Source of the DNA: Agromyces sp. Leaf222 | Lineage (GTDB): Bacteria > Actinomycetota > Actinomycetes > Actinomycetales > Microbacteriaceae | NCBI RefSeq assembly: GCF_001421565.1 | Contig: NZ_LMKQ01000001.1 | Coordinates: 1,735,651 to 1,799,650 of the forward strand | Length of the DNA: 64,000 nt | Direction: 5' to 3' | Shown here: one piece after another, positions 1-64,000 of the stretch | Layout: the number at the start of each line of letters is the position of its first letter | How positions within the stretch are numbered: position 1 is the first letter of the stretch | Position numbers and translations under genes: made by a program | The notes under the pieces: generated by a model | What the model was told of the DNA's origin: nothing | The model's input: the letters and a program-made list of their open reading frames with translations, nothing else | The model's database searches: none

Positions 1-1
1 G

Positions 2-367
2 CTCGCGGTCGCCGAGGAGTACCTCGCACCGCTGCGCGCCGCCGACGTCGACACGCTGGTGCTGGGCTGCACGCACTACCCGTTCCTCAAGGGCGCGATC
101 TCGTACGTCATGGGCGAGCGCGTGTCGCTCGTCTCGAGCGACGTCGAGACCGCCAACGACGTGTACCGCGTGCTCGTCGGCAACGACATGGAGCGTCGGT
201 CGGCCATGCCGCCCACCTACCGCTACGAGGCGACGGGCGGCTCCACGAGCGCGTTCCTCGACCTCGCGCACCGACTCATCGCCCCCGAGATCCCGAGCGT
301 CGAGCTCGTCGAGACGGGCGCGGTCACCATTCCAGACCAGGTACGACTTCGACAGGAGAACGCATGA
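2..367 (+). CDS. murI: Glutamate racemase, C-terminal part (cut by window start)
   Basis: Glutamate racemase converts L-glutamate to D-glutamate for peptidoglycan in the cytoplasm. Only the last ~121 residues lie in the window; the frame is open from base 2, so the start lies upstream. The segment [10 protein letters not shown] carries the second catalytic cysteine of the Asp/Glu racemase family, and the tail with [15 protein letters not shown] is typical of MurI C-termini. The stop overlaps the rph start in an ATGA (364-367), implying translational coupling. The order murI-rph-rdgB is common in actinobacteria, which supports the call. Confident. Confidence 0.93.
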
Positions 368-1125
368 CCGAGGCACCAGCCCCCATCGTCCGCGCCGACG
401 GCCGCGCACCCGACGACCTTCGCGAGGTGAGCATCGAGCGCGGCTGGAGCGAGCACGCCGAGGGCAGCGCGCTCATCTCGTTCGGCCGCACCAAGGTGCT
501 CTGCACGGCGAGCTTCACGAACGGCGTTCCGCGGTGGATGTCGGGCAGCGGCAAGGGCTGGGTCACGGCCGAGTACGCCATGCTGCCGCGCGCGACGAAC
601 ACGCGCAACGACCGCGAGGCCGTGAAGGGCCGCATCGGCGGGCGCACCCACGAGATCAGCCGCCTCATCGGCCGCAGCCTGCGGGCCGTCGTCGACATGA
701 AGGGCCTCGGCGAGAACACGATCCAGATCGACTGCGACGTGCTGCAGGCCGACGGCGGCACCCGCACGGCGGCGATCACGGGCGCGTACGTCGCCATGGC
801 CGACGCGATCGAGTGGGCGCGCGGCAAGAAGTTCATCGGCCAGAAGGCGCAGCCGCTCATCGACTCGGTCGCGGCGATCTCGGTCGGCATCGTCGCCGGC
901 ACGCCCATGCTCGACCTCGCGTACACCGAGGACTCCCGCGCCGAGACCGACATGAACGTCGTCGCGACCGGTCGCGGCCTCTTCGTCGAGGTGCAGGGCA
1001 CCGCGGAGGGCGCGCCGTTCGACCGCCGGGAGCTCGACGCGCTGCTCGACCTGGCGCTGGGCGGCACCGCGTCGCTCACCGAGATCCAGCGTGCCGTGCT
1101 GGCCGAGGCCCGGGCGAACGCGTGA
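364..1125 (+). CDS. rph: Ribonuclease PH
   Basis: This 253-residue phosphorolytic exoribonuclease trims tRNA 3' ends using inorganic phosphate. The protein opens with the family pattern [13 protein letters not shown], has the basic RNA-binding stretch [20 protein letters not shown] (about residues 79-98), and the phosphate-binding loop [15 protein letters not shown] (about 122-136). The length is the usual one for RNase PH. The start ATG at 364 overlaps the murI stop and the stop overlaps the GTG of the next gene (GTGA, 1122-1125). The three genes therefore very likely form one transcript. Confidence 0.97.
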
Positions 1126-1751
1126 GCCTCGAGATCGTCCTCGCGACCCACAACGCGCACAAGGTCGGCGAGTTCCAGCGCATCATCGGCGAGCGGATGC
1201 CGCACGTCGCCGTCGTCTCCTACGACGGACCCGAGCCGATCGAAGACGGCGTGACGTTCGCCGAGAACGCGCTCCTCAAGGCGCGTGCGGCGGCGGCGCA
1301 CACCGGACGCATCTCGCTCGCCGATGACTCCGGCATCGTCGTCGACGTGCTGGGCGAGGCCCCCGGCATCCTCTCGGCACGGTGGGCCGGTCACCGGGCC
1401 GGCGACGAGGCGAACCGCCGCCTGCTGCTCGACCAGCTCTCCGATCTCGCGCGCCCGAACCGCGGTGCGGAGTTCCGGTGCACCATCGCGCTGGTCGTGC
1501 CCGACGGGCTGATCCCCGGCGGCACGGAGTTCGTGGCCGAGGGTCGCTGGCGCGGCACGGTCGCATACGAGCCGCGCGGGTCGCACGGCTTCGGCTACGA
1601 CCCGATCTTCGAGCCCGACGGCCACGAGATCACGGCGGCCGAGCTGACGCCCGACGAGAAGAACGCCAAGAGCCACCGGGCGCTCGCGTTCGTCGAGCTG
1701 CTGCCGGAGCTCGAGCGCGTCGCCGGGCTGGTGGGCGAGCCCGAGGCCTGA
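1122..1751 (+). CDS. rdgB: Non-canonical purine NTP pyrophosphatase, RdgB/HAM1 family
   Basis: This 209-residue house-cleaning enzyme hydrolyses XTP, ITP and dITP to monophosphates, keeping deaminated purines out of DNA and RNA. Visible family motifs are [11 protein letters not shown] near the N-terminus (the TNNxxK-type substrate loop), [18 protein letters not shown], and [11 protein letters not shown] followed by [16 protein letters not shown] near the C-terminus. The frame stays open far upstream inside rph, but the GTG at 1122, coupled to the rph stop, gives exactly the family length and N-terminal motif spacing. It is the third gene of the murI-rph-rdgB unit. Confidence 0.95.
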
Positions 1752-1796
1752 GAACGCGACTCATTCCCATCACGGGCGGGGCCGGCAAACGCCGCA

Positions 1797-1802
1797 TACG
1801 CT
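1797..1802 (+). promoter_or_regulatory. Candidate leaderless -10 box (TACGCT) for the cation efflux gene
   Basis: TACGCT ends seven bases before the ATG at 1810, the same geometry as at several other genes here. It favours ATG 1810 over GTG 1807. No convincing ribosome binding site precedes either codon. Confidence 0.45.
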
Positions 1803-1809
1803 TGACGTG

Positions 1810-2745
1810 ATGGCGCACTCACACGATCACTCGCACGGCCACGCCCATGGCGCGGCGAATCGCACCCGGCTCTGGATCGCGATCGCCATCATCGGCGTGT
1901 TCCTCGTGGTGCAGGTCGTCGGCTCGGCGCTCACCGGGTCGCTCGCGCTGCTGGCCGACGCCGGCCACATGTCGAGCGACCTCATCGGCCTCGTCGTGGC
2001 ACTCATCGCGGCGACCGTCGCGGCACGTCCGGCGACCGACCGCCAGACCTACGGGTACCGACGCGCAGAGGTGCTCGGAGCGCTCGTGAACGGCGTGATC
2101 CTCGTGGTCGTCGCCGTGACCGTCGCGATCGGCGCGATCTCCCGACTCGTCTCGGGCGCGGCCGGCGAGGCCCACGAGGTCGCCGGCGGCGGCATGCTCA
2201 TCGTCGGCGCCGCGGGTCTCGTCGCGAACATCGCCGCGATGCTCGTGCTGCGGGGCGGCGCGAAGGACTCGATCAACCTGCGCGGCGCGTACCTCGAGGT
2301 GCTCGGCGACATGATCGGCTCGGTGCTCGTCATGATCGCGGCCCTCGTGATCGTGCTCACCGGGTTCGACGCCGCCGACCCGATCGCCTCGATCGGCATC
2401 GCGGTGCTCATCGTGCCGCGCGCGATCTCGCTGCTGCGCGACGTCGTGCACGTGCTGTTCGAGTCGGCCCCGGTCGACACGGATGTCGCGGAGATCCGTG
2501 AGCACCTGCTCGGCACGCCGGGCGTGGTCGCCGTGCACGACGTGCACGTCTGGCAGATCACCTCGGGTCAGCCCGTGTTCTCGGCCCACGTCGAGGTCGA
2601 GCCCGAGGTGTTCGCATCGGGTCGCACGGGCGAACTCCTCGACGAGCTCGGCGGATGCCTCGCCGCGCACTTCGACGTCGAGCACTCCACGTTCCAGCTC
2701 GAGCCCGCCGGCCGTGCCGACCAGGAGCAGGGCACGCACCGCTGA
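1810..2745 (+). CDS. Cation diffusion facilitator (Zn/Co/Cd efflux)
   Basis: This is an inner-membrane metal:proton antiporter of the CDF (CzcD/ZitB) family, about 311 residues. The N-terminus is a histidine-rich metal sensor or shuttle stretch (HSHDHSHGHAHG). It is followed by about six transmembrane helices and a C-terminal cytoplasmic domain with HDVHVWQITSG and a late HSTFQLE motif. The intramembrane metal site HxxxD is seen in LLADAGHMSSDLIGL, and the matching Asp in YLEVLGDMIGSVLV. The start at ATG 1810 is chosen from the upstream TACGCT box; GTG 1807 is the alternative. It stands alone between rdgB and the convergent dedA gene. The transported metal cannot be told from sequence. Confidence 0.93.
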   Translation: MAHSHDHSHGHAHGAANRTRLWIAIAIIGVFLVVQVVGSALTGSLALLADAGHMSSDLIGLVVALIAATVAARPATDRQTYGYRRAEVLGALVNGVILVVVAVTVAIGAISRLVSGAAGEAHEVAGGGMLIVGAAGLVANIAAMLVLRGGAKDSINLRGAYLEVLGDMIGSVLVMIAALVIVLTGFDAADPIASIGIAVLIVPRAISLLRDVVHVLFESAPVDTDVAEIREHLLGTPGVVAVHDVHVWQITSGQPVFSAHVEVEPEVFASGRTGELLDELGGCLAAHFDVEHSTFQLEPAGRADQEQGTHR

Positions 2746-2863
2746 GCGGCGGCATCCGCCGGACGGGGGTTTGCGCCGTGCGCCGCATCGACCTGCTCAC
2801 CGGCGACCTCGCCGCACCGCGACATCCGTCATCGGAGCGTGCAGGCGAGCCGCTCGAGTCGGG

Positions 2864-3610
2864 TCAGCGCTGCTCTTCGGGGCCCCGGTCGAAGACCTCG
2901 GGGTCGAGCACGAGGTGTTCGGCCTCGGTCTCGTCGGTGACGACGTCTTCGCCCGCCCGCTCGGCCTTCTTGGCCTTGGACCGCTCGCGCAGGTAGTGCC
3001 AGAGCGTGACGGCGGCGGTGCCGCCCACCGCGGCGAGCAGGATCAGGTCGATGTACTCCTTGACGAAGTCGGCGACCGGCGGGATGTAGCCGATGAGGAA
3101 GCCGAAGTAGGTCAGGCCCGCGCCCCAGATGAGTGCGCCGATGAGGTTGTACAGCGTGTACTTGCGGTAGTTCATGTGGCCGACGCCGGCGGCCACCGGG
3201 GCGAACGTGCGCACGACCGGCACGAAGCGGGCGAGGATGATGGCCAGCGCGCCGAACCGCTCGAAGAACGCGTTCGTGCGTTCGACGTTCTTGACGCTGA
3301 AGATGCCCGACTCCTTGCGTTCGAAGATCGTCGGGCCGGCCTTGTGGCCGATGAGATAGCCGACCTCGCCGCCGATGAACGCCGCGAATCCGATGGCGAG
3401 GCAGACCCACCAGATGTCGACGCCGAACACGAACGACGTGTGCGTGAGCAGGCCCGAGATCACCAGCAGCGTGTCGCCGGGCAGCAGGAAGCCCACCAGC
3501 AGCCCGGTCTCGGCGAACACGATGCCGCACACGACGAGCAGGGCCCACGGGCCGGCGCCGCCGATGATCGTCTCGGGGTCGAGCCAGGGGATGAGTGCGG
3601 TGTTGATCAC
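2864..3610 (-). CDS. DedA family (SNARE-associated/VTT domain) membrane protein
   Basis: This 248-residue polytopic membrane protein belongs to the DedA/VTT superfamily, whose members flip phospholipids or undecaprenyl phosphate. Typical family features are FAETGLLVGFLLPGDTLL near the N-terminus (the conserved E and PGD), GGEVGYLIGHKAGPTIFERK, the re-entrant segment with FGALAIILARFVPVVRTFAPVAAGVG (the conserved R-x-x-P around residue 130), and a final hydrophobic helix. The C-terminal ~45 residues are charged and probably cytoplasmic. It is monocistronic, convergent with the CDF gene and followed upstream by hmuO in the same direction. The exact substrate is unknown. Confidence 0.92.
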   Translation of the reverse strand: MINTALIPWLDPETIIGGAGPWALLVVCGIVFAETGLLVGFLLPGDTLLVISGLLTHTSFVFGVDIWWVCLAIGFAAFIGGEVGYLIGHKAGPTIFERKESGIFSVKNVERTNAFFERFGALAIILARFVPVVRTFAPVAAGVGHMNYRKYTLYNLIGALIWGAGLTYFGFLIGYIPPVADFVKEYIDLILLAAVGGTAAVTLWHYLRERSKAKKAERAGEDVVTDETEAEHLVLDPEVFDRGPEEQR

Positions 3611-3763
3611 GGGATCGTGCTCCTGTCGTCGGACACGGCGAGTGCCGGATCACAGGCGGCGTGGTGTCGATGCAGTCTACCGAGCCGATGCGGGCGCCGA
3701 CTGGGTGCGGACCCTGAAATCATCCCCGGGGATGAGGCGCGTCGTACCGAGGGGGCAGACGAC

Positions 3764-3805
3764 GGCGCCGCGGCATCCGACCTCGAGGGCGGATGCCGCG
3801 GCGCC
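3764..3805 (-). terminator. Perfect 16-bp stem-loop downstream of heme oxygenase
   Basis: The arms 3764-3779 and 3790-3805 are perfect reverse complements with a 10-base loop. Each arm contains the recurring word GCGGCATCC or GGATGCCGC. It lies 22 bases beyond the hmuO stop, so a terminator role is likely. No T-tract is present, which is usual in high-GC actinobacteria. Confidence 0.6.
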
Positions 3806-3826
3806 GAGGCGTCGAGCGGGGAGCCG

Positions 3827-4480
3827 TTACTTCGCGAGGTCCTCGAAGATCGCGCCGTTGAGGCGGAAGGAGGCCTTCGCCTCCTCGATGAGCACGTCGA
3901 CCTGCACCGGGTCGAGCGCGAGCGCGTTCATGGCGTCGCGGTAGCGGCGCTTGTAGCGCACGGGGCCCTCGGCGCCGAGGCCGAAGTCGTAGAAGCTCAG
4001 CTGCTCGGGCGTCGCGCCGTAGTGGCGGCCCACGAGCGCGGCGATGGCCTGGCCGCCCGAGAGGTCGCCGAGGTAGCGCGTGTAGTGGTGCGCGAGGTAG
4101 CGCACGTCGTCGTCGGACACTGCGCGCAGGTGGGTGGCGTACGCGGCGGTCGCGGGCAGCGGCGGATTGGTCTCGCGCCAGTCGGCCGCGCCCAGCGCTG
4201 CGAGGTCGGACTCGATCGCGGCCAGTCGTGCCAGCTTCGGGTCGAAGACCTCGCCGTCGCCCTCGCGGCTGCCGCGCTCCTCGAGCGCCTCGTAGACCCA
4301 GGCGAACTGGGCGAGGTAGCGGGTGTAGTCGTCGAGCGAGAGCTCTCCGCCCATGAGCCGCGTGACGAACCCGCGCGTCTCGGCGTTGCGGTGGTCTTCT
4401 GCCGTGGCGGCGCGAACCAGCGCCGCGACATCGATGGGCTCGGTGGCGGTCGCGGACTCGGTGGGGGGAGCGATGGTCAT
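3827..4480 (-). CDS. hmuO: Biliverdin-producing heme oxygenase
   Basis: Heme oxygenase opens host or environmental heme to biliverdin, CO and Fe2+, allowing iron scavenging. The 217-residue protein has the proximal heme-ligand histidine in TAEDHRNAETRGF (His30) and the distal-helix glycine motif YLGDLSGGQAIAALVGRHYG, whose glycines let the substrate bend over heme. Length matches the soluble HmuO/HO-1 family. A near-consensus DtxR/IdeR box sits 25 bp upstream of the ATG, so iron-dependent repression is the expected control. No heme transporter is next to it. Confident of family; the physiological heme source is not visible. Confidence 0.95.
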   Translation of the reverse strand: MTIAPPTESATATEPIDVAALVRAATAEDHRNAETRGFVTRLMGGELSLDDYTRYLAQFAWVYEALEERGSREGDGEVFDPKLARLAAIESDLAALGAADWRETNPPLPATAAYATHLRAVSDDDVRYLAHHYTRYLGDLSGGQAIAALVGRHYGATPEQLSFYDFGLGAEGPVRYKRRYRDAMNALALDPVQVDVLIEEAKASFRLNGAIFEDLAK

Positions 4481-4504
4481 CGGGCGCGTCCTTCGTAACG
4501 GAAA

Positions 4505-4523
4505 TCAGGTAAGGCTCACCTTA
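4505..4523 (-). promoter_or_regulatory. DtxR/IdeR-type iron box upstream of heme oxygenase
   Basis: The 19-bp site TCAGGTAAGGCTCACCTTA matches the established DtxR/IdeR consensus (TTAGGTTAGSCTAACCTAA) at most positions on both strands and is itself an imperfect palindrome. It lies 25 bp before the hmuO start, overlapping where its promoter should be. Confidence 0.8.
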
Positions 4524-4561
4524 CAGGCTGACCGGCGCTGCAGGATGTCGGCGGTCGCCGG

Positions 4562-4567
4562 TACCGT
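4562..4567 (+). promoter_or_regulatory. Candidate leaderless -10 box (TACCGT)
   Basis: TACCGT ends six bases before the ATG at 4574 of the luciferase-like gene. There is no Shine-Dalgarno sequence, so a leaderless mRNA is inferred. Confidence 0.35.
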
Positions 4568-4573
4568 CGCGCT

Positions 4574-5434
4574 ATGCGATACGGGTTCATCTACACGGGC
4601 GACGATCCCGAACTGGCGGTCGAGCTCGCCTCCCTCGCCGAAGCCCACGGTTGGCACGGGTTCTTCGTCTGGGAGGGCATCTGGGCCACCGACCCCTGGG
4701 CGACCCTCGCCGCGGCCGCCGTGAAGACCGAGACCATCCGGCTCGGAACCATGCTGACGCCCGTGCCGAGACGCCGCCCGTGGGAGCTGGCCGGGCAGAC
4801 GATGACCGTCGACCGGCTCTCGAAGGGACGGGTGATCCTCTCGGCCGGCCTCGGCGTGCCCGAATCGGTCGAGCCGCGCTTCTGGCTCTTCGAGTCCGAC
4901 CCGGGCCGGCGCGAGCGGGCCGAGATCCTCGACGAGTCGCTCGAGCTGCTCGAGCAGCTCTGGCGCGGCGAACCGTTCGAGCACGAGGGGCGGCACTACC
5001 GCGCGACGCGCACCGAGAGCATGCTGCCGCCCGCCGCCGTGCAGCAGCCGCGCATCCCGATCTGGGTCGTCGGCGTCTGGCCTGCGCCAAGGTCGATGAG
5101 GCGCGTCGCCCGCTACGACGGCTGGTTGCCGAACTTCGCTCCGCCCGGTGCCGAGCTCGCGCCGGGCTCGCCCGGATTCACTCCCGAGGTGGCCGCCGAG
5201 GCGGTCGCGTGGATCCGTGCCGAGCGCGAGCGCCTCGGTCTCGCCGACCGGCCGTTCGACGTCGTGCAGGAAGGCTCGACCCCCGGCGTCGATGCCGAGG
5301 CGGATGCCGCGGTCGTGCGTCCGTGGGCCGAGGCCGGCGCGACGTGGTGGCTCGAGGCCGACTGGAACGTGCCGTCCGACGGCATCGAGGCGTACGCCAG
5401 GGCGCGACTCGCGGCCGGGCCGCCTCGGGCCTGA
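4574..5434 (+). CDS. LLM-class flavin-dependent oxidoreductase
   Basis: This 286-residue member of the luciferase-like monooxygenase superfamily has a TIM-barrel fold binding FMN or F420. Features are MRYGFIYTGDDPELAVELASLAEAHGWHGFFVWE at the N-terminus, TIRLGTMLTPVPRRRPWELAGQTMTVDRLSKGRVILSAGLG-type barrel strands, and PRIPIWVVGVWPAPRSMRRVARYDGWLPNF in the second half. The enzyme family oxidises or reduces small organics with a deazaflavin or flavin. The substrate cannot be named. It is monocistronic and faces away from hmuO, with their promoters in the same ~90-bp gap; shared iron control is possible but not shown. Confidence 0.88.
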   Translation: MRYGFIYTGDDPELAVELASLAEAHGWHGFFVWEGIWATDPWATLAAAAVKTETIRLGTMLTPVPRRRPWELAGQTMTVDRLSKGRVILSAGLGVPESVEPRFWLFESDPGRRERAEILDESLELLEQLWRGEPFEHEGRHYRATRTESMLPPAAVQQPRIPIWVVGVWPAPRSMRRVARYDGWLPNFAPPGAELAPGSPGFTPEVAAEAVAWIRAERERLGLADRPFDVVQEGSTPGVDAEADAAVVRPWAEAGATWWLEADWNVPSDGIEAYARARLAAGPPRA

Positions 5435-5539
5435 GTCACGGCTCATCCTCGGTGAGGATCGCGCCGCATCCGCTCGTCATCGAGTGACTTGGGGAGACTC
5501 TCGGCGGAAGAGGGGGTGACGGCACCGGGGGCGCGAGCG

Positions 5540-5545
5540 TACGGT
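5540..5545 (+). promoter_or_regulatory. Candidate leaderless -10 box (TACGGT)
   Basis: TACGGT ends six bases before the ATG at 5552, matching the spacing of other leaderless-type starts in this window. Confidence 0.35.
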
Positions 5546-5551
5546 CGAGCC

Positions 5552-5908
5552 ATGACGAACATCACCGAACGACTTGCCGAGTCCGTGCCCTCGTGGGGCG
5601 CGAAATTGGCCTACGGCGAGCAGACGACGCTGCACGGGCACGAGATCATCCCGGTGGCGCTCGTCGCCTTCGGCTTCGGCGGGGGCGAGGGCTCCGGCGA
5701 GAGCCCCGATGACGGCAACGGGCCCGCGGGCCGGGGCGAGGGCAGCGGTGGCGGCGGAGGCGGCTACGCGGTGCCGATCGGCGCCTATGTCGGCGGACCC
5801 GACGGCCTGCGGTTCCGTGCGAACCCGATCGCGCTGATCATCGTCGCTGCGCCACTGATCTCCGCCATCGGGTGGGCGCTCGCGCGCATCATCCGCGCCG
5901 GCCGCTGA
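5552..5908 (+). CDS. GerW/YtfJ-like family protein
   Basis: This 118-residue protein resembles the GerW/YtfJ family (a sporulation-associated family in Bacillus, also widespread in actinobacteria). The diagnostic order is present: LAYGEQTTLHGHEIIPVALVAFGFGGGEG, a glycine-rich linker, then GGGGGGYAVPIGAYV and a hydrophobic C-terminus (about residues 90-112) that could be a membrane segment. An upstream in-frame start at 5489 would add 21 unlikely residues, and ATG 5552 has the better spacing to a TACGGT box. Microbacteriaceae are not known to make endospores, so the function here is not germination as in Bacillus. The role is unknown. Confidence 0.75.
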   Translation: MTNITERLAESVPSWGAKLAYGEQTTLHGHEIIPVALVAFGFGGGEGSGESPDDGNGPAGRGEGSGGGGGGYAVPIGAYVGGPDGLRFRANPIALIIVAAPLISAIGWALARIIRAGR

Positions 5909-5920
5909 GGCGCGCGCCGT

Positions 5921-5971
5921 TTCGGTTCGTTCGTGCGTGTTCGTTCGTTCGTTCGTTCGTGTTCGTGTTCG
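5921..5971. repeat. TTCG tetranucleotide microsatellite
   Basis: The stretch is dominated by TTCG units, with five perfect tandem copies at 5941-5960 and interrupted copies on both sides. It lies between the GerW-like gene stop and the 3' end of tRNA-Leu. It could vary in length by slippage. It is not coding. Confidence 0.85.
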
Positions 5972-5972
5972 T

Positions 5973-6054
5973 GCGGAAGGAGGGACTTGAACCCTCACGC
6001 CCGAAGGCACAGGAACCTAAATCCTGCGTGTCTGCCGATTTCACCACTCCCGCG
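5973..6054 (-). tRNA. tRNA-Leu (anticodon UAG)
   Basis: Read on the minus strand this is an 82-nt type II tRNA. The acceptor stem pairs GCGGGAG with CTTCCGC and the discriminator is A. The anticodon arm is CAGGA/TCCTG around loop TTTAGGT, giving anticodon UAG, which reads CUA leucine codons. A long variable arm (around GTGCCTTCGGGCGT) is typical of leucine, and GGTTCAAGTCC forms the T loop. CCA is not encoded. CUA is a very rare codon in this GC-rich genome, so this is probably the tRNA for minor leucine codons. Confidence 0.95.
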
Positions 6055-6068
6055 AGTGCCCGTTCAGT

Positions 6069-7349
6069 CTAGGCGGGAGCGAGCGGGCGGCTCCGCAGCA
6101 GCCAGAGCGACAGCGACAGCAGCACGACGCCGATGACGGCGATGCGCAGGTCGAGGAAGAACTCCAGCACGAGGAACGGCGGCACGAACGCGAGCAGGGC
6201 CGCGGCGGTGACGGCGGCTGCGCCCGGTCGCCGGCGCCCGGCCGGGATCGTCGTCGGCACCTGCTCGAAGCGCAGCAGCAGCGGGGCGATCGCGAACACC
6301 ACGCCGAGCACGACAGCGAGCGCGATCGGCCGCGTCGCCCACCAGATGGCACTGCCGGGTTCGGGCGCGGCGCCCGGGATCAGCAGCGAGGCCCCCTCGA
6401 CGATGATGATGACCGGCAGGTGCCACAGGTACACCGTCATCGCCCGGCTGCCGACGAGGTAGACGACCGCCTGCGCGGGGCGCGTGCGCATGAGCGCGGC
6501 CAGCGGTCGGTGCAGCAGCGTGAGCAGGCTGATCTGGGCGACGCCGAGCAGGAGCAACGGGACCGTCGGCGGGTTCAGGTTGGTGAGCATGTCGGGGGAG
6601 TACCACCCCGCCGCGACGACGAGGCCGAGCAGCACGTAGGCGGCGACCACGAGCCCGATGAGCGTGAGCGGATGTCGCGCGCGGAACCATCCGTCGGCGT
6701 ACCAGAACCCGAGTTGCTGCACGAAGAGCCAGACGAACGCGAGGTTGAGGAGTCCGATCTCGTCGATGCCCGTCGTGATCCGCGCGGCATCGACCACGAC
6801 GGCCCCGACCGCGAGCACGGCGAGCGTGGCGCCCGGCGCCCGGTCGTGCAGCGCGACCATCCACGGCACCGCGCACTGCGCGAGCAGGAACGCGGCCAGG
6901 AACCAGAGCGGGCTGCCGGTGCCCGTGGCGACGGTGTCGAGCAGCGCCGGGTCGACGCCCGCGATCGTCGCGCCGCCGAGCACCACGGCGAAGAACACGA
7001 AGAGCGGCAGTGCGGGCGAGGTGAGGCGCAGCACGCGCCCGCGCACGAAGTCGGTGCGGTCGCCGCCCTTGCGGCGGAGGCTGCGCCACGCGGTGAGCGC
7101 CGTGAACCCGCCGGCGGCGAAGAACAGGGGCATGATCTGCCCGACCCACGTGGCCGCGGCGAACCACGGCTGCGCCTCGAGGGGCCGCGACACGACGAGT
7201 TCGCCGTCGGGGGCGTACCCGACGCCGATCATGAGCACGTGGATGACGACGACGAGCAGGATGCACGCGACCCTCGCGAGGTCGATCACCAGGTCGCGCC
7301 GCGAGACGGCCTCGAGGCGGGCGGACGCGTCATCGCGCAGGCTGGTCAT
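6069..7349 (-). CDS. Acyltransferase 3 family membrane protein
   Basis: This ~426-residue integral membrane acyltransferase (Acyl_transf_3 fold, as in OatA-like and exopolysaccharide O-acetylases) has about ten transmembrane segments. The opening RDLVIDLARVACILLVVVIHVLMIGV carries the family's conserved catalytic-type histidine after the first helix, and FFAAGGFTALTAWRSLRRKG matches the second conserved block. The ATG at 7349 is chosen over an in-frame start 48 bases upstream because GAGGAG lies just before it. The likely reaction is transfer of an acetyl or other acyl group to a cell-surface glycan or lipid. The acceptor is unknown. Confidence 0.88.
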   Translation of the reverse strand: MTSLRDDASARLEAVSRRDLVIDLARVACILLVVVIHVLMIGVGYAPDGELVVSRPLEAQPWFAAATWVGQIMPLFFAAGGFTALTAWRSLRRKGGDRTDFVRGRVLRLTSPALPLFVFFAVVLGGATIAGVDPALLDTVATGTGSPLWFLAAFLLAQCAVPWMVALHDRAPGATLAVLAVGAVVVDAARITTGIDEIGLLNLAFVWLFVQQLGFWYADGWFRARHPLTLIGLVVAAYVLLGLVVAAGWYSPDMLTNLNPPTVPLLLLGVAQISLLTLLHRPLAALMRTRPAQAVVYLVGSRAMTVYLWHLPVIIIVEGASLLIPGAAPEPGSAIWWATRPIALAVVLGVVFAIAPLLLRFEQVPTTIPAGRRRPGAAAVTAAALLAFVPPFLVLEFFLDLRIAVIGVVLLSLSLWLLRSRPLAPA

Positions 7350-7447
7350 CGGGCTCCTCGTCGGGCTCGCGGAATGCGGTGGAGCGAGCATACCCAAGCG
7401 CGGCGCCTCGACACGTCAGGTGTGGAGAGCGGCCCAGGACATGCGGA

Positions 7448-7503
7448 ACGCGGCATCCGCTCGGCTTCGAGTCGAGGTGAATCGAAGCATGCGGATGCCG
7501 CGT
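7448..7503 (-). terminator. Stem-loop downstream of the PadR/membrane protein operon
   Basis: Arms 7448-7460 and 7491-7503 (ACGCGGCATCCGC and its reverse complement) pair over 13 bp. A second inner pair (GCTTCGA/TCGAAGC) extends the hairpin. Both outer arms contain the recurring GCGGCATCC word. It follows the stop of the gene at 7534, read leftwards. Confidence 0.55.
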
Positions 7504-7533
7504 GGCAGGGTCGCCGAGCGTCGGCGGCTCGGT

Positions 7534-8505
7534 CTACTCGGCCTTCTCCGCCTTGGCGCCGAAGAGCATGCGCGCGAGCACGAGCATCATGGCCACGAAG
7601 CCGCCGATGAAGGCGAGCGGCGCCCAGATCCACCCTGCGGTGAAGCCGATGATCGGGATCGCGACGAACGCGATGGTCCAGATGACGGCGGTGTAGATGC
7701 CGAAGCGGGCGCCGGCCGCGGGGTCCTCTTCGAAGCGGGTGCCGATGTTCGCCGCCTCGCGGTGCTGCTGCACGACCCACGGCTTGTGGCGGTTGGTCTG
7801 CGTCGCGCCGAGGTAGCTCAGGGCGCCGATCGCGCCGATGACGGCGGCGCCGGCGAGCACGAGCCAGGCGAGGTCGAGGTGCACGATGACCACGGGCGTG
7901 AAGGCGAGACCCGCGAGCAGCAGGCCGGTGGCCGCGCCGTAGCCGATCGCGCGCCCGGCGGGCATGCGGTGGTTCGTGGTGGTCTCTTGACTCAGGGCGT
8001 CGGCCGTGACCGCGCCGAGCGCGAGGCCGAACACGACGGCGAGCCCGACGAGGGCGCCCTCCCCGAGGGCGAGCAGCGGCGTGAGTCCGAGCACGAGCAG
8101 CACCAGTGCGGCGGCGCCGACGATCGAGAGCACGACGGTGCGCACGACGAAGCCCGGCTTGGGGCGCACGCGGTTGCGCAGCGCTGCGGCGGTCGCCGAC
8201 TCGGCGCGGGCCGCGGACGTGTGGCCGCCGACGCGGGTCGCGGGCGCGGTGGGCCCGCCCGCGGCATCCGCCGTGCCATCGTTCTCGACGTCGATGAGCT
8301 CGCGCACGTCGCCGAGTTCGGCGATCGCCTTGCGCGCGGCATCCGCCTGGGAGAGTCCGGATGCCTCGAGCTCGCCCATGCGTGCGAGCAGGTTGCCGCG
8401 GATCTCCTCTTTCAGGTCTTGGATCTCGGGCGTGACCTCGATGCCGGCGAAGGCCTCGTCGAGCAGTCGGTGCAGGTCGCCGCCGGAGGAGCGGTGGTCG
8501 GTCAT
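7534..8505 (-). CDS. Membrane protein with N-terminal HAAS-like (permease prefix) domain
   Basis: This 323-residue protein has an N-terminal helical domain of about 75 residues (DHRSSGGDLHRLLDEAFAGIEVTPEIQDLKEEIRGNLLARMGELEASG) like the HAAS/DUF1700 signalling-associated domain commonly paired with PadR regulators. A variable linker follows, then about six to eight hydrophobic segments. The ATG at 8505 lies one base after the padR stop, so the two are co-transcribed and probably translationally coupled. In PadR-HAAS pairs the membrane protein is usually the regulated partner, often linked to envelope stress. The exact activity is not known. Confidence 0.8.
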   Translation of the reverse strand: MTDHRSSGGDLHRLLDEAFAGIEVTPEIQDLKEEIRGNLLARMGELEASGLSQADAARKAIAELGDVRELIDVENDGTADAAGGPTAPATRVGGHTSAARAESATAAALRNRVRPKPGFVVRTVVLSIVGAAALVLLVLGLTPLLALGEGALVGLAVVFGLALGAVTADALSQETTTNHRMPAGRAIGYGAATGLLLAGLAFTPVVIVHLDLAWLVLAGAAVIGAIGALSYLGATQTNRHKPWVVQQHREAANIGTRFEEDPAAGARFGIYTAVIWTIAFVAIPIIGFTAGWIWAPLAFIGGFVAMMLVLARMLFGAKAEKAE

Positions 8506-8506
8506 G

Positions 8507-8893
8507 TCAGGAGCCCTTCTTGGCTGCGGGCGTGCTGCCCAGCAGGGAGTCGATGATGGTGCGGGTCGCGACCCAGGCGGCGACGTTCTGTGTGAACGCG
8601 GCGCGGCCGGCGTCGGTGATGCGGTAGTACTTGCGGCGGCCGCCCTGCGACTCGTCGCCCCAGTACGCCTCGGCGAGCCCGTCGCGGAGGAGGCGCCGAT
8701 AGCTCGCGTAGAGCGTCGCCTCCTTGATCTCGTACGCGCCGCCCGTGGCGTCGCGGATGAGCTTGTAGATCTCGAAGCCGTAGCTGTCGTGCCGACGGAG
8801 CACGCCGAGCACGATCGTGTCGGTGTGACCGCGCAGCAGGTCGGCTGCGAAGGCATCGTCCGGCGTCGCGCCGGCGGCTGTGTCCTTGGTCAT
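8507..8893 (-). CDS. PadR family transcriptional regulator
   Basis: This 128-residue winged-helix regulator has the PadR domain in order: LLRGHTDTIVLGVLRRHDSYGFEIYKLI (helices 1-2), EIKEATLYASYRRLLRDGLAEAYW (recognition helix region; most PadRs show A-TLYPALRRLE here), then GGRRKYYRITDAGRAAF (the wing). A C-terminal helix for dimerisation follows. It is the first gene of a two-gene operon with the HAAS-like membrane protein. A 43-bp imperfect palindrome begins two bases before its ATG, so tight autorepression is likely. Confidence 0.93.
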   Translation of the reverse strand: MTKDTAAGATPDDAFAADLLRGHTDTIVLGVLRRHDSYGFEIYKLIRDATGGAYEIKEATLYASYRRLLRDGLAEAYWGDESQGGRRKYYRITDAGRAAFTQNVAAWVATRTIIDSLLGSTPAAKKGS

Positions 8894-8894
8894 G

Positions 8895-8937
8895 ACAGGT
8901 ACTTTATCAGATCAACTACATCTGATCAACTACCTGT
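8895..8937 (-). promoter_or_regulatory. Nested palindromic operator/promoter of the padR operon
   Basis: The outer arms ACAGGTA (8895-8901) and TACCTGT (8931-8937) and the inner arms ATCAGAT (8906-8912) and ATCTGAT (8920-8926) are both perfect inverted repeats with the same centre (8916). On the minus strand TAGTTGATC occurs twice in tandem, 14 bp apart, and an AT-rich GATAAA lies in -10 position. The site is much more AT-rich than its surroundings. Confidence 0.7.
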
Positions 8938-8974
8938 CGTGCGAGGCTGGATGCGGAGATCGGATGCCGGGGGC

Positions 8975-8994
8975 GGGCGCCGTCGACGGCGCCC
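8975..8994 (-). terminator. GC-rich palindrome downstream of the LacI gene
   Basis: GGGCGCCGTCGACGGCGCCC is a perfect 20-bp palindrome 13 bases past the lacI-type stop (read leftwards). It could form an 8-bp stem with a 4-base loop. A terminator function is inferred from position only. Confidence 0.4.
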
Positions 8995-9007
8995 CGGGCT
9001 CTGCGTC

Positions 9008-9955
9008 TCAGGTCGACTGGCGGCGGATGACGGTGGCGGGCGTCGGTGCGGCGGCGCCTGGGTCCTCGGGCAGGCCGAGCACCTCGCGGGCGAGGCGTCG
9101 ACCGAAGCCGGCCGTGTCGATGCGCACGGTCGTGAGCGAGGGGGAGACGAGCTCGCCGGCGCCCGCGTCGTCGAAGCCGATGACGGCGAGGCGCTGCGGC
9201 ACGGCGACCTCGAGGATGCGTGCGGCGGCGAGCACCCGCAGGGCGGTGTCGTCGTCGAGCCCGGCGACGGCCGTGACGTCGGGATGCCGATCGAGGAACT
9301 CGGCGAGCGCACGCCGGTCCTCATCGAGGTCGCGGCCCATCACGAGAGGGAGCGGCGCGTCGAGACCGTGGTCGGCGAGGGTGCGCGCGGCGTAGTCGAG
9401 CCGCAGTGCGGCGAGGCGGTCGAGCTCGGCGCGGCCCGCGGGCAGCGCCATGCCGATGCGCGTGTGCCCGAGGTCGACGAGGTGCCGCACCTGCACCGCC
9501 GTGTGCGCGGCCAGGCCCTCGGTCCAGTCGCCGTCGGCCGTCTCGGCATCCGTGTCGGGGGAGTTGTAGATGCGGTCGAGGTCGAGCACCGCGCGCGGGG
9601 CGACCATCGCCGTCATCCGCTCGATGTCGGCGGAACCCGGGCGATAGCGCACGAGCAGCATGTGGTCGAGGCGCTCGAGCTCGGCGTCGAGGGCGTCGAT
9701 GAACGCCGCGAGCCCGGTGCCGCCGTGCGGGAGCCTGGCCACGTTCAGGATGACGATGCGCGAGGTGCCCTCGCGGAGGGCGCGCGCGGCGCCGTTCGGC
9801 ACGTAGCCGAGCTCGGCGGCCGCCCGGCGCACGCGGTCGCGCGTCTCGGGGGAGATGGTCTCGCCGGGCTTGTCGTTCAGCACGAAGCTCACGGTCGCCT
9901 GCGAGACGCCGGCGGCGACCGAGACGTCCTTCATGGTCACGCGGGTGGACTTCAC
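9008..9955 (-). CDS. LacI family transcriptional regulator
   Basis: This 315-residue repressor has the LacI helix-turn-helix and hinge helix at residues ~7-60 (MKDVSVAAGVSQATVSFVLN ... ETRDRVRRAAAELGYVPNGAARAL) and a periplasmic-binding-protein-like effector domain after it. The start GTG at 9955 is chosen because GGAAGGAGG lies four bases before it; an upstream ATG at 10000 would add 15 residues. It is divergent from a zinc dehydrogenase, and an 18-bp LacI-type operator lies between the two. The natural reading is that this protein represses the dehydrogenase and itself, released by a sugar or polyol. The effector is unknown. Confidence 0.92.
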   Translation of the reverse strand: MKSTRVTMKDVSVAAGVSQATVSFVLNDKPGETISPETRDRVRRAAAELGYVPNGAARALREGTSRIVILNVARLPHGGTGLAAFIDALDAELERLDHMLLVRYRPGSADIERMTAMVAPRAVLDLDRIYNSPDTDAETADGDWTEGLAAHTAVQVRHLVDLGHTRIGMALPAGRAELDRLAALRLDYAARTLADHGLDAPLPLVMGRDLDEDRRALAEFLDRHPDVTAVAGLDDDTALRVLAAARILEVAVPQRLAVIGFDDAGAGELVSPSLTTVRIDTAGFGRRLAREVLGLPEDPGAAAPTPATVIRRQST

Positions 9956-10028
9956 GATGCCTCCTTCCGGCGGGTTCGCTGTGAGTCGGGTCAGCGGCAT
10001 GGCGTCGCCGTGCTCCCAGCGTAGACTC

Positions 10029-10046
10029 CACTTATTCGATTTAGTG
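10029..10046 (+). promoter_or_regulatory. LacI-type operator between the regulator and dehydrogenase genes
   Basis: CACTTATTCGATTTAGTG is an imperfect palindrome with four-base outer arms (CACT/AGTG) and a central TCGA, the usual architecture of LacI-family operators. It is centred in the 140-bp divergent spacer and is strikingly AT-rich. Confidence 0.65.
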
Positions 10047-10095
10047 ATCCGCGACGCGAACCCAACGCACGGCGGACGAGAAAGGAATGTCGGCG

Positions 10096-11115
10096 ATGAA
10101 GTCGGTCATGGTCACCGGGCCCGGAACCACCGAGATCGTGGAGGTCGAGCAGCCCGTCGCGGGTCCCCGCGACGTGCTCGTGCGCATCCGCGCCTGCGGC
10201 ATCTGCGGCAGCGACCACATGTACACGATGTACGGCGGCATCCCGCCGCGGCAGGGCGCGACCCCGCTCGGCCACGAGCCCGCCGGCGAGATCGTGTTCG
10301 TCGGCGACGAGGTGCAGGGCGCGCAGGTCGGCGACCACGTCGTCATCAACCCGATGGCCGCGAGCGACGGCATCATCGGCTCCGGCGGCGCGCAGGGCGC
10401 TTTCTCGCCGTTCGTCGTGCTGTTCGACGCCGTCGCCGGAACGCACTTCCGCGTGATCCCGAACGAGATCCCGTTCGAGGTCGCCGCGCTCAACGAGCCC
10501 ATGGCCGTCGCCCGCCACGCCGTCAACCGCTCCGGCGCGAAGGCCGGCGAGAAAGCTGTCGTCTTCGGCGCGGGCCCCATCGGCCTCGGCGCGCTGCTCA
10601 GCCTCAAGGCGAAGGGCGTCGACCACGTCGTCGTCATCGACATCCTGCCGACGCGCCTCGAGAAGGCCCTCGCGATCGGTGCGGATGCCGTCATCAACTC
10701 GGCTGAAGAGGACGTCAAGGCCCGCCTCATCGAGTTGCACGGCGAAGCCCCGCCCGTCGTCGGCATCCGCGATGCCCGCCCGGCGACCGACGTCTACCTC
10801 GATGCGGCCGGCGCCCCCGTCGTGCCGACCACGGTGTTCGGCCTGGTCAAGCAGGGCGCGCGCCTCGTGATTCCCGCGGTGCACAAGAAGCCCGTCGAGG
10901 TCGACTTCGGCGGCCTGCTCACGACCGAGATCTCGATCATCATGTCGATGGGCTACCCGACCGAGATCTTCGAGGTCACCGACGACCTCATCGCCAACTG
11001 GCAGAAGTACCAGCTCATCATCAGCGACCGGTTCACGATCGACGACGTACAACGCGCCCTCGAGGTCGCCGCGACGCCCGGCGCCGCCGACAAGGTCATG
11101 GTCACGCTCGACTGA
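10096..11115 (+). CDS. Zinc-dependent medium-chain alcohol/polyol dehydrogenase
   Basis: This 339-residue NAD(P)-dependent MDR-family dehydrogenase shows the catalytic zinc region CGICGSDHMYTMYGG and GHEPAGEIV (Cys, His-Glu ligand pair) and the Rossmann motif GAGPIGLGALLSLKAKG near residue 155. The four-cysteine structural-zinc loop of classic ADH is absent (the segment reads NPMAASDGIIGSGGAQGAF), as in sorbitol- or ketose-reductase-like branches. ATG 10096 is preferred over ATG 10087 because AAAGGA lies nine bases before it but touches the earlier codon. Control by the divergent LacI protein suggests a role in sugar or polyol catabolism. The substrate is unresolved. Confidence 0.88.
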   Translation: MKSVMVTGPGTTEIVEVEQPVAGPRDVLVRIRACGICGSDHMYTMYGGIPPRQGATPLGHEPAGEIVFVGDEVQGAQVGDHVVINPMAASDGIIGSGGAQGAFSPFVVLFDAVAGTHFRVIPNEIPFEVAALNEPMAVARHAVNRSGAKAGEKAVVFGAGPIGLGALLSLKAKGVDHVVVIDILPTRLEKALAIGADAVINSAEEDVKARLIELHGEAPPVVGIRDARPATDVYLDAAGAPVVPTTVFGLVKQGARLVIPAVHKKPVEVDFGGLLTTEISIIMSMGYPTEIFEVTDDLIANWQKYQLIISDRFTIDDVQRALEVAATPGAADKVMVTLD

Positions 11116-11137
11116 GCCCGGTCGGCCCTGGCCGGGC
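11116..11137 (+). terminator. GC-rich hairpin after the dehydrogenase
   Basis: GCCCGG and CCGGGC arms flank a short interior directly after the stop codon at 11113-11115. Position fits a terminator. There is no T-run, so support is moderate. Confidence 0.4.
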
Positions 11138-11302
11138 CCGGCACGCGCCACGACCTTTCGCCGGCGCGACGACGGTTCGAACGGGTCGTGACGGCGCACA
11201 GCGTCGTGGCGCAGCATCCGTCGCCCCTCTCGAGCGGATGCCGCGGCCGCCCGTGTGGATAACTTCGCGGTGCCCGGCGAGCCTCACCCCAAGATGGGTG
11301 AC

Positions 11303-12625
11303 ATGACCGACCCCGTTCGCACGATCACCGAGCGCGTGCGAACCCGCGTGCTGCACGAGGGGGTCGATCTCGGGCGCGACACCGATGCGGCGGCGCGCTT
11401 CACGCGAGAAGAGGTGCGGCGCTACAGCGAACGCGCGCTCGGCGGCGCGCACGCCGAACTGCTCGACGAGCTCGCGACCGTGCGCGAGGTCGAGGCGGCG
11501 ATCACGGGCTACGGGCCGCTGCAGCCGTACTTCGACGACCCCGACGTCGAGGAGATCTGGATCAACGGTCCGACGCGCGTGTTCGTCGCCCGCAACGGCG
11601 TCGCCGAGCTCACCACGGTCGTGCTGAACGACCGAGAGGTGCGCGAACTCGTCGAGCGCATGCTGCAGCACAGCGGCCGCCGGGTCGACCTCAGCTCGCC
11701 GTTCGTCGACGCGTCGCTGCCCGACGGGTCGCGGCTTCACGTGGCGATCCCCGACGTCTCGCGCACGCACTGGGCCGTGAACATCCGCAAGTTCCAGCGG
11801 CGCATCCGCACGCTCGAGGTGCTCGTCGAACTCGGCTCGCTCACGGCCGAGGCCGCCGGATTCCTCCGTGCGAGTGTCGTCGCGGGCGCGAACATCCTCG
11901 TCTCGGGGGCGACCCACACCGGCAAGACCACCCTGTTGAACGCGCTCATGTCGTCGGCCAGGGTCGATGAGCGCGTGATCACCATTGAAGAGACGTTCGA
12001 ACTCGACCTCGACGTGCGCGACCTCGTGTCGCTGCAGTGCCGCCAGCCGAGCCTCGAGGGCACCGGCGAGATCACGCTGAGGCGCCTCATCAAGGAATCC
12101 CTGCGCATGCGGCCCGACCGCCTCATCGTCGGCGAGGTGCGCGAGGCCGAGAGCCTCGACCTGCTCATCGCGCTGAACTCGGGCTTGCCCGGCATGTGCA
12201 CGATCCATGCCAACTCGGCGCGTGACGCGCTCACGAAGCTCTGCACGCTGCCGCTGCTCGCCGGGCGAAACATCGATGCGTCGTTCGTGGTGCCGACGGT
12301 CGCGACCTGCATCGACCTGGTGGTCCACCTCGGCATCGACGCCGCCGGGCGCCGCAGCATCGTCGAGATCTCGGCGCCCACCGGCGACTGCACCGATGGC
12401 AGCGTCGACGTCGACCCGATCTTCGCGACCGTCGGCGGCGAGCTTCGCGCCACCGGTCTGCGACCGCGTCGGCTCGAGAAGTACCGCGCCGCCGGACTCG
12501 TCGCCGACGCCGTGCAGAACGACCCCGCCGGGTCGGGAGAGCCTCCCGCTGCGCGCGAAGCCGAGGTGCCGCGCGAGGGCGCTGCGCCGACGGAGCACTC
12601 CGAGCCGAACGGGCAGGCCGCATGA
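11303..12625 (+). CDS. tadA: Tad pilus assembly ATPase, TadA/CpaF family
   Basis: This ~440-residue secretion ATPase drives assembly of the Flp/Tad pilus from the cytoplasmic face. Family features in order are GYGPLQPYFDDPDVEEIWINGPTRVFV (N-terminal domain), the Walker A motif GATHTGKTTLLNAL (near residue 205), the Asp box around ITIEETFELDLD, RLIVGEVREAESLDLLIALNSGLPGMCTIHANSARDAL (Walker B and His box). ATG 11303 is chosen; ATG 11294 and GTG 11255 are in-frame alternatives. It heads a seven-gene operon coupled by stop/start overlaps. The usual upstream tadZ is missing. Confidence 0.93.
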   Translation: MTDPVRTITERVRTRVLHEGVDLGRDTDAAARFTREEVRRYSERALGGAHAELLDELATVREVEAAITGYGPLQPYFDDPDVEEIWINGPTRVFVARNGVAELTTVVLNDREVRELVERMLQHSGRRVDLSSPFVDASLPDGSRLHVAIPDVSRTHWAVNIRKFQRRIRTLEVLVELGSLTAEAAGFLRASVVAGANILVSGATHTGKTTLLNALMSSARVDERVITIEETFELDLDVRDLVSLQCRQPSLEGTGEITLRRLIKESLRMRPDRLIVGEVREAESLDLLIALNSGLPGMCTIHANSARDALTKLCTLPLLAGRNIDASFVVPTVATCIDLVVHLGIDAAGRRSIVEISAPTGDCTDGSVDVDPIFATVGGELRATGLRPRRLEKYRAAGLVADAVQNDPAGSGEPPAAREAEVPREGAAPTEHSEPNGQAA

Positions 12626-13491
12626 GTCTCGCGCTCGGAGCGCTGCTGGGCGTCGGCGTGCTGCTCGCGCTCGCGCCGCTGCTGTGGCCCGCGAAGCCCG
12701 ACATGGTCCGCGCCTCCTCGCCGTCCGCGCTCCGCCGCCGCATCCACGACGATCTCGCGCTCGCCGGGCTCGGTCAGGTGCCGATCCCGGTCATCGCCGT
12801 CGTCTCGATCGTGTTCGCGAGCGTGCTCGGTGCCGTGGTGCAGGCCGTCATGCAGGTGCCCACCATCACCGTGGTCGCGGCGCTCCTCGGCGCAGCGGCG
12901 GTGCCCCTGATCATCGGTTCCCGTGCCGACCGGCGCCGTGCCGCGAACCGGGCGGTCTGGCCCGATGTGGTCGATCACCTCGTCGCATCCGTGCGGTCGG
13001 GTGTGCCGCTCCCCGAGAGCGTCGGCGCGCTCGGCGTACTCGGCCCGGCGCAGACCCGTTCAGCTTTCGCCGCCTTCGAGGTCGAGTACCGCCGCACGGG
13101 CAACTTCTCGCTCTGCGTCGACCGGCTGAAGGAGGTGCTCGCCGACCCGATCGCTGACCGCATCCTCGAGACGCTGCGCATGGCTCGCGAGGTCGGCGGC
13201 ACCGAGTTGACGGCGGTGCTGCGCGGACTCTCCGGGTACCTGCGCGAAGACGCCGCCCTCCGCGCCGAGGTCGTCGCGCGCCAGTCCTGGATCCGCAACG
13301 CAGCGCGACTCGGGGTCGCGGCGCCGTGGCTCCTCCTCGTCGTGCTCTCATCACGCCACGAGACGCTCGTCGCCTACGACTCGCCTGCGGGCGCCGTGCT
13401 CATCGTGGTTGGCGTCATCGTGACCGTGATCGCCTATCAGTCGATGAACGCGCTCGGCCGACTTCCCGAGGAGCGAAGATGGTTCCGCTGA
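12622..13491 (+). CDS. tadB: Tad pilus inner-membrane protein TadB (T2SS F domain)
   Basis: This 289-residue polytopic membrane protein has a GspF/TadB domain. An N-terminal helix (LALGALLGVGVLLALAPLLW) is followed by two central helices (residues ~50-95), a cytoplasmic F domain (VWPDVVDHLVASVRSGVPLPESVGALGVLGP, matching the TadB pattern LPDALDLLARALRAGHSLPEAL) and a C-terminal pair of helices. The start ATG overlaps the tadA stop (ATGA, 12622-12625). It is thought to form the membrane platform with TadC that couples ATPase movement to pilin extrusion. Confidence 0.9.
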   Translation: MSLALGALLGVGVLLALAPLLWPAKPDMVRASSPSALRRRIHDDLALAGLGQVPIPVIAVVSIVFASVLGAVVQAVMQVPTITVVAALLGAAAVPLIIGSRADRRRAANRAVWPDVVDHLVASVRSGVPLPESVGALGVLGPAQTRSAFAAFEVEYRRTGNFSLCVDRLKEVLADPIADRILETLRMAREVGGTELTAVLRGLSGYLREDAALRAEVVARQSWIRNAARLGVAAPWLLLVVLSSRHETLVAYDSPAGAVLIVVGVIVTVIAYQSMNALGRLPEERRWFR

Positions 13492-14426
13492 ACGCGACCG
13501 TTCCCCTCGCGCTGCTCTGCGGGGTGCTGATCGGGCTGGGCGCCTGGATCGCACTCAACGCAGTTCCGCGCATCGGGCGACCGAGGCTCGCCGAGCGCGT
13601 CGCGCCGTACGTCGCCGACTTCTCGGTCGAGGCGAGGGCGATGCTCGCACGGCGCTCGTCGGATCCCTCGCCCGTGTTCGGTGCCGTCCTCGGGCCGGCG
13701 CTGCGTCGGCTCCGCGCCATCGCGACCTCCTGGCTCGGCGGACCCGAGACCGTCGCGCGTCGGCTTCGGCAGGCCGGCTCTTCGGCGACCGTCGAACGAT
13801 TCCGCGGGGAGCAGTTGGCCTGGGGTGCGACGGCGTTCGCGGCCGCTGCCGCGCTCGCGCTGTTCGCGCCGGGCTTCGCGACGCTTCCGGCTCCGGTGCG
13901 GCTCGCGTCGCCAGTGCTTGCGGCCGCGCTCGGGGTGCTCGCCCGCGACTGGATGCTGCAGCGCAGCGCTGCGCGCCGCCTCACCCGCATCTCCGAAGAG
14001 CTTCCGACCGTGCTCGAGTTCCTGACGTTGAGCCTCACCGCGGGTGAGGGCATGCTCGACGCGCTTCGCCGCGTCGCGCGCATCGGCTCGGGCGAACTGC
14101 CGCAGGAGTTCAGGGTCGTCGTCGCCGCGGTCGGCACCGGGGTGCCGCTCGCCGATGCGATCACGGCCCTCCGCGATGGACTCGACCACCCGGCGCTGTC
14201 CCGAGCGCTCGACCAGGTGCTCGGCGCGCTCGACCGTGGTGCTCCGCTCGCGTCCGTGCTCGCCTCGCAGGCCGGTGACGCCCGCGACCAGGCCAAGCGC
14301 ACGATCATCGAGCTCGCCGGGCGCAAGGAGATCGCGATGCTCGTGCCGCTCGTGTTCCTCATCCTGCCGGTGACGATCGCGTTCGCGCTCCTGCCCGGCT
14401 ACCTCGTGCTCCAGACGGGATTCTGA
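13479..14426 (+). CDS. tadC: Tad pilus inner-membrane protein TadC (T2SS F domain)
   Basis: This 315-residue GspF-type platform protein is paralogous to TadB. It has an N-terminal helix, two central helices (GEQLAWGATAFAAAAALALF and SPVLAAALGVLARDWML), the F-domain stretch EELPTVLEFLTLSLTAGEGMLDALRRVARIG, and a C-terminal LVPLVFLILPVTIAFALLPGYLVL helix. ATG 13479 is preceded by GAGGAG and overlaps the end of tadB by 13 bases; the frame is open further upstream but that part is tadB shadow. The platform is complete with TadB, so the ATPase-platform core is intact. Confidence 0.9.
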   Translation: MVPLNATVPLALLCGVLIGLGAWIALNAVPRIGRPRLAERVAPYVADFSVEARAMLARRSSDPSPVFGAVLGPALRRLRAIATSWLGGPETVARRLRQAGSSATVERFRGEQLAWGATAFAAAAALALFAPGFATLPAPVRLASPVLAAALGVLARDWMLQRSAARRLTRISEELPTVLEFLTLSLTAGEGMLDALRRVARIGSGELPQEFRVVVAAVGTGVPLADAITALRDGLDHPALSRALDQVLGALDRGAPLASVLASQAGDARDQAKRTIIELAGRKEIAMLVPLVFLILPVTIAFALLPGYLVLQTGF

Positions 14427-14486
14427 TGCGATTCCCGTTCCCCTCGCCGAACCCGCGCCACGACGGCGCGAACGAAAGGAAGTTCC

Positions 14487-14687
14487 ATGCAGCAGCACTT
14501 CGACCGACTGCAGCGCCGCGTCCTGCGGCGTCTGGCCACCGCGATGTCGAACGATCGGGGCGACGTTCCGGGCTGGGTGCTCATCACGCTCATGACGGCC
14601 GGGCTCGTGATCGTGATCTGGGGGCTCGCCGGCCCGGCGCTCTCCGAGGTGTTCGAGCAGGCGATCGACCGCGTCACGGGATTCTGA
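14487..14687 (+). CDS. Small Tad-locus pilin-like peptide (Flp/DUF4244 position)
   Basis: This 66-residue protein has a basic cytoplasmic N-terminus of about 20 residues, a short NDRGDVPGWVLITLMTAGLV segment and a single hydrophobic helix. It sits exactly where the Flp/DUF4244 pilin lies in actinobacterial tad loci, and AAGGAAG precedes its ATG. A type IVb prepilin usually has Gly at the cleavage site and Glu five residues into the mature part. Here a Gly is present (RGDVPGW) but the Glu+5 is not, so processing may be unusual. The call as major pilin rests mostly on gene position. Confidence 0.7.
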   Translation: MQQHFDRLQRRVLRRLATAMSNDRGDVPGWVLITLMTAGLVIVIWGLAGPALSEVFEQAIDRVTGF

Positions 14688-14734
14688 GTCACCGGACTCC
14701 GACGCGGCCGGCGTGCGCCCCTCGCAGCCGTACG

Positions 14735-15157
14735 GTGCGCACACGCTCTGCTCTGGCGATCAGGGCGATCCGGGCACGGTTCGCCGATGAGCGGGGCTCC
14801 GCGGTCGCCGAGTTCACGATGGTCGGTGTGCTGCTGACGGTGCTCGCGCTCGCCGTGGTGCAGCTCGCTCTCGCATTGCACGTGCGCAACACCCTGCTCG
14901 ACGCTGCGGCCGAGGGAGCGCGCTTCGGCGCACTCGCCGGTTCTTCGCCCGCGGCCGGCGTCGCCCGCACGAGAGACCTCATCGATGCCGCGATCTCGGC
15001 CCGGTACGCCGAGGATGTCACGGCCGCCAGCACGTCGATCGGCGGAACGCCGGCGGTCGAGATCCGGGTACGGTCGACGCTGCCGGTCATCGGACTGCTG
15101 GGCTTCGCGAACGGGCTGGAGGTGAGCGGGCATGCTCCGGTCGAGTCGGTGGACTGA
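14735..15157 (+). CDS. tadE: TadE-like minor pseudopilin
   Basis: This ~140-residue protein has a short N-terminus, the TadE signature ERGSAVAEFTMVGVLLTVLALAVVQLALALHVRNTLLDAAAEGARFGA (prepilin-like motif with the conserved Glu, one transmembrane helix and a helical exposed part) and a small beta-rich domain. GTG 14735 is the most plausible start; the frame is open further upstream to the tadC end but lacks a good site. TadE proteins are minor pseudopilins needed for Flp pilus assembly. Its 3' end overlaps the start of the next gene. Confidence 0.82.
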   Translation: MRTRSALAIRAIRARFADERGSAVAEFTMVGVLLTVLALAVVQLALALHVRNTLLDAAAEGARFGALAGSSPAAGVARTRDLIDAAISARYAEDVTAASTSIGGTPAVEIRVRSTLPVIGLLGFANGLEVSGHAPVESVD

Positions 15158-15617
15158 GCGTCGGGAGTTCGGGGCAGCGCGGCTCGTCGGCGACGAACGC
15201 GGATCGGCCTCGCTCGAATTCCTGACGGTCGGACTGCTCCTCCTCGTGCCCATCGTGTACCTCGTGCTCAGCGTGTCGGCGATCCAGGCCGGCGCGTTCG
15301 CCGTCGAGGGAGCCGCTCGGCATGCCGCGCGGCTCGCCGCCGACGGAGCCGGTTCGCCGGGTGCCGCCGCCGACGTCGAGCGCGCGGTCCGCATCACGCT
15401 CGAGGACTTCGGCATCGACCCCGGCTCGGCCTCGGTATCGCTATCGTGCGAGACCGCCGACTGCAATGCGCCGGGAGAGCGGATCGACGTGGTGGTCAGC
15501 GCCCGCGTCGGCCTTCCACTCGTTCCCGACGTGCTCGACCTCGGCAGCATCGGGAGCGTCCCCGTGGAGTCCGCCGCAACGCAGACGATCTCTCGATTCG
15601 CGGGCGCCGCCGAATGA
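15132..15617 (+). CDS. TadE/TadF-like minor pseudopilin
   Basis: This 161-residue single-pass protein has ERGSASLEFLTVGLLLLVPIVYLVLSVSAIQAGAFAVEGAARHAARLAA near the N-terminus, again a prepilin-like motif with Glu five residues after Gly. The exterior domain contains a cysteine pair (SLSCETADCNAPGE) that could form a disulphide. GGAGGTGAG lies before ATG 15132, inside the end of the preceding tadE. It overlaps the next gene by an ATGA. The role is inferred from the locus and motif. Confidence 0.8.
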   Translation: MLRSSRWTERREFGAARLVGDERGSASLEFLTVGLLLLVPIVYLVLSVSAIQAGAFAVEGAARHAARLAADGAGSPGAAADVERAVRITLEDFGIDPGSASVSLSCETADCNAPGERIDVVVSARVGLPLVPDVLDLGSIGSVPVESAATQTISRFAGAAE

Positions 15618-16096
15618 GCGCCGGGCCGACGAGTCCGTCGAACGGTCACCCGACGATCGGACGCGACGCGACCCTCGCCGAGGAGCAGGGATCCACCCTG
15701 CTCCTCACGATCTTCTTCTCGTTTCTGGCCATCGTCATCGTGCTGGTCGTCGTCGCGGCGTCCTCGCTCTACCTCGAACGCAAGCGGTTGTTCACCCTCG
15801 CCGATGGCGCGGCACTCGCGGGGGCCGAGGCCTGGAGCCTCGATGCCGTGTCGATCGAAGGTGATTCCCTGGGCGTCGCGCTCGACGACGCCGCCGTGCA
15901 GGCGGCCGCAGCGGCCTACCTCGGCGACGCCGTCAGTGGGCTCGAAGGCGTGGAACTCGTGCAGGCCGTCTCCCGCGACGGACGGAGCGCCACCGTGACG
16001 CTCCGCGCCGAGTGGCGGGCGCCGCTGCACACCGAGGTGCTGCCGCTCAGCGTGCCGATCGAGGTCACGACCACGGCGCGCTCGGTGTTCCATTGA
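15614..16096 (+). CDS. TadG-like Flp pilus-assembly protein
   Basis: This 160-residue protein has LAEEQGSTLLLTIFFSFLAIVIVLVVVAASSLYLERKRLFTLADGAALAGAEAW, which matches the TadG/Rv3660-associated 'putative Flp pilus-assembly TadE/G-like' N-terminal domain (R-x-L-x-x-x-ADGAALAGA). The start ATG overlaps the previous stop (15614-15617), so it ends the coupled tad operon. The classic long C-terminal vWA domain of TadG is absent. It is probably a membrane-anchored assembly factor. Confidence 0.78.
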   Translation: MSAGPTSPSNGHPTIGRDATLAEEQGSTLLLTIFFSFLAIVIVLVVVAASSLYLERKRLFTLADGAALAGAEAWSLDAVSIEGDSLGVALDDAAVQAAAAAYLGDAVSGLEGVELVQAVSRDGRSATVTLRAEWRAPLHTEVLPLSVPIEVTTTARSVFH

Positions 16097-16155
16097 ACGC
16101 GCCGGCGAGGCGCCCCCGATTCGCGCCGACAGGAGGCTCACCGCGCAAGGCCCCA

Positions 16156-16161
16156 TACGAT
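16156..16161 (+). promoter_or_regulatory. Candidate leaderless -10 box (TACGAT)
   Basis: TACGAT ends eight bases before the GTG at 16170. No Shine-Dalgarno is present. Confidence 0.4.
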
Positions 16162-16169
16162 ACGTCGCA

Positions 16170-17906
16170 GTGAGCATCCACGACGACCACGAGAACGACG
16201 CGGCCCACGGCCCCGGCGCCGTGCCGTCGCGCGCCCGGCGGTCCGAGCAGTCGGGCGCGCCGCATGCGCAGCCCGAGAGGTTCGAGCGCCACGGACGAGC
16301 CGTGCAACACGAGCGGCGCCGCGCCGTCACCCGGGAGGTGCTCGGCTGGGCGTTCGCGCTCGCCATGGCGTTGCTCGTCACCGCGCACATCGCGATCACG
16401 CGCCACGAGCTGATGTTCGTCGACGCCGACTCGATGCTCAACGCGCTGCTCGCGCACTCGTTCGCGTCTGGCGCCCCGCAGGACTGGGCGATGTCGCCCG
16501 TGCTCTTCGTGCCAGAGGCGATCGCGTTCGCCGCGGTCTCGGCCGTCGTGCCCGACCTGCGCATGGCGTTCATCATGAGCTCGGTGCTGAACTTCGTCGC
16601 GCTCTACGGCGCCTTCCGCGTCGCATCGGGCAGCCGGCGCACGGCGACCGCACCCGTGCTCGGCGCCGTCGCCGCGTACGCCGGATTCTGCGCGATCGCG
16701 CTGCTCGAGTCCGGCGGCGACCGCAACAGCCTGCAGCTCGCGAGCCTGCTCGGCACGACCACGTACTACAGCGCCACCGTCGTCGCCTCGGTGCTCGTCA
16801 TCGGCCTCGTGCGCCGCGCCCTCGACGCGGGCCGGCTGCATGCCCGCGTGTGGGCTCCGCTTGCGGGCATGGTCGCCGTCTCGGCGTTCAGCAACCCGCT
16901 CATCGTCGTCTGGGCCGTCGCACCTGCCGCGCTCGTGCTCCTCGTTCTCATGAGCGCGAACACGGGCGCGAACACGGGCGCGAGCACGACCACGAGCAGC
17001 AGAGGCCGGATGACGCGGCGACCGTCACCGCCCCTCGTGCTGGTGCTCGTGCTCGCCGGGGCCTCCGCCGTGGGCCTCGTCGCGCGTTCGGCGGTCGGAG
17101 ACCTGATCGTGGCGCAGGGCGCCGACTACGTGAAGGACGGCAACCAGCTCACCGCCCTGACCGACCTGCTGCGCGCCGCCGCCGTCGAACTCGGGCGCCC
17201 GGGCGGCGTCATCGCCGCGATCCTGCTGCTCGGGCTCACCGTGCTCGCCGTGACGCTCACGTTCTCGCGAACGGCCGCCGACCGGCCGGGCACCGCCGTG
17301 CTCGTCGCCGTGGCCTGGATCGCGCCCGTCGCGTGCACGATCGGCGTCATCGTGCTCGGCAACCCGTCGCCCCGTTACCTGCAGCCGTGGGTCTTCGCAC
17401 CGGTGCTCGTGCTCGCCTGCCTCGCCGAGTGGCTGGTGCCGCGCAGGCGGCAGCAGCCGACAGGCGGCGGCGACCGACGCGGACGCCGGGAGAGCGTGCT
17501 CGCGCTCGCCGCGGCATCCGTCGTCATCGTCGGGCTCGCCGGCGTCGGCATCGTGCGCCTCGCGACCGCCCCGAGCACGGCATCCACGACCTCGCTCGCC
17601 TGCGTCGCCGACTGGGTGAACGCGACCGACCGGCACGGCGCCGGCCAGTTCTGGACCGTGCGCGCACCGAAGGCCTACGCCGACGACCCGGCCCGACTGC
17701 TGCAGGTGACCGACGACCTGCACCCGTACGCCTGGCTCGTGAACCGCACCGACTTCGCGACCAGATCGGTCTCGTTCCTGGTGACCGACGCCCAGAGCAC
17801 GCCGTTCGACCTGCCCGGCGAGCTGCGGCTCGCGGATGCCGCGACGATCGACTGCGGCCGGTACACGATCCACGACTTCGGCCCCATCGAGATCCCGGTC
17901 TTCTGA
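16170..17906 (+). CDS. Polytopic membrane protein, possible GT-C-like, function unknown
   Basis: This 578-residue protein has a hydrophilic N-terminus of about 55 residues and then at least nine hydrophobic segments, ending in a ~110-residue extracytoplasmic domain with two cysteines (ACVADWVN and TIDCGRYTI) that could pair. An acidic loop after the first helix (HELMFVDADSMLNALLAHSF) resembles the Asp-bearing loops of GT-C glycosyltransferases, but that is weak. A short 12-base tandem repeat (16954-16989) encodes an Ala-Asn-Thr-Gly repeat in a loop. It is separate from the tad operon and has its own promoter. I do not recognise the family with certainty. Confidence 0.75.
   Translation: MSIHDDHENDAAHGPGAVPSRARRSEQSGAPHAQPERFERHGRAVQHERRRAVTREVLGWAFALAMALLVTAHIAITRHELMFVDADSMLNALLAHSFASGAPQDWAMSPVLFVPEAIAFAAVSAVVPDLRMAFIMSSVLNFVALYGAFRVASGSRRTATAPVLGAVAAYAGFCAIALLESGGDRNSLQLASLLGTTTYYSATVVASVLVIGLVRRALDAGRLHARVWAPLAGMVAVSAFSNPLIVVWAVAPAALVLLVLMSANTGANTGASTTTSSRGRMTRRPSPPLVLVLVLAGASAVGLVARSAVGDLIVAQGADYVKDGNQLTALTDLLRAAAVELGRPGGVIAAILLLGLTVLAVTLTFSRTAADRPGTAVLVAVAWIAPVACTIGVIVLGNPSPRYLQPWVFAPVLVLACLAEWLVPRRRQQPTGGGDRRGRRESVLALAAASVVIVGLAGVGIVRLATAPSTASTTSLACVADWVNATDRHGAGQFWTVRAPKAYADDPARLLQVTDDLHPYAWLVNRTDFATRSVSFLVTDAQSTPFDLPGELRLADAATIDCGRYTIHDFGPIEIPVF
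16954..16989 (+). repeat. 12-base tandem repeat inside a membrane protein gene
   Basis: About three copies of a 12-base unit (GCGAACACGGGC, last copy degenerate) encode Ala-Asn-Thr-Gly repeats in a loop of the membrane protein. It keeps frame. Confidence 0.7.
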
Positions 17907-17920
17907 CGGGCTCGACGGTG

Positions 17921-17947
17921 AGCTTCCCGAGGTTCCCGAGGTTCCCG
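17921..17947. repeat. 9-base tandem repeat in the spacer before prfB
   Basis: Three tandem copies of AGGTTCCCG (the first reads AGCTTCCCG) lie in the non-coding gap between the membrane protein stop and prfB. No function is evident. Confidence 0.7.
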
Positions 17948-18003
17948 GGCTGCTCGGGCCGGCGGCTGTCGGAGCGAGGTTCTCGGGCCGAAGCGCGCCC
18001 GAG

Positions 18004-18009
18004 TAGGCT
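18004..18009 (+). promoter_or_regulatory. -10 box (TAGGCT) of prfB
   Basis: TAGGCT ends nine bases before the prfB ATG. A GGGGGAG follows it directly, which may be part of the coding-start context rather than a Shine-Dalgarno sequence. Confidence 0.4.
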
Positions 18010-18018
18010 GGGGGAGCC

Positions 18019-19128
18019 ATGTTGGATCTTGACCTCACGCAGGAGATCGCCGCGCTGCGCTCCACCTTCAGCGATATCAGCGCCGTCGTCGACGTCGAAG
18101 CCGTCAAGGCCGACATCGCCCGTCTGTCCGAAGAGGCCGGCAAGCCCGACCTCTGGGACGACCCTGCCGCCGCGCAGAAGGTGACGAGTGCGCTCAGCCA
18201 CCGGCAGTCCGACCTGAAGCGCATCACCGACGTCGAGCAGCGCCTCGACGACCTCGACGTGCTCATCGAGATGGCCCTCGAGATGGACGACGAAGACTCC
18301 GCCACCGAGGCGCGCCAAGAACTCGCCGCCCTCGAAGAGGTCATCGGAGCCCTCGAGGTGCAGACCCTGCTCGACGGCGAGTACGACCCGCGCGGCGCGG
18401 TCGTCACGATCCGTTCGGGCGCCGGCGGCGATGACGCCACCGACTTCGCCGAGATGCTCATGCGCATGTACCTGCGCTGGGCCGAGCGGCACAAGTACCC
18501 CGTCAAGGTCATGGACACCTCGTACGCCGAGGGCGCCGGCATCAAGTCGGCGACCTTCGAGATCGACGTGCCCTACGCCTACGGCACGCTCTCGGTCGAG
18601 GCCGGCACGCACCGCCTCGCGCGCATCAGCCCCTTCGGCTCGGCCGACAAGCGCCAGACCAGCTTCGCCGCGGTCGAGGTCATCCCCGTGATGGAAGAGG
18701 CGGTCGAGGTCGAGATCCCCGAGAACGACATCCGCGTCGACGTCTTCCGCTCGTCGGGTCCGGGCGGGCAGTCGGTCAACACGACCGACTCGGCCGTGCG
18801 CCTGACCCACCTTCCGACCGGGCTCGTCGTCTCGATGCAGAACGAGAAGTCGCAGATCCAGAACCGCGCGGCCGCCATGCGCGTGCTGCAGACCCGACTC
18901 CTGCTGCTGAAGCGCGAAGAAGAGGCCGCGAAGAAGAAGGAGCTCGCCGGCACGATCACGGCGAGCTGGGGCGACCAGATGCGCTCCTACTTCCTCTACG
19001 GCCAGCAGCTCGTGAAAGACCTCCGCACCGGCTACGAGGTCGGCAACCCGGCCTCGGTGTTCGACGGCGACCTCGACGGCCTCATCGCGGCCGGCATCAA
19101 GTGGCGCAAGCGCAAGGACGACGACTAG
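18019..19128 (+). CDS. prfB: Peptide chain release factor 2
   Basis: RF2 recognises UGA and UAA stop codons and releases the nascent chain on the ribosome. The 369-residue protein has the coiled N-terminal domain, a stop-codon recognition region with [19 protein letters not shown] (the SPF tripeptide of RF2) and the catalytic GGQ loop in [24 protein letters not shown]. The whole gene is in one frame: the programmed +1 frameshift of the enterobacterial gene is absent, as in other actinobacteria. Its stop overlaps the stop of the convergent tetR gene in a CTAG tetranucleotide (19125-19128). Confidence 0.97.
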
Positions 19129-19808
19129 CGAGTCGAGGCGTCCGCTGACCCGGGCGTGAGTCCCGCGAGCATTGCGCGCAGGCCGAGCTCGAAGCTGCGA
19201 TCGGTCGGGCGGATGCCGCGTGCTGCGGCGTCGTGCGCTCGCCGGGCCTCCGCGGCGGTGTACGCCGGGGCGCTCGCCGCGGCATCCCCTGGGGACATGA
19301 TGTCGACGGGGGCGACGGCGTCGAGCGCCGAGCCGATGATGAAGGATTCGAACGCGACGATCGTGTCGACGACGTCGCCCTCGGGCCAGCCCTCGGCGAG
19401 CAGTCGCACGGTGATCGCCTCGTAGTTGTCGACCGACCGCTGCTGGCCGTCGATCGAGGTGGTGGCGAGCAGGGTGCTGCCCGAGGGGAACGCGGCGAAC
19501 GCGTCGCGGTAGGTTCGCGCCCAGCGCAGCACGGCCTCGGCGAGGGCCACTTCGCGATCGGTGAAGCCGCTCGTGTCGATGCGCTCGGCGAGCCGCCCGC
19601 GCATGGCCCGGATCACCTCGTCGCGGCTGCCGAAGTAGTGGTAGAGCGCGGGGGGCTGCACCGAGAGCGAACGGGCGAGGGCGGCCATCGTGAAGCCATC
19701 GGTGCCGGCGGTTCGGGCGAGCTCGAACGCCGCGTCGACGATCTGGTCGACGCTCAGCACGCGCGTGCGCGGGCGCCCGGCGGTGCGCTTCGTCGGGGTC
19801 TCGGCCAC
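19125..19808 (-). CDS. TetR/AcrR family transcriptional regulator
   Basis: This 227-residue regulator has an N-terminal TetR DNA-binding domain ([56 protein letters not shown], residues ~15-70) and a helical ligand domain resembling TetR_C. GTG 19808 is chosen for the GAGGAG upstream; the frame extends 69 bases further without a better site. It is divergent from an amidohydrolase-NhaC antiporter pair, and an AT-rich imperfect palindrome lies in the gap. Repression of that pair, relieved by a transported or hydrolysed small molecule, is inferred. Confidence 0.9.
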
Positions 19809-19864
19809 GGGTCTCCTCGTCGGATTTGCGGCGGGCGATGGCGAGGCGTAGCCTGTGCCCGATT

Positions 19865-19883
19865 TATTTACGATCATTCAATA
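19865..19883. promoter_or_regulatory. Possible TetR operator in the tetR/amidohydrolase spacer
   Basis: TATTTACGATCATTCAATA has inverted ends (TATT/AATA) and is the most AT-rich stretch of the 118-bp divergent spacer. The inner positions are not symmetric, so the call is tentative. Confidence 0.4.
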
Positions 19884-19926
19884 GTATGGGCGACCCGATG
19901 GCGGGGCGCCCGGAAGGCGAGAGCGC

Positions 19927-21609
19927 ATGCATCAGGTGTTCGCCGACACCATTCTCGTCGGAGCGCGCGTGATCACCATGAATCCGCGCCAGCCGAGTGC
20001 CGAGGCCGTCGCGATCCGCGGCGGTCGCATCATCGCCGTCGGCGACGCCACGACGCTCATGGAGCTGCGCGGGCCGGGCACCCGGGTCGACGACCTGCAC
20101 GGCGCCTGCATCACGCCCGGCCTCATCGACGCGCACATGCACCCGATCCAGGGCATCGAACTCGCGGTCGGAATCGACTTCGGGGGAGTGCGCGACCCCG
20201 AGGTGTTCCTCGCGATGCTGCGCGCCGAGGCCGACCGGGTCGCCGACGGGGCATCCGGCGGCTGGGTGCGCGGGTGGAACGTCGACTACGACGTGTTCTC
20301 AACCCTGCCCATGACGGCCGCCGCGATCGACGAGGCGACCTCGCCGGCGCCGGCGTTCCTCATGTGCTTCGACGGGCACACCGCGCTCGCGAACACCGAG
20401 GCGCTGCGCCGCTCGGGCATCACGGGCGCCCGCAGCTTCGGCGACACCTCCGAGATCGTCGTCGACGAGCGGGGCGTGCCGACCGGATGCCTCCGCGAGG
20501 ACTCCGCCTTCGACCTCGTGCTGCGCACGGCGCCCGAGTACACGCGCGACGAGACGCTCGAGCGCGTGCGCGGCATCCTCGGCGGGCTCTCGGCGTCGGG
20601 CATCACCGGCGGATGCATCATGGACGGCAACCCGGGAACCCTCGACCTGCTCGACGAGCTCGACGGCGCGGCATCCGCGGCAGACGCCGGCCCCGCGGCA
20701 TCCGACGCCCAGGCCGCCGTGAGCGGACTGCCCGTGCGCATCGTCTCGGCGATGGCCCACAACCCCGGCTACGACGAGGAGCGCACCGAGCGGTACCTCG
20801 CCCAGCGCGACCGCCGCGGTGCGCGCTGGCGCGGCGGACTCGTGAAGCTCTTCAACGACGGCGTGATCGACACCGGCACGGGCTGGCTCTACGAGCCCGA
20901 CACGCACGGCGACGGCAACGCCTCGTTCTGGGCCGACCCCGACGAGTTCGAGCGCGTCGTCGCCCGCTACGCGGCGGCCGGGTTCCAGATCGCGACGCAC
21001 GCGATCGGCGACCGCGCGATCGGCACGACGATCGACGCCTACCTCAAGGCCGGCGTGCACTCGCGCCGCGGGGCGCCGCACCGCATCGAGCACCTCGAGC
21101 TGCTCGCCGACCGCGACCTCGCGCGCCTCGCCCAGTACGGCATCACCGCCTCGGTACAGCCGCTGCACATGCAGTGGCGCAAGGCCGACGGCAGCGACTT
21201 CTGGGCCGAGCGACTCGGCCCAGAGCGCGCCGCCCTCGGCTGGCGCGTGCGCGACATGATCGACGCCGGCGCCCCCGTGGCGCTCGGCTCCGACTGGCCG
21301 GTGGCGCAGACCGACGCGCGCATCGGCCTCGCATGGGCACGGCTCCGCCGCGAACCCGGCAACCCCGACGCCCCGGTGTTCGAGCCCGACCAGGTGCTCA
21401 CGCCGTACGAGGCCCTACAGGGCTACACCGTCTGGGCCGCGCAGGCCCAGGGCGACCACGACCTCGGCGTCATCGCGCCCGGGTACCGCGCCGACCTCGT
21501 CGTGTGGGAAGACAGCCCCCTCGACGTCAGCGCGGACGACCTGCTGAACCTCCCCGTGCGCACGACGATCGTCGACGGGCAGCCCCTGTACGCGGCATCC
21601 GCCGCCTGA
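19927..21609 (+). CDS. Amidohydrolase family protein (YtcJ/NfdA-like)
   Basis: This 560-residue metal-dependent hydrolase of the amidohydrolase superfamily has a composite N-terminal beta domain (TILVGARVITMNPRQPSAEAVAIRGGRIIAVG) and the metal motif GACITPGLIDAHMHP (HxH near residue 75). Other elements are GWVRGWNVDYD, a lysine in GGLVKLFNDGVIDTG, a histidine in FQIATHAIGDRAIGTTIDAY, RIEHLEL, and the late Asp in VALGSDWPV. This is the YtcJ-like (N-substituted formamide deformylase-like) branch. It is followed after 24 bases by the NhaC-type antiporter and probably shares its transcript. The substrate is unknown. Confidence 0.88.
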   Translation: MHQVFADTILVGARVITMNPRQPSAEAVAIRGGRIIAVGDATTLMELRGPGTRVDDLHGACITPGLIDAHMHPIQGIELAVGIDFGGVRDPEVFLAMLRAEADRVADGASGGWVRGWNVDYDVFSTLPMTAAAIDEATSPAPAFLMCFDGHTALANTEALRRSGITGARSFGDTSEIVVDERGVPTGCLREDSAFDLVLRTAPEYTRDETLERVRGILGGLSASGITGGCIMDGNPGTLDLLDELDGAASAADAGPAASDAQAAVSGLPVRIVSAMAHNPGYDEERTERYLAQRDRRGARWRGGLVKLFNDGVIDTGTGWLYEPDTHGDGNASFWADPDEFERVVARYAAAGFQIATHAIGDRAIGTTIDAYLKAGVHSRRGAPHRIEHLELLADRDLARLAQYGITASVQPLHMQWRKADGSDFWAERLGPERAALGWRVRDMIDAGAPVALGSDWPVAQTDARIGLAWARLRREPGNPDAPVFEPDQVLTPYEALQGYTVWAAQAQGDHDLGVIAPGYRADLVVWEDSPLDVSADDLLNLPVRTTIVDGQPLYAASAA

Positions 21610-21633
21610 CCCCCTTCGAATCAAGAGGCAACC

Positions 21634-23151
21634 ATGCAAGACGTCGGCGCGCTCGCGCTCCTCCCCGTCGTCATCATCCTCGTCGTGGCCGTGTTCACCC
21701 GGCGCACGCTCTTCGCGATGCTCTGCGGCACCCTCGCCGGCGCGGTGCTGCTCGGCGGCTGGGAGTTCTTCGACTCCTGGATCGGCTACTTCGGCACCGC
21801 CATGGCCGACGAGACCCTGCAGTGGCTCATGCTCGTCGTCGTGCTCTTCGGCATCCTGATCACGCTCTTCGAGCGGTCGGGCGCCGTTCGCGAGTTCGCC
21901 GCCTGGGCCGAGCGCTTCGTGAACTCGCGGCGCAAGTCGACCGTGCTGAGCTTCCTGCTCAGCATCGTGCTCTTCGTCGACGACTACCTCAACGTGCTCA
22001 CCGTCGGCACGTCGATGAAGGCCGTCACCGACCGCTACAACGTGCCCCGCACCGAGCTCGGCACCATCATGAAGATGACCGCGGCCCCGATCGCCGTCAT
22101 CGTGCCGTTCTCGACGTGGGCGCTGTTCTTCGCCGGGCTGCTCGAGGCGCAGGGCGTCACCGCGAACGGCTCGGGCTTCGGCGCCTACCTGCAGGCGATC
22201 CCGTTCATCTTCTTCGGCTGGATCGCGATCGCGATCGCGGCCCTCGTCGCGTTCGGCTGGTTCCCGAGGCTCGGCACCCTGAAGAAGGACATCGCCAGAG
22301 CGGATGCCACGGGCGACGTGTTCCCCGTCGGCACCACCGCCGAGGAGCGCGAGGCCGAGGGCGGCCTGCCCCTGCACGGCGAGGTCGGCGAGTTCGCGGC
22401 CTCCGGCGACGGGGGAGCGCGAGCCGTGGCATCCGCCCCAGAGGTCTCCGGCGCGAACGCCACGACCGCGACGTCGGCGGGGACCGAGGCGACCGCCACC
22501 GCCGTCGCGACCCGCGCGCCCGAGTACGCGAAGCCGCGCCCGTGGAACTTCCTCGTGCCGATCGCCGTCATGATCGCCGTGACGATCCTCACCGAGGTCG
22601 ACGTGCTCAAGGGCACGGTCGCCGCGCTCATCGTCGCGATCGTCATGTACACCGTGCAGCGCCGCCTGAAGGTCAAGGCGGTGTTCGAGGCCGCCTTCGA
22701 CGGCGTGGGCAGCATGCTCTTCGTCATCGTGCTCACCGCGCTCGCCTTCATGGTGCAGCACATGAACATCGACCTGCACCTCGCCGACTGGGTGATCGAC
22801 ACGACCCAGCCGGTCATGAACGGCGCGCTGCTGCCCGCCATGGTGTTCCTCGTCTGCGGCGTCTACGCCTACGCGACGGGTTCGTTCTGGGACCTCGCAG
22901 CCGTCATCACGCCCATCGTGATCCCGCTCGCCTTCGCGATGGACGTCGACCCGATCATCGCGGGTGCGGCGGTCTTCTCGGGCGCAGCGCTCGGCTCGAC
23001 GACGTGCCTCTACGGCGACGGCATCATCCTCGCGTCGCGTTCGACGGGCATCAAGCCGCTCAACCTGATGACGGCGATCCTGCCGTACGCGGGCATCGCC
23101 GCGGCCCTCACGCTCGTGCTCTACCTCGTGGTCGGGTTCGCCGGCGCCTGA
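21634..23151 (+). CDS. Na+/H+ antiporter, NhaC family
   Basis: This 505-residue polytopic membrane protein has about 11-12 predicted transmembrane helices and NhaC-family stretches: [35 protein letters not shown] and [48 protein letters not shown] precedes the ATG. A ~70-residue hydrophilic insertion (around 22300-22510) rich in Ala, Glu and Gly splits the two halves. Family members exchange Na+/H+ or carry organic acids, for example malate/lactate in MleN-like types. Coupling with an amidohydrolase suggests it may move the hydrolase substrate or product. Confidence 0.86.
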
Positions 23152-23231
23152 GTTCGCGAGCCGCGCGTCCCGATCCGTGGGCGGCGATGCCGATTCCCGG
23201 TGTCGCTGCCCACTTTTGCGCATGGCCTGCT

Positions 23232-23237
23232 TAGGCT
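23232..23237 (+). promoter_or_regulatory. Leaderless -10 box (TAGGCT) of ftsE
   Basis: TAGGCT ends eight bases before the ftsE ATG and there is no Shine-Dalgarno. It supports ATG 23246 over the upstream in-frame start at 23177. Confidence 0.5.
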
Positions 23238-23245
23238 CGAACGCG

Positions 23246-24493
23246 ATGATCCGCTTCGACTCCGTCACCAAGACCTACTCCGGGCAGGCGAAGCCCGCGC
23301 TGAACGACATCGGCGTGGAGATCCTCCGCGGCGAGTTCGTGTTCCTCGTGGGCGCCTCCGGCTCCGGAAAGTCCAGCTTCCTTCGACTGATCCTGAAAGA
23401 GGAGAAGCCGTCGAAGGGCACGATCCACGTGCTCGGCCAGAACCTCGGCTCGATCTCGAGCCGCAAGGTCCCCTACTTCCGTCGCGACCTCGGCGTCGTG
23501 TTCCAGGACTTCCGGCTGCTGCGCGACAAGTCGGTGTACGAGAACGTCGCCTTCACGCTGCGCGTCATCGGCAAGTCGCGGGGCTACATCCACTCCGCGG
23601 TGCCCGAGACCCTGAAGCTCGTCGGCCTCGACGGCAAGGGCAAGCGGATGCCGCATGAACTGTCCGGCGGCGAGCAGCAGCGCGTGGCGATCGCCCGCGC
23701 CATCGTGAACAAGCCGCAGATCCTCCTCGCCGACGAGCCGACGGGCAACCTCGACCCGGTGACCTCGGCCGGCATCATGACCCTCCTCGAGCGCATCAAC
23801 GCCGGCGGAACGACGGTCATCATGGCCACGCACGAGGCCGGCATCGTCGACGAGATGCGTCGACGCGTGATCGAGCTCTCCGCGGGCGACATCGTGCGCG
23901 ACGAGCGATCCGCGGGCTACGGCTCGGTGACCGGCGTGCTGCCCGAAGACGAAGACGCCGTTGCGGCGGCGGCCGCGGTCGCGGCGGCCGAGGCGGCATC
24001 CGCTGCGCTCATGCACGAGCAGCACGAACGCGAGGCGGCGGCCGCGGCTGCGGTCAAGCCGAAGCGTTCCGCGAGGGCGAAGAAGCGCGCCGCGAGCGAG
24101 GAGCAGGCGGCACCGGTCGCACCGACGGCGCCCGACGCCCCCGAGACGATCACGGCCGCCGCGCCGAAGGTGACCCCCGAGATGATGCAGCAGAGCCAGC
24201 CGCTCTACGTCGAGCCAGAGGCCACCGACGAGGTGACCGACGCCGCGGCCGAGATCACGGCGGCGGCGACCGCGTCGATCGAGATCCCCCGAGGGTCGAC
24301 GCCGACGGATGCCGCGGCATCCGAAGACCGACCAGACGAGCCCGACGGTGACGCCGCCCCCGAGAAGGCGCCCGAGACGGATGCCGCGGCCGACGTGAAG
24401 CAGCACCTCACGCTCGCCGAGCGACTGGGGCTGCGCGCTCCCGGAGGCCCGCGCGAGGGCGACGACGACCAGGAAGTGGGCCCGACGCGATGA
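23246..24493 (+). CDS. ftsE: Cell division ATP-binding protein FtsE with long C-terminal extension
   Basis: FtsE is the ATPase of the FtsEX complex that activates peptidoglycan hydrolases at the septum. Residues 1-~225 are a full ABC domain: Walker [15 protein letters not shown]-loop VVFQDFRLL, signature [15 protein letters not shown], Walker [13 protein letters not shown] and switch HEAGIVD. A typical FtsE ends near residue 230, but this one continues for about 185 residues of Ala/Glu/Thr-rich, Lys/Arg-dotted, low-complexity sequence to residue 415. The start ATG is preceded by a leaderless-type TAGGCT box. It overlaps ftsX by ATGA (24490-24493). Confidence 0.95.
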
Positions 24494-25401
24494 GGTTCGG
24501 ACTCGTCCTCGCCGAGGCCGGCAACGGCCTGCGGCGCAACATCACCATGGTCGTCTCGGTCGTGCTCGTGACGTTCATCTCGCTGACGTTCGTCGGCACC
24601 GCGGCCCTGCTGCAGCTGCAGATCGCGCAGATGAAGAACTACTGGTACGACCGCGCGCAGGTCGCGGTGTACCTCTGCACCTCGGTCTCGACGGCCGCCG
24701 GGTGCATCGACGGCGAGGCCACGCCCGAGCAGAAGGACGCGATCGAAGCGCAGCTGACCTCGGACACGCTCTCGCCCTTCATCGACGAGTACTACTTCGA
24801 GGACCGCCAGCAGGCGTACGAGAACTTCCAGGAGCAGTTCGCGGGCACGCCCGCCGCCGACTACGTCACGCCCGAGGTGCTGAACGAGACGTTCTGGGTG
24901 AACCTCGTCGATCCCGGGCAGTCCGACGTGCTCGTCGAGGCGCTGGCCGGGCTCGCCGGCGTCGAGCAGGTGGTCGATCAACGGCGGTACCTCGACCAGA
25001 TCTTCGACGTGCTGAACGCCGCCAGCTACACGGCCATCGCCGTGGCGGCGATCATGCTCGTCGCCGCGGCGCTGCTGATCGCCACGACGATCCGATTGTC
25101 GGCGTTCTCGCGCCGTCGCGAGCTCGGCATCATGCGACTCGTGGGCGCCTCGAACCGGTTCATCCAGACGCCGTTCGTGCTCGAAGGAGTGTTCGCGGGA
25201 CTCATAGGCTCGGTGCTCGCAGGCGGTGCCGTCGTGGCGATCGTGCACTTCTTCGTGCAGGGCTACCTCGCCGACCGCCTGTCGTTCACGTTCGTCGACC
25301 TCGGCGACGCCCTGCTCGTGGTGCCACTGCTCATCGTCGTCGGCGTGCTGCTCGCGGCGTTGTCGGCGGGCATCGCGATCAGGCGCTACCTGCGCGTCTG
25401 A
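24490..25401 (+). CDS. ftsX: Cell division permease FtsX
   Basis: This 303-residue inner-membrane partner of FtsE has the four-helix FtsX topology. There is one N-terminal helix ([25 protein letters not shown]), a large extracytoplasmic domain (~residues 50-165) that contacts peptidoglycan hydrolases such as RipC, then three helices ending in [31 protein letters not shown] is the conserved cytoplasmic loop contacting the ATPase. Its start overlaps the ftsE stop. smpB follows, the usual actinobacterial order. Confidence 0.95.
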
Positions 25402-25478
25402 GCCCGTTCGTCCGGCCCGCGCCGGCGCGCAGGCGTGCGCTCGGCGCGTCTCGGGTGCACTAGAGTGAAAGGCTGCTC

Positions 25479-25498
25479 CGGATGCCCCGGGGCATCCG
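25479..25498 (+). repeat. Perfect 20-bp palindrome in the smpB leader
   Basis: CGGATGCCCCGGGGCATCCG is perfectly self-complementary and can form a hairpin in the transcript. It lies after a candidate -10 (TAGAGT, 25461-25466) and seven bases before the AAGGAG of smpB. It is built from the recurring GGATGCC/GGCATCC word. Confidence 0.75.
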
Positions 25499-25517
25499 TC
25501 GAATGAAGGAGCATGCC

Positions 25518-25994
25518 GTGCCCAGGGAACGCGGTCAGAAGGTGGTGGCGACCAACCGCAAGGCGCGCCACGACTACACGATCGAGGACACCTACGAGGC
25601 CGGCATCGTGCTCACGGGCACCGAGGTGAAGTCGCTGCGCGAGGGGCGGGCGTCGCTCGTCGACGGCTACGCGTTCATCGACGGCGGCGAGATATGGCTC
25701 GACGCGGTGCACATCCCCGAGTACACCGAGGGCACGTGGAACAACCACTCGCCGCGGCGCAAGCGAAAGCTCCTCCTGCACAAGCACGAGATCGTGAAGA
25801 TCAGCCACCGCACGTCGCAGGGCGGGTACACGCTGGTGCCCCTGCAGATCTACTTCGCCGACGGTCGCGCGAAGGTCGAGATCGCGGTCGCCAAGGGCAA
25901 GCGCGAGTACGACAAGCGGCAGGCCCTGCGCGAGAAGCAGGACAAGCGCGAGTCCGACCGCGCGATCTCGAGCCGCCGCAACCTCGGCGACTGA
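25518..25994 (+). CDS. smpB: SsrA-binding protein SmpB
   Basis: SmpB binds tmRNA and delivers it to stalled ribosomes for trans-translation. The 158-residue protein has the oligonucleotide-binding barrel beginning [84 protein letters not shown], and a basic C-terminal tail ([23 protein letters not shown]) that mimics the mRNA path. GTG 25518 follows AAGGAG by six bases and gives the family start; upstream in-frame codons are unlikely. Its RNA partner ssrA lies about 6 kb downstream in the window. Confidence 0.97.
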
Positions 25995-26087
25995 CCGGTC
26001 GCGGTCATCCGCGCCGGTGCGAATCCTCTCGCGGGGCGCGGCACGTGTTCGCGGCAGCCTCCCAGTCGCCCGGTCGGCGCTGCGGGG

Positions 26088-26093
26088 TAGGCT
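26088..26093 (+). promoter_or_regulatory. Leaderless -10 box (TAGGCT) of the tyrosine phosphatase gene
   Basis: TAGGCT ends seven bases before the GTG at 26101, the same geometry as ilvD and others. Confidence 0.5.
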
Positions 26094-26100
26094 CGTCGCC

Positions 26101-26838
26101 GTGGAGATCCAGACGCGCATCCCGGTTGCCGGCACGTACAACTTCCGTGATGTCGGGGGGCTGCCCGCCTCGACCGGCACGGTCCGCGACGGCGTGCTCT
26201 TCCGTTCAGACGGCCTGTACCGCATCGGCGACGAGGGGCGCGAGCAGCTGCGCGAGCTCGGCGTGGGCATCATCATCGACCTGCGCGACGAGCAGGAGGC
26301 CGACCGCATGCCCGACGACATCGACGGGCTCGACGTCGAGGTGCTGCGCCTGCCCGTGTTCGAGGGGTCCGGCGCGTCGCAGGGTGCTGCGGGCATCTCG
26401 CTCGAGGCGCTCTACGACCGCATCGTCACTCAGCACGCACCCGTCGTCGTCGACGCGGTGCGCGAGATCGCGAGCGCCGGCGATCGGGCCGTTCTCGTGC
26501 ACTGCACGGCCGGAAAAGACCGCACCGGAGTCGTGATCGCGATCGCCCTGCTCGCGGTCGGCGTCGATCGTGAGGCCGTCATCGAGGACTACGCGCGCAC
26601 CGAGGGCAACCTCGCGGGTGAGTGGCTCGAAGAGATGATCGACCTCATCGGCCGCTACGGCGTGCCCGACAGCCCCGCATTGCGCACGCTCATGGGCGGC
26701 AGCCCGCGCGAGGCGATCGAGGGTGCCATCGAGACCGTCGAGCGCGCACACGGCTCCGCCCGCGAGTACCTGCTCACCTCGGGGCTCACGCTCGACGAGC
26801 TCGCGCGGCTCGAGCAGTTGCTCGTCGACCCCAGCTGA
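26101..26838 (+). CDS. Tyrosine-protein phosphatase, PTP-like (MptpB/SapM-type family)
   Basis: This 245-residue protein has the cysteine-phosphatase P-loop VHCTAGKDRTGV (Cys and Arg of CX5R around residue 138) and the N-terminal FRDVGGLPA motif typical of the tyrosine phosphatase family that includes mycobacterial PtpB. Members dephosphorylate phosphotyrosine or phosphoinositides. GTG 26101 is chosen from the TAGGCT box 13 bases upstream. The gene stands alone after smpB. A direct role in signalling or in phosphoinositide hydrolysis cannot be told from sequence. Confidence 0.9.
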   Translation: MEIQTRIPVAGTYNFRDVGGLPASTGTVRDGVLFRSDGLYRIGDEGREQLRELGVGIIIDLRDEQEADRMPDDIDGLDVEVLRLPVFEGSGASQGAAGISLEALYDRIVTQHAPVVVDAVREIASAGDRAVLVHCTAGKDRTGVVIAIALLAVGVDREAVIEDYARTEGNLAGEWLEEMIDLIGRYGVPDSPALRTLMGGSPREAIEGAIETVERAHGSAREYLLTSGLTLDELARLEQLLVDPS

Positions 26839-26870
26839 GAGCCGACCCTCGCCGGAGCCGACCCTCGCCG
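26839..26870. repeat. 16-base tandem duplication after the phosphatase gene
   Basis: Two perfect tandem copies of GAGCCGACCCTCGCCG start at the base after the stop codon. Non-coding; no function evident. Confidence 0.8.
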
Positions 26871-26961
26871 GAAGTGGACCCGGCTGGGAGCCCAATGCGC
26901 TGAGGCATCGACAGAGGTCAGCCGGCTTGGAGCGCGGGCAGCTCAGCCCCGCGCTCCGAGA

Positions 26962-27621
26962 TCAGGCCGGCTCCGCGGTGAATCGCGCATCGACGGATGC
27001 CTCGATCACGAGGTCCTGCGGAGCGAACTCGGTCGTCGCGCCGCCGCCCGTGTCGGCCATGGCGCGCATCATCATCGCCTTGGGCATCGGCGACGGACCG
27101 TCGCCGAGCAGGCCGTGGTCGGCGAGTTCGATGACCGACGGCGTGCCGAGCCCGAGCGCGGACGCGTAGACGCCGGCCTTCGCGACCGCGCCGGCGACCG
27201 CGGCCCGCTGCGCGGCCTCTCGGGTGCGCCGGTGCGTGGCATCGGAGAGGCGCCAGTCGATGCCGCCGATCGTGAGCTCGTCGGACTCGGCCGCCGTGCC
27301 GAGCCACTCGCCGAGCCGGTCGAGGTCGCGGAACACGACCTCGACGTCGGCACTGGCCTCGTGCAGGAGCGGCAGCTGCCGGCCTTCGGCGTTCCACGGG
27401 CGATGCGACCACACCCGCAGTTGCGGGGCCGACCAGGTCGCGAGGGCGCCGGATGCCTCGAGCTCGCGAATCGCGGCGAGCAACCGCTCGTGCGCGGCGC
27501 TCGTGCGCGCGACGACGTCGTCTCGAGCATCGCCCGAGCCGCCGACCGAGAGGGTGACGGCCGCGAGTTCGGGCGCGATGCGCTCCTCGGCGTGTCCGGT
27601 GACGGCGATGGTGGTGGGCAT
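26962..27621 (-). CDS. SIMPL domain-containing protein (DUF541)
   Basis: This 219-residue protein has the SIMPL/DUF541 pattern: TTIAVTGHAEERIAPELAAVTLSVGGSGDARDDVVARTSAAHERLLAAIREL, then NAEGRQLPLLHEASADVEVVFRDLDRLGEWLG, and DATHRRTREAAQRAAVAGAVAKAGVYASALG. Unlike most family members it has no signal peptide. ATG 27621 is preceded by GAGAGGGA. Family members are found in many envelopes, but the biochemical role is unclear. It is monocistronic, convergent with the phosphatase gene. Confidence 0.82.
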   Translation of the reverse strand: MPTTIAVTGHAEERIAPELAAVTLSVGGSGDARDDVVARTSAAHERLLAAIRELEASGALATWSAPQLRVWSHRPWNAEGRQLPLLHEASADVEVVFRDLDRLGEWLGTAAESDELTIGGIDWRLSDATHRRTREAAQRAAVAGAVAKAGVYASALGLGTPSVIELADHGLLGDGPSPMPKAMMMRAMADTGGGATTEFAPQDLVIEASVDARFTAEPA

Positions 27622-27769
27622 GTGGTCCCTCTCGTCTGCGGGCGCGCCCGGTGCGGGCGCCGAGATGCACCCGAACGAACGGGGCCGAGCCCAGCCTAGG
27701 CGGAGGGCCCGACCACGCCGAGGATCGCGCCGAGCAGCGCCGAACCGTCCGGCCGACCGACGCGCGGGC

Positions 27770-29059
27770 TCACACCGGGAGCCGCGCCGGCAGCGCTCCC
27801 GCCCGGTCGAAGAGCCGCTCGAACACGATGCCGCGGTCGAACTGCATCGCGTACGCCCGAGCGGCGGCCGCCCGCTCGCCGCGTTCGGCGGGGGAGAGGG
27901 CGAGCGCGGCGTCGATCGCGGTGGCGATGGCATCCGGATCCTCCACGGGCACGATCGTCGCGTGATCGCCGACCGCCTCGATGATGCCGCCCGTGTCGGT
28001 CGTGATGACCGCGCCGCCGCCCGCGAGCATCTGCTCGGCCAACGCGATGCCGAACGTCTCGACGAACTCGGGCCGCGGCTTGCTCGGCAGCACGTACGTC
28101 GCGCAGCCCGCCATCAGGTACGGCTTCTCGGCGTCGTCGACATCGTCGAGGAACACGATGCGATCGGCCAGTCGGGATGCCGCGGCGAACTCGCGCAGCG
28201 CCTGCTCCTCGGGTCCGCGACCCACGATGACGAGCTTCAGGCGCTCGCTCGCCGCTGTGCGCTCGAAGCCCATGATGAGGTCGTCGACGCCCTTCGCCTT
28301 CGTGATTCGCGACAGGAACAGCACGTAGCCGTCGCGTTCGAGGCCGCGCATCGCGAGGGTGGCCTCGATCACCGCCTGATCGAGGTCGAGGTAGGCCGAC
28401 GTGTCGATCGCCGGGTAGGAGATCTCGATGCGCTGGCGGCACTGGTCGGCGAACGCCGTGCCGTGCACCGCGTCGATCTCGGCGGCGGAGGACACGATGA
28501 GGTCGCGCGTGTATTCCGAGACCGCGACGCAGTGGTCTTGCGAGAGGTAGCTCGAGAGCACGTGGGCGGCGGCGCCGAAGCGGCCCTCCTCGACGCAGGA
28601 GCGCACGACGTTCGTGACATCCGATCCGACGGCCTCGGCGATGGTCGTGACGTTCACGGGCAGGCCCGTGTTCCAGGCCGCGCGCACCGCGTCGGCCACC
28701 GCGATGGTGTGCGGGCTGAGGTACAGCGAGAGGCAGACCGTGGGCACGCCATCGGTGAACAGCTCGATGAGTCGGCCCGTGATGCCCGCGAGGTATCGGC
28801 CGTCGGGCACCTTATAGTCGCCGACCGGGTCGGGGCGCTCGACGAAGATGCCGTCGCTGTACGGCAGCATCGTGTCGAGCGGCTTCAGCGGCAGCCCGGT
28901 GGCCTCGAGCCGGTCGATCGGCCAGGTGATGATGCGCACCTCGTCGAATCCGCGTTCGATCGCGGCCTCGGCCAGGTTGCGCCCCTCGACCGAGTGCCCG
29001 CAGATCACGGGGTCGGCGCGGTTGACGATGACGAGACGGTTGCGTGGAGTGCTGCCCAT
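27770..29059 (-). CDS. Glycosyltransferase family 4 protein
   Basis: This 429-residue GT-B glycosyltransferase has a C-terminal donor domain YVLFLSRITKAKGVDDLIMGFE, VIVGRGPEEQALREFA and EFVETFGIALAEQMLAGGGAVITTDTGGIIEAV, the E(X7)E motif of GT4. The N-terminal acceptor domain (NRADPVICGHSVEGRNLAEAAIERG ... EVRIITWPID) is unusual. It is followed upstream, after a 36-base gap, by a GH92 glycosidase in the same direction, so the two are likely co-transcribed. The sugar donor and acceptor are unknown; glycan or glycoside synthesis is the safe reading. Confidence 0.87.
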   Translation of the reverse strand: MGSTPRNRLVIVNRADPVICGHSVEGRNLAEAAIERGFDEVRIITWPIDRLEATGLPLKPLDTMLPYSDGIFVERPDPVGDYKVPDGRYLAGITGRLIELFTDGVPTVCLSLYLSPHTIAVADAVRAAWNTGLPVNVTTIAEAVGSDVTNVVRSCVEEGRFGAAAHVLSSYLSQDHCVAVSEYTRDLIVSSAAEIDAVHGTAFADQCRQRIEISYPAIDTSAYLDLDQAVIEATLAMRGLERDGYVLFLSRITKAKGVDDLIMGFERTAASERLKLVIVGRGPEEQALREFAAASRLADRIVFLDDVDDAEKPYLMAGCATYVLPSKPRPEFVETFGIALAEQMLAGGGAVITTDTGGIIEAVGDHATIVPVEDPDAIATAIDAALALSPAERGERAAAARAYAMQFDRGIVFERLFDRAGALPARLPV

Positions 29060-29095
29060 GATGTGGTTCCTTTCAGCGCTGACGTGGTGCCCGGG

Positions 29096-31303
29096 TCATC
29101 CGCTCGGGGTCGAAGGTGGACGGGCGTTGGCGCCCCATGCACCGGGCTCGGGCCCGAGCTCGATGAGTAATCGGCCGCCGCGGTGCACCTCGTCACCGCG
29201 GAGCCACGTGCGTTCGAGCGGATCGCCGTTCAGGGTGACGGACTGCACGTACTGGGCCGGCCCGTCGTGGTGGGGCTCGACGAACCCCTTCGTCTCGATC
29301 GCGAGGTCGCCGCCGCTCATCGCGATGCGGCTCTCGGCGTGGGCCGGGGCATTCACGAGGAACAGGTTCTGACCGGCGACGGGGAAGAGCCCGAGCGACG
29401 CCCACACGTACCAGGAGCTGAGCCCACCGGAGTCGTCGTTGCCCGGCAGTCCGCCGCGGCCGGTGCCGAACTGCTGCTGCACGGCGGCGTGCACGACCTC
29501 CGCGGTGCGATCGGGGCGTCCGGCGTAGTGGTAGGCCCATGGGGCGTCCATGTCTGGCTCGTTGTTCATGCCCTCGAACCGTCCGAGCGCGTAGCCGGCC
29601 GTCATCTCCTCGAGGCCCGGCTGCAGCCCGGGCTGGCGCACCGGCTCCGCACCGTAGCCGAAGAACGCGTCGAGCATGGCGACGAAGCGGTCGTCGCCGC
29701 CGGCGAGGTCGATGCGACCCCGCATGTCGTGCAGCAGGCGGAACGAGTAGTTGTGGCGGCTGCCCTCGTAGAACGTCGAGTCCACGAGCAGGCCGGTCTC
29801 GGGGTCGAAGGCGTTGCGCCACCGCGAGGAGAGCCCTCGGAACTGCTCGACGAGGGCGCGATCGCCCACCCGCTCGGCGACCTTCGCGGTGCACCAGTAG
29901 CCGAACGCGAGATCGAGCGTGTGGCTGATCGGATGCGCGTGACCGCGCAGCAGGAAGTCCTCGCCGTAGGTGCGCCTGAGGTCGGTGTGCATGTGCACGA
30001 GCGCCCAGTCCCAGTCGACTCCGGGCAGCTCGAGCTGGCACAGGTCGGCGAGGAATGTCTGCGCGAGCGCGCTGCCCTGGCGTGAGAACCGGTCGCTCCC
30101 GCGCGCCATCCGGTACCCGATCGGGAAGTTGCCCTCCTCCTCGCAGATCGTCAGGAGCGCGGTGCCGAGCTCGACCGCCCGCTCGGGCATGAGCGCCGTG
30201 ATGAGCGGCAACTGCGTGCGGTAGATGTCCCACATCGTGGAGAGGTCGAACACGAACGGGCCCTCGGTGGGCCAGAACGGACTCTCCTCGGGTGCGAGGC
30301 ACGGCTTGATGAGCGAGTGGTACAGCGCCGTCGTGAACACAGTGTCGCGTTCGGCGCTCGCGGCGTCGACCGCGATCGTCTTCAGCTGGCGCCGCCACGT
30401 CTTGCGCGTGCGCTCGCGACGCGACGCGAACCGGGAATGGCCGCCATCGCCGCAGTCGGCGCGCAGGTTCGCCTTCGCCTGCTCGACGCCGCGCAGCGAG
30501 AACCCGATGCGCACCTCGACCGACTGGCCCGGCTCGCTCGGCCCCGCCCACATGAGCCCGAACGGGCGCAGCGTCGTCGGCCTGATGTGGTCGAACGCGA
30601 GCCGCGTGCCGCCCGGCATCAGGCGACGGTCGTACCAGAGCATCTGCCGCCACGAACTCGCGTCGCACTCGATGTACACGGCGAGCGGCGTGCCCTCGAC
30701 GACGATCTCGCCCTGCGCGATGCCGGGGCCGATCGACTCGAGCTTCGCCCGCAGCGGGATCGTCTCGCCGTAGGGGATGCCGAGGCCGCCGAGCGAGAAG
30801 TCGATCACGACGCGCGCGTTGCGGTGCCGCGGGAACGTGTACCGGTGCACGGCGCTCTTCGGCCCCACCGTGAGCTCGGCTCGGATGCCGTTCTCGAGGG
30901 TCGCGCCGTAGTACCCGGGTTCGGCCGTCTCGTCGACGATCTCCCACTGGCGTCCGAGTTCGTCGAGCGGTTCGATCATCGGCGTCACCCGGAAGTAGTT
31001 GTAGTACTTGCGGATCGCGCCGGTTCCCGACTGCTGGAAATGCGTGAATCCGGATGCCACGGCTCGCTCGTGGATCGGCACGGGCAGCCCTTCGGTGCCG
31101 AGGTCGTACCGGCCGTACCCCGTGGGGTACGCGCCGGAGTACGCGCACGCCGAGACCATCCCGAGCGGATACGTCGCCCCCGGATGCGTGTTGCCGACCT
31201 GCGGCTTCGGCCACCACCACGTGGCGGCGAGCCCCGATCGCGGCGGCAGGTCGGTGGCCTCGGTGCCGATGAACGGGTCGACGCGACCGATCATGCCGGG
31301 CAT
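29096..31303 (-). CDS. Glycoside hydrolase family 92 protein
   Basis: This ~735-residue protein of the GH92 family (exo-acting alpha-1,2-mannosidases and related) shows VDPFIGTEATD and GNTHPGATYPLGMVSACAYSGAYPTGY at the N-terminus and the hallmark GLPGNDDSGGLSSWYVWASLGLFPVAGQNLFLVNAP near the C-terminus. There is no signal peptide, so it is likely cytoplasmic, unlike many Bacteroidetes members. ATG 31303 and ATG 31294 are both possible starts. Paired with a GT4 gene, it may act on intracellular glycans or on imported oligosaccharides. Confident of family, not of linkage. Confidence 0.9.
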   Translation of the reverse strand: MPGMIGRVDPFIGTEATDLPPRSGLAATWWWPKPQVGNTHPGATYPLGMVSACAYSGAYPTGYGRYDLGTEGLPVPIHERAVASGFTHFQQSGTGAIRKYYNYFRVTPMIEPLDELGRQWEIVDETAEPGYYGATLENGIRAELTVGPKSAVHRYTFPRHRNARVVIDFSLGGLGIPYGETIPLRAKLESIGPGIAQGEIVVEGTPLAVYIECDASSWRQMLWYDRRLMPGGTRLAFDHIRPTTLRPFGLMWAGPSEPGQSVEVRIGFSLRGVEQAKANLRADCGDGGHSRFASRRERTRKTWRRQLKTIAVDAASAERDTVFTTALYHSLIKPCLAPEESPFWPTEGPFVFDLSTMWDIYRTQLPLITALMPERAVELGTALLTICEEEGNFPIGYRMARGSDRFSRQGSALAQTFLADLCQLELPGVDWDWALVHMHTDLRRTYGEDFLLRGHAHPISHTLDLAFGYWCTAKVAERVGDRALVEQFRGLSSRWRNAFDPETGLLVDSTFYEGSRHNYSFRLLHDMRGRIDLAGGDDRFVAMLDAFFGYGAEPVRQPGLQPGLEEMTAGYALGRFEGMNNEPDMDAPWAYHYAGRPDRTAEVVHAAVQQQFGTGRGGLPGNDDSGGLSSWYVWASLGLFPVAGQNLFLVNAPAHAESRIAMSGGDLAIETKGFVEPHHDGPAQYVQSVTLNGDPLERTWLRGDEVHRGGRLLIELGPEPGAWGANARPPSTPSG

Positions 31304-31504
31304 CCTCGCCCCGCCTCCATCGCCTGCGGCGCCCGGAGCGCCTCGGTCGCGAACTTCGTGGCCATGTGGGGACGTTACGTGCTCGGCGCCCGCCGTAGGT
31401 TACGGCCCGATGAACGATGCCGGGCGACCCCGCGTCGGCCGTTCTCCGCGACATCCGTTCGCCGCGGCATCCGTTCGTTCCGTGCGGGCCGGTGTGTTCG
31501 GGAA

Positions 31505-31532
31505 TGACACGGCGCGCTGGCTGTTGTAGTCT
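31505..31532 (+). promoter_or_regulatory. Promoter candidate for the tmRNA gene
   Basis: A -35-like TGACAC (31505-31510) and a -10-like TAGTCT (31527-31532) are separated by 16 bp, about 95 bp before the mature tmRNA 5' end. A small GACC/GGTC hairpin with a TTCG loop lies in the leader. Confidence 0.5.
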
Positions 31533-31626
31533 GTAAGGCCGCCTGACCTTCGGGTCGAGCGGGTTTGGAAACTCCACAGCGTGTGACAACGGCTCGCCGA
31601 ACCGGTTCGACCGGTCGGTGCGACAT

Positions 31627-31996
31627 GGGGATGATCGGTTTCGACATCGTCTGTGTACCCACGAGAAGCGGGCCGAGGATCCAGGGTTATCTCGTAAACG
31701 ATCTCTGGAAAACAATAACTGCCAATAAGACGCAGTCTGACTTCGCCCTCGCTGCTTAAGCGAGTCCGATAGTCCGTCAGCCCGGGTTCGTTTCCGCCCC
31801 GGTCGCTGGCGTCATCTAGGAAACTTGCTGCACGTCGTCGCCTGAGCGCCGTGCGGGACTTTACTCAGGCTGGGCCTGTCGACTTAGGTGCCTGTGGCAA
31901 AGGTCGGGGCCGAGCAGAACGCTTGCACAGGATGCGCCCGGAGAAGGCGTGGAAACTCAGCGATGGACGGGGGTTCAATTCCCCCCATCTCCACCA
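31627..31996 (+). ncRNA. ssrA: Transfer-messenger RNA (tmRNA)
   Basis: This is the 370-nt tmRNA that rescues stalled ribosomes with SmpB. The tRNA-like ends pair GGGGATG (31627-31633) with CATCTCC (31986-31992), followed by A and an encoded CCA. The 3' T-arm reads GGGGGTTCAATTCCCCC, and the 5' part has the conserved GGTTTCGACA. The resume frame gives the tag ANKTQSDFALAA (after the tRNA-borne Ala) ending in LAA and TAA at about 31713-31759, and the rest is pseudoknot sequence. It is convergent with nothing and ends at a strong hairpin. Confident. Confidence 0.97.
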
Positions 31997-32025
31997 TCGG
32001 CCGTTGTCGCACGTTGCGGATCTTC

Positions 32026-32059
32026 GACGAGAGGCCGCCCTTCGGGGCGGCCTCTCGTC
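32026..32059 (+). terminator. UUCG-tetraloop terminator of ssrA
   Basis: A perfect 15-bp stem (arms 32026-32040 and 32045-32059) closes a TTCG tetraloop, 29 bases after the tmRNA CCA. No long T-run follows. Confidence 0.85.
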
Positions 32060-32140
32060 GTCTCCGGCATCGATCGGCGACGTCGCACCCCCTTGACAGG
32101 GAGTGCCCGTTCACGGAATCGTGAGGATCGCTCTCGAAGA

Positions 32141-32154
32141 TGAGAGCGCTCTCA
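32141..32154 (+). promoter_or_regulatory. CebR/CelR-like operator (TGAGAGCGCTCTCA) before the cellulase gene
   Basis: A perfect 14-bp palindrome that differs at one symmetric base pair from the TGGGAGCGCTCCCA box of the CebR/CelR cellobiose repressors of Streptomyces and Thermobifida. It lies about 70 bp before the GH6 start codon. GTGAG and CTCAC flank it in a wider inverted repeat. Confidence 0.75.
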
Positions 32155-32224
32155 CGACGTGAGGTGCCGATGTTCCCTGCCGCCTCGGCGGGCAGTGGTC
32201 GATGAAGATCAATGGAGCGTGACG

Positions 32225-33835
32225 ATGACATCCGAAGCCCGACACCCATGGCGACCGTGGGCTGCGGTCGCCGCCGCCGGCCTCGTGGCCGCGACCCTCA
32301 CCGCGGTGGCCGCACCGGCCGCCGCAGACGAGCCCGACGACCTCGCAGGAGCGACCCTCTACGTCGACCCCTTCAGCACGACCCTCGAAGCCGCGCAGCA
32401 GCTCGGCGGCCAGGCCCGCGCCGACGCGCAGCTGCTCGGCAGCATCCCCTCCGGGTCGTGGATCACCGAAGGCACGCCCGCCGAGGCGAAGGCCGCGGTC
32501 GACGCGGTCGTCGACCGTGCGACGGCGCGCGGCCAGATGCCCGTGATCGTGGCCTACAACCTGCCGTTCCGGGACTGCGCGCAGTACTCCGCCGGCGGTG
32601 CCGCCGACACGGCGTCCTACCTCGCCTGGATCGACGGGGTCGCCGCAGGTATCGGCGGACGGCCCGCGACCGTGATCCTCGAGCCCGACGGCGTCGGCAT
32701 CATCCCGCACTACACGACCCTCGACGGTGGGCAGGAATGGTGCCAGCCGGCCGAGCTCGACCCGTCCACGGCGGCCTCGGATCGGTACCTGCAGCTCAAC
32801 GGCGCCGTCGATCGCCTGAAGGGCGGCGCCGCGACATCCGTCTACCTCGACGGAACCGGCGCCAGCTGGCTGAACGTCGGCGAGATCTCGGACCGTCTGA
32901 TCAAGGCGGGCGTCGCGCGCGCCGACGGCTTCTTCCTGAATGCCTCGAACTACCAGTTCACGGCGAACTCGACCGCGTTCGGCACCTGGGTCTCGTCGTG
33001 CATCGCGTACGCGACCGAGGTGAACACGGCACCCGCCGCATTCGGCGAATGCGGCAACCAGTACTGGAACGGCGGGCCGGACAACCGCTGGCAGGGCACG
33101 GCGATGACCCAGTACGCCGAATGGAGCGCCGACGCGGCCGATCCGGCGGCGAACACGAGCGGCGTCGACTCGCGCTACCGGCTGATCCTGGGGGATGTCG
33201 CGCCGACGACGCATTTCGTGATCGACACGAGCCGCAACGGCCTCGGGCCGTGGCAGTACCCGGCCGACACGTACCCGACGCACGAGGACTGGTGCAATCC
33301 GCCGGCCCGCGGCCTCGGCGTGCAGCCGAGCACCGCGACCGGAGTGCCGCTCGTCGACGCGTACCTCTGGATCAAGGTGCCCGGCGAGTCCGACGGCAAG
33401 TGCTACCGCGGAACCGCCGGGCCGCTCGACCCCGCGCGGGGCATCGAGGATCCGGCCGCCGGACAGTGGTTCACGCAGCAGGCGCGCGAGCTCGTCGCGC
33501 TCGCCACGCCCGCCATCGCGCCGCTCGGGTGCGACGTCGCGGTGACGGGCACGAAGGTCGGTCGCGGGTTCGCGGCGGTGCTCGTGCTCGAGAATCGCGG
33601 CACCACGGCGATCGACCCCTGGCGTCTCGCCTGGACCTTCGACGGCGCGCAACGCGTCACGGGAGTGCTGGGCGGGTCGTTCGTGCAGCACGGCGCCGAC
33701 GTGACGGTCGACGCGCCCAAGCGGCTCGCGAAGCTCGCGCCGGGCAAGAAGACGCTGCTCGTCGTCACCGGCGTCGGAGCCGCGACCGAGCCGTGGCAGT
33801 TCTCGCTGAACGGACGGGCGTGCACGTCGAGGTGA
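32225..33835 (+). CDS. Secreted GH6 cellulase (endoglucanase/cellobiohydrolase) with CBM2-like domain
   Basis: This 536-residue exported protein has a signal peptide (R-P-W then AAVAAAGLVAATLTAVAA, cleaved near APAAA-DEP), a GH6 catalytic domain (~residues 38-425) and a C-terminal cellulose-binding CBM2-like domain (~437-536, bounded by two cysteines with conserved Trp). The GH6 signatures VIVAYNLPFRDCAQYSAGG and VILEPDGVGII carry the catalytic acid Asp region. The inverting GH6 family cleaves beta-1,4 glucan, giving cellobiose. ATG 32225 has GGAG upstream. A CebR-like operator upstream suggests induction by cello-oligosaccharides. Endo versus exo action is not determined. Confidence 0.9.
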   Translation: MTSEARHPWRPWAAVAAAGLVAATLTAVAAPAAADEPDDLAGATLYVDPFSTTLEAAQQLGGQARADAQLLGSIPSGSWITEGTPAEAKAAVDAVVDRATARGQMPVIVAYNLPFRDCAQYSAGGAADTASYLAWIDGVAAGIGGRPATVILEPDGVGIIPHYTTLDGGQEWCQPAELDPSTAASDRYLQLNGAVDRLKGGAATSVYLDGTGASWLNVGEISDRLIKAGVARADGFFLNASNYQFTANSTAFGTWVSSCIAYATEVNTAPAAFGECGNQYWNGGPDNRWQGTAMTQYAEWSADAADPAANTSGVDSRYRLILGDVAPTTHFVIDTSRNGLGPWQYPADTYPTHEDWCNPPARGLGVQPSTATGVPLVDAYLWIKVPGESDGKCYRGTAGPLDPARGIEDPAAGQWFTQQARELVALATPAIAPLGCDVAVTGTKVGRGFAAVLVLENRGTTAIDPWRLAWTFDGAQRVTGVLGGSFVQHGADVTVDAPKRLAKLAPGKKTLLVVTGVGAATEPWQFSLNGRACTSR

Positions 33836-33849
33836 CGCACTGAACGCGA

Positions 33850-33882
33850 CGAGGCGGGCTCGCGGAGTCGACGCCCGCCTCG
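33850..33882 (+). terminator. Stem-loop between the GH6 and LysR genes
   Basis: The arms CGAGGCGGGC (33850-33859) and GCCCGCCTCG (33873-33882) pair perfectly over 10 bp. The position between two convergent stops suggests a shared bidirectional terminator. Confidence 0.55.
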
Positions 33883-33920
33883 CCGCGGACCCGGACCCGA
33901 AGCCATGCCGGGGCGCCGGG

Positions 33921-34838
33921 TCACGCCCCCGGAGCCGACGCCTCCCGCAGCAACGCGCTCGCGCGCTGCACGGCCGGGTTCGTGCGCATCGAGCGCTTGA
34001 CGCGCATCATGATGCGGCGGTGGGCCGCGGCATCCCGGATGGGGATCATGACGGTGCCCGCCGGCAGTGCGATGGCGCCGAGCCGGGGGAGCACGGTGAT
34101 GCCGACGCCGTGCTCGACGTAGTCGAAGGCGCTCGTGTAGTCGGGCGCCTGGACGCGGAACCTGGGTGCGAAGCCCGCCGTGGCGGCCGCGGACATCACG
34201 ATCTCGCGGCACGGACCGCGGCTGTGGTCGTTGTCGATCCACGGGGCGTCGGCGAGTTCGGCGAGCTCGACGGAGTCGCGGCCGACGAGCGGATGCCGCG
34301 CGGGCACGACCACCACGTACCCCTCGACGCGCAGCGGTTCGAGGTCGTACGCGTCGGCGGCTCCCTCGGCCGCCGTCGGATCGCGGTCGGCGCGCACCGA
34401 CTCGGCCACGTAGAGCTCGATGTCGGGGTCGCCCGTCAGCTGCCCCCGCAGCTCGATCATGGTGAGCTCGAGTCGCAGCTGCGGGAACTCCTCGGTGAGG
34501 GCGGCGACGACCTGCGGCATCCACGCGCGATTGGCCGACGAGAACGTGCCGATGCGCAACGTGCCGGTACGGCCCGTGCGCAGGTCGTCGACGACGCCGT
34601 CGAAGTCGGCGAGGTGGTCGAGCACCCGACCGGCGCGATCGGCGACGGCCAGCCCGGCCGCGGTCGCCACGATGCCGCGCCCGCGCCGCTCGACGAGGGT
34701 GAGGCCCGTCTCGCGCTGCAGCGCGCTGACGTGCTGGCTCACGGCCGAGGCGGTGTAGCCGAGGCGCACGGCGGCCTGGTTGATGGAGCCGGTCTGCACG
34801 ACCGCGCGGAACACGTGGAGCCGGTGAGGATCGACCAT
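33921..34838 (-). CDS. LysR family transcriptional regulator
   Basis: This 305-residue LysR-type regulator has the winged-helix domain at residues 1-60 (MVDPHRLHVFRAVVQTGSINQAAVRLGYTASAVSQHVSALQRETGLTLVERRGRGIVATAAG) and a substrate-binding domain. It starts 81 bp from a divergent EamA-type exporter, the classic LysR/target arrangement. The likely role is to activate the exporter in response to its substrate, plausibly an amino acid or related metabolite. The frame stays open far upstream but that is shadow. Confidence 0.92.
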   Translation of the reverse strand: MVDPHRLHVFRAVVQTGSINQAAVRLGYTASAVSQHVSALQRETGLTLVERRGRGIVATAAGLAVADRAGRVLDHLADFDGVVDDLRTGRTGTLRIGTFSSANRAWMPQVVAALTEEFPQLRLELTMIELRGQLTGDPDIELYVAESVRADRDPTAAEGAADAYDLEPLRVEGYVVVVPARHPLVGRDSVELAELADAPWIDNDHSRGPCREIVMSAAATAGFAPRFRVQAPDYTSAFDYVEHGVGITVLPRLGAIALPAGTVMIPIRDAAAHRRIMMRVKRSMRTNPAVQRASALLREASAPGA

Positions 34839-34919
34839 CCCTCGATCGTACAGAGTTACTTCATGGAGGCGAAGGATCGTTCGCTTGTACTGAGGTGTCG
34901 ATGCCGCCACGCTGGAGTC

Positions 34920-35867
34920 ATGCACAACACCTCCGCAGCGACCTCCGCCTCCGAGTCGACGGAACCGACCGCCCAGCCGCAGGCGCCCGCCGCGCAGGCC
35001 GGGGGGCGCGTGTTCGCCGCGATGGCCGTCGTGCTGGTGCTGTGGGCTTCGGCGTTCATCGCCATCCGCTTCGTCGGCGACGCGGTCTCGCCGGGCCCGC
35101 TCGCGCTCGGCCGCCAGCTCGTCGGCACGGCCGCGCTCGTCGCGGTCGCGCTGATCCGTCGGCCGCCGCTGCCACGAGGCCGCACGCTCGCACTCATCGC
35201 GCTGTACGGCGTGCTCTGGTTCGCGGGCTACACGCTCGTGCTGAACCTCGCCGAACGCCACCTCGACGCCGGCACCGCGGCCATGCTCGTGAACATCGCG
35301 CCGCTGCTCGTCGCGCTCGCTGCCGGCGCGTTCCTCAAGGAGGGCTTCCCGCGGTCGCTCATGATCGGCATGCTCGTCGCCTTCGTGGGCGTCGTGATCA
35401 TCGCGACAGGCGGCATCGGCGCCCACAGCGATCCGCTCGGCATCGCCCTCGGCATCCTCGCCGCCGTGCTCTACGCACTCGGCGTGCTCGTGCAGAAGGT
35501 CGCGCTCCGCTCGGCAGACGCCCTGAGCGCCACCTGGGTCGGCTGCGCGATCGGCGCGGCGGTGCTGCTGCCGTTCCTGCCGCAGGCCATCGGCGAGTTC
35601 GGCGGCGCGCCCGCTCCCGCGATCTGGGCCACGGTCTACCTCGGCGTGTTCCCGTCGGCCGTCGCGTTCCTGCTCTGGGCGTACGTGCTGCAGCGCAGCC
35701 CGGCCGGGCTCACCGCCTCGGCCACGCTCGCGGTGCCGGCGATCGTCGTGCTGCTGAGCTGGCTCCTGCTCGGCGAACTGCCGACCCTGCTCGGCATGGT
35801 CGGCGGCGCGCTCTGCCTCATCGGGGTCGCGATCAGCAGGCGGCCGTCGCGGCATCCGAAGGCCTGA
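34920..35867 (+). CDS. EamA/DMT family transporter
   Basis: This 315-residue membrane protein has ten predicted transmembrane helices forming two EamA (DUF6) repeats, for example VFAAMAVVLVLWASAFIAIRFVGDAVSPGPLALGRQL for the first and ALGILAAVLYALGVLVQKVALRS for the second. The N-terminal ~30 residues are soluble. Members export amino acids, nucleotide sugars or drugs. It is divergent from a LysR gene, which probably controls it. The substrate is unknown. Confidence 0.9.
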   Translation: MHNTSAATSASESTEPTAQPQAPAAQAGGRVFAAMAVVLVLWASAFIAIRFVGDAVSPGPLALGRQLVGTAALVAVALIRRPPLPRGRTLALIALYGVLWFAGYTLVLNLAERHLDAGTAAMLVNIAPLLVALAAGAFLKEGFPRSLMIGMLVAFVGVVIIATGGIGAHSDPLGIALGILAAVLYALGVLVQKVALRSADALSATWVGCAIGAAVLLPFLPQAIGEFGGAPAPAIWATVYLGVFPSAVAFLLWAYVLQRSPAGLTASATLAVPAIVVLLSWLLLGELPTLLGMVGGALCLIGVAISRRPSRHPKA

Positions 35868-35929
35868 GACGGATGTCGCGGGCGGGTGCCCGAGGGCGTC
35901 CGACGACCCGGCGTGGGTGGCGCGGGCGC

Positions 35930-36181
35930 CTAGGCCTGCTCCACCCGCCGGAAGCGCGGCACCTCGATGCCATCGACGCTCACGTGCTCGGCGAACATGT
36001 CGAGCGGCCTGATCCAGACGCCCCGCTCGCCGTAGAGGGCGCGGTAGACGACGAACCACTCCTCGGTCTCGGAATGCCGGGCGAGCTCGAGCACCTCGTA
36101 GCGGTTGCCCTTGTAGTGCTCGTAGAGGCCGGGGACGACGCCCCGAGTCGACGGCGCGGGTTGCGCGCCCGACGCGTTCAC
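35930..36181 (-). CDS. DUF1653 domain protein
   Basis: This 83-residue protein carries the compact DUF1653 domain: VPGLYEHYKGNRYEVLELARHSETEEWFVVYRALYGERGVWIRPLDMFAEHV. Its GTG start overlaps the stop of the upstream LLM-type gene (GTGA, 36178-36181), so the two are coupled, and hisN is coupled above them. The family is small and its function unknown. The frame is open further upstream, but only inside the overlapping gene. Confidence 0.85.
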   Translation of the reverse strand: MNASGAQPAPSTRGVVPGLYEHYKGNRYEVLELARHSETEEWFVVYRALYGERGVWIRPLDMFAEHVSVDGIEVPRFRRVEQA

Positions 36182-37140
36182 GCGCGCCCCGCGAGGTGGG
36201 GGAGCACCTCGGTGCCCAGCAGTTCCACGTGCTCGAGGTCGAGCTGGTCGACGGTCTGCAGGTAGACCCGGTCGGCGCCCAGCGCGCGCAGGCGCTCGAT
36301 CTTCTCGATCGCGGCGGCCGGGCTGCCGGCGACGTTGACCTCGGCGAAGGTCTCGGGGTCGGCGTCGATGGCCGCGAGCCGGCGCCGGTAGGTGGCGTCG
36401 TCGGTCGCGACGACCGTGGGCAGCGCGACCGAGAGCTTGAGCGTCGCCGGATCGCGGTCGATCGCCTCGCATGCACGACGCACGCCCTCGAACCGCTCGG
36501 CGATCTCGGCCTCGTCGCGGAAGCCGATGTTGAACTCGGTCGCGTATCGTGCGGCGATCGCGGGCGTGCGCTTCGGCCCGCCGCCACCGACGATGACCGG
36601 CACCCGCGGCTGCTGGGGCTTGGGCAGGGCGGGCGAGCCCTCGAGCGTGTAGTGCTCACCCGCGAAGTCGAACGTCGACCCCTCCGGCGTCGCCCAGAGT
36701 CCGGTGACGATCGCGAGCTGCTCCTCGAGCAGGCCGAACCGGCGCTCGGGGAAGGGGATGCCGTAGGCGCGGTGCTCCTCGGCGAACCAGCCGGTGCCGA
36801 GTCCGAGCTCGGCGCGGCCGCCCGACATCCGATCGACCTGCGCGACCTGGATCGCGAGGATCGCCGGCACCCGGTACGTCACCGACGACACCAGCGTGCC
36901 GAGGCGGATGCGGCTCGTCTCGCGTGCGAGGCCGGCGAGGGTGGTCCAGGCATCCGTCGGCCCCGGCAGCGGGTCGCCGCCGCCCATGCGCAGGTAGTGG
37001 TCGGAGCGGAACCACCCGTCGAACCCGAATCGCTCCGCCGCCGACGCGTGCCCGAGCTGGTCGTCGTAGCTCGCACCCTGCTGCGGTTCGGTGAAGAGGC
37101 ACACCTCGAAGGCGGGGCGGTGCTGCGTCGGGTCGGTCAT
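36178..37140 (-). CDS. LLM-class F420-dependent oxidoreductase
   Basis: This 320-residue luciferase-fold oxidoreductase has FEVCLFTEPQQGASYDDQLGHASAAERFGFDGWFRSDHYLR at the N-terminus, SRIRLGTLVSSVTYRVPAILAIQVAQVDRMSGGRAELGLGTGWFAEEHRAYGI in the barrel and RVPVIVGGGGPKRTPAIAARYATEFN later. These match the F420-dependent LLM family (TIGR03560/Rv-type). The ATG overlaps the hisN stop (ATGA, 37137-37140). Such enzymes reduce or oxidise small molecules with coenzyme F420; the substrate is unknown. Confidence 0.88.
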   Translation of the reverse strand: MTDPTQHRPAFEVCLFTEPQQGASYDDQLGHASAAERFGFDGWFRSDHYLRMGGGDPLPGPTDAWTTLAGLARETSRIRLGTLVSSVTYRVPAILAIQVAQVDRMSGGRAELGLGTGWFAEEHRAYGIPFPERRFGLLEEQLAIVTGLWATPEGSTFDFAGEHYTLEGSPALPKPQQPRVPVIVGGGGPKRTPAIAARYATEFNIGFRDEAEIAERFEGVRRACEAIDRDPATLKLSVALPTVVATDDATYRRRLAAIDADPETFAEVNVAGSPAAAIEKIERLRALGADRVYLQTVDQLDLEHVELLGTEVLPHLAGRA

Positions 37141-38114
37141 GCGTTCCTCTCGGCGGGGTGGTCGGATGCCGCGGCGGTTCCCGTTGCCTCGGCGGTTCCG
37201 GATGCCGCGGGCGCGGCGATGATCGCGAGCACCTGCTCGTGCAGCAGTCCGTTCGTCGCGAGCGACGAGCCGTGCGCGTGGCCCGGCGCGCCGTCGGCCG
37301 AGCTGAACACGCCACCGGCCTCCTCGACGATCGGCACGAGCGCCGCGAGGTCGTACTCCTTGACGTCGAACTCGCCGACGATGTCGACGAGGCCCTCGGC
37401 GAGCAGCATGTACGACCACAGGTCGCCGTAGGCGCGGTCGCGCCACACGGCCTCGCCGAGGGCGAGCAGCGCCGGCAGACGTCCGGCCTCGCGCCACTGG
37501 GCGATGCTCTGGAAGCTGAGCGAGGCGTCGGCCAGGTCGGCGACGCCGGACACGCGGATGCGGCGCGCGGGCGAGCCGCCCACCCCCGCATCGGCGTCGG
37601 CGGGCCCGCCACCGGCATCCGTCGCCTCGGTCTGGTCGGTCGCCCCGGACGAGTCGGGCGTGTTCGCAGCCTCGGGCGCGTTCGTCCAGGCGCCGTGCCC
37701 ACGGGCGGCCCACCAGCGCCGACCGAACGTGGGCATCGAGGCGACGCCGACGACCGGGGTGCCGTCGATGGCGAGCGCGATGAGCGCGCCCCACACGGGC
37801 ACGCCGCGGAGGAAGTTGGAGGTACCGTCGATCGGATCGACGATCCACTGCCGGGAGCCGCGGTCCTTGCGCCCGAACTCCTCGCCGAGGATGCCGTCGT
37901 CGGGTCGGGCCTCGGCCAGGCGCTCGCGGATCGCGCGCTCGACGGCCAGGTCGGACTCCGTCACGAACGTGCGATCGGGCTTCGTCGACACCGCGAGGTC
38001 GGCCGACCGGAAGCGCTCGAGCGCGACGCGATCGGCCAGGTCGGCGAGTTCGAGCGCGAGCGCGAGGTCGTCGGAGAGTTCGGAACCGGGGGAGGGGATC
38101 GCATCGCCGTTCAC
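37137..38114 (-). CDS. hisN: Inositol monophosphatase-family phosphatase, probable histidinol-phosphatase
   Basis: This 325-residue Mg2+-dependent phosphatase has the IMPase motifs TESDLAVERAIRERL, DDGILGEEFG, WIVDPIDGTSNFLRGVPVWGALIAL (the DPIDGT metal loop) and RDRAYGDLWSYMLLAEGLVDIVGEFDVKEYDLAALVPIVEEAGG. In actinobacteria this subfamily (HisN) dephosphorylates L-histidinol phosphate. A ~37-residue Ala/Asp/Gly/Thr-rich insertion (about residues 145-185) and an Ala/Thr-rich C-terminal tail extend it beyond the usual ~260. It heads the hisN-LLM-DUF1653 operon. HisN is preferred over a sugar or inositol phosphatase, but not proven. Confidence 0.82.
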   Translation of the reverse strand: MNGDAIPSPGSELSDDLALALELADLADRVALERFRSADLAVSTKPDRTFVTESDLAVERAIRERLAEARPDDGILGEEFGRKDRGSRQWIVDPIDGTSNFLRGVPVWGALIALAIDGTPVVGVASMPTFGRRWWAARGHGAWTNAPEAANTPDSSGATDQTEATDAGGGPADADAGVGGSPARRIRVSGVADLADASLSFQSIAQWREAGRLPALLALGEAVWRDRAYGDLWSYMLLAEGLVDIVGEFDVKEYDLAALVPIVEEAGGVFSSADGAPGHAHGSSLATNGLLHEQVLAIIAAPAASGTAEATGTAAASDHPAERNA

Positions 38115-38276
38115 CGTGACAGGCTATCGGGCGAGCAGTGTCGAAAGCCTCGACGGCGTCGCGGACGGACGCGACACACCCGGCCGGGGCGACCCGGCGG
38201 CCTCGATTCGCATTCGGCCGTGATCTCCTGCTAGAGTCATCTCTCGGTTCGGGTAGTGAAAAACTGCCGGAATCAC

Positions 38277-38349
38277 GCACCTCTAGCTCAATCGGCAGAG
38301 CAACTGACTCTTAATCAGTGGGTTCTGGGTTCAAGTCCCAGGGGGTGCA
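38277..38349 (+). tRNA. tRNA-Lys (anticodon CUU)
   Basis: This is a 73-nt tRNA. The acceptor stem pairs GCACCTC with GGGGTGC, and the D loop contains AGCTCAATCGGCAGAGC. The anticodon loop CTCTTAA gives CUU, and GGTTCAAGTCC forms the T arm. The discriminator is A; CCA is not encoded. It decodes the AAG lysine codons that dominate this GC-rich genome. A terminator follows after a few bases. Confidence 0.97.
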
Positions 38350-38355
38350 CGATCA

Positions 38356-38387
38356 GCCCCGAACCTCTCGCCAGGTTCGGGGCTTTT
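38356..38387 (+). terminator. Intrinsic terminator of tRNA-Lys
   Basis: A perfect 11-bp stem (GCCCCGAACCT with AGGTTCGGGGC) with a six-base loop is followed by TTTT. This is the most classic rho-independent terminator in the window. Confidence 0.9.
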
Positions 38388-38396
38388 CTCATTCCT

Positions 38397-38437
38397 CCCC
38401 GCGCCTGAGCCCCCCGCGCCTGAGCCCCCCGCGCCTG
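38397..38437. repeat. 15-base tandem repeat after tRNA-Lys
   Basis: CCCCGCGCCTGAGCC is repeated twice in full and once in part in tandem. It lies in the non-coding spacer after the tRNA terminator. No function is evident. Confidence 0.8.
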
Positions 38438-38596
38438 CGACCCTCGCGTCTCGGGCGTCGGACCTCGGCAGATCGTAGCGGGCTGCGCTCGGCGTCGTCA
38501 GCGCAAGGGCTGTCCGCTCCGCCGCATCGGCGTTAGCCTGAAGTCGGCGCGTGGCCGTCGCCCATCCTGATCACTCATCAGGAGGCGACGGGGCGC

Positions 38597-40684
38597 ATGA
38601 CCGGGGGGTCGACGATGAGAACCTCAGTGCGGGCGCTGCTCGGCGGCATCCTGTCCATCGCGTGCGCGGCTGCGCTCCTGCTCGCACTGCCGGCCGAGGC
38701 GTCGTACGCCGCGGCCGGCAAGCCGATCGTGGGCGTCGCCTCGAAGAAGTGCCTCGACATCCTCGGCGCCAAGCCGACGGTCGGCTCCTGGACCGCGATC
38801 GGCCCGTGCGACGGCAAGGCCGACCAGCGGTGGACCCGATCCGCCGCCGGGGAGCTGCAGGTCTTCGACGGAACGCGATGCCTGCAGGCGGGTGCGGCCC
38901 TCGGCGCCGGCCGGAAGGCCGTCATCGCCCTCTGCAACGGCGGAGCAGCCCAGAAATGGACCTACACCTCGGCGCAGACGCTCAAGCACACGAGCACCGG
39001 CTGGTGCCTCGACGTGCGCGGAGCGAAGACGAACGCCGGGGCCGAGGTGTACCTGCACTCGTGCACCACCGGCACGAACCAGAAGTGGACCGTGCCGGCC
39101 AAGCTCGCCGACGTCACCCCGCCCACCACGCCGTCCGGCCTCACGAGGTCCGCGCTCACCTGCTCGAGCGTCACGCTGTCCTGGACCGGTTCGACCGACG
39201 CCGTCGGCGTCACCGCCTACGACCTCTTCCACGACGGGCAGCTCGTGAAGACGGTGTCCGGCTCGACCCGATCCACCTCGGTCGCGGTCGTCGCCGGCGT
39301 GCCATGGGGCTGGTACGTGAACGCGAGGGATGCCGCGGGCAACGTCTCGCAGGCCAGCGCGACGCTGACGGTGTCGCCGCCGCAGTGCGCGCCCGACACC
39401 GTCGCCCCATCGGTGCCGAAGTCCGTCGCGGCCGTGGCATCCGGAACGAGCGTCAAGGTGACCTGGGCGGCCTCGACCGACAACGTCGCCGTCACCAAGT
39501 ACGACATCCGACGCGACGGCACCGTCGTGGGGTCGGTCGCGGGCACCGTGCTCACCTTCACCGACAGCGGCCTGGCGGTGAACCGCGCCTACTCGTACAC
39601 CGTCGTCGCGCGTGACGCGCAGGACAACGTCTCGGCCGCGAGCGCCGCCGCGACGACCACGACCGGGTCGGCATGCGGCAGCGCCATCTGCGGCGTGACC
39701 GAGGTCACGACCGACACCGACATCCCGTGGGGGCTCGTCACCCTTCCCGACGGCTCGGTGCTCTACGCCCGGCGCGACGCGCACGACATCGTTCGGCTGG
39801 TGCCGACGACGGGTGCCAAGACGAGCGTGGGAACGATCGCCGGTGCCCAGAGCACCGACGGCGAGGGCGGCGTCATGGGCCTCGCGATCGCACCGGACTT
39901 CGCCGCCGACCCGTGGCTCTACGTCATGCACAGCACGGCCACCGACAATCGGATCGTGCGGATGCGGTACGCCTCAGGCGCGATCGACACGGCATCCGTG
40001 CAGGTGCTCGTGAGCGGCATCCTGCGCAACAAGTACCACAACGGCGGGCGCCTGCGCTTCGGGCCCGACGGCATGCTCTACGCCTCGACGGGCGACGCGC
40101 AGAACGGCGCGTACTCGCAGCGCCTCACGGGCACCGGCGCGCTGAACGGCAAGATCCTGCGGATGACCCGCACGGGCGGCATCCCGAGCGACAATCCGTT
40201 CGGCACCTACATCTGGAGCTACGGGCATCGCAATCCGCAGGGCCTCGCGTTCGACAGCCGGGGTCGGCTCTGGCAGCAGGAGTTCGGCAACAGCGTCATG
40301 GACGAGACGAACCTGGTGGTCAAGGGCGGCAACTACGGGTGGCCGCAGTGCGAGGGCACGTCGGGCAGCGGATGCGGCGCGGCCGGCCTCATCGCGCCGA
40401 AGCGAACGTATCCGACGTCGGAGGGCTCGTGCAGCGGGCTCGCCATCGTGCGCGACGTCGTCTACGTGGCCTGCGGACGCGGCTCGCGGCTCTATCGCGA
40501 GGTGATCAGCGGCGACTCGCTCACCGACGTGCAGCAGTTCTTCGTCGGCACGTACGGGCGGCTCCGCACCGTCGAGCCGACGCCCGACGGAGGACTGTGG
40601 CTCACCACGACGAACCTGGGCGACAAGGACAGCGTCGCGAACAACAGCAACGAGAAGATCCTGAAGGTGTCACTCGGCGGGTAG
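38597..40684 (+). CDS. Secreted ricin-lectin / FN3 / PQQ-type sugar dehydrogenase protein
   Basis: This 695-residue exported protein has a Sec signal (residues ~12-36), then a ricin-type beta-trefoil (~40-170) with three QxW motifs (ADQRWTR, AQKWTY, NQKWTV). Two fibronectin type III modules follow (~172-262 and ~270-360). The C-terminal domain (~365-695) is a soluble glucose/sorbosone-dehydrogenase-like beta-propeller: DIPWGLVTLPDGSVLYARRD, NGGRLRFGPDGMLYASTGDA, WSYGHRNPQGLAFD and WQQEFG. The last is the PQQ-dependent aldose dehydrogenase family. A secreted, carbohydrate-targeted sugar oxidase is inferred. ATG 38597 has AGGAGG 11 bases upstream; ATG 38615 is an alternative. Confidence 0.85.
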   Translation: MTGGSTMRTSVRALLGGILSIACAAALLLALPAEASYAAAGKPIVGVASKKCLDILGAKPTVGSWTAIGPCDGKADQRWTRSAAGELQVFDGTRCLQAGAALGAGRKAVIALCNGGAAQKWTYTSAQTLKHTSTGWCLDVRGAKTNAGAEVYLHSCTTGTNQKWTVPAKLADVTPPTTPSGLTRSALTCSSVTLSWTGSTDAVGVTAYDLFHDGQLVKTVSGSTRSTSVAVVAGVPWGWYVNARDAAGNVSQASATLTVSPPQCAPDTVAPSVPKSVAAVASGTSVKVTWAASTDNVAVTKYDIRRDGTVVGSVAGTVLTFTDSGLAVNRAYSYTVVARDAQDNVSAASAAATTTTGSACGSAICGVTEVTTDTDIPWGLVTLPDGSVLYARRDAHDIVRLVPTTGAKTSVGTIAGAQSTDGEGGVMGLAIAPDFAADPWLYVMHSTATDNRIVRMRYASGAIDTASVQVLVSGILRNKYHNGGRLRFGPDGMLYASTGDAQNGAYSQRLTGTGALNGKILRMTRTGGIPSDNPFGTYIWSYGHRNPQGLAFDSRGRLWQQEFGNSVMDETNLVVKGGNYGWPQCEGTSGSGCGAAGLIAPKRTYPTSEGSCSGLAIVRDVVYVACGRGSRLYREVISGDSLTDVQQFFVGTYGRLRTVEPTPDGGLWLTTTNLGDKDSVANNSNEKILKVSLGG

Positions 40685-40701
40685 CCGGTGAGGCCCTCGG
40701 C

Positions 40702-43422
40702 TCACTGGCGCGCGGTTCGGCTCCGTCTCGCCCGGCGGGCGACCGCCCCCGATGAGCTGGCGACCACCCCGAGGAGCAGCGCGGCCACGGCCCAGGCGAA
40801 CGGCGTGCCGTCGAACCCGCTCTCCGCGAGACCGCCCGCAGGGGCGGCAGTCGGCGTCGGCGTCGGCGTGGGGCCGACATCGGCGGTCGCCGTGTTCTCG
40901 AGACCGAGGCTCACGGTCGTGCCCGTCGAGGGGACGAACGTCACCCAGCCCTCGCCGTCTGGCTCGACGGGTTCCCCATCGACCTTCCAGCTCGGTTCAC
41001 CCCAGGTCACGCCCGGGACCGCCGGCGGGGTGTCCTCGCGAATCGAGATCGGGACGCCGGTGGGCAGGCCGTCGATCGTGACCGGCTCGCCGACGAACAC
41101 CTCGGTGCTGTTGACCGGGCCGTTGGAGATGCGGTACTCGACCGGGAAGGCCGTGTCGGCGGGCACGAGGTCCGAGCCGGTGCCCGTCGTCGTCTTGACC
41201 GCCGAGAGCGAGCCGAACCCGTTCATGGTGTTCGTCAGCGACAGGGCGATGGTCATGCCGGGTTGGACCACGAAGGTGATCTCGCCCTCCGCGTCGGGAA
41301 CCTGCGTGGAGCCGTCGATCGTCCACCCGGGCGTACCCCACTCGACGCCGAGGATCTCGGGGAGCTCGCCCTCGCGCACCGTCACCTCGGTGCCGGCAGG
41401 CAGGGACGCGAGGGTGATCGCCTCGGATGCCGGAATCTCGATCGTCGTCTCGGGCCCGCCGTCGAGGGTGTAGATGAGGGGGAACATAGTGCCCTCCGGC
41501 AGGGCGGAGCTGCCGTCGCCGACCACGGTCTTCGAGATCGCGATCCAGCCGACCGCATCGGCTTCGTTGGTCAGCTCGACGGCGATCGTCTCGCCACCGA
41601 CCAGCGTGAACTCGACATCCCCGTTCTCGTCGGGCGTCACGGGTTCACCGTTCACCGACCAGACCGGGGTGCCCCAGGTGATGCCGTCGACGTCGGGGAA
41701 CTCGATCTCGCCGATGGTCACGACATCGCCGGCGACGAGATCGTCGACGACGGCCGGCTCGTCGGGGGAGACCACGAGGTCGATCGGCTCGCCCCCGTTG
41801 ACCGCATAGCCCAGTGTGAACTCCGCCCCCGATGGCACCGCGGTCTCACCCGAGCCGCTGAGCGTCTTGGTGACGCTGAAACCTGCCGGGATCGGTGCTG
41901 CGGTGTCCGTCACGACGAGTTCGACCGACGGATGCGTCCCATCGATGACGAAGGTCGTGTCACCGTCCCAGGCGACGTCGGTCCAGGCGAGGTCGGGTGG
42001 CAGGTCGCCGTCGTCGGGCGGGATCTCGAAGAGCGCGATCATCGTGCCGTACGGGAACACCTCGACGGGCGAGACCGGCGTGCCGTCGGGGCTGAGTTCG
42101 AGGACCCCGGTGGAACGCGTGCCGTCCGGCGCGAGCGCCACGTAGCGCACGCGGAACACGGCGTCCGGGGCGAGGTCGCCGGGCGGCACGCCCGACAGCG
42201 CCTTCGCGACCGAGAACGTGCCGGCCTCCTCCGGGGTGTCGCATGGCAGGGCGCCGGCGAACATGTAGGAGTGGACCTCGCCGCCCGCGATGGTGACGTC
42301 GTTCGCGATGATCTGCCCGTCCCACGGCTGGGCGGTGATGGTGAGGTCCGCGTCGGGCGCGTAGATCGAACCGTCGCCGCGCCCGTCGGTGCTGATCGAC
42401 ACCGGGCCGGTCACCTGCGAGAGATCCCACACCACGTAGGGGGAGTAGGTTCCCTCGGGGTCGATGGCGGGCGCCAGGATCGTCGTGGTGCCGGGGTCGA
42501 CGTGGATCACGAGCGGGTTCAGCGGCCCTGGCGTGCCATCGGAGAACTGCAGGAGCTTCGCGCCCTCGATGTCGGCGTACTGGAGCACGTTCGGCTGGTC
42601 GGGCGAGAGCGGGCCGAGCACGATGCGGTCGCCGACGTCCTCGAGGATCTCGACGGGGTGGCCGACCAGCTCGTCCGGGTCGATGACCTCGGCGAAGCAC
42701 TGCGCGATCTCGTCCTCGTTGGCGTCGGCGCTCGCCTGAACGTAATCGGCGACGACGGATCGAGTGTCTGCGCCGGTCTCGTACGTGAAGATGCTGCCGC
42801 CGCCCGCCGAGCTGGCGGGCGGCGTGGAGTCGTCGGGGTAGACCTGGTTCAGGGCATCGATGAGCGGGGGGTCGTCGATGCCGACTGCCCGCGCATAGCG
42901 CAGCCAGCTGCCTCGTTCGAACGAGATGAACGGGGCGGCTCGGTCGACGACCTTGAGGTCGCCGACCTGCGAGGGCTGGGTCGCGCCGCGGCTGGTGATC
43001 TGCGCTCGCCCGACGTTGTCGATGGAGGCGTAGGCGCCGATGAGCACGCGCGTGGGATCCCCGTCGACGGTGGGCAGCACGTAGGAGCCGGCGCCCGCGA
43101 TGACGTGCGCGAACTGGTACGTCGCAGCCTGGGTGAGCCGCAACCGATCGCCGACGGCGATGCTGCCCTCGAACTCCGAGTTGCCGAGCGTGGCGTTGCC
43201 CTGCGCGTACACGGTGTAGCCGCCCGCGAGCGTGAGCGGGTTGACCGCAGACAGGCCGGGGGCGAGGAGGACGGGCCCGGCGGCGCGAACCATGGTCGGC
43301 GTGGCCGCCCTCACGGAGGCCGACGCCGGGAGCCCCGTCACGGCGACCCCGGCCGCCAGCACGCCGATTCCCATCACCGCGACGAGAGCGGACCACCGAT
43401 TTCTGGCCATGCGGCCCCCCAT
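40702..43422 (-). CDS. Cell-wall surface protein: choice-of-anchor A domain with DUF5979 repeats
   Basis: This ~906-residue exported protein has a signal peptide, a choice-of-anchor A type beta-helix domain (~residues 60-400: GLSAVNPLTLAGGYTVYAQGNATLGNSEFEGSIAVGDRLRL and DGSIYAPDADLTITAQPWDGQIIAND) and at least four DUF5979 repeats (~405-860, each ending near VxLTNT or LxLTN). A PTPTPTPTAAPAG linker leads to a C-terminal LAESGFDGTPFAWAVAALLLGVVASS helix and RRARRSR tail. The tail fits a sortase-type sorting signal of the LAxTG class (here LAESG). It is probably covalently wall-anchored and adhesin-like. ATG 43422 or ATG 43410 is the start. It faces the ricin-GSDH gene. Confidence 0.85.
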   Translation of the reverse strand: MGGRMARNRWSALVAVMGIGVLAAGVAVTGLPASASVRAATPTMVRAAGPVLLAPGLSAVNPLTLAGGYTVYAQGNATLGNSEFEGSIAVGDRLRLTQAATYQFAHVIAGAGSYVLPTVDGDPTRVLIGAYASIDNVGRAQITSRGATQPSQVGDLKVVDRAAPFISFERGSWLRYARAVGIDDPPLIDALNQVYPDDSTPPASSAGGGSIFTYETGADTRSVVADYVQASADANEDEIAQCFAEVIDPDELVGHPVEILEDVGDRIVLGPLSPDQPNVLQYADIEGAKLLQFSDGTPGPLNPLVIHVDPGTTTILAPAIDPEGTYSPYVVWDLSQVTGPVSISTDGRGDGSIYAPDADLTITAQPWDGQIIANDVTIAGGEVHSYMFAGALPCDTPEEAGTFSVAKALSGVPPGDLAPDAVFRVRYVALAPDGTRSTGVLELSPDGTPVSPVEVFPYGTMIALFEIPPDDGDLPPDLAWTDVAWDGDTTFVIDGTHPSVELVVTDTAAPIPAGFSVTKTLSGSGETAVPSGAEFTLGYAVNGGEPIDLVVSPDEPAVVDDLVAGDVVTIGEIEFPDVDGITWGTPVWSVNGEPVTPDENGDVEFTLVGGETIAVELTNEADAVGWIAISKTVVGDGSSALPEGTMFPLIYTLDGGPETTIEIPASEAITLASLPAGTEVTVREGELPEILGVEWGTPGWTIDGSTQVPDAEGEITFVVQPGMTIALSLTNTMNGFGSLSAVKTTTGTGSDLVPADTAFPVEYRISNGPVNSTEVFVGEPVTIDGLPTGVPISIREDTPPAVPGVTWGEPSWKVDGEPVEPDGEGWVTFVPSTGTTVSLGLENTATADVGPTPTPTPTAAPAGGLAESGFDGTPFAWAVAALLLGVVASSSGAVARRARRSRTARQ

Positions 43423-43552
43423 CCCCCCGGATCGCGCGTTCGGAACCGCTCGCGTCGACTCGTGCCGACGACGGGCTCAGCGCGCCTCAGGTCATGAAAT
43501 CACATCTTCGACCGCGCGCGAAGGATTGCCGGACACCCCGCCTCGAGTGGAC

Positions 43553-44479
43553 TCAGTCGTTGCCGAGCGCCGCGAGCACGCGCGGTGCCGCACCGCCGAG
43601 ATTCCACTGCTCGGCGAAGCGGTCGAACGCGGCGCGATGCTCGTCGTCGAGCGGACGGATCGCCGCGTCGAATTCGCCGAGCTGCAGGTCGCGCACGACC
43701 TCGACGACCTTGGGGGCGACGTCGAGGTACGCCGCGGCATCGGTGATGCGGGCCCGCATGGTCGCCGAGAGCGCGACCGACGGGTCGGCAGCCGCCGCGC
43801 GGATGCCGTCGAGGTCGACGAAGTCGCGCAGCAGGCTCGCCGCGGTCTTCTCGCCGATGCCCTTGACACCGGGCAGCCCGTCGGAGGCGTCGCCGCGAAG
43901 GGCCGCGAAGTCGGCGTACTGCTCGGGCAGCACCGCGTACTTGGCGACGACGGACGCATCGGTGAGCACCTCGAGCTTGCTCATGCCGCGCGCCGTGTAG
44001 ATGACGCGCACGTCTCTGGCGTCGTCGACGAGCTGGAACAGGTCGCGGTCGCCCGTGACCACGTCGACCGGTACGTTCGCCTGGGTCGCGAGGCTGCCGA
44101 TGACGTCGTCGGCCTCGTGCTCGGCCGCGCCCACGATCGGGATGCCGAGGATGCCGAGCACCTCGCGGATGAGCGGGATCTGCACGACGAGCGGGTCGGG
44201 CGTCTCCTCGATGTCGGCCGCGGTCTCGACGACCTCGACCACGCGGTGCGCCTTGTAGCTGGGGATGAGCTCGACTCTCCACGCGGGCCGCCAGTCGTCG
44301 TCCCAGCAGGCGACGAGCTGCGTCGGCTCGTAGTCGGTGACGAGCCGCGAGATGATGTCGAGCAGCCCGCGCACGGCGTTCACCGACGTGCCGTCGGCCG
44401 CCTTGAGGGAGTCGGGCACGCCGTAGAACGCGCGGAAGTAGAGCGAGGCGGTGTCGAGGAGCATCAGGCGTTCGGTCAC
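43553..44479 (-). CDS. 5'-3' exonuclease (PolA N-terminal-like, FEN fold)
   Basis: This 308-residue stand-alone 5'-3' exonuclease/flap endonuclease is homologous to the N-terminal domain of DNA polymerase I. Motifs include LMLLDTASLYFRAFYGVPDSL (metal Asp), EADDVIGSLATQANVPVDVVTGDRDLFQLV (conserved acidic residues) and LRGDASDGLPGVKGIGEKTAASLLRDF (helix-hairpin-helix). It would remove RNA primers or flaps. GTG 44479 is chosen: a -10-like CAGGAT lies six bases upstream, and the frame above it is unlikely coding. Actinobacteria often have such a paralogue in addition to polA. Confidence 0.92.
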   Translation of the reverse strand: MTERLMLLDTASLYFRAFYGVPDSLKAADGTSVNAVRGLLDIISRLVTDYEPTQLVACWDDDWRPAWRVELIPSYKAHRVVEVVETAADIEETPDPLVVQIPLIREVLGILGIPIVGAAEHEADDVIGSLATQANVPVDVVTGDRDLFQLVDDARDVRVIYTARGMSKLEVLTDASVVAKYAVLPEQYADFAALRGDASDGLPGVKGIGEKTAASLLRDFVDLDGIRAAAADPSVALSATMRARITDAAAYLDVAPKVVEVVRDLQLGEFDAAIRPLDDEHRAAFDRFAEQWNLGGAAPRVLAALGND

Positions 44480-44578
44480 ACGCCGATCCTGCCACGACCC
44501 TCCGTCGACGACCACGGCGGAACGGCGATCGGGAACAGCGGATGCCGCCGACGGATGCCTCGCCACGCCGTTCGTCGC

Positions 44579-45364
44579 TCAGCGGCCGGCGAGCACCTCG
44601 ACGCCCATCATGCGCAGGCACTCGTAGCCGAAGTTCGCGAAGCAGTACAGGCCGAGCGCCGCACCGAGCATGGTCTCGCGGAACGAGCCCGTGTCGCCGA
44701 GCAGCGGCAACGAGACGTGCCCGCTCGCGAGCCACATGCGATTGACCACCGGCGTCTCGCGCCAGCGCTCGGGCGGGCGCAGCACCTGCGGCCAGAGCAC
44801 GCCGGGCACCCCGCCGGTCGTGAGGAAGTCGCCGAGCAGGTGCACCACGAAGCCGATCGTGACCGCGAGCGGGAACCAGGCCACCTGCTCGGGCGCGAAG
44901 ACCACGATGCCCGCACCCACCGCGGCGCCCGCCACCCAGGCCGCCGCCCAGGTGCGCACGAAGTCGCGGGCCTTGAGCCCGAAGCAGGTGAGCACGGCCG
45001 TGCCGATGCCGGCGCCGATCGCGATGGTGCCGAACCCCTCATACGGAACGGTGACGAGGGTGAGCGCCCACGCGAGCACCATGACGACGACCACGGCGAT
45101 CGCCGAGTGGGCGCCCTGCCGGTGCCCGCCGGAGAGCGTGCCGATCGTGCGGGCCGTGAGGCGGCCGAGCACGGGCACCGAATGGGCGATGGTCGCGCTG
45201 TGGTGGTCGGCGTCGGGCAGCAGCGCCGCGCCCGCGGCCACGGCGGTGCCGGCGAGCACGCCGACGGGGTCGAGCGGGTATGCGCCGAGGCCGAGCACGG
45301 GCATCGTGCTGGTGACGGCGATCCATGCCGCAGCACCGCTCGTGGCGTGCGTGATGCCCATCAT
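44579..45364 (-). CDS. Membrane-bound metal-dependent hydrolase, YdjM/DUF457 family
   Basis: This ~261-residue integral membrane protein has the DUF457/YdjM pattern GITHATSGAAAWIAV, LLPDADHHSATIAH, HRQGAHSAIAVVVVM and VHLLGDFLTTGGV, where the His/Asp residues form a putative metal site. About six transmembrane helices follow. ATG 45364 and ATG 45361 are adjacent. In some bacteria the family is SOS-regulated, but no LexA box is evident here. The substrate is unknown. Confidence 0.85.
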   Translation of the reverse strand: MMGITHATSGAAAWIAVTSTMPVLGLGAYPLDPVGVLAGTAVAAGAALLPDADHHSATIAHSVPVLGRLTARTIGTLSGGHRQGAHSAIAVVVVMVLAWALTLVTVPYEGFGTIAIGAGIGTAVLTCFGLKARDFVRTWAAAWVAGAAVGAGIVVFAPEQVAWFPLAVTIGFVVHLLGDFLTTGGVPGVLWPQVLRPPERWRETPVVNRMWLASGHVSLPLLGDTGSFRETMLGAALGLYCFANFGYECLRMMGVEVLAGR

Positions 45365-45486
45365 GCTCGTGCTGCTTCCGGTCGGCGCGGTGCTCGGCCG
45401 ATCGGCCGCCGACCAGTCTGCCGGGTGCCCACGACATCGGGCGAACCGGGCCCGGGCGGCCCGCCGTGGCATCCGCTCGCTGCAGG

Positions 45487-46128
45487 TCAGTCGTCGAAGC
45501 CGCGCGCCGTGAGCGCCTCGCCGAGGTGCTCGGCCATGCGGAGGGCCCGCACGATCACCGGAACGGCGAGCGCCAGCAACGAGCCCTCGGCGCCTCGCGC
45601 CTTGCGCGCCTCCATGACCTCGCGCACGAGCTCGGCCAGCAGCGGCACGCAACGGATGGTGAGCGCGAGCGCGAGTCCGACGCGGTCGGCGTCCACCCAA
45701 CGGCCGAACGGGCGGAGCAGGCCCTGCATGGCGTCGAGCGTCGCGCTCACGGGCGTCGTGAGCGTGTAGAGCGCCGCGAGCGCCACCGCGATGAGCAGCC
45801 GCACCGCCATGATCGCGGCCGCCTCCCACCCGCCGAAGACGACCTGCACCGGCACCGCGAAGGCGAGCACCCACAGGATCGGCACGATCTGCCGCAGGGC
45901 GACCCGCGCCGGCACCCGTGCCAGCACGAAGAGCAGGAGCACCACGACGGATGCCGCGGCGAGCCATGCGAGCGACCCGACGAGGGCGACCACCGTGACG
46001 AACAGCGCGAGGAGCCCGAGCTTCACGAGCGCGGGCGCGCGGTGCACGATCGACGTGCCGGGGTGGAAGACGCCGATCATCGTCGTGAACCCGTGGACGG
46101 GACCCGCGCGGGAGCGCCGCGGCTGCAC
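45487..46128 (-). CDS. bioN: ECF transporter transmembrane protein BioN
   Basis: This 213-residue membrane protein is the EcfT/CbiQ-type T component that links the BioY substrate-binding unit to the ATPase in a biotin ECF transporter. About five helices are followed by the conserved cytoplasmic coupling motifs, here REVMEARKARG and RALRMAEHLGEALTARGFDD (the XRX-type motifs). It ends a five-gene operon with bioY, a CoA ligase, a thiolase and bioM. GTG 46128 lies seven bases after the bioM stop; ATG 46080 is the alternative start. Confidence 0.88.
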   Translation of the reverse strand: MQPRRSRAGPVHGFTTMIGVFHPGTSIVHRAPALVKLGLLALFVTVVALVGSLAWLAAASVVVLLLFVLARVPARVALRQIVPILWVLAFAVPVQVVFGGWEAAAIMAVRLLIAVALAALYTLTTPVSATLDAMQGLLRPFGRWVDADRVGLALALTIRCVPLLAELVREVMEARKARGAEGSLLALAVPVIVRALRMAEHLGEALTARGFDD

Positions 46129-46135
46129 TGGCCGC

Positions 46136-46816
46136 TCATGCGATCAGCACCCGGTACGCGTCGAGTGCGACCGACGGGACGTCGTCGGCGACGACGCGCC
46201 CGTGCTCCATGACGATCACGCGGTCGAACGACTCGAGCAGCTCGAGCTGGTGGCTGACCACGACGAGCTGCTGGTCGAGGCCCTCGAAGTGGCGGGCGAT
46301 GAGCCGCGCGTTGCGGGCGTCGAGCAGGGTCGTCGGCTCGTCGGCGACGAGGATCTCGGGCTCCGCGACGAGCACCGAGGCGAGGGCGAGCAACTGCTTC
46401 TGCCCGCCCGAGAGGCGGTGCGCCGGGCGGTCGGCCAGGTCGGTGAGGCCGAGCCGGTCGAGGGTCGCGTCGACGCGCGCCGCGGCATCCGCCTTCTCGA
46501 GCCGATGGCGACGCAGGGTGAAGGCGACGTCCTCGCGCACCGTGGGCATCACGATCTGGTTGTCGGCGTTGGTGAAGACGAACCCGACCCGTCGGCGCAC
46601 CTCTCGCGCACGTCGGGAGACGTCGAGGCCGTCGACGACCACTCGACCGACGGTGGGGGAGACGAGGCCGTTGATCATGCGCGCGAGCGTCGACTTGCCC
46701 GAGCCGTTGGCCCCGACGATGCCGACGCGTCGCTCGGTCAGCACGAGCGACATGTCGTCGACGACGCGCTCGGCCCCGAAGTCGTGGCTGACGCCCTCGA
46801 ACACGATCTCGCTCAT
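46136..46816 (-). CDS. bioM: ECF transporter ATPase BioM
   Basis: This 226-residue ABC ATPase of the EcfA type powers biotin uptake. It has Walker A VGANGSGKSTLARMINGLV, Q-loop GFVFTNADNQIVMPTVREDVAF, signature LSGGQKQLLALASVL, Walker B ILVADEPTTLLD and H-loop VSHQ. The ATG overlaps the thiolase stop (46813-46816), so it is coupled to the upstream genes. A single ATPase gene with one EcfT and BioY is the dedicated (group I) BioMNY arrangement. Confidence 0.92.
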   Translation of the reverse strand: MSEIVFEGVSHDFGAERVVDDMSLVLTERRVGIVGANGSGKSTLARMINGLVSPTVGRVVVDGLDVSRRAREVRRRVGFVFTNADNQIVMPTVREDVAFTLRRHRLEKADAAARVDATLDRLGLTDLADRPAHRLSGGQKQLLALASVLVAEPEILVADEPTTLLDARNARLIARHFEGLDQQLVVVSHQLELLESFDRVIVMEHGRVVADDVPSVALDAYRVLIA

Positions 46817-47961
46817 GCCAGCCTCTCCACGATCATCGCCACGCCCTGTCCGCCGCCGATCGAGCACGCGGCGAGGCCGGGCCTCGGGTCGTCGCCGGCC
46901 GCCATGCGCGCCGCCAGTCGCACGAGGAGCACGGCTCCGGATGCCCCCCACGGGTGCCCGAGGGCGATGGCGCCGCCGTCGCCGCTGATGAGCGCCTCGT
47001 CGAGGCCGAGCTCATCGCTCACGGCGAGCACCTGCGCGGCGAAGGCCTCGGTGATCTCGACGAACCCGAGGTCGCGGGCGTCGAGGCCGGCGCGGGCGAG
47101 GGCGGCTCGTGCGGCGGGCGCGGCGCCGAGGCCGGGCAGGGCGGGGTCGCCGGCGCCCACGGCCGAGGCGCGGATGCGGAGGGCAGGCAGTCCGAGGTCG
47201 CGCGCGATCCGCTCGGTCGTCACGGCCATCGCGGCCGCGCCGTCGGAGAACCCGCAGGAGTTGCCGGCGGTCACCGTCGCGTCGGCATCAGACGAGAAGG
47301 CGGGAGAGAAGCGGGCGAGACGAACAGCGTCGAGACCCGCGCGGGGTCGGTCGTCGCGCTCGACGCCGTCGACGGCGACGATCTCGGCCTCGAAGGCGCC
47401 GGCGTCACGAGCGGATGCCGCGAGCGCGTGCGAGCGCGCGGCCCAGGCGTCCTGCCTGGCGCGCGTGATGCCGCGCGCGGCGGCGAGGCGATCGGCGGCC
47501 GGGCCCATGTCGGGATCGGGGAACCCCGCGGGAGCGAAGGGGGCTCGCGCATAGCGCTCGCCGGAGTCGGGCCAGGCGCGGTGCGGCGCCGTCGACGCCG
47601 ACTCGGCGCCGCCCGCGAGCACGAGTCGTGCGTCGCCGGCCTTGACGCGGGATGCGGCCTGCAGCACGGCGTCGAGCCCGGATCCGCACTGGCGGTCGAC
47701 CGTGACGCCCGGCACGTCGACCCCGAGCCCGGCGCGCAGCGCGGCGACGCGGGCGACGTCGCCGCCAGGGCCCATGCAGTTGCCGAGAACGACGTCGTCG
47801 ACGGCGACCCCGGCCGGCGCGACGAGCCTCGCCACCTCGGCGAGCACGGGCGCCGCGAGCGCGTCGACCGTGTGCTCCGCGAACCCTCGGCCCGCCGTGC
47901 CGATGGGGGTGCGGCGTGCGGCGACGATCACGGGGAAGCGGCCGGATGCCTCGGAGGTCAT
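46813..47961 (-). CDS. Thiolase family protein (acetyl-CoA acetyltransferase-like, YhfS-type position)
   Basis: This 382-residue thiolase has the nucleophile DRQCGSGLDAVLQAA (Cys ~91), GGAIALGHPWGASGA (His) and CSIGGGQGVAMIVE (second Cys), so the catalytic triad is intact. Thiolases join or cleave acyl-CoA/acetyl-CoA. It lies between the CoA ligase and bioM in a coupled operon with bioY. The same bioY-ligase-thiolase order is known as yhfUTS in Bacillus subtilis, a biotin regulon operon. Its actual substrate is unknown. Confidence 0.9.
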   Translation of the reverse strand: MTSEASGRFPVIVAARRTPIGTAGRGFAEHTVDALAAPVLAEVARLVAPAGVAVDDVVLGNCMGPGGDVARVAALRAGLGVDVPGVTVDRQCGSGLDAVLQAASRVKAGDARLVLAGGAESASTAPHRAWPDSGERYARAPFAPAGFPDPDMGPAADRLAAARGITRARQDAWAARSHALAASARDAGAFEAEIVAVDGVERDDRPRAGLDAVRLARFSPAFSSDADATVTAGNSCGFSDGAAAMAVTTERIARDLGLPALRIRASAVGAGDPALPGLGAAPAARAALARAGLDARDLGFVEITEAFAAQVLAVSDELGLDEALISGDGGAIALGHPWGASGAVLLVRLAARMAAGDDPRPGLAACSIGGGQGVAMIVERLA

Positions 47962-49178
47962 GCGTCGGTCCGATCCGGCACGAGCGGGTACGCGGATCCG
48001 AGCGACCCGTCGGACATCGCCGTGCGCAGGGCGCCCCTGGCCACCTTGCCCGCGGAGGTGAGCGGCACGGGCGCCGCGAACCAGCGTCGGGGCAGCTCTT
48101 CGGACGGGAGCGTGCGACGGGCCGCGGATGCGACCTCGTCGAGCGACGCTCCGTCGGCGAGCTCCACGACGGCCACGATGCGCTCGCCGAGGAGCGCATG
48201 CGGTTCACCGAGCACGGCCGCAGCGCGCACCCCGGCCAGGCCGGTCAGCCCGGCCTCGACGGACTCGGCGATCACGGTCGACCCGGCGGTCGTGATGGCC
48301 GCGTCGCCGCGACCCAGCACGGTCCATCCGCCGTCGGCCGCGCGCTCCGCGAGGTCGCCGACGGTGGCGAACCCCGAGACATCCCGCCGCAGCATGCCCC
48401 GGCCGAGCACGCCGAGCGCCAGGTACGGCGAGCGTGCCCAGAGCACCTCGCCCGCGTCATCCGCCCGCAGTTCGACCTCGACGCCGGGGAACCCGTGCAG
48501 CGACCCGCCATGACCGGCGAGCACGAACGAGAGCTCGGCCGCGCCGTAGTACTCGGTGAGACGGATGCCGCGTGCCGCCGCCCGGTCGCGCAGCAGCGGG
48601 CTGAGCGCGGCCCCCGCCACGACCGCCGACGGCGGGCAGGTGCCGGCGTCGAGCACCCGCGCGAGCCGGGTCGGCGTCGCGTGCACGGAGCCAGCGCCCT
48701 CGAGCGCGTCGGTCGCCGTCGCGCCGAGCCAGAGCGCGTGCAGCGCGCCGTAGAGGTGCATCGACACGTGCAGCGGCCCGGTCACGGCGATGCGGTCGCC
48801 CGAGCCGAGGCCGGCCACGGCGGCGAGCGGTTCGGCCGAGGCGAGCCACGAGTCGTTCGTGCGAGCCACTACACGCGGTGAGGCGCCGGAGGATCCCGAG
48901 GTCAGCAGGGCCAGCTCGGTGCCGGCCGGAAGCTGGCGCGCCACCTGGTCGGCCTCGCGCTGCGACCCGCCGACGAGCACCGGCCTGCCGCGATCGAGCG
49001 CCGCGAGCACGCGCGTGACGAGCGAGATCGGATCCGTGCCGACCGGGCACCCGAGCGGGCCGGTGCCGGCCGGCAGTGCGGCCGAGCGGACGGCGCGCGC
49101 CAGCTCGCCGAAGCGCACGGCTTCGCCGCCGAAGTCGAGGGCGACGTCGGCGGCGGACCCGTTCAGCCAGCTGCTCAT
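47958..49178 (-). CDS. AMP-dependent acyl-CoA synthetase/ligase (MenE/YhfT-like)
   Basis: This 406-residue adenylate-forming ligase is shorter than most (~500-560). It has the P-loop LLTSGSSGASPRVVARTN (~residue 95), ATP site LTEYYGAAELSFVLAGH, GDLAERAADGGWTVLGRGDAAITTAG (the motor hinge) and the catalytic Lys region PLTSAGKVARGALR at the C-terminus. Length and motif spacing resemble the MenE type. ATG 49178 overlaps the bioY stop. Operon placement between bioY and a thiolase suggests activation of a carboxylate linked to biotin or its pimelate-type precursor. Not proven. Confidence 0.88.
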   Translation of the reverse strand: MSSWLNGSAADVALDFGGEAVRFGELARAVRSAALPAGTGPLGCPVGTDPISLVTRVLAALDRGRPVLVGGSQREADQVARQLPAGTELALLTSGSSGASPRVVARTNDSWLASAEPLAAVAGLGSGDRIAVTGPLHVSMHLYGALHALWLGATATDALEGAGSVHATPTRLARVLDAGTCPPSAVVAGAALSPLLRDRAAARGIRLTEYYGAAELSFVLAGHGGSLHGFPGVEVELRADDAGEVLWARSPYLALGVLGRGMLRRDVSGFATVGDLAERAADGGWTVLGRGDAAITTAGSTVIAESVEAGLTGLAGVRAAAVLGEPHALLGERIVAVVELADGASLDEVASAARRTLPSEELPRRWFAAPVPLTSAGKVARGALRTAMSDGSLGSAYPLVPDRTDA

Positions 49179-49837
49179 GCCGAGGCGGTGACCCGCTCCT
49201 CGCGCTTCCACGGCCACGGGCGCGGCGCGATCAGGCCGGGCCACGCGCGGTGCACGCCCTTGGCGACGAGCACCGTGATGACGACCTTGATGAGGTCGCC
49301 GGGAAGGAAGACGAGCGAGGCCGTCGCCGCCGCGACGATCGGCGTGCCCGTGATCGCGGCGAACATCGGGATGCCCACGAGGTAGACGGCGACGATGCCG
49401 CCGAGCGCGGTCCAGAGCAGCGCGGGCAGGATGCGGTACCGCGGCAGCAGGCGGGCGGTCGCCCAGCCGATGACGAGCACGCCGAGCAGCCAGCCGAGCA
49501 GGTACCCGACCGACGGGCCGACGAACACGCCGAGCCCGCCGCGGCCGCCGGAGAGCAGCGGCAGCCCGGCCGCGACGAGGGCGATCAGCAGCAGCACCGA
49601 CAGGAAGCCCTTGCGCGCACCGAGGATGGCGCCCGCGAGCATGACGCCGAGCGTCTGGAACGTGATCGGCACGGCTCCACCGCCGATGACGAGTGCGCCC
49701 GGCAGGCCGAGCGCGGCGATGAGCGCCGCGAACACGGCGATCTGGGCGAGGTCCGTCGCGGTGCCGCGACGCCTCGGACGCCGCTCGCGATCGTCGTCGG
49801 CAGCGGAAGCATGCGTGGTGGGCTCAGCGGCGGTCAT
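49175..49837 (-). CDS. bioY: Biotin transporter substrate-binding unit BioY
   Basis: This 220-residue S component of a biotin ECF transporter has six helices and the BioY signature VPITFQTLGVMLAGAILGARKGFLSVLLLIALVAAGLPLLSGGRGGLGVFVGPSVGYLLG. The N-terminal ~25 residues are charged. It is the first gene of a five-gene operon; the downstream gene starts overlap its stop. Biotin import is the expected role, in line with bioM and bioN in the same operon. I saw no BirA or BioQ box upstream by eye. Confidence 0.95.
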   Translation of the reverse strand: MTAAEPTTHASAADDDRERRPRRRGTATDLAQIAVFAALIAALGLPGALVIGGGAVPITFQTLGVMLAGAILGARKGFLSVLLLIALVAAGLPLLSGGRGGLGVFVGPSVGYLLGWLLGVLVIGWATARLLPRYRILPALLWTALGGIVAVYLVGIPMFAAITGTPIVAAATASLVFLPGDLIKVVITVLVAKGVHRAWPGLIAPRPWPWKREERVTASA

Positions 49838-50000
49838 CGGGGCCTCCCGAGTCGTGACGGATCCGAGCCGATCGGCCCGTGCGAGCCGGATGGCCCGCTC
49901 ATCACGCTAGGCAAGGCGGGACTGCGCGCGCTCCCATCGCCGTACAAGAATCCACGTCGGATTTTGGAGCGGTGCCGTCGGACCGTGCGTGGGCCCCGCC

Positions 50001-50435
50001 TCAGGCCGCGCGCGCCTCGAACTCGTGCTCGGCGTAGATCGGCGTCTCGTGGATCGTCTCGACCGCGGCATCCGTCGACTCGTCGACCGGCTCGGCCCAC
50101 ACCACGAGGGGAGCGGGCTCCCAGCTGAGTGCGAGCGGCTCGGCCTCGGCGGGCACCACGACGGCGACGGCATCGCGCTCGTCGAGCACCGCACGCGTCA
50201 GCTCCGCCGAGATCTGGTGGGTGATGACCGCATCGAAGATGCGGTCGGTGTCGCCCTCGGCGCGGCGCACGAGCGACCACGCGCCGTTCGGGCCGATGAA
50301 CTCCGAGAGCTTCGCATTCAGCAACTCGAAGAGGTGCTCGCCGCGCAGGTCTGCCGCGGTGGGGCGCGGCGGCTTGGCGGCGGCGTGTGCGGAGGCCTGT
50401 GCGGCAAGCCTCGCTCTGCGCCAACGGCGGAACAT
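50001..50435 (-). CDS. Hypothetical protein
   Basis: This 144-residue protein starts with a basic stretch (MFRRWRRARLAAQASAHAAAKPPRPTAADLRGEH) and then has a folded-looking region LFELLNAKLSEFIGPNGAWSLVRRAEGDTDRIFDAVITHQISAELTRAVLDERDAVAVVVP. Its tail is acidic and rich in Glu and Ala. ATG 50435 follows GAGAGGGG; an in-frame start further upstream (50492) is less likely. I do not recognise the family. It stands alone between bioY and a small membrane protein gene. Confidence 0.65.
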   Translation of the reverse strand: MFRRWRRARLAAQASAHAAAKPPRPTAADLRGEHLFELLNAKLSEFIGPNGAWSLVRRAEGDTDRIFDAVITHQISAELTRAVLDERDAVAVVVPAEAEPLALSWEPAPLVVWAEPVDESTDAAVETIHETPIYAEHEFEARAA

Positions 50436-50494
50436 CGGTGGCCCCTCTCGTGGGAACGGTGGCCGCACGGTTCGGGCCGTGCGGAACTGCATCC

Positions 50495-50560
50495 AGTCTC
50501 AGCCCGAAAGGGGGTCGGATGCCGCAGAACACGCCGCAAGCGGCGGGTCGGACTGAGACT
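50495..50560. promoter_or_regulatory. Long-range inverted repeat between two small genes
   Basis: AGTCTCAG (50495-50502) and CTGAGACT (50553-50560) pair perfectly around 50 bases that contain a smaller GCCGC/GCGGC hairpin. It spans the gap between the small membrane protein gene end and the hypothetical protein gene start. It could be a terminator or an RNA structure. Confidence 0.4.
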
Positions 50561-50747
50561 ACTCGGTCAGTTCACCGTCTCGTGCCTCCTCGGCGACGGT
50601 GCCGATCGCGATCGCGAGGCTCGCGGCCCAGGAGACCCACATGAGCAGCAGGCGCCAGTCGCGGGGACCGGAGGCCGTGGCGCGCACGACGCCGACTCCG
50701 CTGATGATGGCACCGAGGACTGCTCCGCTGAAGAGGTACTTGCGCAT
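50559..50747 (-). CDS. Small membrane protein
   Basis: This 62-residue protein has two predicted transmembrane helices (KYLFSGAVLGAIISGVGVVRA and WRLLLMWVSWAASLAIAIGTVA). Codon use is normal for the genome. A TAGCGT box lies six bases before the ATG, matching the leaderless geometry of neighbouring genes. I do not know the function. It is divergent from otsAB. Confidence 0.65.
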   Translation of the reverse strand: MRKYLFSGAVLGAIISGVGVVRATASGPRDWRLLLMWVSWAASLAIAIGTVAEEARDGELTE

Positions 50748-50753
50748 GCTGCA

Positions 50754-50759
50754 ACGCTA
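50754..50759 (-). promoter_or_regulatory. Leaderless -10 box (TAGCGT) of the small membrane protein gene
   Basis: TAGCGT (minus strand) ends six bases before the ATG at 50747. No Shine-Dalgarno is present. Confidence 0.4.
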
Positions 50760-50856
50760 CCGGCCGCCGCGACCCGTTGGCGAGGGGTTGACCGGCCGGT
50801 CGATCCGCACCGCCGCTGTTAGCCTGAGGTGGACCGCGAGGAGGGACTCCAGTCGC

Positions 50857-53118
50857 ATGAACGCCGTTCACCCGGATTCCGAAGACCTGTACGTCGACCA
50901 CGCCTACGACATGATCGTGGTGTCGAACCGACTCCCCGTGGACTACGAGGAGCAGCCGGACGGCAGCATCGGGTGGAAGAGCTCGCCCGGCGGTCTCGTC
51001 ACCGCGCTCGAACCCGTGATGCGGGCCGCCGACGGCGCCTGGATCGGCTGGGCAGGCGTCGCCGACCGCGAGTTCGACCCGTTCGAGCACGACGGCATCT
51101 CGATCATCCCCGTGCCGCTCAGCGAGTCGGAGCTCGAGGAGTACTACGAGGGGTTCTCCAACGACACCCTCTGGCCGCTCTACCACGACGTCATCGCGCC
51201 GCCGTCGTTCCACCGCGAGTGGTGGGAGGCCTACGTTCGCGTCAACCGGCGCTTCGCCGAGGCCGCCGCCCGCGCGGCATCCGACGGCGCCGTCGTCTGG
51301 GTGCAGGACTACCAGCTGCAGCTCGTGCCCCGCATGCTGCGGGAGTCGCGGCCCGACCTCGTGATCGGCTTCTTCAACCACATCCCGTTCCCCGCGTACG
51401 GCATCTACTCTCAGCTGCCGTGGCGACGGCAGGTCATCGACGGGCTGCTCGGCGCCGACGTCATCGGCTTCCAGCGCGTGGCCGACGCCGGCAACTTCTC
51501 GCGCGCCGTGCGGCGCCTCTACGGCTATCGCACGCATGGCACCGTCATCGACGTGCCGATCACCGACACCACCACGCCCGACGCCGACGTGCGTCGCGTC
51601 GTCGCGAGGGCGTTCCCGATCTCGATCGACGCCGCCGGCTTCGAGGAGATGGCCAGGCGGCCGGAGGTGCAGGCCCGAGCGGCCGAGATCCGCGAGAGCC
51701 TCGGCAACCCCGAGACGATCATCCTCGGCGTCGACCGGCTCGACTACACCAAGGGCATCCGGCATCGCATGAAGGCCTTCGGCGAGCTGCTCCGCGACGG
51801 CCGGCTGAACGTCGAGGACGTCACGCTCGTGCAGGTCGCGAGCCCGTCGCGCGAGCGCGTCGAGACCTATCGCCAGCTGCGCGACGAGATCGAGCTGACG
51901 GTCGGGCGCCTGAACGGCGACTACGCGACCCTCGGCCACCAGGCCATCGCCTACCTGCACCACGGTTACCCCCGCGACGAGATGGTCGCCCTCTACCTCG
52001 CGGCCGACGTGATGCTCGTCACCGCGCTCCGCGACGGCATGAACCTCGTCGCCAAGGAGTACGTCGCGTGCCGGTTCGACGGCGACGGCGTGCTCGTGCT
52101 GAGCGAGTTCGCCGGGGCATCCGACGAACTGCGCCAGGCCGTGCTCGTGAACCCGCACGACATCGAGGGCCTGAAGGACGCGATCGTCGAGGCGGTGCGG
52201 ATGCCGCGGCGCGAGCGCACCCGTCGCATGCGCGCCCTGCGGCGTCGCGTGATCGAGAACGACGTGGCGAAGTGGTCGGCCAGCTTCCTCGAGACGCTGA
52301 CGGGCGCTGGCATCATCAAGCCCGGCATCACCGAGCCGCTCGAGCGTGCGATCGAGGAGCTGGCATCGACCGAGCGGCTGCTGGTCGCCCTCGACTTCGA
52401 CGGCACCCTCGCGCCGCTCGTCGACCGGCCGGACGACGCGAGGGCGACCGAGCGCGCGAGGGCCGCGATGGCGCGCCTCGTCGCCTCGCCCGACACGCGC
52501 GTCGCCCTCGTCTCGGGCCGAGCGCTCGAGAGCCTCGGACATGTCGCCGAACCCGGTGACGGCGTGCTGCTGAGCGGGTCCCACGGTGTCGAGCTGAAGC
52601 TCGACACCGGGGCGATCACGCTCGACCTGCGCGATGCCGAGCTGCTGAAGCTCGAGCAGCTGGGCCGCATCATCGACGAGGTGGCCGCCGGAGTCGACGG
52701 GGCGCGCGTCGAGCGCAAGCCCGCCGGACTCGCGCTGCACACACGAGGACTCACGTCGAGCGCGGCCACCGCCGCGCAGCTCGCCGCACGCGAGCGCGTG
52801 GCCGCCGAGCTCGCCGGCGTGACGGTGCGCACGGGCAAGTCGGTCATCGAGTTCGCGGTGCGGTCGACCGACAAGGGCGAGTCCTTCGTCAGGCTCCGCC
52901 AGCACGCACGGGCGACCGCCGCCCTCTACGTGGGCGACGACGTGACCGACGAAGACGCGTTCGCCTCGCTCGACGACGGCGACATCGGGGTCAAGGTGGG
53001 CCAGGGCAAGTCCATCGCGCCCTACCGGGTGCGCAACCCCGACGACGTCGCCGAGCTGCTCGAGCGCCTCGCGACGGCGCGTGAAGCGGCGGCCGAGGGG
53101 GCCTCCCGCTGGCAATAG
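50857..53118 (+). CDS. otsA: Bifunctional trehalose-6-phosphate synthase/phosphatase (OtsA-OtsB fusion)
   Basis: This 753-residue fusion has OtsA in residues ~12-490 ([94 protein letters not shown]). OtsB occupies residues ~500-750 (the HAD motif [11 protein letters not shown], then [18 protein letters not shown] and [12 protein letters not shown]). It makes trehalose from UDP-glucose and glucose-6-phosphate via trehalose-6-phosphate in one polypeptide. GAGGAGGG precedes ATG 50857. The stop codon TAG is part of the TAGACT box used by ilvD. Both catalytic halves look intact. Confidence 0.95.
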
Positions 53119-53121
53119 ACT
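53116..53121 (+). promoter_or_regulatory. Leaderless -10 box (TAGACT) of ilvD
   Basis: TAGACT ends seven bases before the ilvD ATG. The otsAB stop codon TAG lies inside it, so the promoter overlaps the end of the upstream gene. A Shine-Dalgarno is absent. Confidence 0.45.
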
Positions 53122-53128
53122 CGACAGC

Positions 53129-54823
53129 ATGTCGGAGTTCGATCCCAAACCGCGTAGTCGCACCGTAACCGATGGCATCGAGGCCATGACCAGCCGGGGC
53201 ATGCTCCGCGCCGTCGGCATGGGGGATGCCGACTGGGACAAGCCCCAGATCGGCATCGCGAGCTCGTGGAACGAGATCACGCCGTGCAACCTCTCGCTCG
53301 CCCGCCTCGCGCAGGCCGCGAAGGAGGGTGTCCACGGCGGCGGCGGCTACCCGCTGCAGTTCGGCACGGTGTCCGTCTCCGACGGCATCTCGATGGGCCA
53401 CGAGGGCATGCACTTCTCGCTCGTCTCGCGCGAGGTCATCGCCGACTCGGTCGAGGTCGTCATGCAGGCCGAGCGCCTCGACGGCTCGGTGCTGCTCGCC
53501 GGCTGCGACAAGTCGATCCCCGGCATGCTCATGGCCGCGGCCCGCCTCGACCTCTCGTCGGTCTTCCTCTACGCCGGCTCGATCGCCCCCGGATGGGTGC
53601 GCCTGTCCGACGGCACCGAGAAGGACATCACGATCATCGACTCGTTCGAGGCGGTCGGCGCGGTCAAGGCCGGCACCATGAGCGCCGAAGACGCGCACCG
53701 CATCGAGTGCGCGTTCGCGCCCGGCGAGGGCGCCTGCGGCGGCATGTACACCGCGAACACCATGGCCTCGGTCGCCGAGGCGCTCGGCCTCTCGCTGCCG
53801 GGCTCGGCCTCGCCGGCGTCCGCCGACCGTCGCCGCGACTACTACGCGCACCGCTCGGGCGAGGCCGTCGTCAACCTGCTCAAGCACGGCATCACCGCCC
53901 GCCAGATCCTCACGAAGAAGGCGTTCGAGAACGCGATCGCGGTCGGCATGGCGCTCGGCGGCTCGACGAACATCGTGCTGCACCTGCTCGCGATCGCCCG
54001 CGAGGCCGAGGTCGACCTCACGCTCGACGACTTCAACCGCATCGGCGCGAAGGTGCCGCACATCGGCGACCTGAAGCCCTTCGGCAAGTACGTCATGAAC
54101 GACGTCGACCGCCGCGGCGGCGTGCCCGTGCTCATGAAGGCGCTGCTCGACGCGGGCCTCCTGCACGGCGACGTCATGACCGTCACCGGCAAGACCATGG
54201 CCGAGAACCTCGAGGAGCTGAACCTCCCGCCGCTCGACGGCGAGGTGCTGCGCACGCTCGACAACCCGATCCACGAGACCGGCGGCCTGACCATCCTGCA
54301 CGGCTCGCTCGCGCCCGAGGGCGCGGTCGTGAAGACCGCCGGCTTCGACGCGGCGACCTTCGAGGGTCCGGCCCGCGTGTTCGAGCGCGAGCGCTCGGCC
54401 ATGGATGCCCTCACCGCCGGCGAGATCAAGGCGGGCGACGTCGTCGTCATCCGCTACGAGGGCCCGAAGGGCGGCCCCGGCATGCGCGAGATGCTCGCCA
54501 TCACGGCGGCCATCAAGGGCGCCGGGCTCGGAAAAGATGTACTACTCTTGACGGACGGTCGATTCTCAGGCGGCACAACCGGACTGTGCATCGGCCATCT
54601 GGCACCCGAAGCGGTGGACGCAGGTCCAATCGCCTTCGTGCGCGATGGTGATCTGATACGGGTCGATATCGCAGCTCGTTCCATCGATCTACTTGTCGAT
54701 GATGCCGAGCTGGCTGCCCGCCGTGAAGGCTGGGCTCCGCTTCCCCCGCGCTACACCCGAGGCGTCCTCGCGAAGTACTCCAAGCTCGTGCGCTCGGCTG
54801 CCGAAGGCGCCACGACGGGCTGA
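53129..54823 (+). CDS. ilvD: Dihydroxy-acid dehydratase
   Basis: This 564-residue Fe-S enzyme dehydrates 2,3-dihydroxy-isovalerate/3-methylvalerate to the 2-keto acids in Val/Leu/Ile synthesis. Iron-sulphur ligand cysteines are in [19 protein letters not shown] and [14 protein letters not shown]. The remainder ([35 protein letters not shown]) fits the family. The last ~75 codons (about 54530-54750) use markedly different codons (GTA, CTA, TTG, ATA, CTT, AAA, many GAT) from the rest of the gene and all its neighbours. It is followed by ilvB, ilvN and ilvC. Confidence 0.96.
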
Positions 54824-54867
54824 GCACTGCGCACCCCGTTCACATCGCTCATCAGAACAGGAACCGA

Positions 54868-56670
54868 ATGACCACGGAATCCAGTCCCGTGCCGTCGCCC
54901 GCTCTCGTGCCCCCGCACGCCCCGGTGGAGATCACCGGGGCCGAGGGCGTCGTCCGCTCGCTCGAGATGCTCGGCATCACCGACGTGTTCGGACTTCCCG
55001 GCGGCGCCATCCTCCCCGTCTACGACCCGCTGCTCGACAGCAAGAAGCTGCGCCACATCCTCGTCCGCCACGAGCAGGGCGCGGGTCACGCGGCCCAGGG
55101 CTACGCCTCGTCGACCGGCAAGCTCGGCGTCGCGATCGCGACCTCGGGCCCCGGCGCGACGAACCTCGTCACCGCCATCGCCGACGCGCACATGGACTCG
55201 GTGCCGCTGCTCGCGATCACCGGCCAGGTGTTCTCGAACCTCATGGGCACCGACGCGTTCCAGGAGGCCGACATCGTCGGCATCACGATGCCGATCACGA
55301 AGCACTCCTTCCTCGTGAAGAAGGCCGAGGAGATCCCGGCGACGATCGCGGCCGCGGCCCACATCGCGTCCACCGGTCGCCCTGGCCCCGTGCTCGTCGA
55401 CATCACGAAAGACGCGCAGCAGGCGAAGTTCACCTTCTCCTGGCCGCCGAAGATCGACCTGCCCGGCTACCGCCCGATCACGAAGGCGCACGGCAAGCAG
55501 GTCACGGCGGCGGCCCAGCTGCTCGCCGAGGCCAAGCGGCCGGTGCTCTACGTCGGCGGCGGCGTCATCCGCTCGCGTGCGTCCGACGAGCTCCTCGAGC
55601 TCGCCGAGCTCACCGGGGCACCCGTCGTGACCACGCTCATGGCGCGCGGCGCATTCCCCGACTCGCACCAGCAGCACCTCGGCATGCCCGGCATGCACGG
55701 CACGGTCCCGGCCGTGATCGCGCTCCAGGAGGCCGACCTCCTCGTCGCGCTCGGCGCCCGCTTCGACGACCGCGTCACGGGTAAGGCGGCGCTCTTCGCG
55801 CCGAACGCCAAGGTCGTGCACGTCGACATCGACCCCGCCGAGATCTCGAAGATCCGCGTCGCCGACGTGCCGATCGTGGGCGACCTGAAAGACGTCCTCG
55901 TCGACCTCCGAGTCGCCTACGCCGACCAGGTCGCCGGCGGCGCACCCGACATCAGCGAGTGGTGGGCCACGCTCGACGGCCTCCGCGCCGAGTTCCCGCT
56001 CGGGTTCTCGCCGACCACCGACGGGCTGCTGGCACCTCAGCAGGTGATCCAGCGCATCGGCGAGCTCACCGGCCCAGAGGGCATCTACGCCGCGGGCGTC
56101 GGCCAGCACCAGATGTGGGCGGCGCAGTTCATCAAGTACGAGCGTCCGAACTCGTGGCTCAACTCCGGCGGCGCCGGAACCATGGGCTACGCGGTTCCCG
56201 CCGCGATGGGCGCCAAGGTCGCCGAGCCCGACCGCGTCGTGTGGGCGATCGACGGCGACGGCTGCTTCCAGATGACGAATCAAGAGCTCGCCACCTGCAC
56301 GCTGAACGACATCCCGATCAAGGTCGCGATCATCAACAACTCGTCGCTCGGCATGGTGCGGCAGTGGCAGACCCTCTTCTACGACGGCCGCTACTCCAAC
56401 ACCGACCTGAACACGGGCCACGACAGCGTGCGGGTGCCCGACTTCGTCAAGCTCGCCGAGGCCTACGGCGCGCTCGGCATCCGGGTCACGAAGGAAGACG
56501 AGATCGACGCGGCCATCAAGCTCGCGCTCGAGACGAACGACCGCCCGGTCGTGATCGACTTCGTCGTCTCGGCCGACGCCATGGTGTGGCCGATGGTGCC
56601 GCAGGGCGTCTCGAACAGCTACGTCCAGTACGCCCGCGATCACTCGCCGGCCTTCAGCGAGGAGGACTGA
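54868..56670 (+). CDS. ilvB: Acetolactate synthase large subunit
   Basis: This 600-residue thiamine pyrophosphate enzyme forms acetolactate or aceto-hydroxybutyrate, the first committed step to branched-chain amino acids. Motifs are [37 protein letters not shown], a central FAD-binding region, and the TPP/Mg site [40 protein letters not shown]. It is followed three bases later by ilvN, so the holoenzyme subunits are co-expressed. Valine-insensitive features cannot be told from sequence alone. Confidence 0.96.
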
Positions 56671-56672
56671 CC

Positions 56673-57182
56673 ATGTCGAGCCACGTTCTGTCGCTCCTCG
56701 TCGAGGACAAGCCCGGTCTGCTCACGCGCGTCGCCGGGCTGTTCGCCCGCCGCGGCTTCAACATCGAGTCGCTCGCCGTGGGCCACTCCGAGATCGAGGG
56801 ACTCTCGCGCATCACGGTCGTCGTCGACGTCGACGAGCTCCCGCTCGAGCAGGTGACGAAGCAGCTGAACAAGCTCATCAACGTCATCAAGATCGTCGAG
56901 CTCGACCCCAACCAGTCGGTGCAGCGCGAGCACCTGCTCATCAAGGTGCGCGTCGACAACTCGACCCGTTCGCAGGTGCTCGAGGCCGTCAACCTCTTCC
57001 GAGCCCGCGTCGTCGACGTCTCGACCGATGCGCTCGTGATCGAGGTCACCGGCGACTCCGGCAAGACCACCGCGTTCCTGCGGGTGCTCGAGCCCTACGG
57101 CATCCGCGAGATCGCCCAGTCCGGCCTGCTCGCCATCGGGCGCGGCGGCAAATCGATCACCGAACGCGTCTTCAAGAACTGA
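56673..57182 (+). CDS. ilvN: Acetolactate synthase small (regulatory) subunit
   Basis: This 169-residue regulatory subunit confers feedback inhibition by valine. It has an N-terminal ACT domain (HVLSLLVEDKPGLLTRVAGLFARRGFNIESLAVGHSEIEGLSRITVVVD) and a C-terminal partner domain (EHLLIKVRVDNSTRSQVLEAVNLFRARVVDVSTDALVIEVTG). GGAGGA precedes the ATG. It lies directly after ilvB. Confidence 0.96.
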   Translation: MSSHVLSLLVEDKPGLLTRVAGLFARRGFNIESLAVGHSEIEGLSRITVVVDVDELPLEQVTKQLNKLINVIKIVELDPNQSVQREHLLIKVRVDNSTRSQVLEAVNLFRARVVDVSTDALVIEVTGDSGKTTAFLRVLEPYGIREIAQSGLLAIGRGGKSITERVFKN

Positions 57183-58373
<1,191 letters not shown>

Positions 58374-58391
58374 TCCACGGCATCACCCGCG

Positions 58392-58423
58392 ACGGCGGGG
58401 TCGGCTTCGGCCGGCCCCGCCGT
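58392..58423 (+). terminator. UUCG-tetraloop terminator of the ilv cluster
   Basis: A 14-bp stem (ACGGCGGGGTCGGC with GCCGGCCCCGCCGT, one G-T pair) closes a TTCG loop about 110 bases after ilvC. Confidence 0.8.
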
Positions 58424-58559
58424 TCGGCGTCTCCCGGTGATGCACGACGCCCGCCCGCGGCATCCGCTCGACCGCTCGTGAAGTCGGCGGCCGGCACTCT
58501 GGACGCGGTCCCGGCCCGGTGGTAGACAGATGCCGCATATCCGCACCAAGGGGGTCGTC

Positions 58560-59966
58560 ATGCGCGTTCGCAGGGATATCGCGGGGCTGACGGTGGGCGA
58601 TCGAGCCACCGCGGAGACCGGCGAGTGGCATCCGATCCTCGATGCGTACGCGCGGGGTGTCGAGGCGATGAAGGCGCGCGACGCGGCCGGTCAGCCGACG
58701 CCCGATTCGTGGATGTGGGCGGCGAACACGCACGGCGTCGACCAGTTCACGCCACGGCGACCGGCGTGGGCGCAGTGCACGCACGCGTCATTGTTCTTCC
58801 TGCCGTGGCATCGCGCGTACCTGGCGTGGTTCGAGCAGAGCATCCGCGAGGCGGCGGGCGACGACGACTGGGCCCTGCCGTACTGGGATTACTCGGCGCC
58901 CGGCGCATCGCGGCGCCTGGCGGTCGAGTTCACGGTCGAGCAGCGCACCGTCGACGGCGAACTCGTCGACAACCCGCTGTTCTCCCCGGCACGGTCGGCG
59001 CAGCCGATCCCCACCGACAGCGCGGACATCGTGGAGGCGCTCGCCCAGCCGAACTACGTGCTCGAGCGCGAGCCGGGGTTCGGCGGCGCGCTACCCGACC
59101 AGTTCTTCGGCACGGTCGAGGACCGACCGCACAACTACGTGCACATGGCGATCGGCGGGGTCATGCGCTCGCCCGCGACGGCCGGGCGCGACCCGGTGTT
59201 CTGGCTGCACCACGCGAACATCGATCGCCTGTGGGAGGTGTGGCTCTCGCTCGAGGGCTCGGTGCGGTTGACGGATGCCCCTGGGACGCCGCCGGAGCTC
59301 CTGTCGGCCTGGGACTCGTCGACGTTCTGGTTCGGCGACGAGCAGCGGCCGACGACGTACGGAATGGCGGCGGTCGAGGATCTCGCGAGCGAGCAGATGG
59401 ACTACGAGTACGAGTCGATCGTGCTCGCCGATCCGCTCGCCGACGGGGTGGCCGAACGACGTGCGGCGATCATCGCCGCCACTGGAGGTGGACTCGGATT
59501 GGACGACGCGCCGAAATGGCAGCCGGTGGCCGCGACCTTCGACCTCGCGTCGGGTGAGGAACGCGAGATCCCGTTCGAGGGCGGCGGCCTCTCGCTCGAC
59601 GAGGCGGCGCCGACCCGGCTCATGCTCGAGCTCGCCGGAGCGACCGCGCACGAACCGCATGCGGCCTACGACGTCGAGATCCGGTCGGCACCCGATGCGG
59701 AGGCCCACCTCGTTCGGGGCTTCTCGACGTTCGGCCTCGCGGGCACGCCCGACGACGAGGTGCGCAATTACCTCGTCGACGCGTCGCCCGTGCTGCCCGA
59801 GCTGCTCGCCGAGGGCTGGACCGGCGGAGCGCTCACCGTCCGGCTGCTGCCGACGGACGAGGGCGCCGAAGACGGGGGCGCAGACGGCGAGGGCGGCGAC
59901 GAGCGAGGCGCCGACGGGCGGGCCATCTCGGTCGCCCAGGTCACCGTGTACGTGCAGTCGCCATGA
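58560..59966 (+). CDS. Tyrosinase/polyphenol oxidase with C-terminal domain
   Basis: This ~468-residue type-3 copper protein oxidises phenols to quinones. CuA ligands are His58 (NTHG), His75 and His84 (CTHASLFFLPWHRAYLAWFE), and the Cys73-x-His75 pair is the CxH spacing of fungal and plant enzymes that form a thioether bridge. CuB ligands are His191, His195 (HNYVHMAIGG) and His218 (DPVFWLHHANIDRLWEVW). A YEY motif (~282-284) closes the core, and a ~180-residue beta-rich C-terminal domain follows, a candidate shielding domain. No signal peptide is seen. ATG 58560 has AAGGGGG upstream; ATG 58530 is the alternative. The stop overlaps the next gene. Confidence 0.9.
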   Translation: MRVRRDIAGLTVGDRATAETGEWHPILDAYARGVEAMKARDAAGQPTPDSWMWAANTHGVDQFTPRRPAWAQCTHASLFFLPWHRAYLAWFEQSIREAAGDDDWALPYWDYSAPGASRRLAVEFTVEQRTVDGELVDNPLFSPARSAQPIPTDSADIVEALAQPNYVLEREPGFGGALPDQFFGTVEDRPHNYVHMAIGGVMRSPATAGRDPVFWLHHANIDRLWEVWLSLEGSVRLTDAPGTPPELLSAWDSSTFWFGDEQRPTTYGMAAVEDLASEQMDYEYESIVLADPLADGVAERRAAIIAATGGGLGLDDAPKWQPVAATFDLASGEEREIPFEGGGLSLDEAAPTRLMLELAGATAHEPHAAYDVEIRSAPDAEAHLVRGFSTFGLAGTPDDEVRNYLVDASPVLPELLAEGWTGGALTVRLLPTDEGAEDGGADGEGGDERGADGRAISVAQVTVYVQSP

Positions 59967-60793
59967 GCCTGCAGGCGAGCCGGTCGTCAGAGGTCCGCCG
60001 CACCGCAGCGGCGGCGGCCAGGCGACGCGGCCGCGGACGCCCGCGGGTGGGCGATGCCCTTCCCGTGCTCGCCGGTGCGGCGTGGGCGGTGCTGCTGCTC
60101 GGCGCACTGCCGATCCAGGGGTCGTTCGGACCGGGTATCGGCCTGCATGGGGGCGGAGCGCACGGGACCGGCGACCCGCTCGGCTCGACCGTGGGCGCGG
60201 TGACGGATGTCGCGGCATCCGTGGTCGTCACGCCCACGTGGATCGCGGGCTGGCTGCTCATGGTCGTCGCGATGATGTGGCCGCTGCTCGTGCCGCTCGC
60301 GAACCGCATCGCCTCGGGGTCGTACCCGCGCTGGCGCATCGGGCTGCCGATCGTCGCGGTCGCCGTCGCGACGCTGCTCTGGCTCGCGTTCGGGCTCGTC
60401 GCGGGCGTGTTCGCCCAGCTCGCGTCGATCCCGGCCGGCAGCCTCTGGTGGCAGCTCGCGGCGCTCGCCGTGGCGGGCCTCGCACGGTGGTCGGCCCGGC
60501 GCGCCCGGTTGCTGACGCGCTGCGCCGTGACGCCGCCGATCGCGCCGGGCGGCCGCCGCGGCATCCGCACCGCTGCTCGTGCCGGCGCCGTGGAGTGGCG
60601 TCGCTGCGCGATCCTCTGCGGACCGCTCATGCTGGCGATGGTGCCGGGCCACAGCATCGTCGTGCTCGCCGCCGCGAGCCTGTCGGTGTGGTGGGAGGCG
60701 CGGCATCCGCGTGCCTGGCGCGACCCGGTGCCGCTCGCGCTCATCGTCGTCGCCGGCATCGGCGCCGTCGGCTCGGCCCTGCTGGGCGGGTGA
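59963..60793 (+). CDS. DUF2182-like integral membrane protein
   Basis: This 276-residue protein has an N-terminal basic region and about seven hydrophobic segments. WIAGWLLMVVAMMWPLLVPLANRI and RRCAILCGPLMLAMVPGHSIVVLAAASLSVWWEARHPRAWRD match the two conserved blocks of DUF2182 (predicted metal-binding integral membrane protein); Met, Cys and His residues in these helices could bind Cu+. It starts inside the tyrosinase stop (ATGA, 59963-59966) and is four bases from the protease gene, so all three are coupled. A role in supplying copper to the tyrosinase is inferred. Confidence 0.65.
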   Translation: MSLQASRSSEVRRTAAAAARRRGRGRPRVGDALPVLAGAAWAVLLLGALPIQGSFGPGIGLHGGGAHGTGDPLGSTVGAVTDVAASVVVTPTWIAGWLLMVVAMMWPLLVPLANRIASGSYPRWRIGLPIVAVAVATLLWLAFGLVAGVFAQLASIPAGSLWWQLAALAVAGLARWSARRARLLTRCAVTPPIAPGGRRGIRTAARAGAVEWRRCAILCGPLMLAMVPGHSIVVLAAASLSVWWEARHPRAWRDPVPLALIVVAGIGAVGSALLGG

Positions 60794-60797
60794 CGGC

Positions 60798-62606
60798 GTG
60801 GTTCGCAGGGGGCCGGTCGCGACGGTGTCGCTGCTCATCCAGGACGACTCCGTCGACCTCGGCGCGATCGACGGCGCGAAGGTGCCGCTCCGCGAGAACC
60901 GCGAGCTCGCGATGCCCGACGACGCGAACGACCGCTTCCTCGACGGCCCGGCCTGTCGCAGGCTCGCGGTGGTCGACTTCGATCCCGAGACCGGGATGCC
61001 GCTGCCGCCGCCCGCGCGGTTCGAGCCGAATCGCGACGGCGGGCTCGACGGCACGTACCCGATCGACGACGCGCCCGACTCGCCCGCAGCGCTCGCCGTG
61101 AACGCGTTCGGCATCGCGTTCCGCACGATCCGCATGTTCGAGGGGCCCGATGCGCTCGGTCGCCGGGTCACGTGGGCGTTCGGCGGCGAGCAGCTGCTCG
61201 TCGTGCCGCGCGCCGGGGAGCGGGCGAACGCCGCCTACGACCGGAAGACCCGGAGCCTCGCCTTCTCGTCGTTCACCGGCACGAACGGCGAACGCGTGCA
61301 CACGGCGCTCAGCCGCGACATCGTCGCCCACGAGTGCGGGCATGCGCTGCTCGACGCCGTGCAGCCGTCGCTCTCGGACCGGCCGACGCGCGAGTCGATC
61401 GCGATCCACGAAGCGGTCGCCGACGTGATCGCCGTGCTCATGGCCCTCGACAGCGACCGACTTCGCTCGAGCGTGCTCGCGCGGAGCGGCAACCGCATCG
61501 ACGAGCACAACGCCTTCAGCTCCATCGCCGAGCAGTTCGGCGTCTCGAAGCCCGGTCCGGGCGGCATGGCGCGGCATGCGCTGCGCGAGCTCGCGAACGA
61601 CGAGACGCTCGCAGCGCTCGCCGGAGCCGGTTCGCACGAGCTCAGCACCCTGCTCTCGGCGATCTACTACGACACGCTGCGCGAGATCTTCGAGGGCCGG
61701 TTCGCGCAGGAACGGCGCGTGCGCCATGACGGCGGCCGCCGGCAGACCCCGGCGCAGGCGGCGAACCGCGCGCTCGGCACCGCGCACCTGATCTTCCGCA
61801 GGTTCGTGCTGCGCGGCATCGACTACCTGCCGCCGGGCGACCTGGGGTTCGCGGACATCGGCAGGGCCGCCTTCGCCGCCGATCGCGCGATCGACGGGGC
61901 GACCGGTCGGCGGCCGAGCGCCGAGGTGCGCCGACGGCGCGACGCGTTCGCCACTCGGTTCGTCACGCGCGGCATCGTCGCGGCCGAGGCGCAGTTGCAC
62001 GGGCGGCGACCATCGGCCCTCGACGTGCCGCCCGCGCAGCTGGAGGCGCTCCGCGACCTCGACTACGCCGCCTACGAGTACGTCGCGGCCCACCGCCGGG
62101 CGATCGGCATCCCGGCGGGCGTGCCGTTCACGGTGCTCCCGCGCATCGACGCGACGAAACGGGTCGGACCGGCCCAGGTGCCGCCCCAGCGCGAGCTGCT
62201 CGTGAAGGTGGCATGGGACCGACTGCCGGAGGCCCGCGGCGACGGCACCCGCGGTCGCCCGGTGCCGGTCGGGGCGACGGTGAGTCTGCGCTGGGAGGAC
62301 GGACGGTGCCTCGCCCTCGTGCGGAGCCTCGCGGCCGAGCGCAGCGGTTCGGCTCCTGGTTCGGCTCGCGGCAGTGCGGTGCCGCAGCCGGCCGAGGTGC
62401 TGGTCGCGGCCCTCGGAGCGGATGCCGCGACGACCGACGTGCACGGCGCCCCGCCCGCCGGGGCGGCCGCGCCCGCCCGCTCGGTTCGCTCACCGTCCTC
62501 GGCCGGTGCCGGCGCCGCCCGCCCGCTCGCCCCGCCGCCGCCGGGGGTGGATCCGGGTGCGTTCTTCGACCTCGTGCGCGCCCGCGGGGCCCTCGGCCGC
62601 GCATGA
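60798..62606 (+). CDS. Gluzincin-type (M4-like) neutral metallopeptidase
   Basis: This ~602-residue zinc peptidase has HECGH (residues ~178-182) and, about 23 residues later, HEAVADV whose Glu is the likely third ligand. This is the gluzincin pattern HExxH...E of thermolysin-like enzymes. The N-terminal region is divergent and no signal peptide is seen. GTG 60798 lies four bases after the DUF2182-like stop. The C-terminal ~90 residues are low complexity. As the third gene of the tyrosinase operon it is a candidate processing protease for the tyrosinase C-terminal domain, which is a hypothesis. Confidence 0.75.
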   Translation: MVRRGPVATVSLLIQDDSVDLGAIDGAKVPLRENRELAMPDDANDRFLDGPACRRLAVVDFDPETGMPLPPPARFEPNRDGGLDGTYPIDDAPDSPAALAVNAFGIAFRTIRMFEGPDALGRRVTWAFGGEQLLVVPRAGERANAAYDRKTRSLAFSSFTGTNGERVHTALSRDIVAHECGHALLDAVQPSLSDRPTRESIAIHEAVADVIAVLMALDSDRLRSSVLARSGNRIDEHNAFSSIAEQFGVSKPGPGGMARHALRELANDETLAALAGAGSHELSTLLSAIYYDTLREIFEGRFAQERRVRHDGGRRQTPAQAANRALGTAHLIFRRFVLRGIDYLPPGDLGFADIGRAAFAADRAIDGATGRRPSAEVRRRRDAFATRFVTRGIVAAEAQLHGRRPSALDVPPAQLEALRDLDYAAYEYVAAHRRAIGIPAGVPFTVLPRIDATKRVGPAQVPPQRELLVKVAWDRLPEARGDGTRGRPVPVGATVSLRWEDGRCLALVRSLAAERSGSAPGSARGSAVPQPAEVLVAALGADAATTDVHGAPPAGAAAPARSVRSPSSAGAGAARPLAPPPPGVDPGAFFDLVRARGALGRA

Positions 62607-62639
62607 CCGGATGACCGCCCACCCGTCCGCTACGGTGTC

Positions 62640-63389
62640 ATGGTGCCGAATCAGCTGCAGGTCGAGATCGCCGTCCAGGATGTCGCGGGGGTCCGCATCG
62701 CCCTCGAGCAGGGGGCCGCGCGCGTCGAGCTCTGCCAGGCGCTCGGGCTCGGCGGCCTCACGCCGTCGGCCGGGCTGATCGAGGCGGCTGTCGCGGCCGC
62801 CGCCGATGCATCGACGCCGGGGTTCGTGCACGTGCTCGTTCGGCCCCGCGGCGGGGGATTCGTCTACGACGCCGACGAACTCGACACCATCGCGCGCGAC
62901 ATCCGCCTGGCCGGCGGCCTCGGCGCCGACGGCGTGGTCGTCGGTGCATTGACCGAGACGGGAGCGCTCGACGAGCGAGCGATCGCCGCGTTCGTCGCCG
63001 CGGCCGACGGCATCGACGTGACCGTGCACCGAGCGGTCGATGCGAGTGCCGACCCCGTGGCCTCGGTGCTGGCGCTCCCCGGGCTCGGGGTGCGCCGCGT
63101 GCTCACCTCCGGCGGCGGCGTCGACTGCCGTGCCGGCCTTCCCGCGCTCGAGCGCATGGTCGCCGAGGTCGGCGGGCGTCTCGAGGTCATGTCCGGCGGC
63201 GGGGTTCGCGTGCCCGACATCGGCGACCTCGCCGCGGCAGGCGTCGACGCGGTGCACCTCTCGGCGAGGGGCCGAGACGAGCGCGGCGGTGCGAGCGGCC
63301 CCGGCGGCGGCGTCGACGGATTCGACGTGACCGATGTCGTGCTCGTGCGCGCCGCGGTGGCGGCCGCGCGAACGGTCCGCGCCGACTGA
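62640..63389 (+). CDS. cutC: CutC family protein (copper homeostasis)
   Basis: This ~249-residue TIM-barrel protein has the CutC pattern QLQVEIAVQDVAGVRIALEQGAARVELCQALGLGGLTPSAGLIEAAV and, later, LTSGGGVDCRAGLPALERMV. CutC was linked to copper handling in E. coli and eukaryotes, but the direct copper role is debated. A TACGGT box lies six bases before GTG 62643, which might be the true start (ATG 62640 is three bases from it). It lies next to the tyrosinase operon, which may be a copper-related neighbourhood. Confidence 0.9.
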   Translation: MVPNQLQVEIAVQDVAGVRIALEQGAARVELCQALGLGGLTPSAGLIEAAVAAAADASTPGFVHVLVRPRGGGFVYDADELDTIARDIRLAGGLGADGVVVGALTETGALDERAIAAFVAAADGIDVTVHRAVDASADPVASVLALPGLGVRRVLTSGGGVDCRAGLPALERMVAEVGGRLEVMSGGGVRVPDIGDLAAAGVDAVHLSARGRDERGGASGPGGGVDGFDVTDVVLVRAAVAAARTVRAD

Positions 63390-63405
63390 AGCACCGGCGC
63401 GTCGG

Positions 63406-63411
63406 TAGGCT
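63406..63411 (+). promoter_or_regulatory. Leaderless -10 box (TAGGCT) for the next gene
   Basis: TAGGCT ends seven bases before the ATG at 63419, as in ilvD and the phosphatase gene. Confidence 0.5.
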
Positions 63412-63418
63412 TGACGGC

Positions 63419-63964
63419 ATGACGCGCGAGACCGAGGACGACGCCCTGCGCTGGGAGGGCGACGACGATCCGACGCTCGCTCCCGGCTGGAAGACGGTCG
63501 GTCCGCCTGTCGCGGCGACCGCCGGCGGAGCCGGTTCCGCCGCGGCATCCGACGCCCCTGGCGAAACCGCTGCCACCGCGGCAACGGCTGCCACGGCCGC
63601 CGAGGTCGGCGCCGCCGACACCGCCGCCGACACCGACGTGGACGCCGACGAAGCCGATGACGACCGGGCCGCCCCGGCACCGCAGACCGGCTCGGTCGAG
63701 CTCGTGGTGCTCGGCATCCTCGCGGGCGTCTACCTGCTCTACACGATCGGTTGGCTCATCACCGCGCTGCGCACCTCGGCGCCGGGCGTGAGCATCGTGA
63801 GCGATGCGATGTACGCGCTGGGTCTCTGGCTCGCCGTGCTCGCGGCGCCGTGCTGGTTCGCGCTCGCGCTCCGCGCGGGCGGGCGCCGTGCCCGACTGGC
63901 CTGGCTGATCGTCGGTGTCGTCGTGCTCGCGCCGCTGCCGTTCGTCCTGGGGGTCACCGCATGA
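63419..63964 (+). CDS. Hypothetical membrane protein
   Basis: This 181-residue protein has a ~90-residue low-complexity, Ala/Asp/Thr-rich, acidic N-terminal half, then three hydrophobic segments (VELVVLGILAGVYLLYTIGWLITAL, VSDAMYALGLWLAVLAAPCWFALAL, LAWLIVGVVVLAPLPFVLGV). The family is not recognised. The start is supported by a TAGGCT box seven bases upstream and the stop overlaps the next gene (ATGA, 63961-63964). Confidence 0.7.
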   Translation: MTRETEDDALRWEGDDDPTLAPGWKTVGPPVAATAGGAGSAAASDAPGETAATAATAATAAEVGAADTAADTDVDADEADDDRAAPAPQTGSVELVVLGILAGVYLLYTIGWLITALRTSAPGVSIVSDAMYALGLWLAVLAAPCWFALALRAGGRRARLAWLIVGVVVLAPLPFVLGVTA

Positions 63965-64000
63965 GCACCGTTCCCGTCGCCCCCGAACCCGGTGTGCCGG
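63961..64000 (+). CDS. Start of an unidentified gene (cut by window end)
   Basis: An ATG overlapping the preceding stop opens a frame MSTVPVAPEPGVP that runs off the window. The coupling suggests a co-transcribed downstream gene. Nothing more can be said. Confidence 0.5.
   Translation, partial: MSTVPVAPEPGVP

Follow-up and report, generated by a model that had tools for sequence, protein, structure and literature searches.

A frequent, strand-balanced word of Agromyces sp. Leaf222 and other Microbacteriaceae as a candidate DNA uptake signal

The 12-mer CGGATGCCGCGG, with a strict core GGATGnC, probably acts in Microbacteriaceae as a self-DNA uptake signal spread by molecular drive, a reading drawn from sequence comparison to which we give a probability of about 0.6. 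An uptake role had been proposed in an earlier note on a 64-kb window of Agromyces sp. Leaf222 (the whole stretch of DNA that was analysed, 64,000 nucleotides), and that interpretation appears partly supported: lineage dialects, turnover by point changes, depletion in a relaxase region, inverted pairs at gene ends, absence of strand skew and co-occurrence with the Tad ATPase would all fit an uptake signal.

The window contains 54 exact copies of the 9-mer GGATGCCGC, 24 on the forward (+) and 30 on the reverse (-) strand, the outermost located at 1195-1203 (+) and 63542-63550 (-), whereas 100 dinucleotide shuffles of the window gave a mean of 2.91 copies and a maximum of 9. The complete 4.43-Mb genome carries 3,222 copies (1,579 + and 1,643 -) against 136 copies (61 and 75) of the reversed word; since the latter holds TAG/CTA, probably depressed in genes, this 24-fold ratio is generous. 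In a 464-kb part of the genome sample (504 kb plus a 100-kb relaxase region), GGATGCCGC ranks first among all 9-mers under an order-2 Markov model (335 observed, 17.5 expected), and every chromosome stretch sampled contains it. Shuffling of synonymous codons in the sampled genes, which were called by a home-made procedure, leaves 35.3 expected copies of GGATGCCGC against 263 observed (7.5-fold) and 5.2 of CGGATGCCGCGG against 102 (about 20-fold); codon usage does not account for the abundance of the word. The earlier note had claimed about fifty copies in near-equal numbers on the two strands and a large enrichment, both borne out by these counts. Neither of the outcomes named there as refuting occurred: the copies far outnumber those of the codon-aware null, and the enrichment is present in the rest of the genome and in relatives.

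Further exact copies on the forward strand are located at 5302-5310, 17834-17842, 19211-19219, 23646-23654, 24379-24387, 28175-28183, 34291-34299, 37164-37172, 37200-37208, 39328-39336, 44540-44548, 45949-45957, 47413-47421, 48563-48571, 50517-50525, 52199-52207, 57188-57196, 60994-61002 and 62420-62428. Those on the reverse strand are at 2749-2757, 8261-8269, 8336-8344, 10235-10243, 17511-17519, 19279-19287, 20570-20578, 20668-20676, 20695-20703, 21592-21600, 23993-24001, 31464-31472, 34027-34035, 34514-34522, 35849-35857, 38643-38651, 40014-40022, 40176-40184, 46482-46490, 50065-50073, 51274-51282, 57685-57693, 58457-58465, 60212-60220, 60558-60566 and 60700-60708. The inverted pairs at gene ends described in the earlier note are real: two intergenic pairs consist of 3770-3778 (-) with 3791-3799 (+), which form a hairpin, and of 7450-7458 (-) with 7493-7501 (+). 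Such pairs fold strongly (z -5.5 to -8.0 in four of five). Overlapping dyads also occur, for example 24307-24315 (+) with 24314-24322 (-), which together make the 18-bp palindrome CGGATGCCGCGGCATCCG.

Most copies are single, only 42 of 314 gaps between neighbouring copies being 100 bp or shorter, and spacing is near random (CV 1.05, or 0.95 once pairs are merged), so that the USS-like, more even than random spacing was not found among copies in this genome. The lack of strand skew, another claim of the earlier note, was confirmed in the window, in 23 genome stretches (chi2 15.4, 23 df) and in relatives, where strand z, taken over those 119 of the 249 genomes of the family that have at least 300 copies, had a standard deviation of 0.85 and a maximum of 1.95. 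These tests were made by stretch and on whole-genome totals rather than as a full map against the origin, and by stretch they revealed no oriented KOPS-like or Chi-like bias along the replichores.

The word spans 9-12 bp and is not a palindrome. In the full unit, GGATG and then C at position 8 are strict and positions 7, 9, 11 and 12 are tolerant to graded degrees. Past about 12 bp the flanks are nearly devoid of information, and in the flanks of word copies no AT-rich tracts were seen, unlike USS, which carries such flanking tracts. The string ATGCCG is common to the Agromyces word and the meningococcal DUS, presumably by chance.

Among 335 sampled copies, 263 are coding and 69 lie between genes, as expected from the reported presence in non-coding gaps. 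Intergenic density exceeds coding density, chiefly at gene 3' ends: tandem and convergent gaps hold 1.78 and 1.66 copies per kb, divergent (promoter) gaps and coding DNA 0.67 and 0.64. The coding copies occupy five frames (Asp-Ala-Ala 100, Ala-Ala-Ser 91, Gly-Ile 40, Arg-His-Pro 18 and Met-Pro 13); the use of several frames, as stated in the earlier note, was found, but its Gly-Cys frame (GGA TGC C) accounts for one of the 263. The synonymous null predicts only 7.9 copies for Asp-Ala-Ala and 1.8 for Ala-Ala-Ser, and 21 for Gly-Ile-Arg, which is nearly natural in this genome. The suggestion that the word forces rare codons is for the most part right, GAT making up 14% of Asp codons, GCA 6% of Ala, TCC 21% of Ser and GGA 8% of Gly codons.

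The word arises by varied point changes rather than by insertion, and its retention is above background. In 90 aligned rows of orthologous sites, which count the L010/L151 overlap twice, 50 copies were intact, 35 had substitutions and 5 had gaps. Once the overlap was removed, the word was intact in genome G139 at 42 of 76 sites, compared with 65 of 164 among neighbours with one mismatch and 30.5% among 9-mers matched for GC content. Sixteen rows against G139, a few of them counted twice where stretches overlap, have a single mismatch; it lies at positions 1, 2, 3, 4, 7, 8 and 9, the changes being unpolarised. C was never found opposite T4 in these rows or in 6 such rows against A. allii. One 100-kb stretch that encodes a TrwC relaxase contains 18 copies where 71 are expected, a four-fold depletion that fits rarity in recently acquired elements, in one region of presumably recent arrival.

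The word is, in these samples, all but confined to Microbacteriaceae: none of 229 genomes from other families of the order exceeds 152 copies of CGGATGCCGC, compared with 2,748 in Agromyces sp. Leaf222. Within the family enrichment runs from absent to more than 20-fold among sampled genomes, related genera being in part nearly without the word and many showing enrichment that fades to nothing. One Agromyces group is shifted towards CGGATGCCTC/CCC, a lineage dialect: the CGGATGCCTC/GGATGCCGC ratio (10-mer count over 9-mer count) is 0.40-1.28 in 8 of 24 Agromyces genomes, which group together on the tree at a node with support of only 0.61, and 0.04-0.38 in the other 16. The tree was built from two genes (RF2 and CpaF) of 26 taxa, six of which miss one gene. 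Whole-genome counts were used, as the 20-kb loci of 80 named relatives (75 of at least 10 kb) are singly too short for dialects; a de novo word search in G160, G051 and G017 gave no clear dialect, and G190 offered only 20 kb.

The Tad pilus that the earlier note placed in the window was found by domain matches as a locus at 11255-16096 (+). It encodes a TadA/CpaF-type ATPase (11255-12625; PF00437, 3.6e-40), whose top NCBIfam match is the TadA family TIGR03819 at 264 bits, under the cut-off of 373, and which is a candidate part of the uptake machine. The ATPase gene is followed by genes of two PF00482 (T2SSF) membrane proteins named TadB-like and TadC-like by position (12622-13491 and 13479-14426), a small membrane protein of 66 aa where a Flp pilin would be expected (14487-14687) and a TadE-like minor pilin (14819-15157; PF07811), and then by those of a 161-aa protein, secreted or membrane-bound, at the TadF position (15132-15617) and a Tad/TadE-G-like protein (15614-16096; PF13400). 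The 66-aa and 161-aa proteins match no family, and their assignments as pilin and TadF are putative. The locus sits inside 6.3 kb free of the word, and one copy (11236-11244, +) lies shortly upstream of the ATPase gene. ComEC is encoded in this genome and in 245 of 249 family genomes, and is useless as a discriminator between enriched and unenriched genomes.

Enrichment of at least 10-fold was found in 57 of 167 genomes with a Tad ATPase and in 3 of 72 without one, with no phylogenetic correction, with 10 of 249 genomes of intermediate E-value dropped and with ratios taken against the reversed word, an imperfect control (TAG/CTA). The CpaF query was the Agromyces protein, so that distance could bias the search; its E-values were bimodal. 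Genus medians over genomes of at least 2 Mb (smaller ones listed by hand) were 7.6 for Tad-positive and 2.3 for Tad-negative members (p 1.3e-4), and the control ATPase PilB, scored by eye with a split gene in G204 taken as present, was much more weakly associated with enrichment (p 0.035). Ratios below 2 occur in 25 of the 167 Tad-positive genomes, and ratios of at least 5 in 16 of the 72 Tad-negative ones, three of which reach at least 10 (G148, 18.9; G081, 10.8; G017, 31.7, its control count being very low). In eight mixed genera the Tad-negative members are modestly lower or not lower, and the association is weak or missing there. A type IVa pilus with PilB was rejected as the uptake pilus: three strongly enriched genomes (G139, G104 and G210) lack any T2SSE match stronger than E 5e-66, full-length PilB-type matches falling below about 1e-134, and the weak association disfavours it too.

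Another explanation could be that a methyltransferase or mismatch repair keeps the word, mutations into it being favoured or mutations out of it repaired, as may be the case for HIP1 of cyanobacteria, an 8-bp palindrome of debated function that is very abundant and present in genes. The Agromyces word is likewise short, very abundant, present in genes and strongly enriched without strand skew, and GGACGCCGC, one C-to-T step away, is at 0.24 of expectation in genes. However, a synonymous GAC/GAT trade-off predicts such a loss, and GGAGGCCGC, the corresponding trade-off for Ala-Ala-Ser, is also depleted (0.46 of expectation); the word, unlike HIP1, is no palindrome, several positions show graded tolerance, and site differences are too diverse for a single precursor feeding the word. 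A C-to-T deamination hotspot was rejected on the many differing positions and the absence of C opposite T4. We regard this explanation as unlikely. A binding site of a nucleoid, segregation or regulatory protein, compatible with the even use of both strands and with the presence of the word in all sampled chromosome stretches, is quite improbable given that divergent gaps are no denser than genes, that spacing is uneven without KOPS-type orientation, and that dialects and near absence in related genera occur; KOPS itself is ruled out by the missing skew.

A Chi-like recombination signal, read by a helicase-nuclease in repair, has in its favour that Chi words vary by species and are linked to recombination (PMC3630211). 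It is opposed by the missing strand skew and by enrichment that varies from nil to over 20-fold among members of a single family and changes inside one genus. RecC, recovered in an E. coli control, was absent from all 60 family genomes sampled, which excludes the classical RecBCD-Chi system, and we consider any Chi-like role very unlikely. It is hardly credible that the word is a by-product of codon, dipeptide or mutational bias: the near-natural Gly-Ile-Arg frame suits this, and the excess in the Asp-Ala-Ala and Ala-Ala-Ser frames, the higher intergenic density and the scarcity of CGGATGCCGC outside the family speak against it. Equally far-fetched is a terminator or REP-type element scattered by transposition, which would account for the folding of gene-end pairs; most copies are coding and single, their flanks are nearly without information, and orthologous sites vary by point changes with few gaps.

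The uptake-signal reading can be compared with known systems, strong uptake sequence preference being known in two families, Pasteurellaceae and Neisseriaceae (PMC7811141). The density of about 3,200 copies in 4.43 Mb is near that of the Neisseria DUS (about 1,900 in 2.2-2.3 Mb), both amounting to about one per 1-1.4 kb. Further features common to the Agromyces word and to DUS as described in PMC3630211 are the use of both strands, a conserved core with variable outer bases, dialects that track phylogeny, the presence of two variants within a genome, inverted pairs at gene ends and dyads that overlap. An atypical distribution in conjugative elements is a further likeness to DUS (PMC7371117). 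The word itself, the phylum, the cell envelope and the pilus type differ from those of DUS, and the fading of enrichment in many genera is also unlike DUS. As with the USS of Pasteurellaceae, the word evolves by point mutation and is scarcer in coding DNA and in newly gained segments; for USS, molecular drive suffices as a model, and Haemophilus USS, unlike the Agromyces word, is relatively evenly spaced (PMC7811141). Transformation of the actinobacterium Micrococcus luteus requires genes of the Flp (Tad) pilus (PMC4322843), and Agromyces similarly has a Tad locus and ComEC. The term 'uptake sequence' was not found in either of two M. luteus papers, and searches of open-licence PMC articles, judged by the titles and abstract beginnings of those listed, turned up no report of this word or of uptake sequences in Actinobacteria.

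For the uptake signal, we infer uptake bias, a receptor and molecular drive. A DNA-binding protein belonging to the uptake machine, located most likely on the Tad pilus or next to it, would bind the word and favour fragments bearing it, which might be imported by a ComEC-type route and recombine with the chromosome. New copies arising by chance would then spread by molecular drive until gene function checks them, and a changed taste of the receptor could shift the outer bases and give rise to dialects. We see even odds for the broader proposal that Microbacteriaceae, separately from Neisseriaceae and Pasteurellaceae, evolved a dialect-forming signal that a receptor of the Tad machine reads and that exists in active, shifted and faded states, which would be the first in Gram-positives. 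If so, this would be the third family with an uptake signal and the first Gram-positive one, Pasteurellaceae and Neisseriaceae both being Gram-negative, and such signals would evolve repeatedly. Molecular drive would be open to study across the 84 genera sampled, in which enrichment is graded, a search for the receptor of a Tad-type uptake machine would become feasible, and the word, which added to DNA might ease the transformation of recalcitrant actinobacteria, would help to tell which soil actinobacteria swap genes by transformation.

The window contains 54 copies of the 9-mer GGATGCCGC (24 on the plus strand and 30 on the minus strand), against a mean of 2.9 and a maximum of 9 in the shuffled window, which bears out the impression in the earlier note of about fifty copies in near-equal numbers on both strands where few would be expected. 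The genome of Agromyces sp. Leaf222 (4.43 Mb, 4 contigs) carries 1,579 + 1,643 copies and 136 of the word read backwards, a soft control because it has TAG/CTA inside. Among the 9-mers of a 464-kb sample the word ranks first (335 copies against 17.5 expected under an order-2 Markov model). A codon-aware null, as suggested in the same note, did not reproduce this abundance: with synonymous codons shuffled within home-made gene calls (60 shuffles, codon-junction bias not kept), 263 copies were observed in genes against 35.3 expected (sd 4.3, maximum 45), 102 against 5.2 for the 12-mer form CGGATGCCGCGG, and 42 against 6.2 in the genes of the window alone. Split by reading frame, the coding copies number 100 for Asp-Ala-Ala (7.9 expected), 91 for Ala-Ala-Ser (1.8 expected), 40 for Gly-Ile (21), 18 for Arg-His-Pro (1.5), 13 for Met-Pro (3.1) and 1 for Gly-Cys (0.05). 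The word is denser between genes (69 copies in 59.4 kb) than within them (263 in 404.6 kb), with 3 further copies at the edges.

The flanks of the 9-mer hold little information beyond about 1 base on the 5' side and 2 bases on the 3' side. In 504 kb, 144 exact copies of CGGATGCCGCGG and 267 with one mismatch were found, the latter distributed unevenly: 0-5 each at positions 2-6 (GGATG) and 8, 10 at position 10, 21 at position 1, and 35-102 each at positions 7 (mostly T), 9, 11 and 12. Under random decay all positions should be hit about equally often, so the word seems to be read by something that demands a strict core and tolerates a soft edge. Word density per kb is 1.78 in tandem gaps, 1.66 in convergent gaps, 0.67 in divergent gaps and 0.64 in genes, so placement favours the 3' ends of genes and not promoters. 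Of 314 gaps between neighbouring words, 10 are head-to-head overlaps that give GGATGCCGCGGCATCC, and inverted pairs at gene ends without overlap fold well.

Turnover was followed in about 118.6 kb aligned with the close relative G139 (about 87% identical), where 42 of 76 word sites (55%, a 17-kb overlap counted once) are unchanged. The corresponding share is 40% for one-mismatch neighbours (65 of 164) and 30.5% for 9-mers matched in GC content. In Agromyces allii (20 kb aligned), 9 of 18 sites are unchanged against a background of 38%. The changes are unpolarised, and each may thus be a gain in Leaf222 or a loss in G139. At the non-intact partner sites in G139 the differences are spread over many positions, and C opposite T4 was seen in 0 of 16 single-mismatch rows (one 17-kb overlap double-counted). 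A single mutational hotspot as the source of the word is disfavoured by these varied point differences; the alignments show that copies are gained and lost by point changes and retained above similar words.

A Chi signal of the RecBCD type is ruled out, because RecC was found in 0 of 60 family genomes. The strands are used evenly, both across 23 stretches of DNA (chi2 15.4 on 23 df) and among family genomes holding 300 copies or more (119 of 249; strand z with sd 0.85, maximum 1.95). Relative to genes, 114 copies lie in the same and 149 in the opposite orientation (p 0.036). Spacing is near random, with a gap CV of 1.05, or 0.95 once pairs are merged. The longest gap in the window (11245-17510, 6.3 kb; chance of a single gap as long about 0.006) spans the whole Tad locus.

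The enrichment is shared by relatives. The closest named relatives of Leaf222 are Agromyces, and enrichment is seen in every one of the 19 named Agromyces that were counted (774-3,456 copies, against 74-135 for the control). Among 249 Microbacteriaceae genomes (a subset of a larger group, each 80% complete or better), the ratio of word to control is at least 5 in 109, at least 10 in 60, at least 20 in 17 and below 2 in 56. Outside the family, in 229 genomes of the order, CGGATGCCGC is mostly near control. Its highest count there is 152, where the control gives 52; in one small genome the two figures are 59 and 6. Enrichment can fade within a genus, as in g84, where two genomes have 1,856 and 1,436 copies and a third has 138. 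Other repeats were also noted. G160 (L041-L045), weakly enriched in an otherwise enriched genus, has the palindrome CGGATCCG as its top 8-mer (3.7-fold); G029 (L143-L145) has a second strongly enriched family, CTCCTCGACCA and GTCTCGAGAC, the former 239-fold and REP-like; G017 (L149-L150) carries longer dispersed repeats around CGGGCTGACCC and CCCGGAACGGG; and Agromyces sp. S2-1-8 (L059) has repeated GAACCCGAAC units at most 10 kb from a Tad ATPase gene.

In de novo counts for two congeners, G078 and G235, the leading 10-mers include CGGATGCCTC and CGGATGCCCC. Whole-genome counts for 24 Agromyces, placed on a two-gene tree, gave CGGATGCCTC/GGATGCCGC ratios of 0.40-1.28 in a shifted group (G078, G235, agglutinans, mediolanus, soli, G190, italicus and S2-1-8) and 0.04-0.38 in the remaining 16; node support was 0.61 for the shifted group and 1.00 for the node joining it to the clade of Leaf222. 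Minor forms are plentiful in Leaf222 itself (393 and 191 copies, with 6 and 5 for their reversed controls). CGGCATCC is the top 8-mer, or first listed in one ranking, in all but one (G017) of seven genomes from other genera. Together with the dialect forms, this indicates a core common to genera and a variable edge. The DUS dialects of Neisseriaceae are described as a variable edge around a common core, with two forms possible within one genome (PMC3630211), and the Agromyces word matches this pattern, the co-occurrence of two forms included.

One region of Leaf222, 2.36-2.46 Mb of contig C1 (2360001-2460000; L167, L168, L013, L169, L170), low in GC at 0.65-0.67, holds 18 copies against 71 expected (p 5e-14). 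Encoded there are a TrwC relaxase, a CoiA-like nuclease, a P-type ATPase, a YobI-like ATPase, a CtaG/CopD-domain protein and a CHAT-domain protein; the region is probably an element integrated in the chromosome, either conjugative or mobilisable. Hughes-Games et al. located conjugative elements of Neisseriaceae via atypical DUS distributions (PMC7371117); the Agromyces relaxase region is word-poor. Elsewhere, the flanks of window positions ~19130-23225 lie only about 50 bp apart in G078 and G235, so that about 4 kb was inserted in the window or lost there.

ComEC is near-universal (245 of 249 family genomes). A search with the Tad ATPase of the window gave bimodal E-values, separating 167 genomes with the gene from 72 without (10 intermediate dropped). 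With kinship ignored, enrichment of at least 5-fold was found in 90/167 and 16/72, respectively (Fisher p 5e-6), and of at least 10-fold in 57/167 and 3/72 (p 1e-7). Genus medians for genomes of at least 2 Mb were 7.6 with Tad (48 genera) and 2.3 without (20 genera; p 1.3e-4); the association with T4aP-type PilB was weaker (6.7 in 36 genera, 3.2 in 25; p 0.035). Within eight Tad-mixed genera, members lacking Tad are modestly lower (g81, 10.8 against 13-15; g77, 4.2 against 5.5-7.3) or, in g7 and g73, not lower, which could reflect recent Tad loss or missing contigs. The ratio is below 2 in 25 genomes with Tad. Leaf222 also has a full-length PilB-type ATPase match (C1:3306163-3307320, a 652-aa open frame), present in some members of the family but without a match in G139, which points to a type IVa-like pilus of patchy occurrence in actinobacteria.

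A literature search (titles and abstract starts of open-licence papers) found no report of an uptake signal in Actinobacteria, and strong uptake preference is described for two families, Pasteurellaceae and Neisseriaceae (PMC7811141). The word is a candidate for a signal of the DUS/USS type by function, a class whose membership rests on an uptake assay, and we put the probability that it is a DNA uptake signal at about 60%. From the signature of the word, which is what has been observed so far, we infer that in these bacteria a receptor would read the word, uptake would be biased towards DNA carrying it, and the resulting drive may spread its copies.
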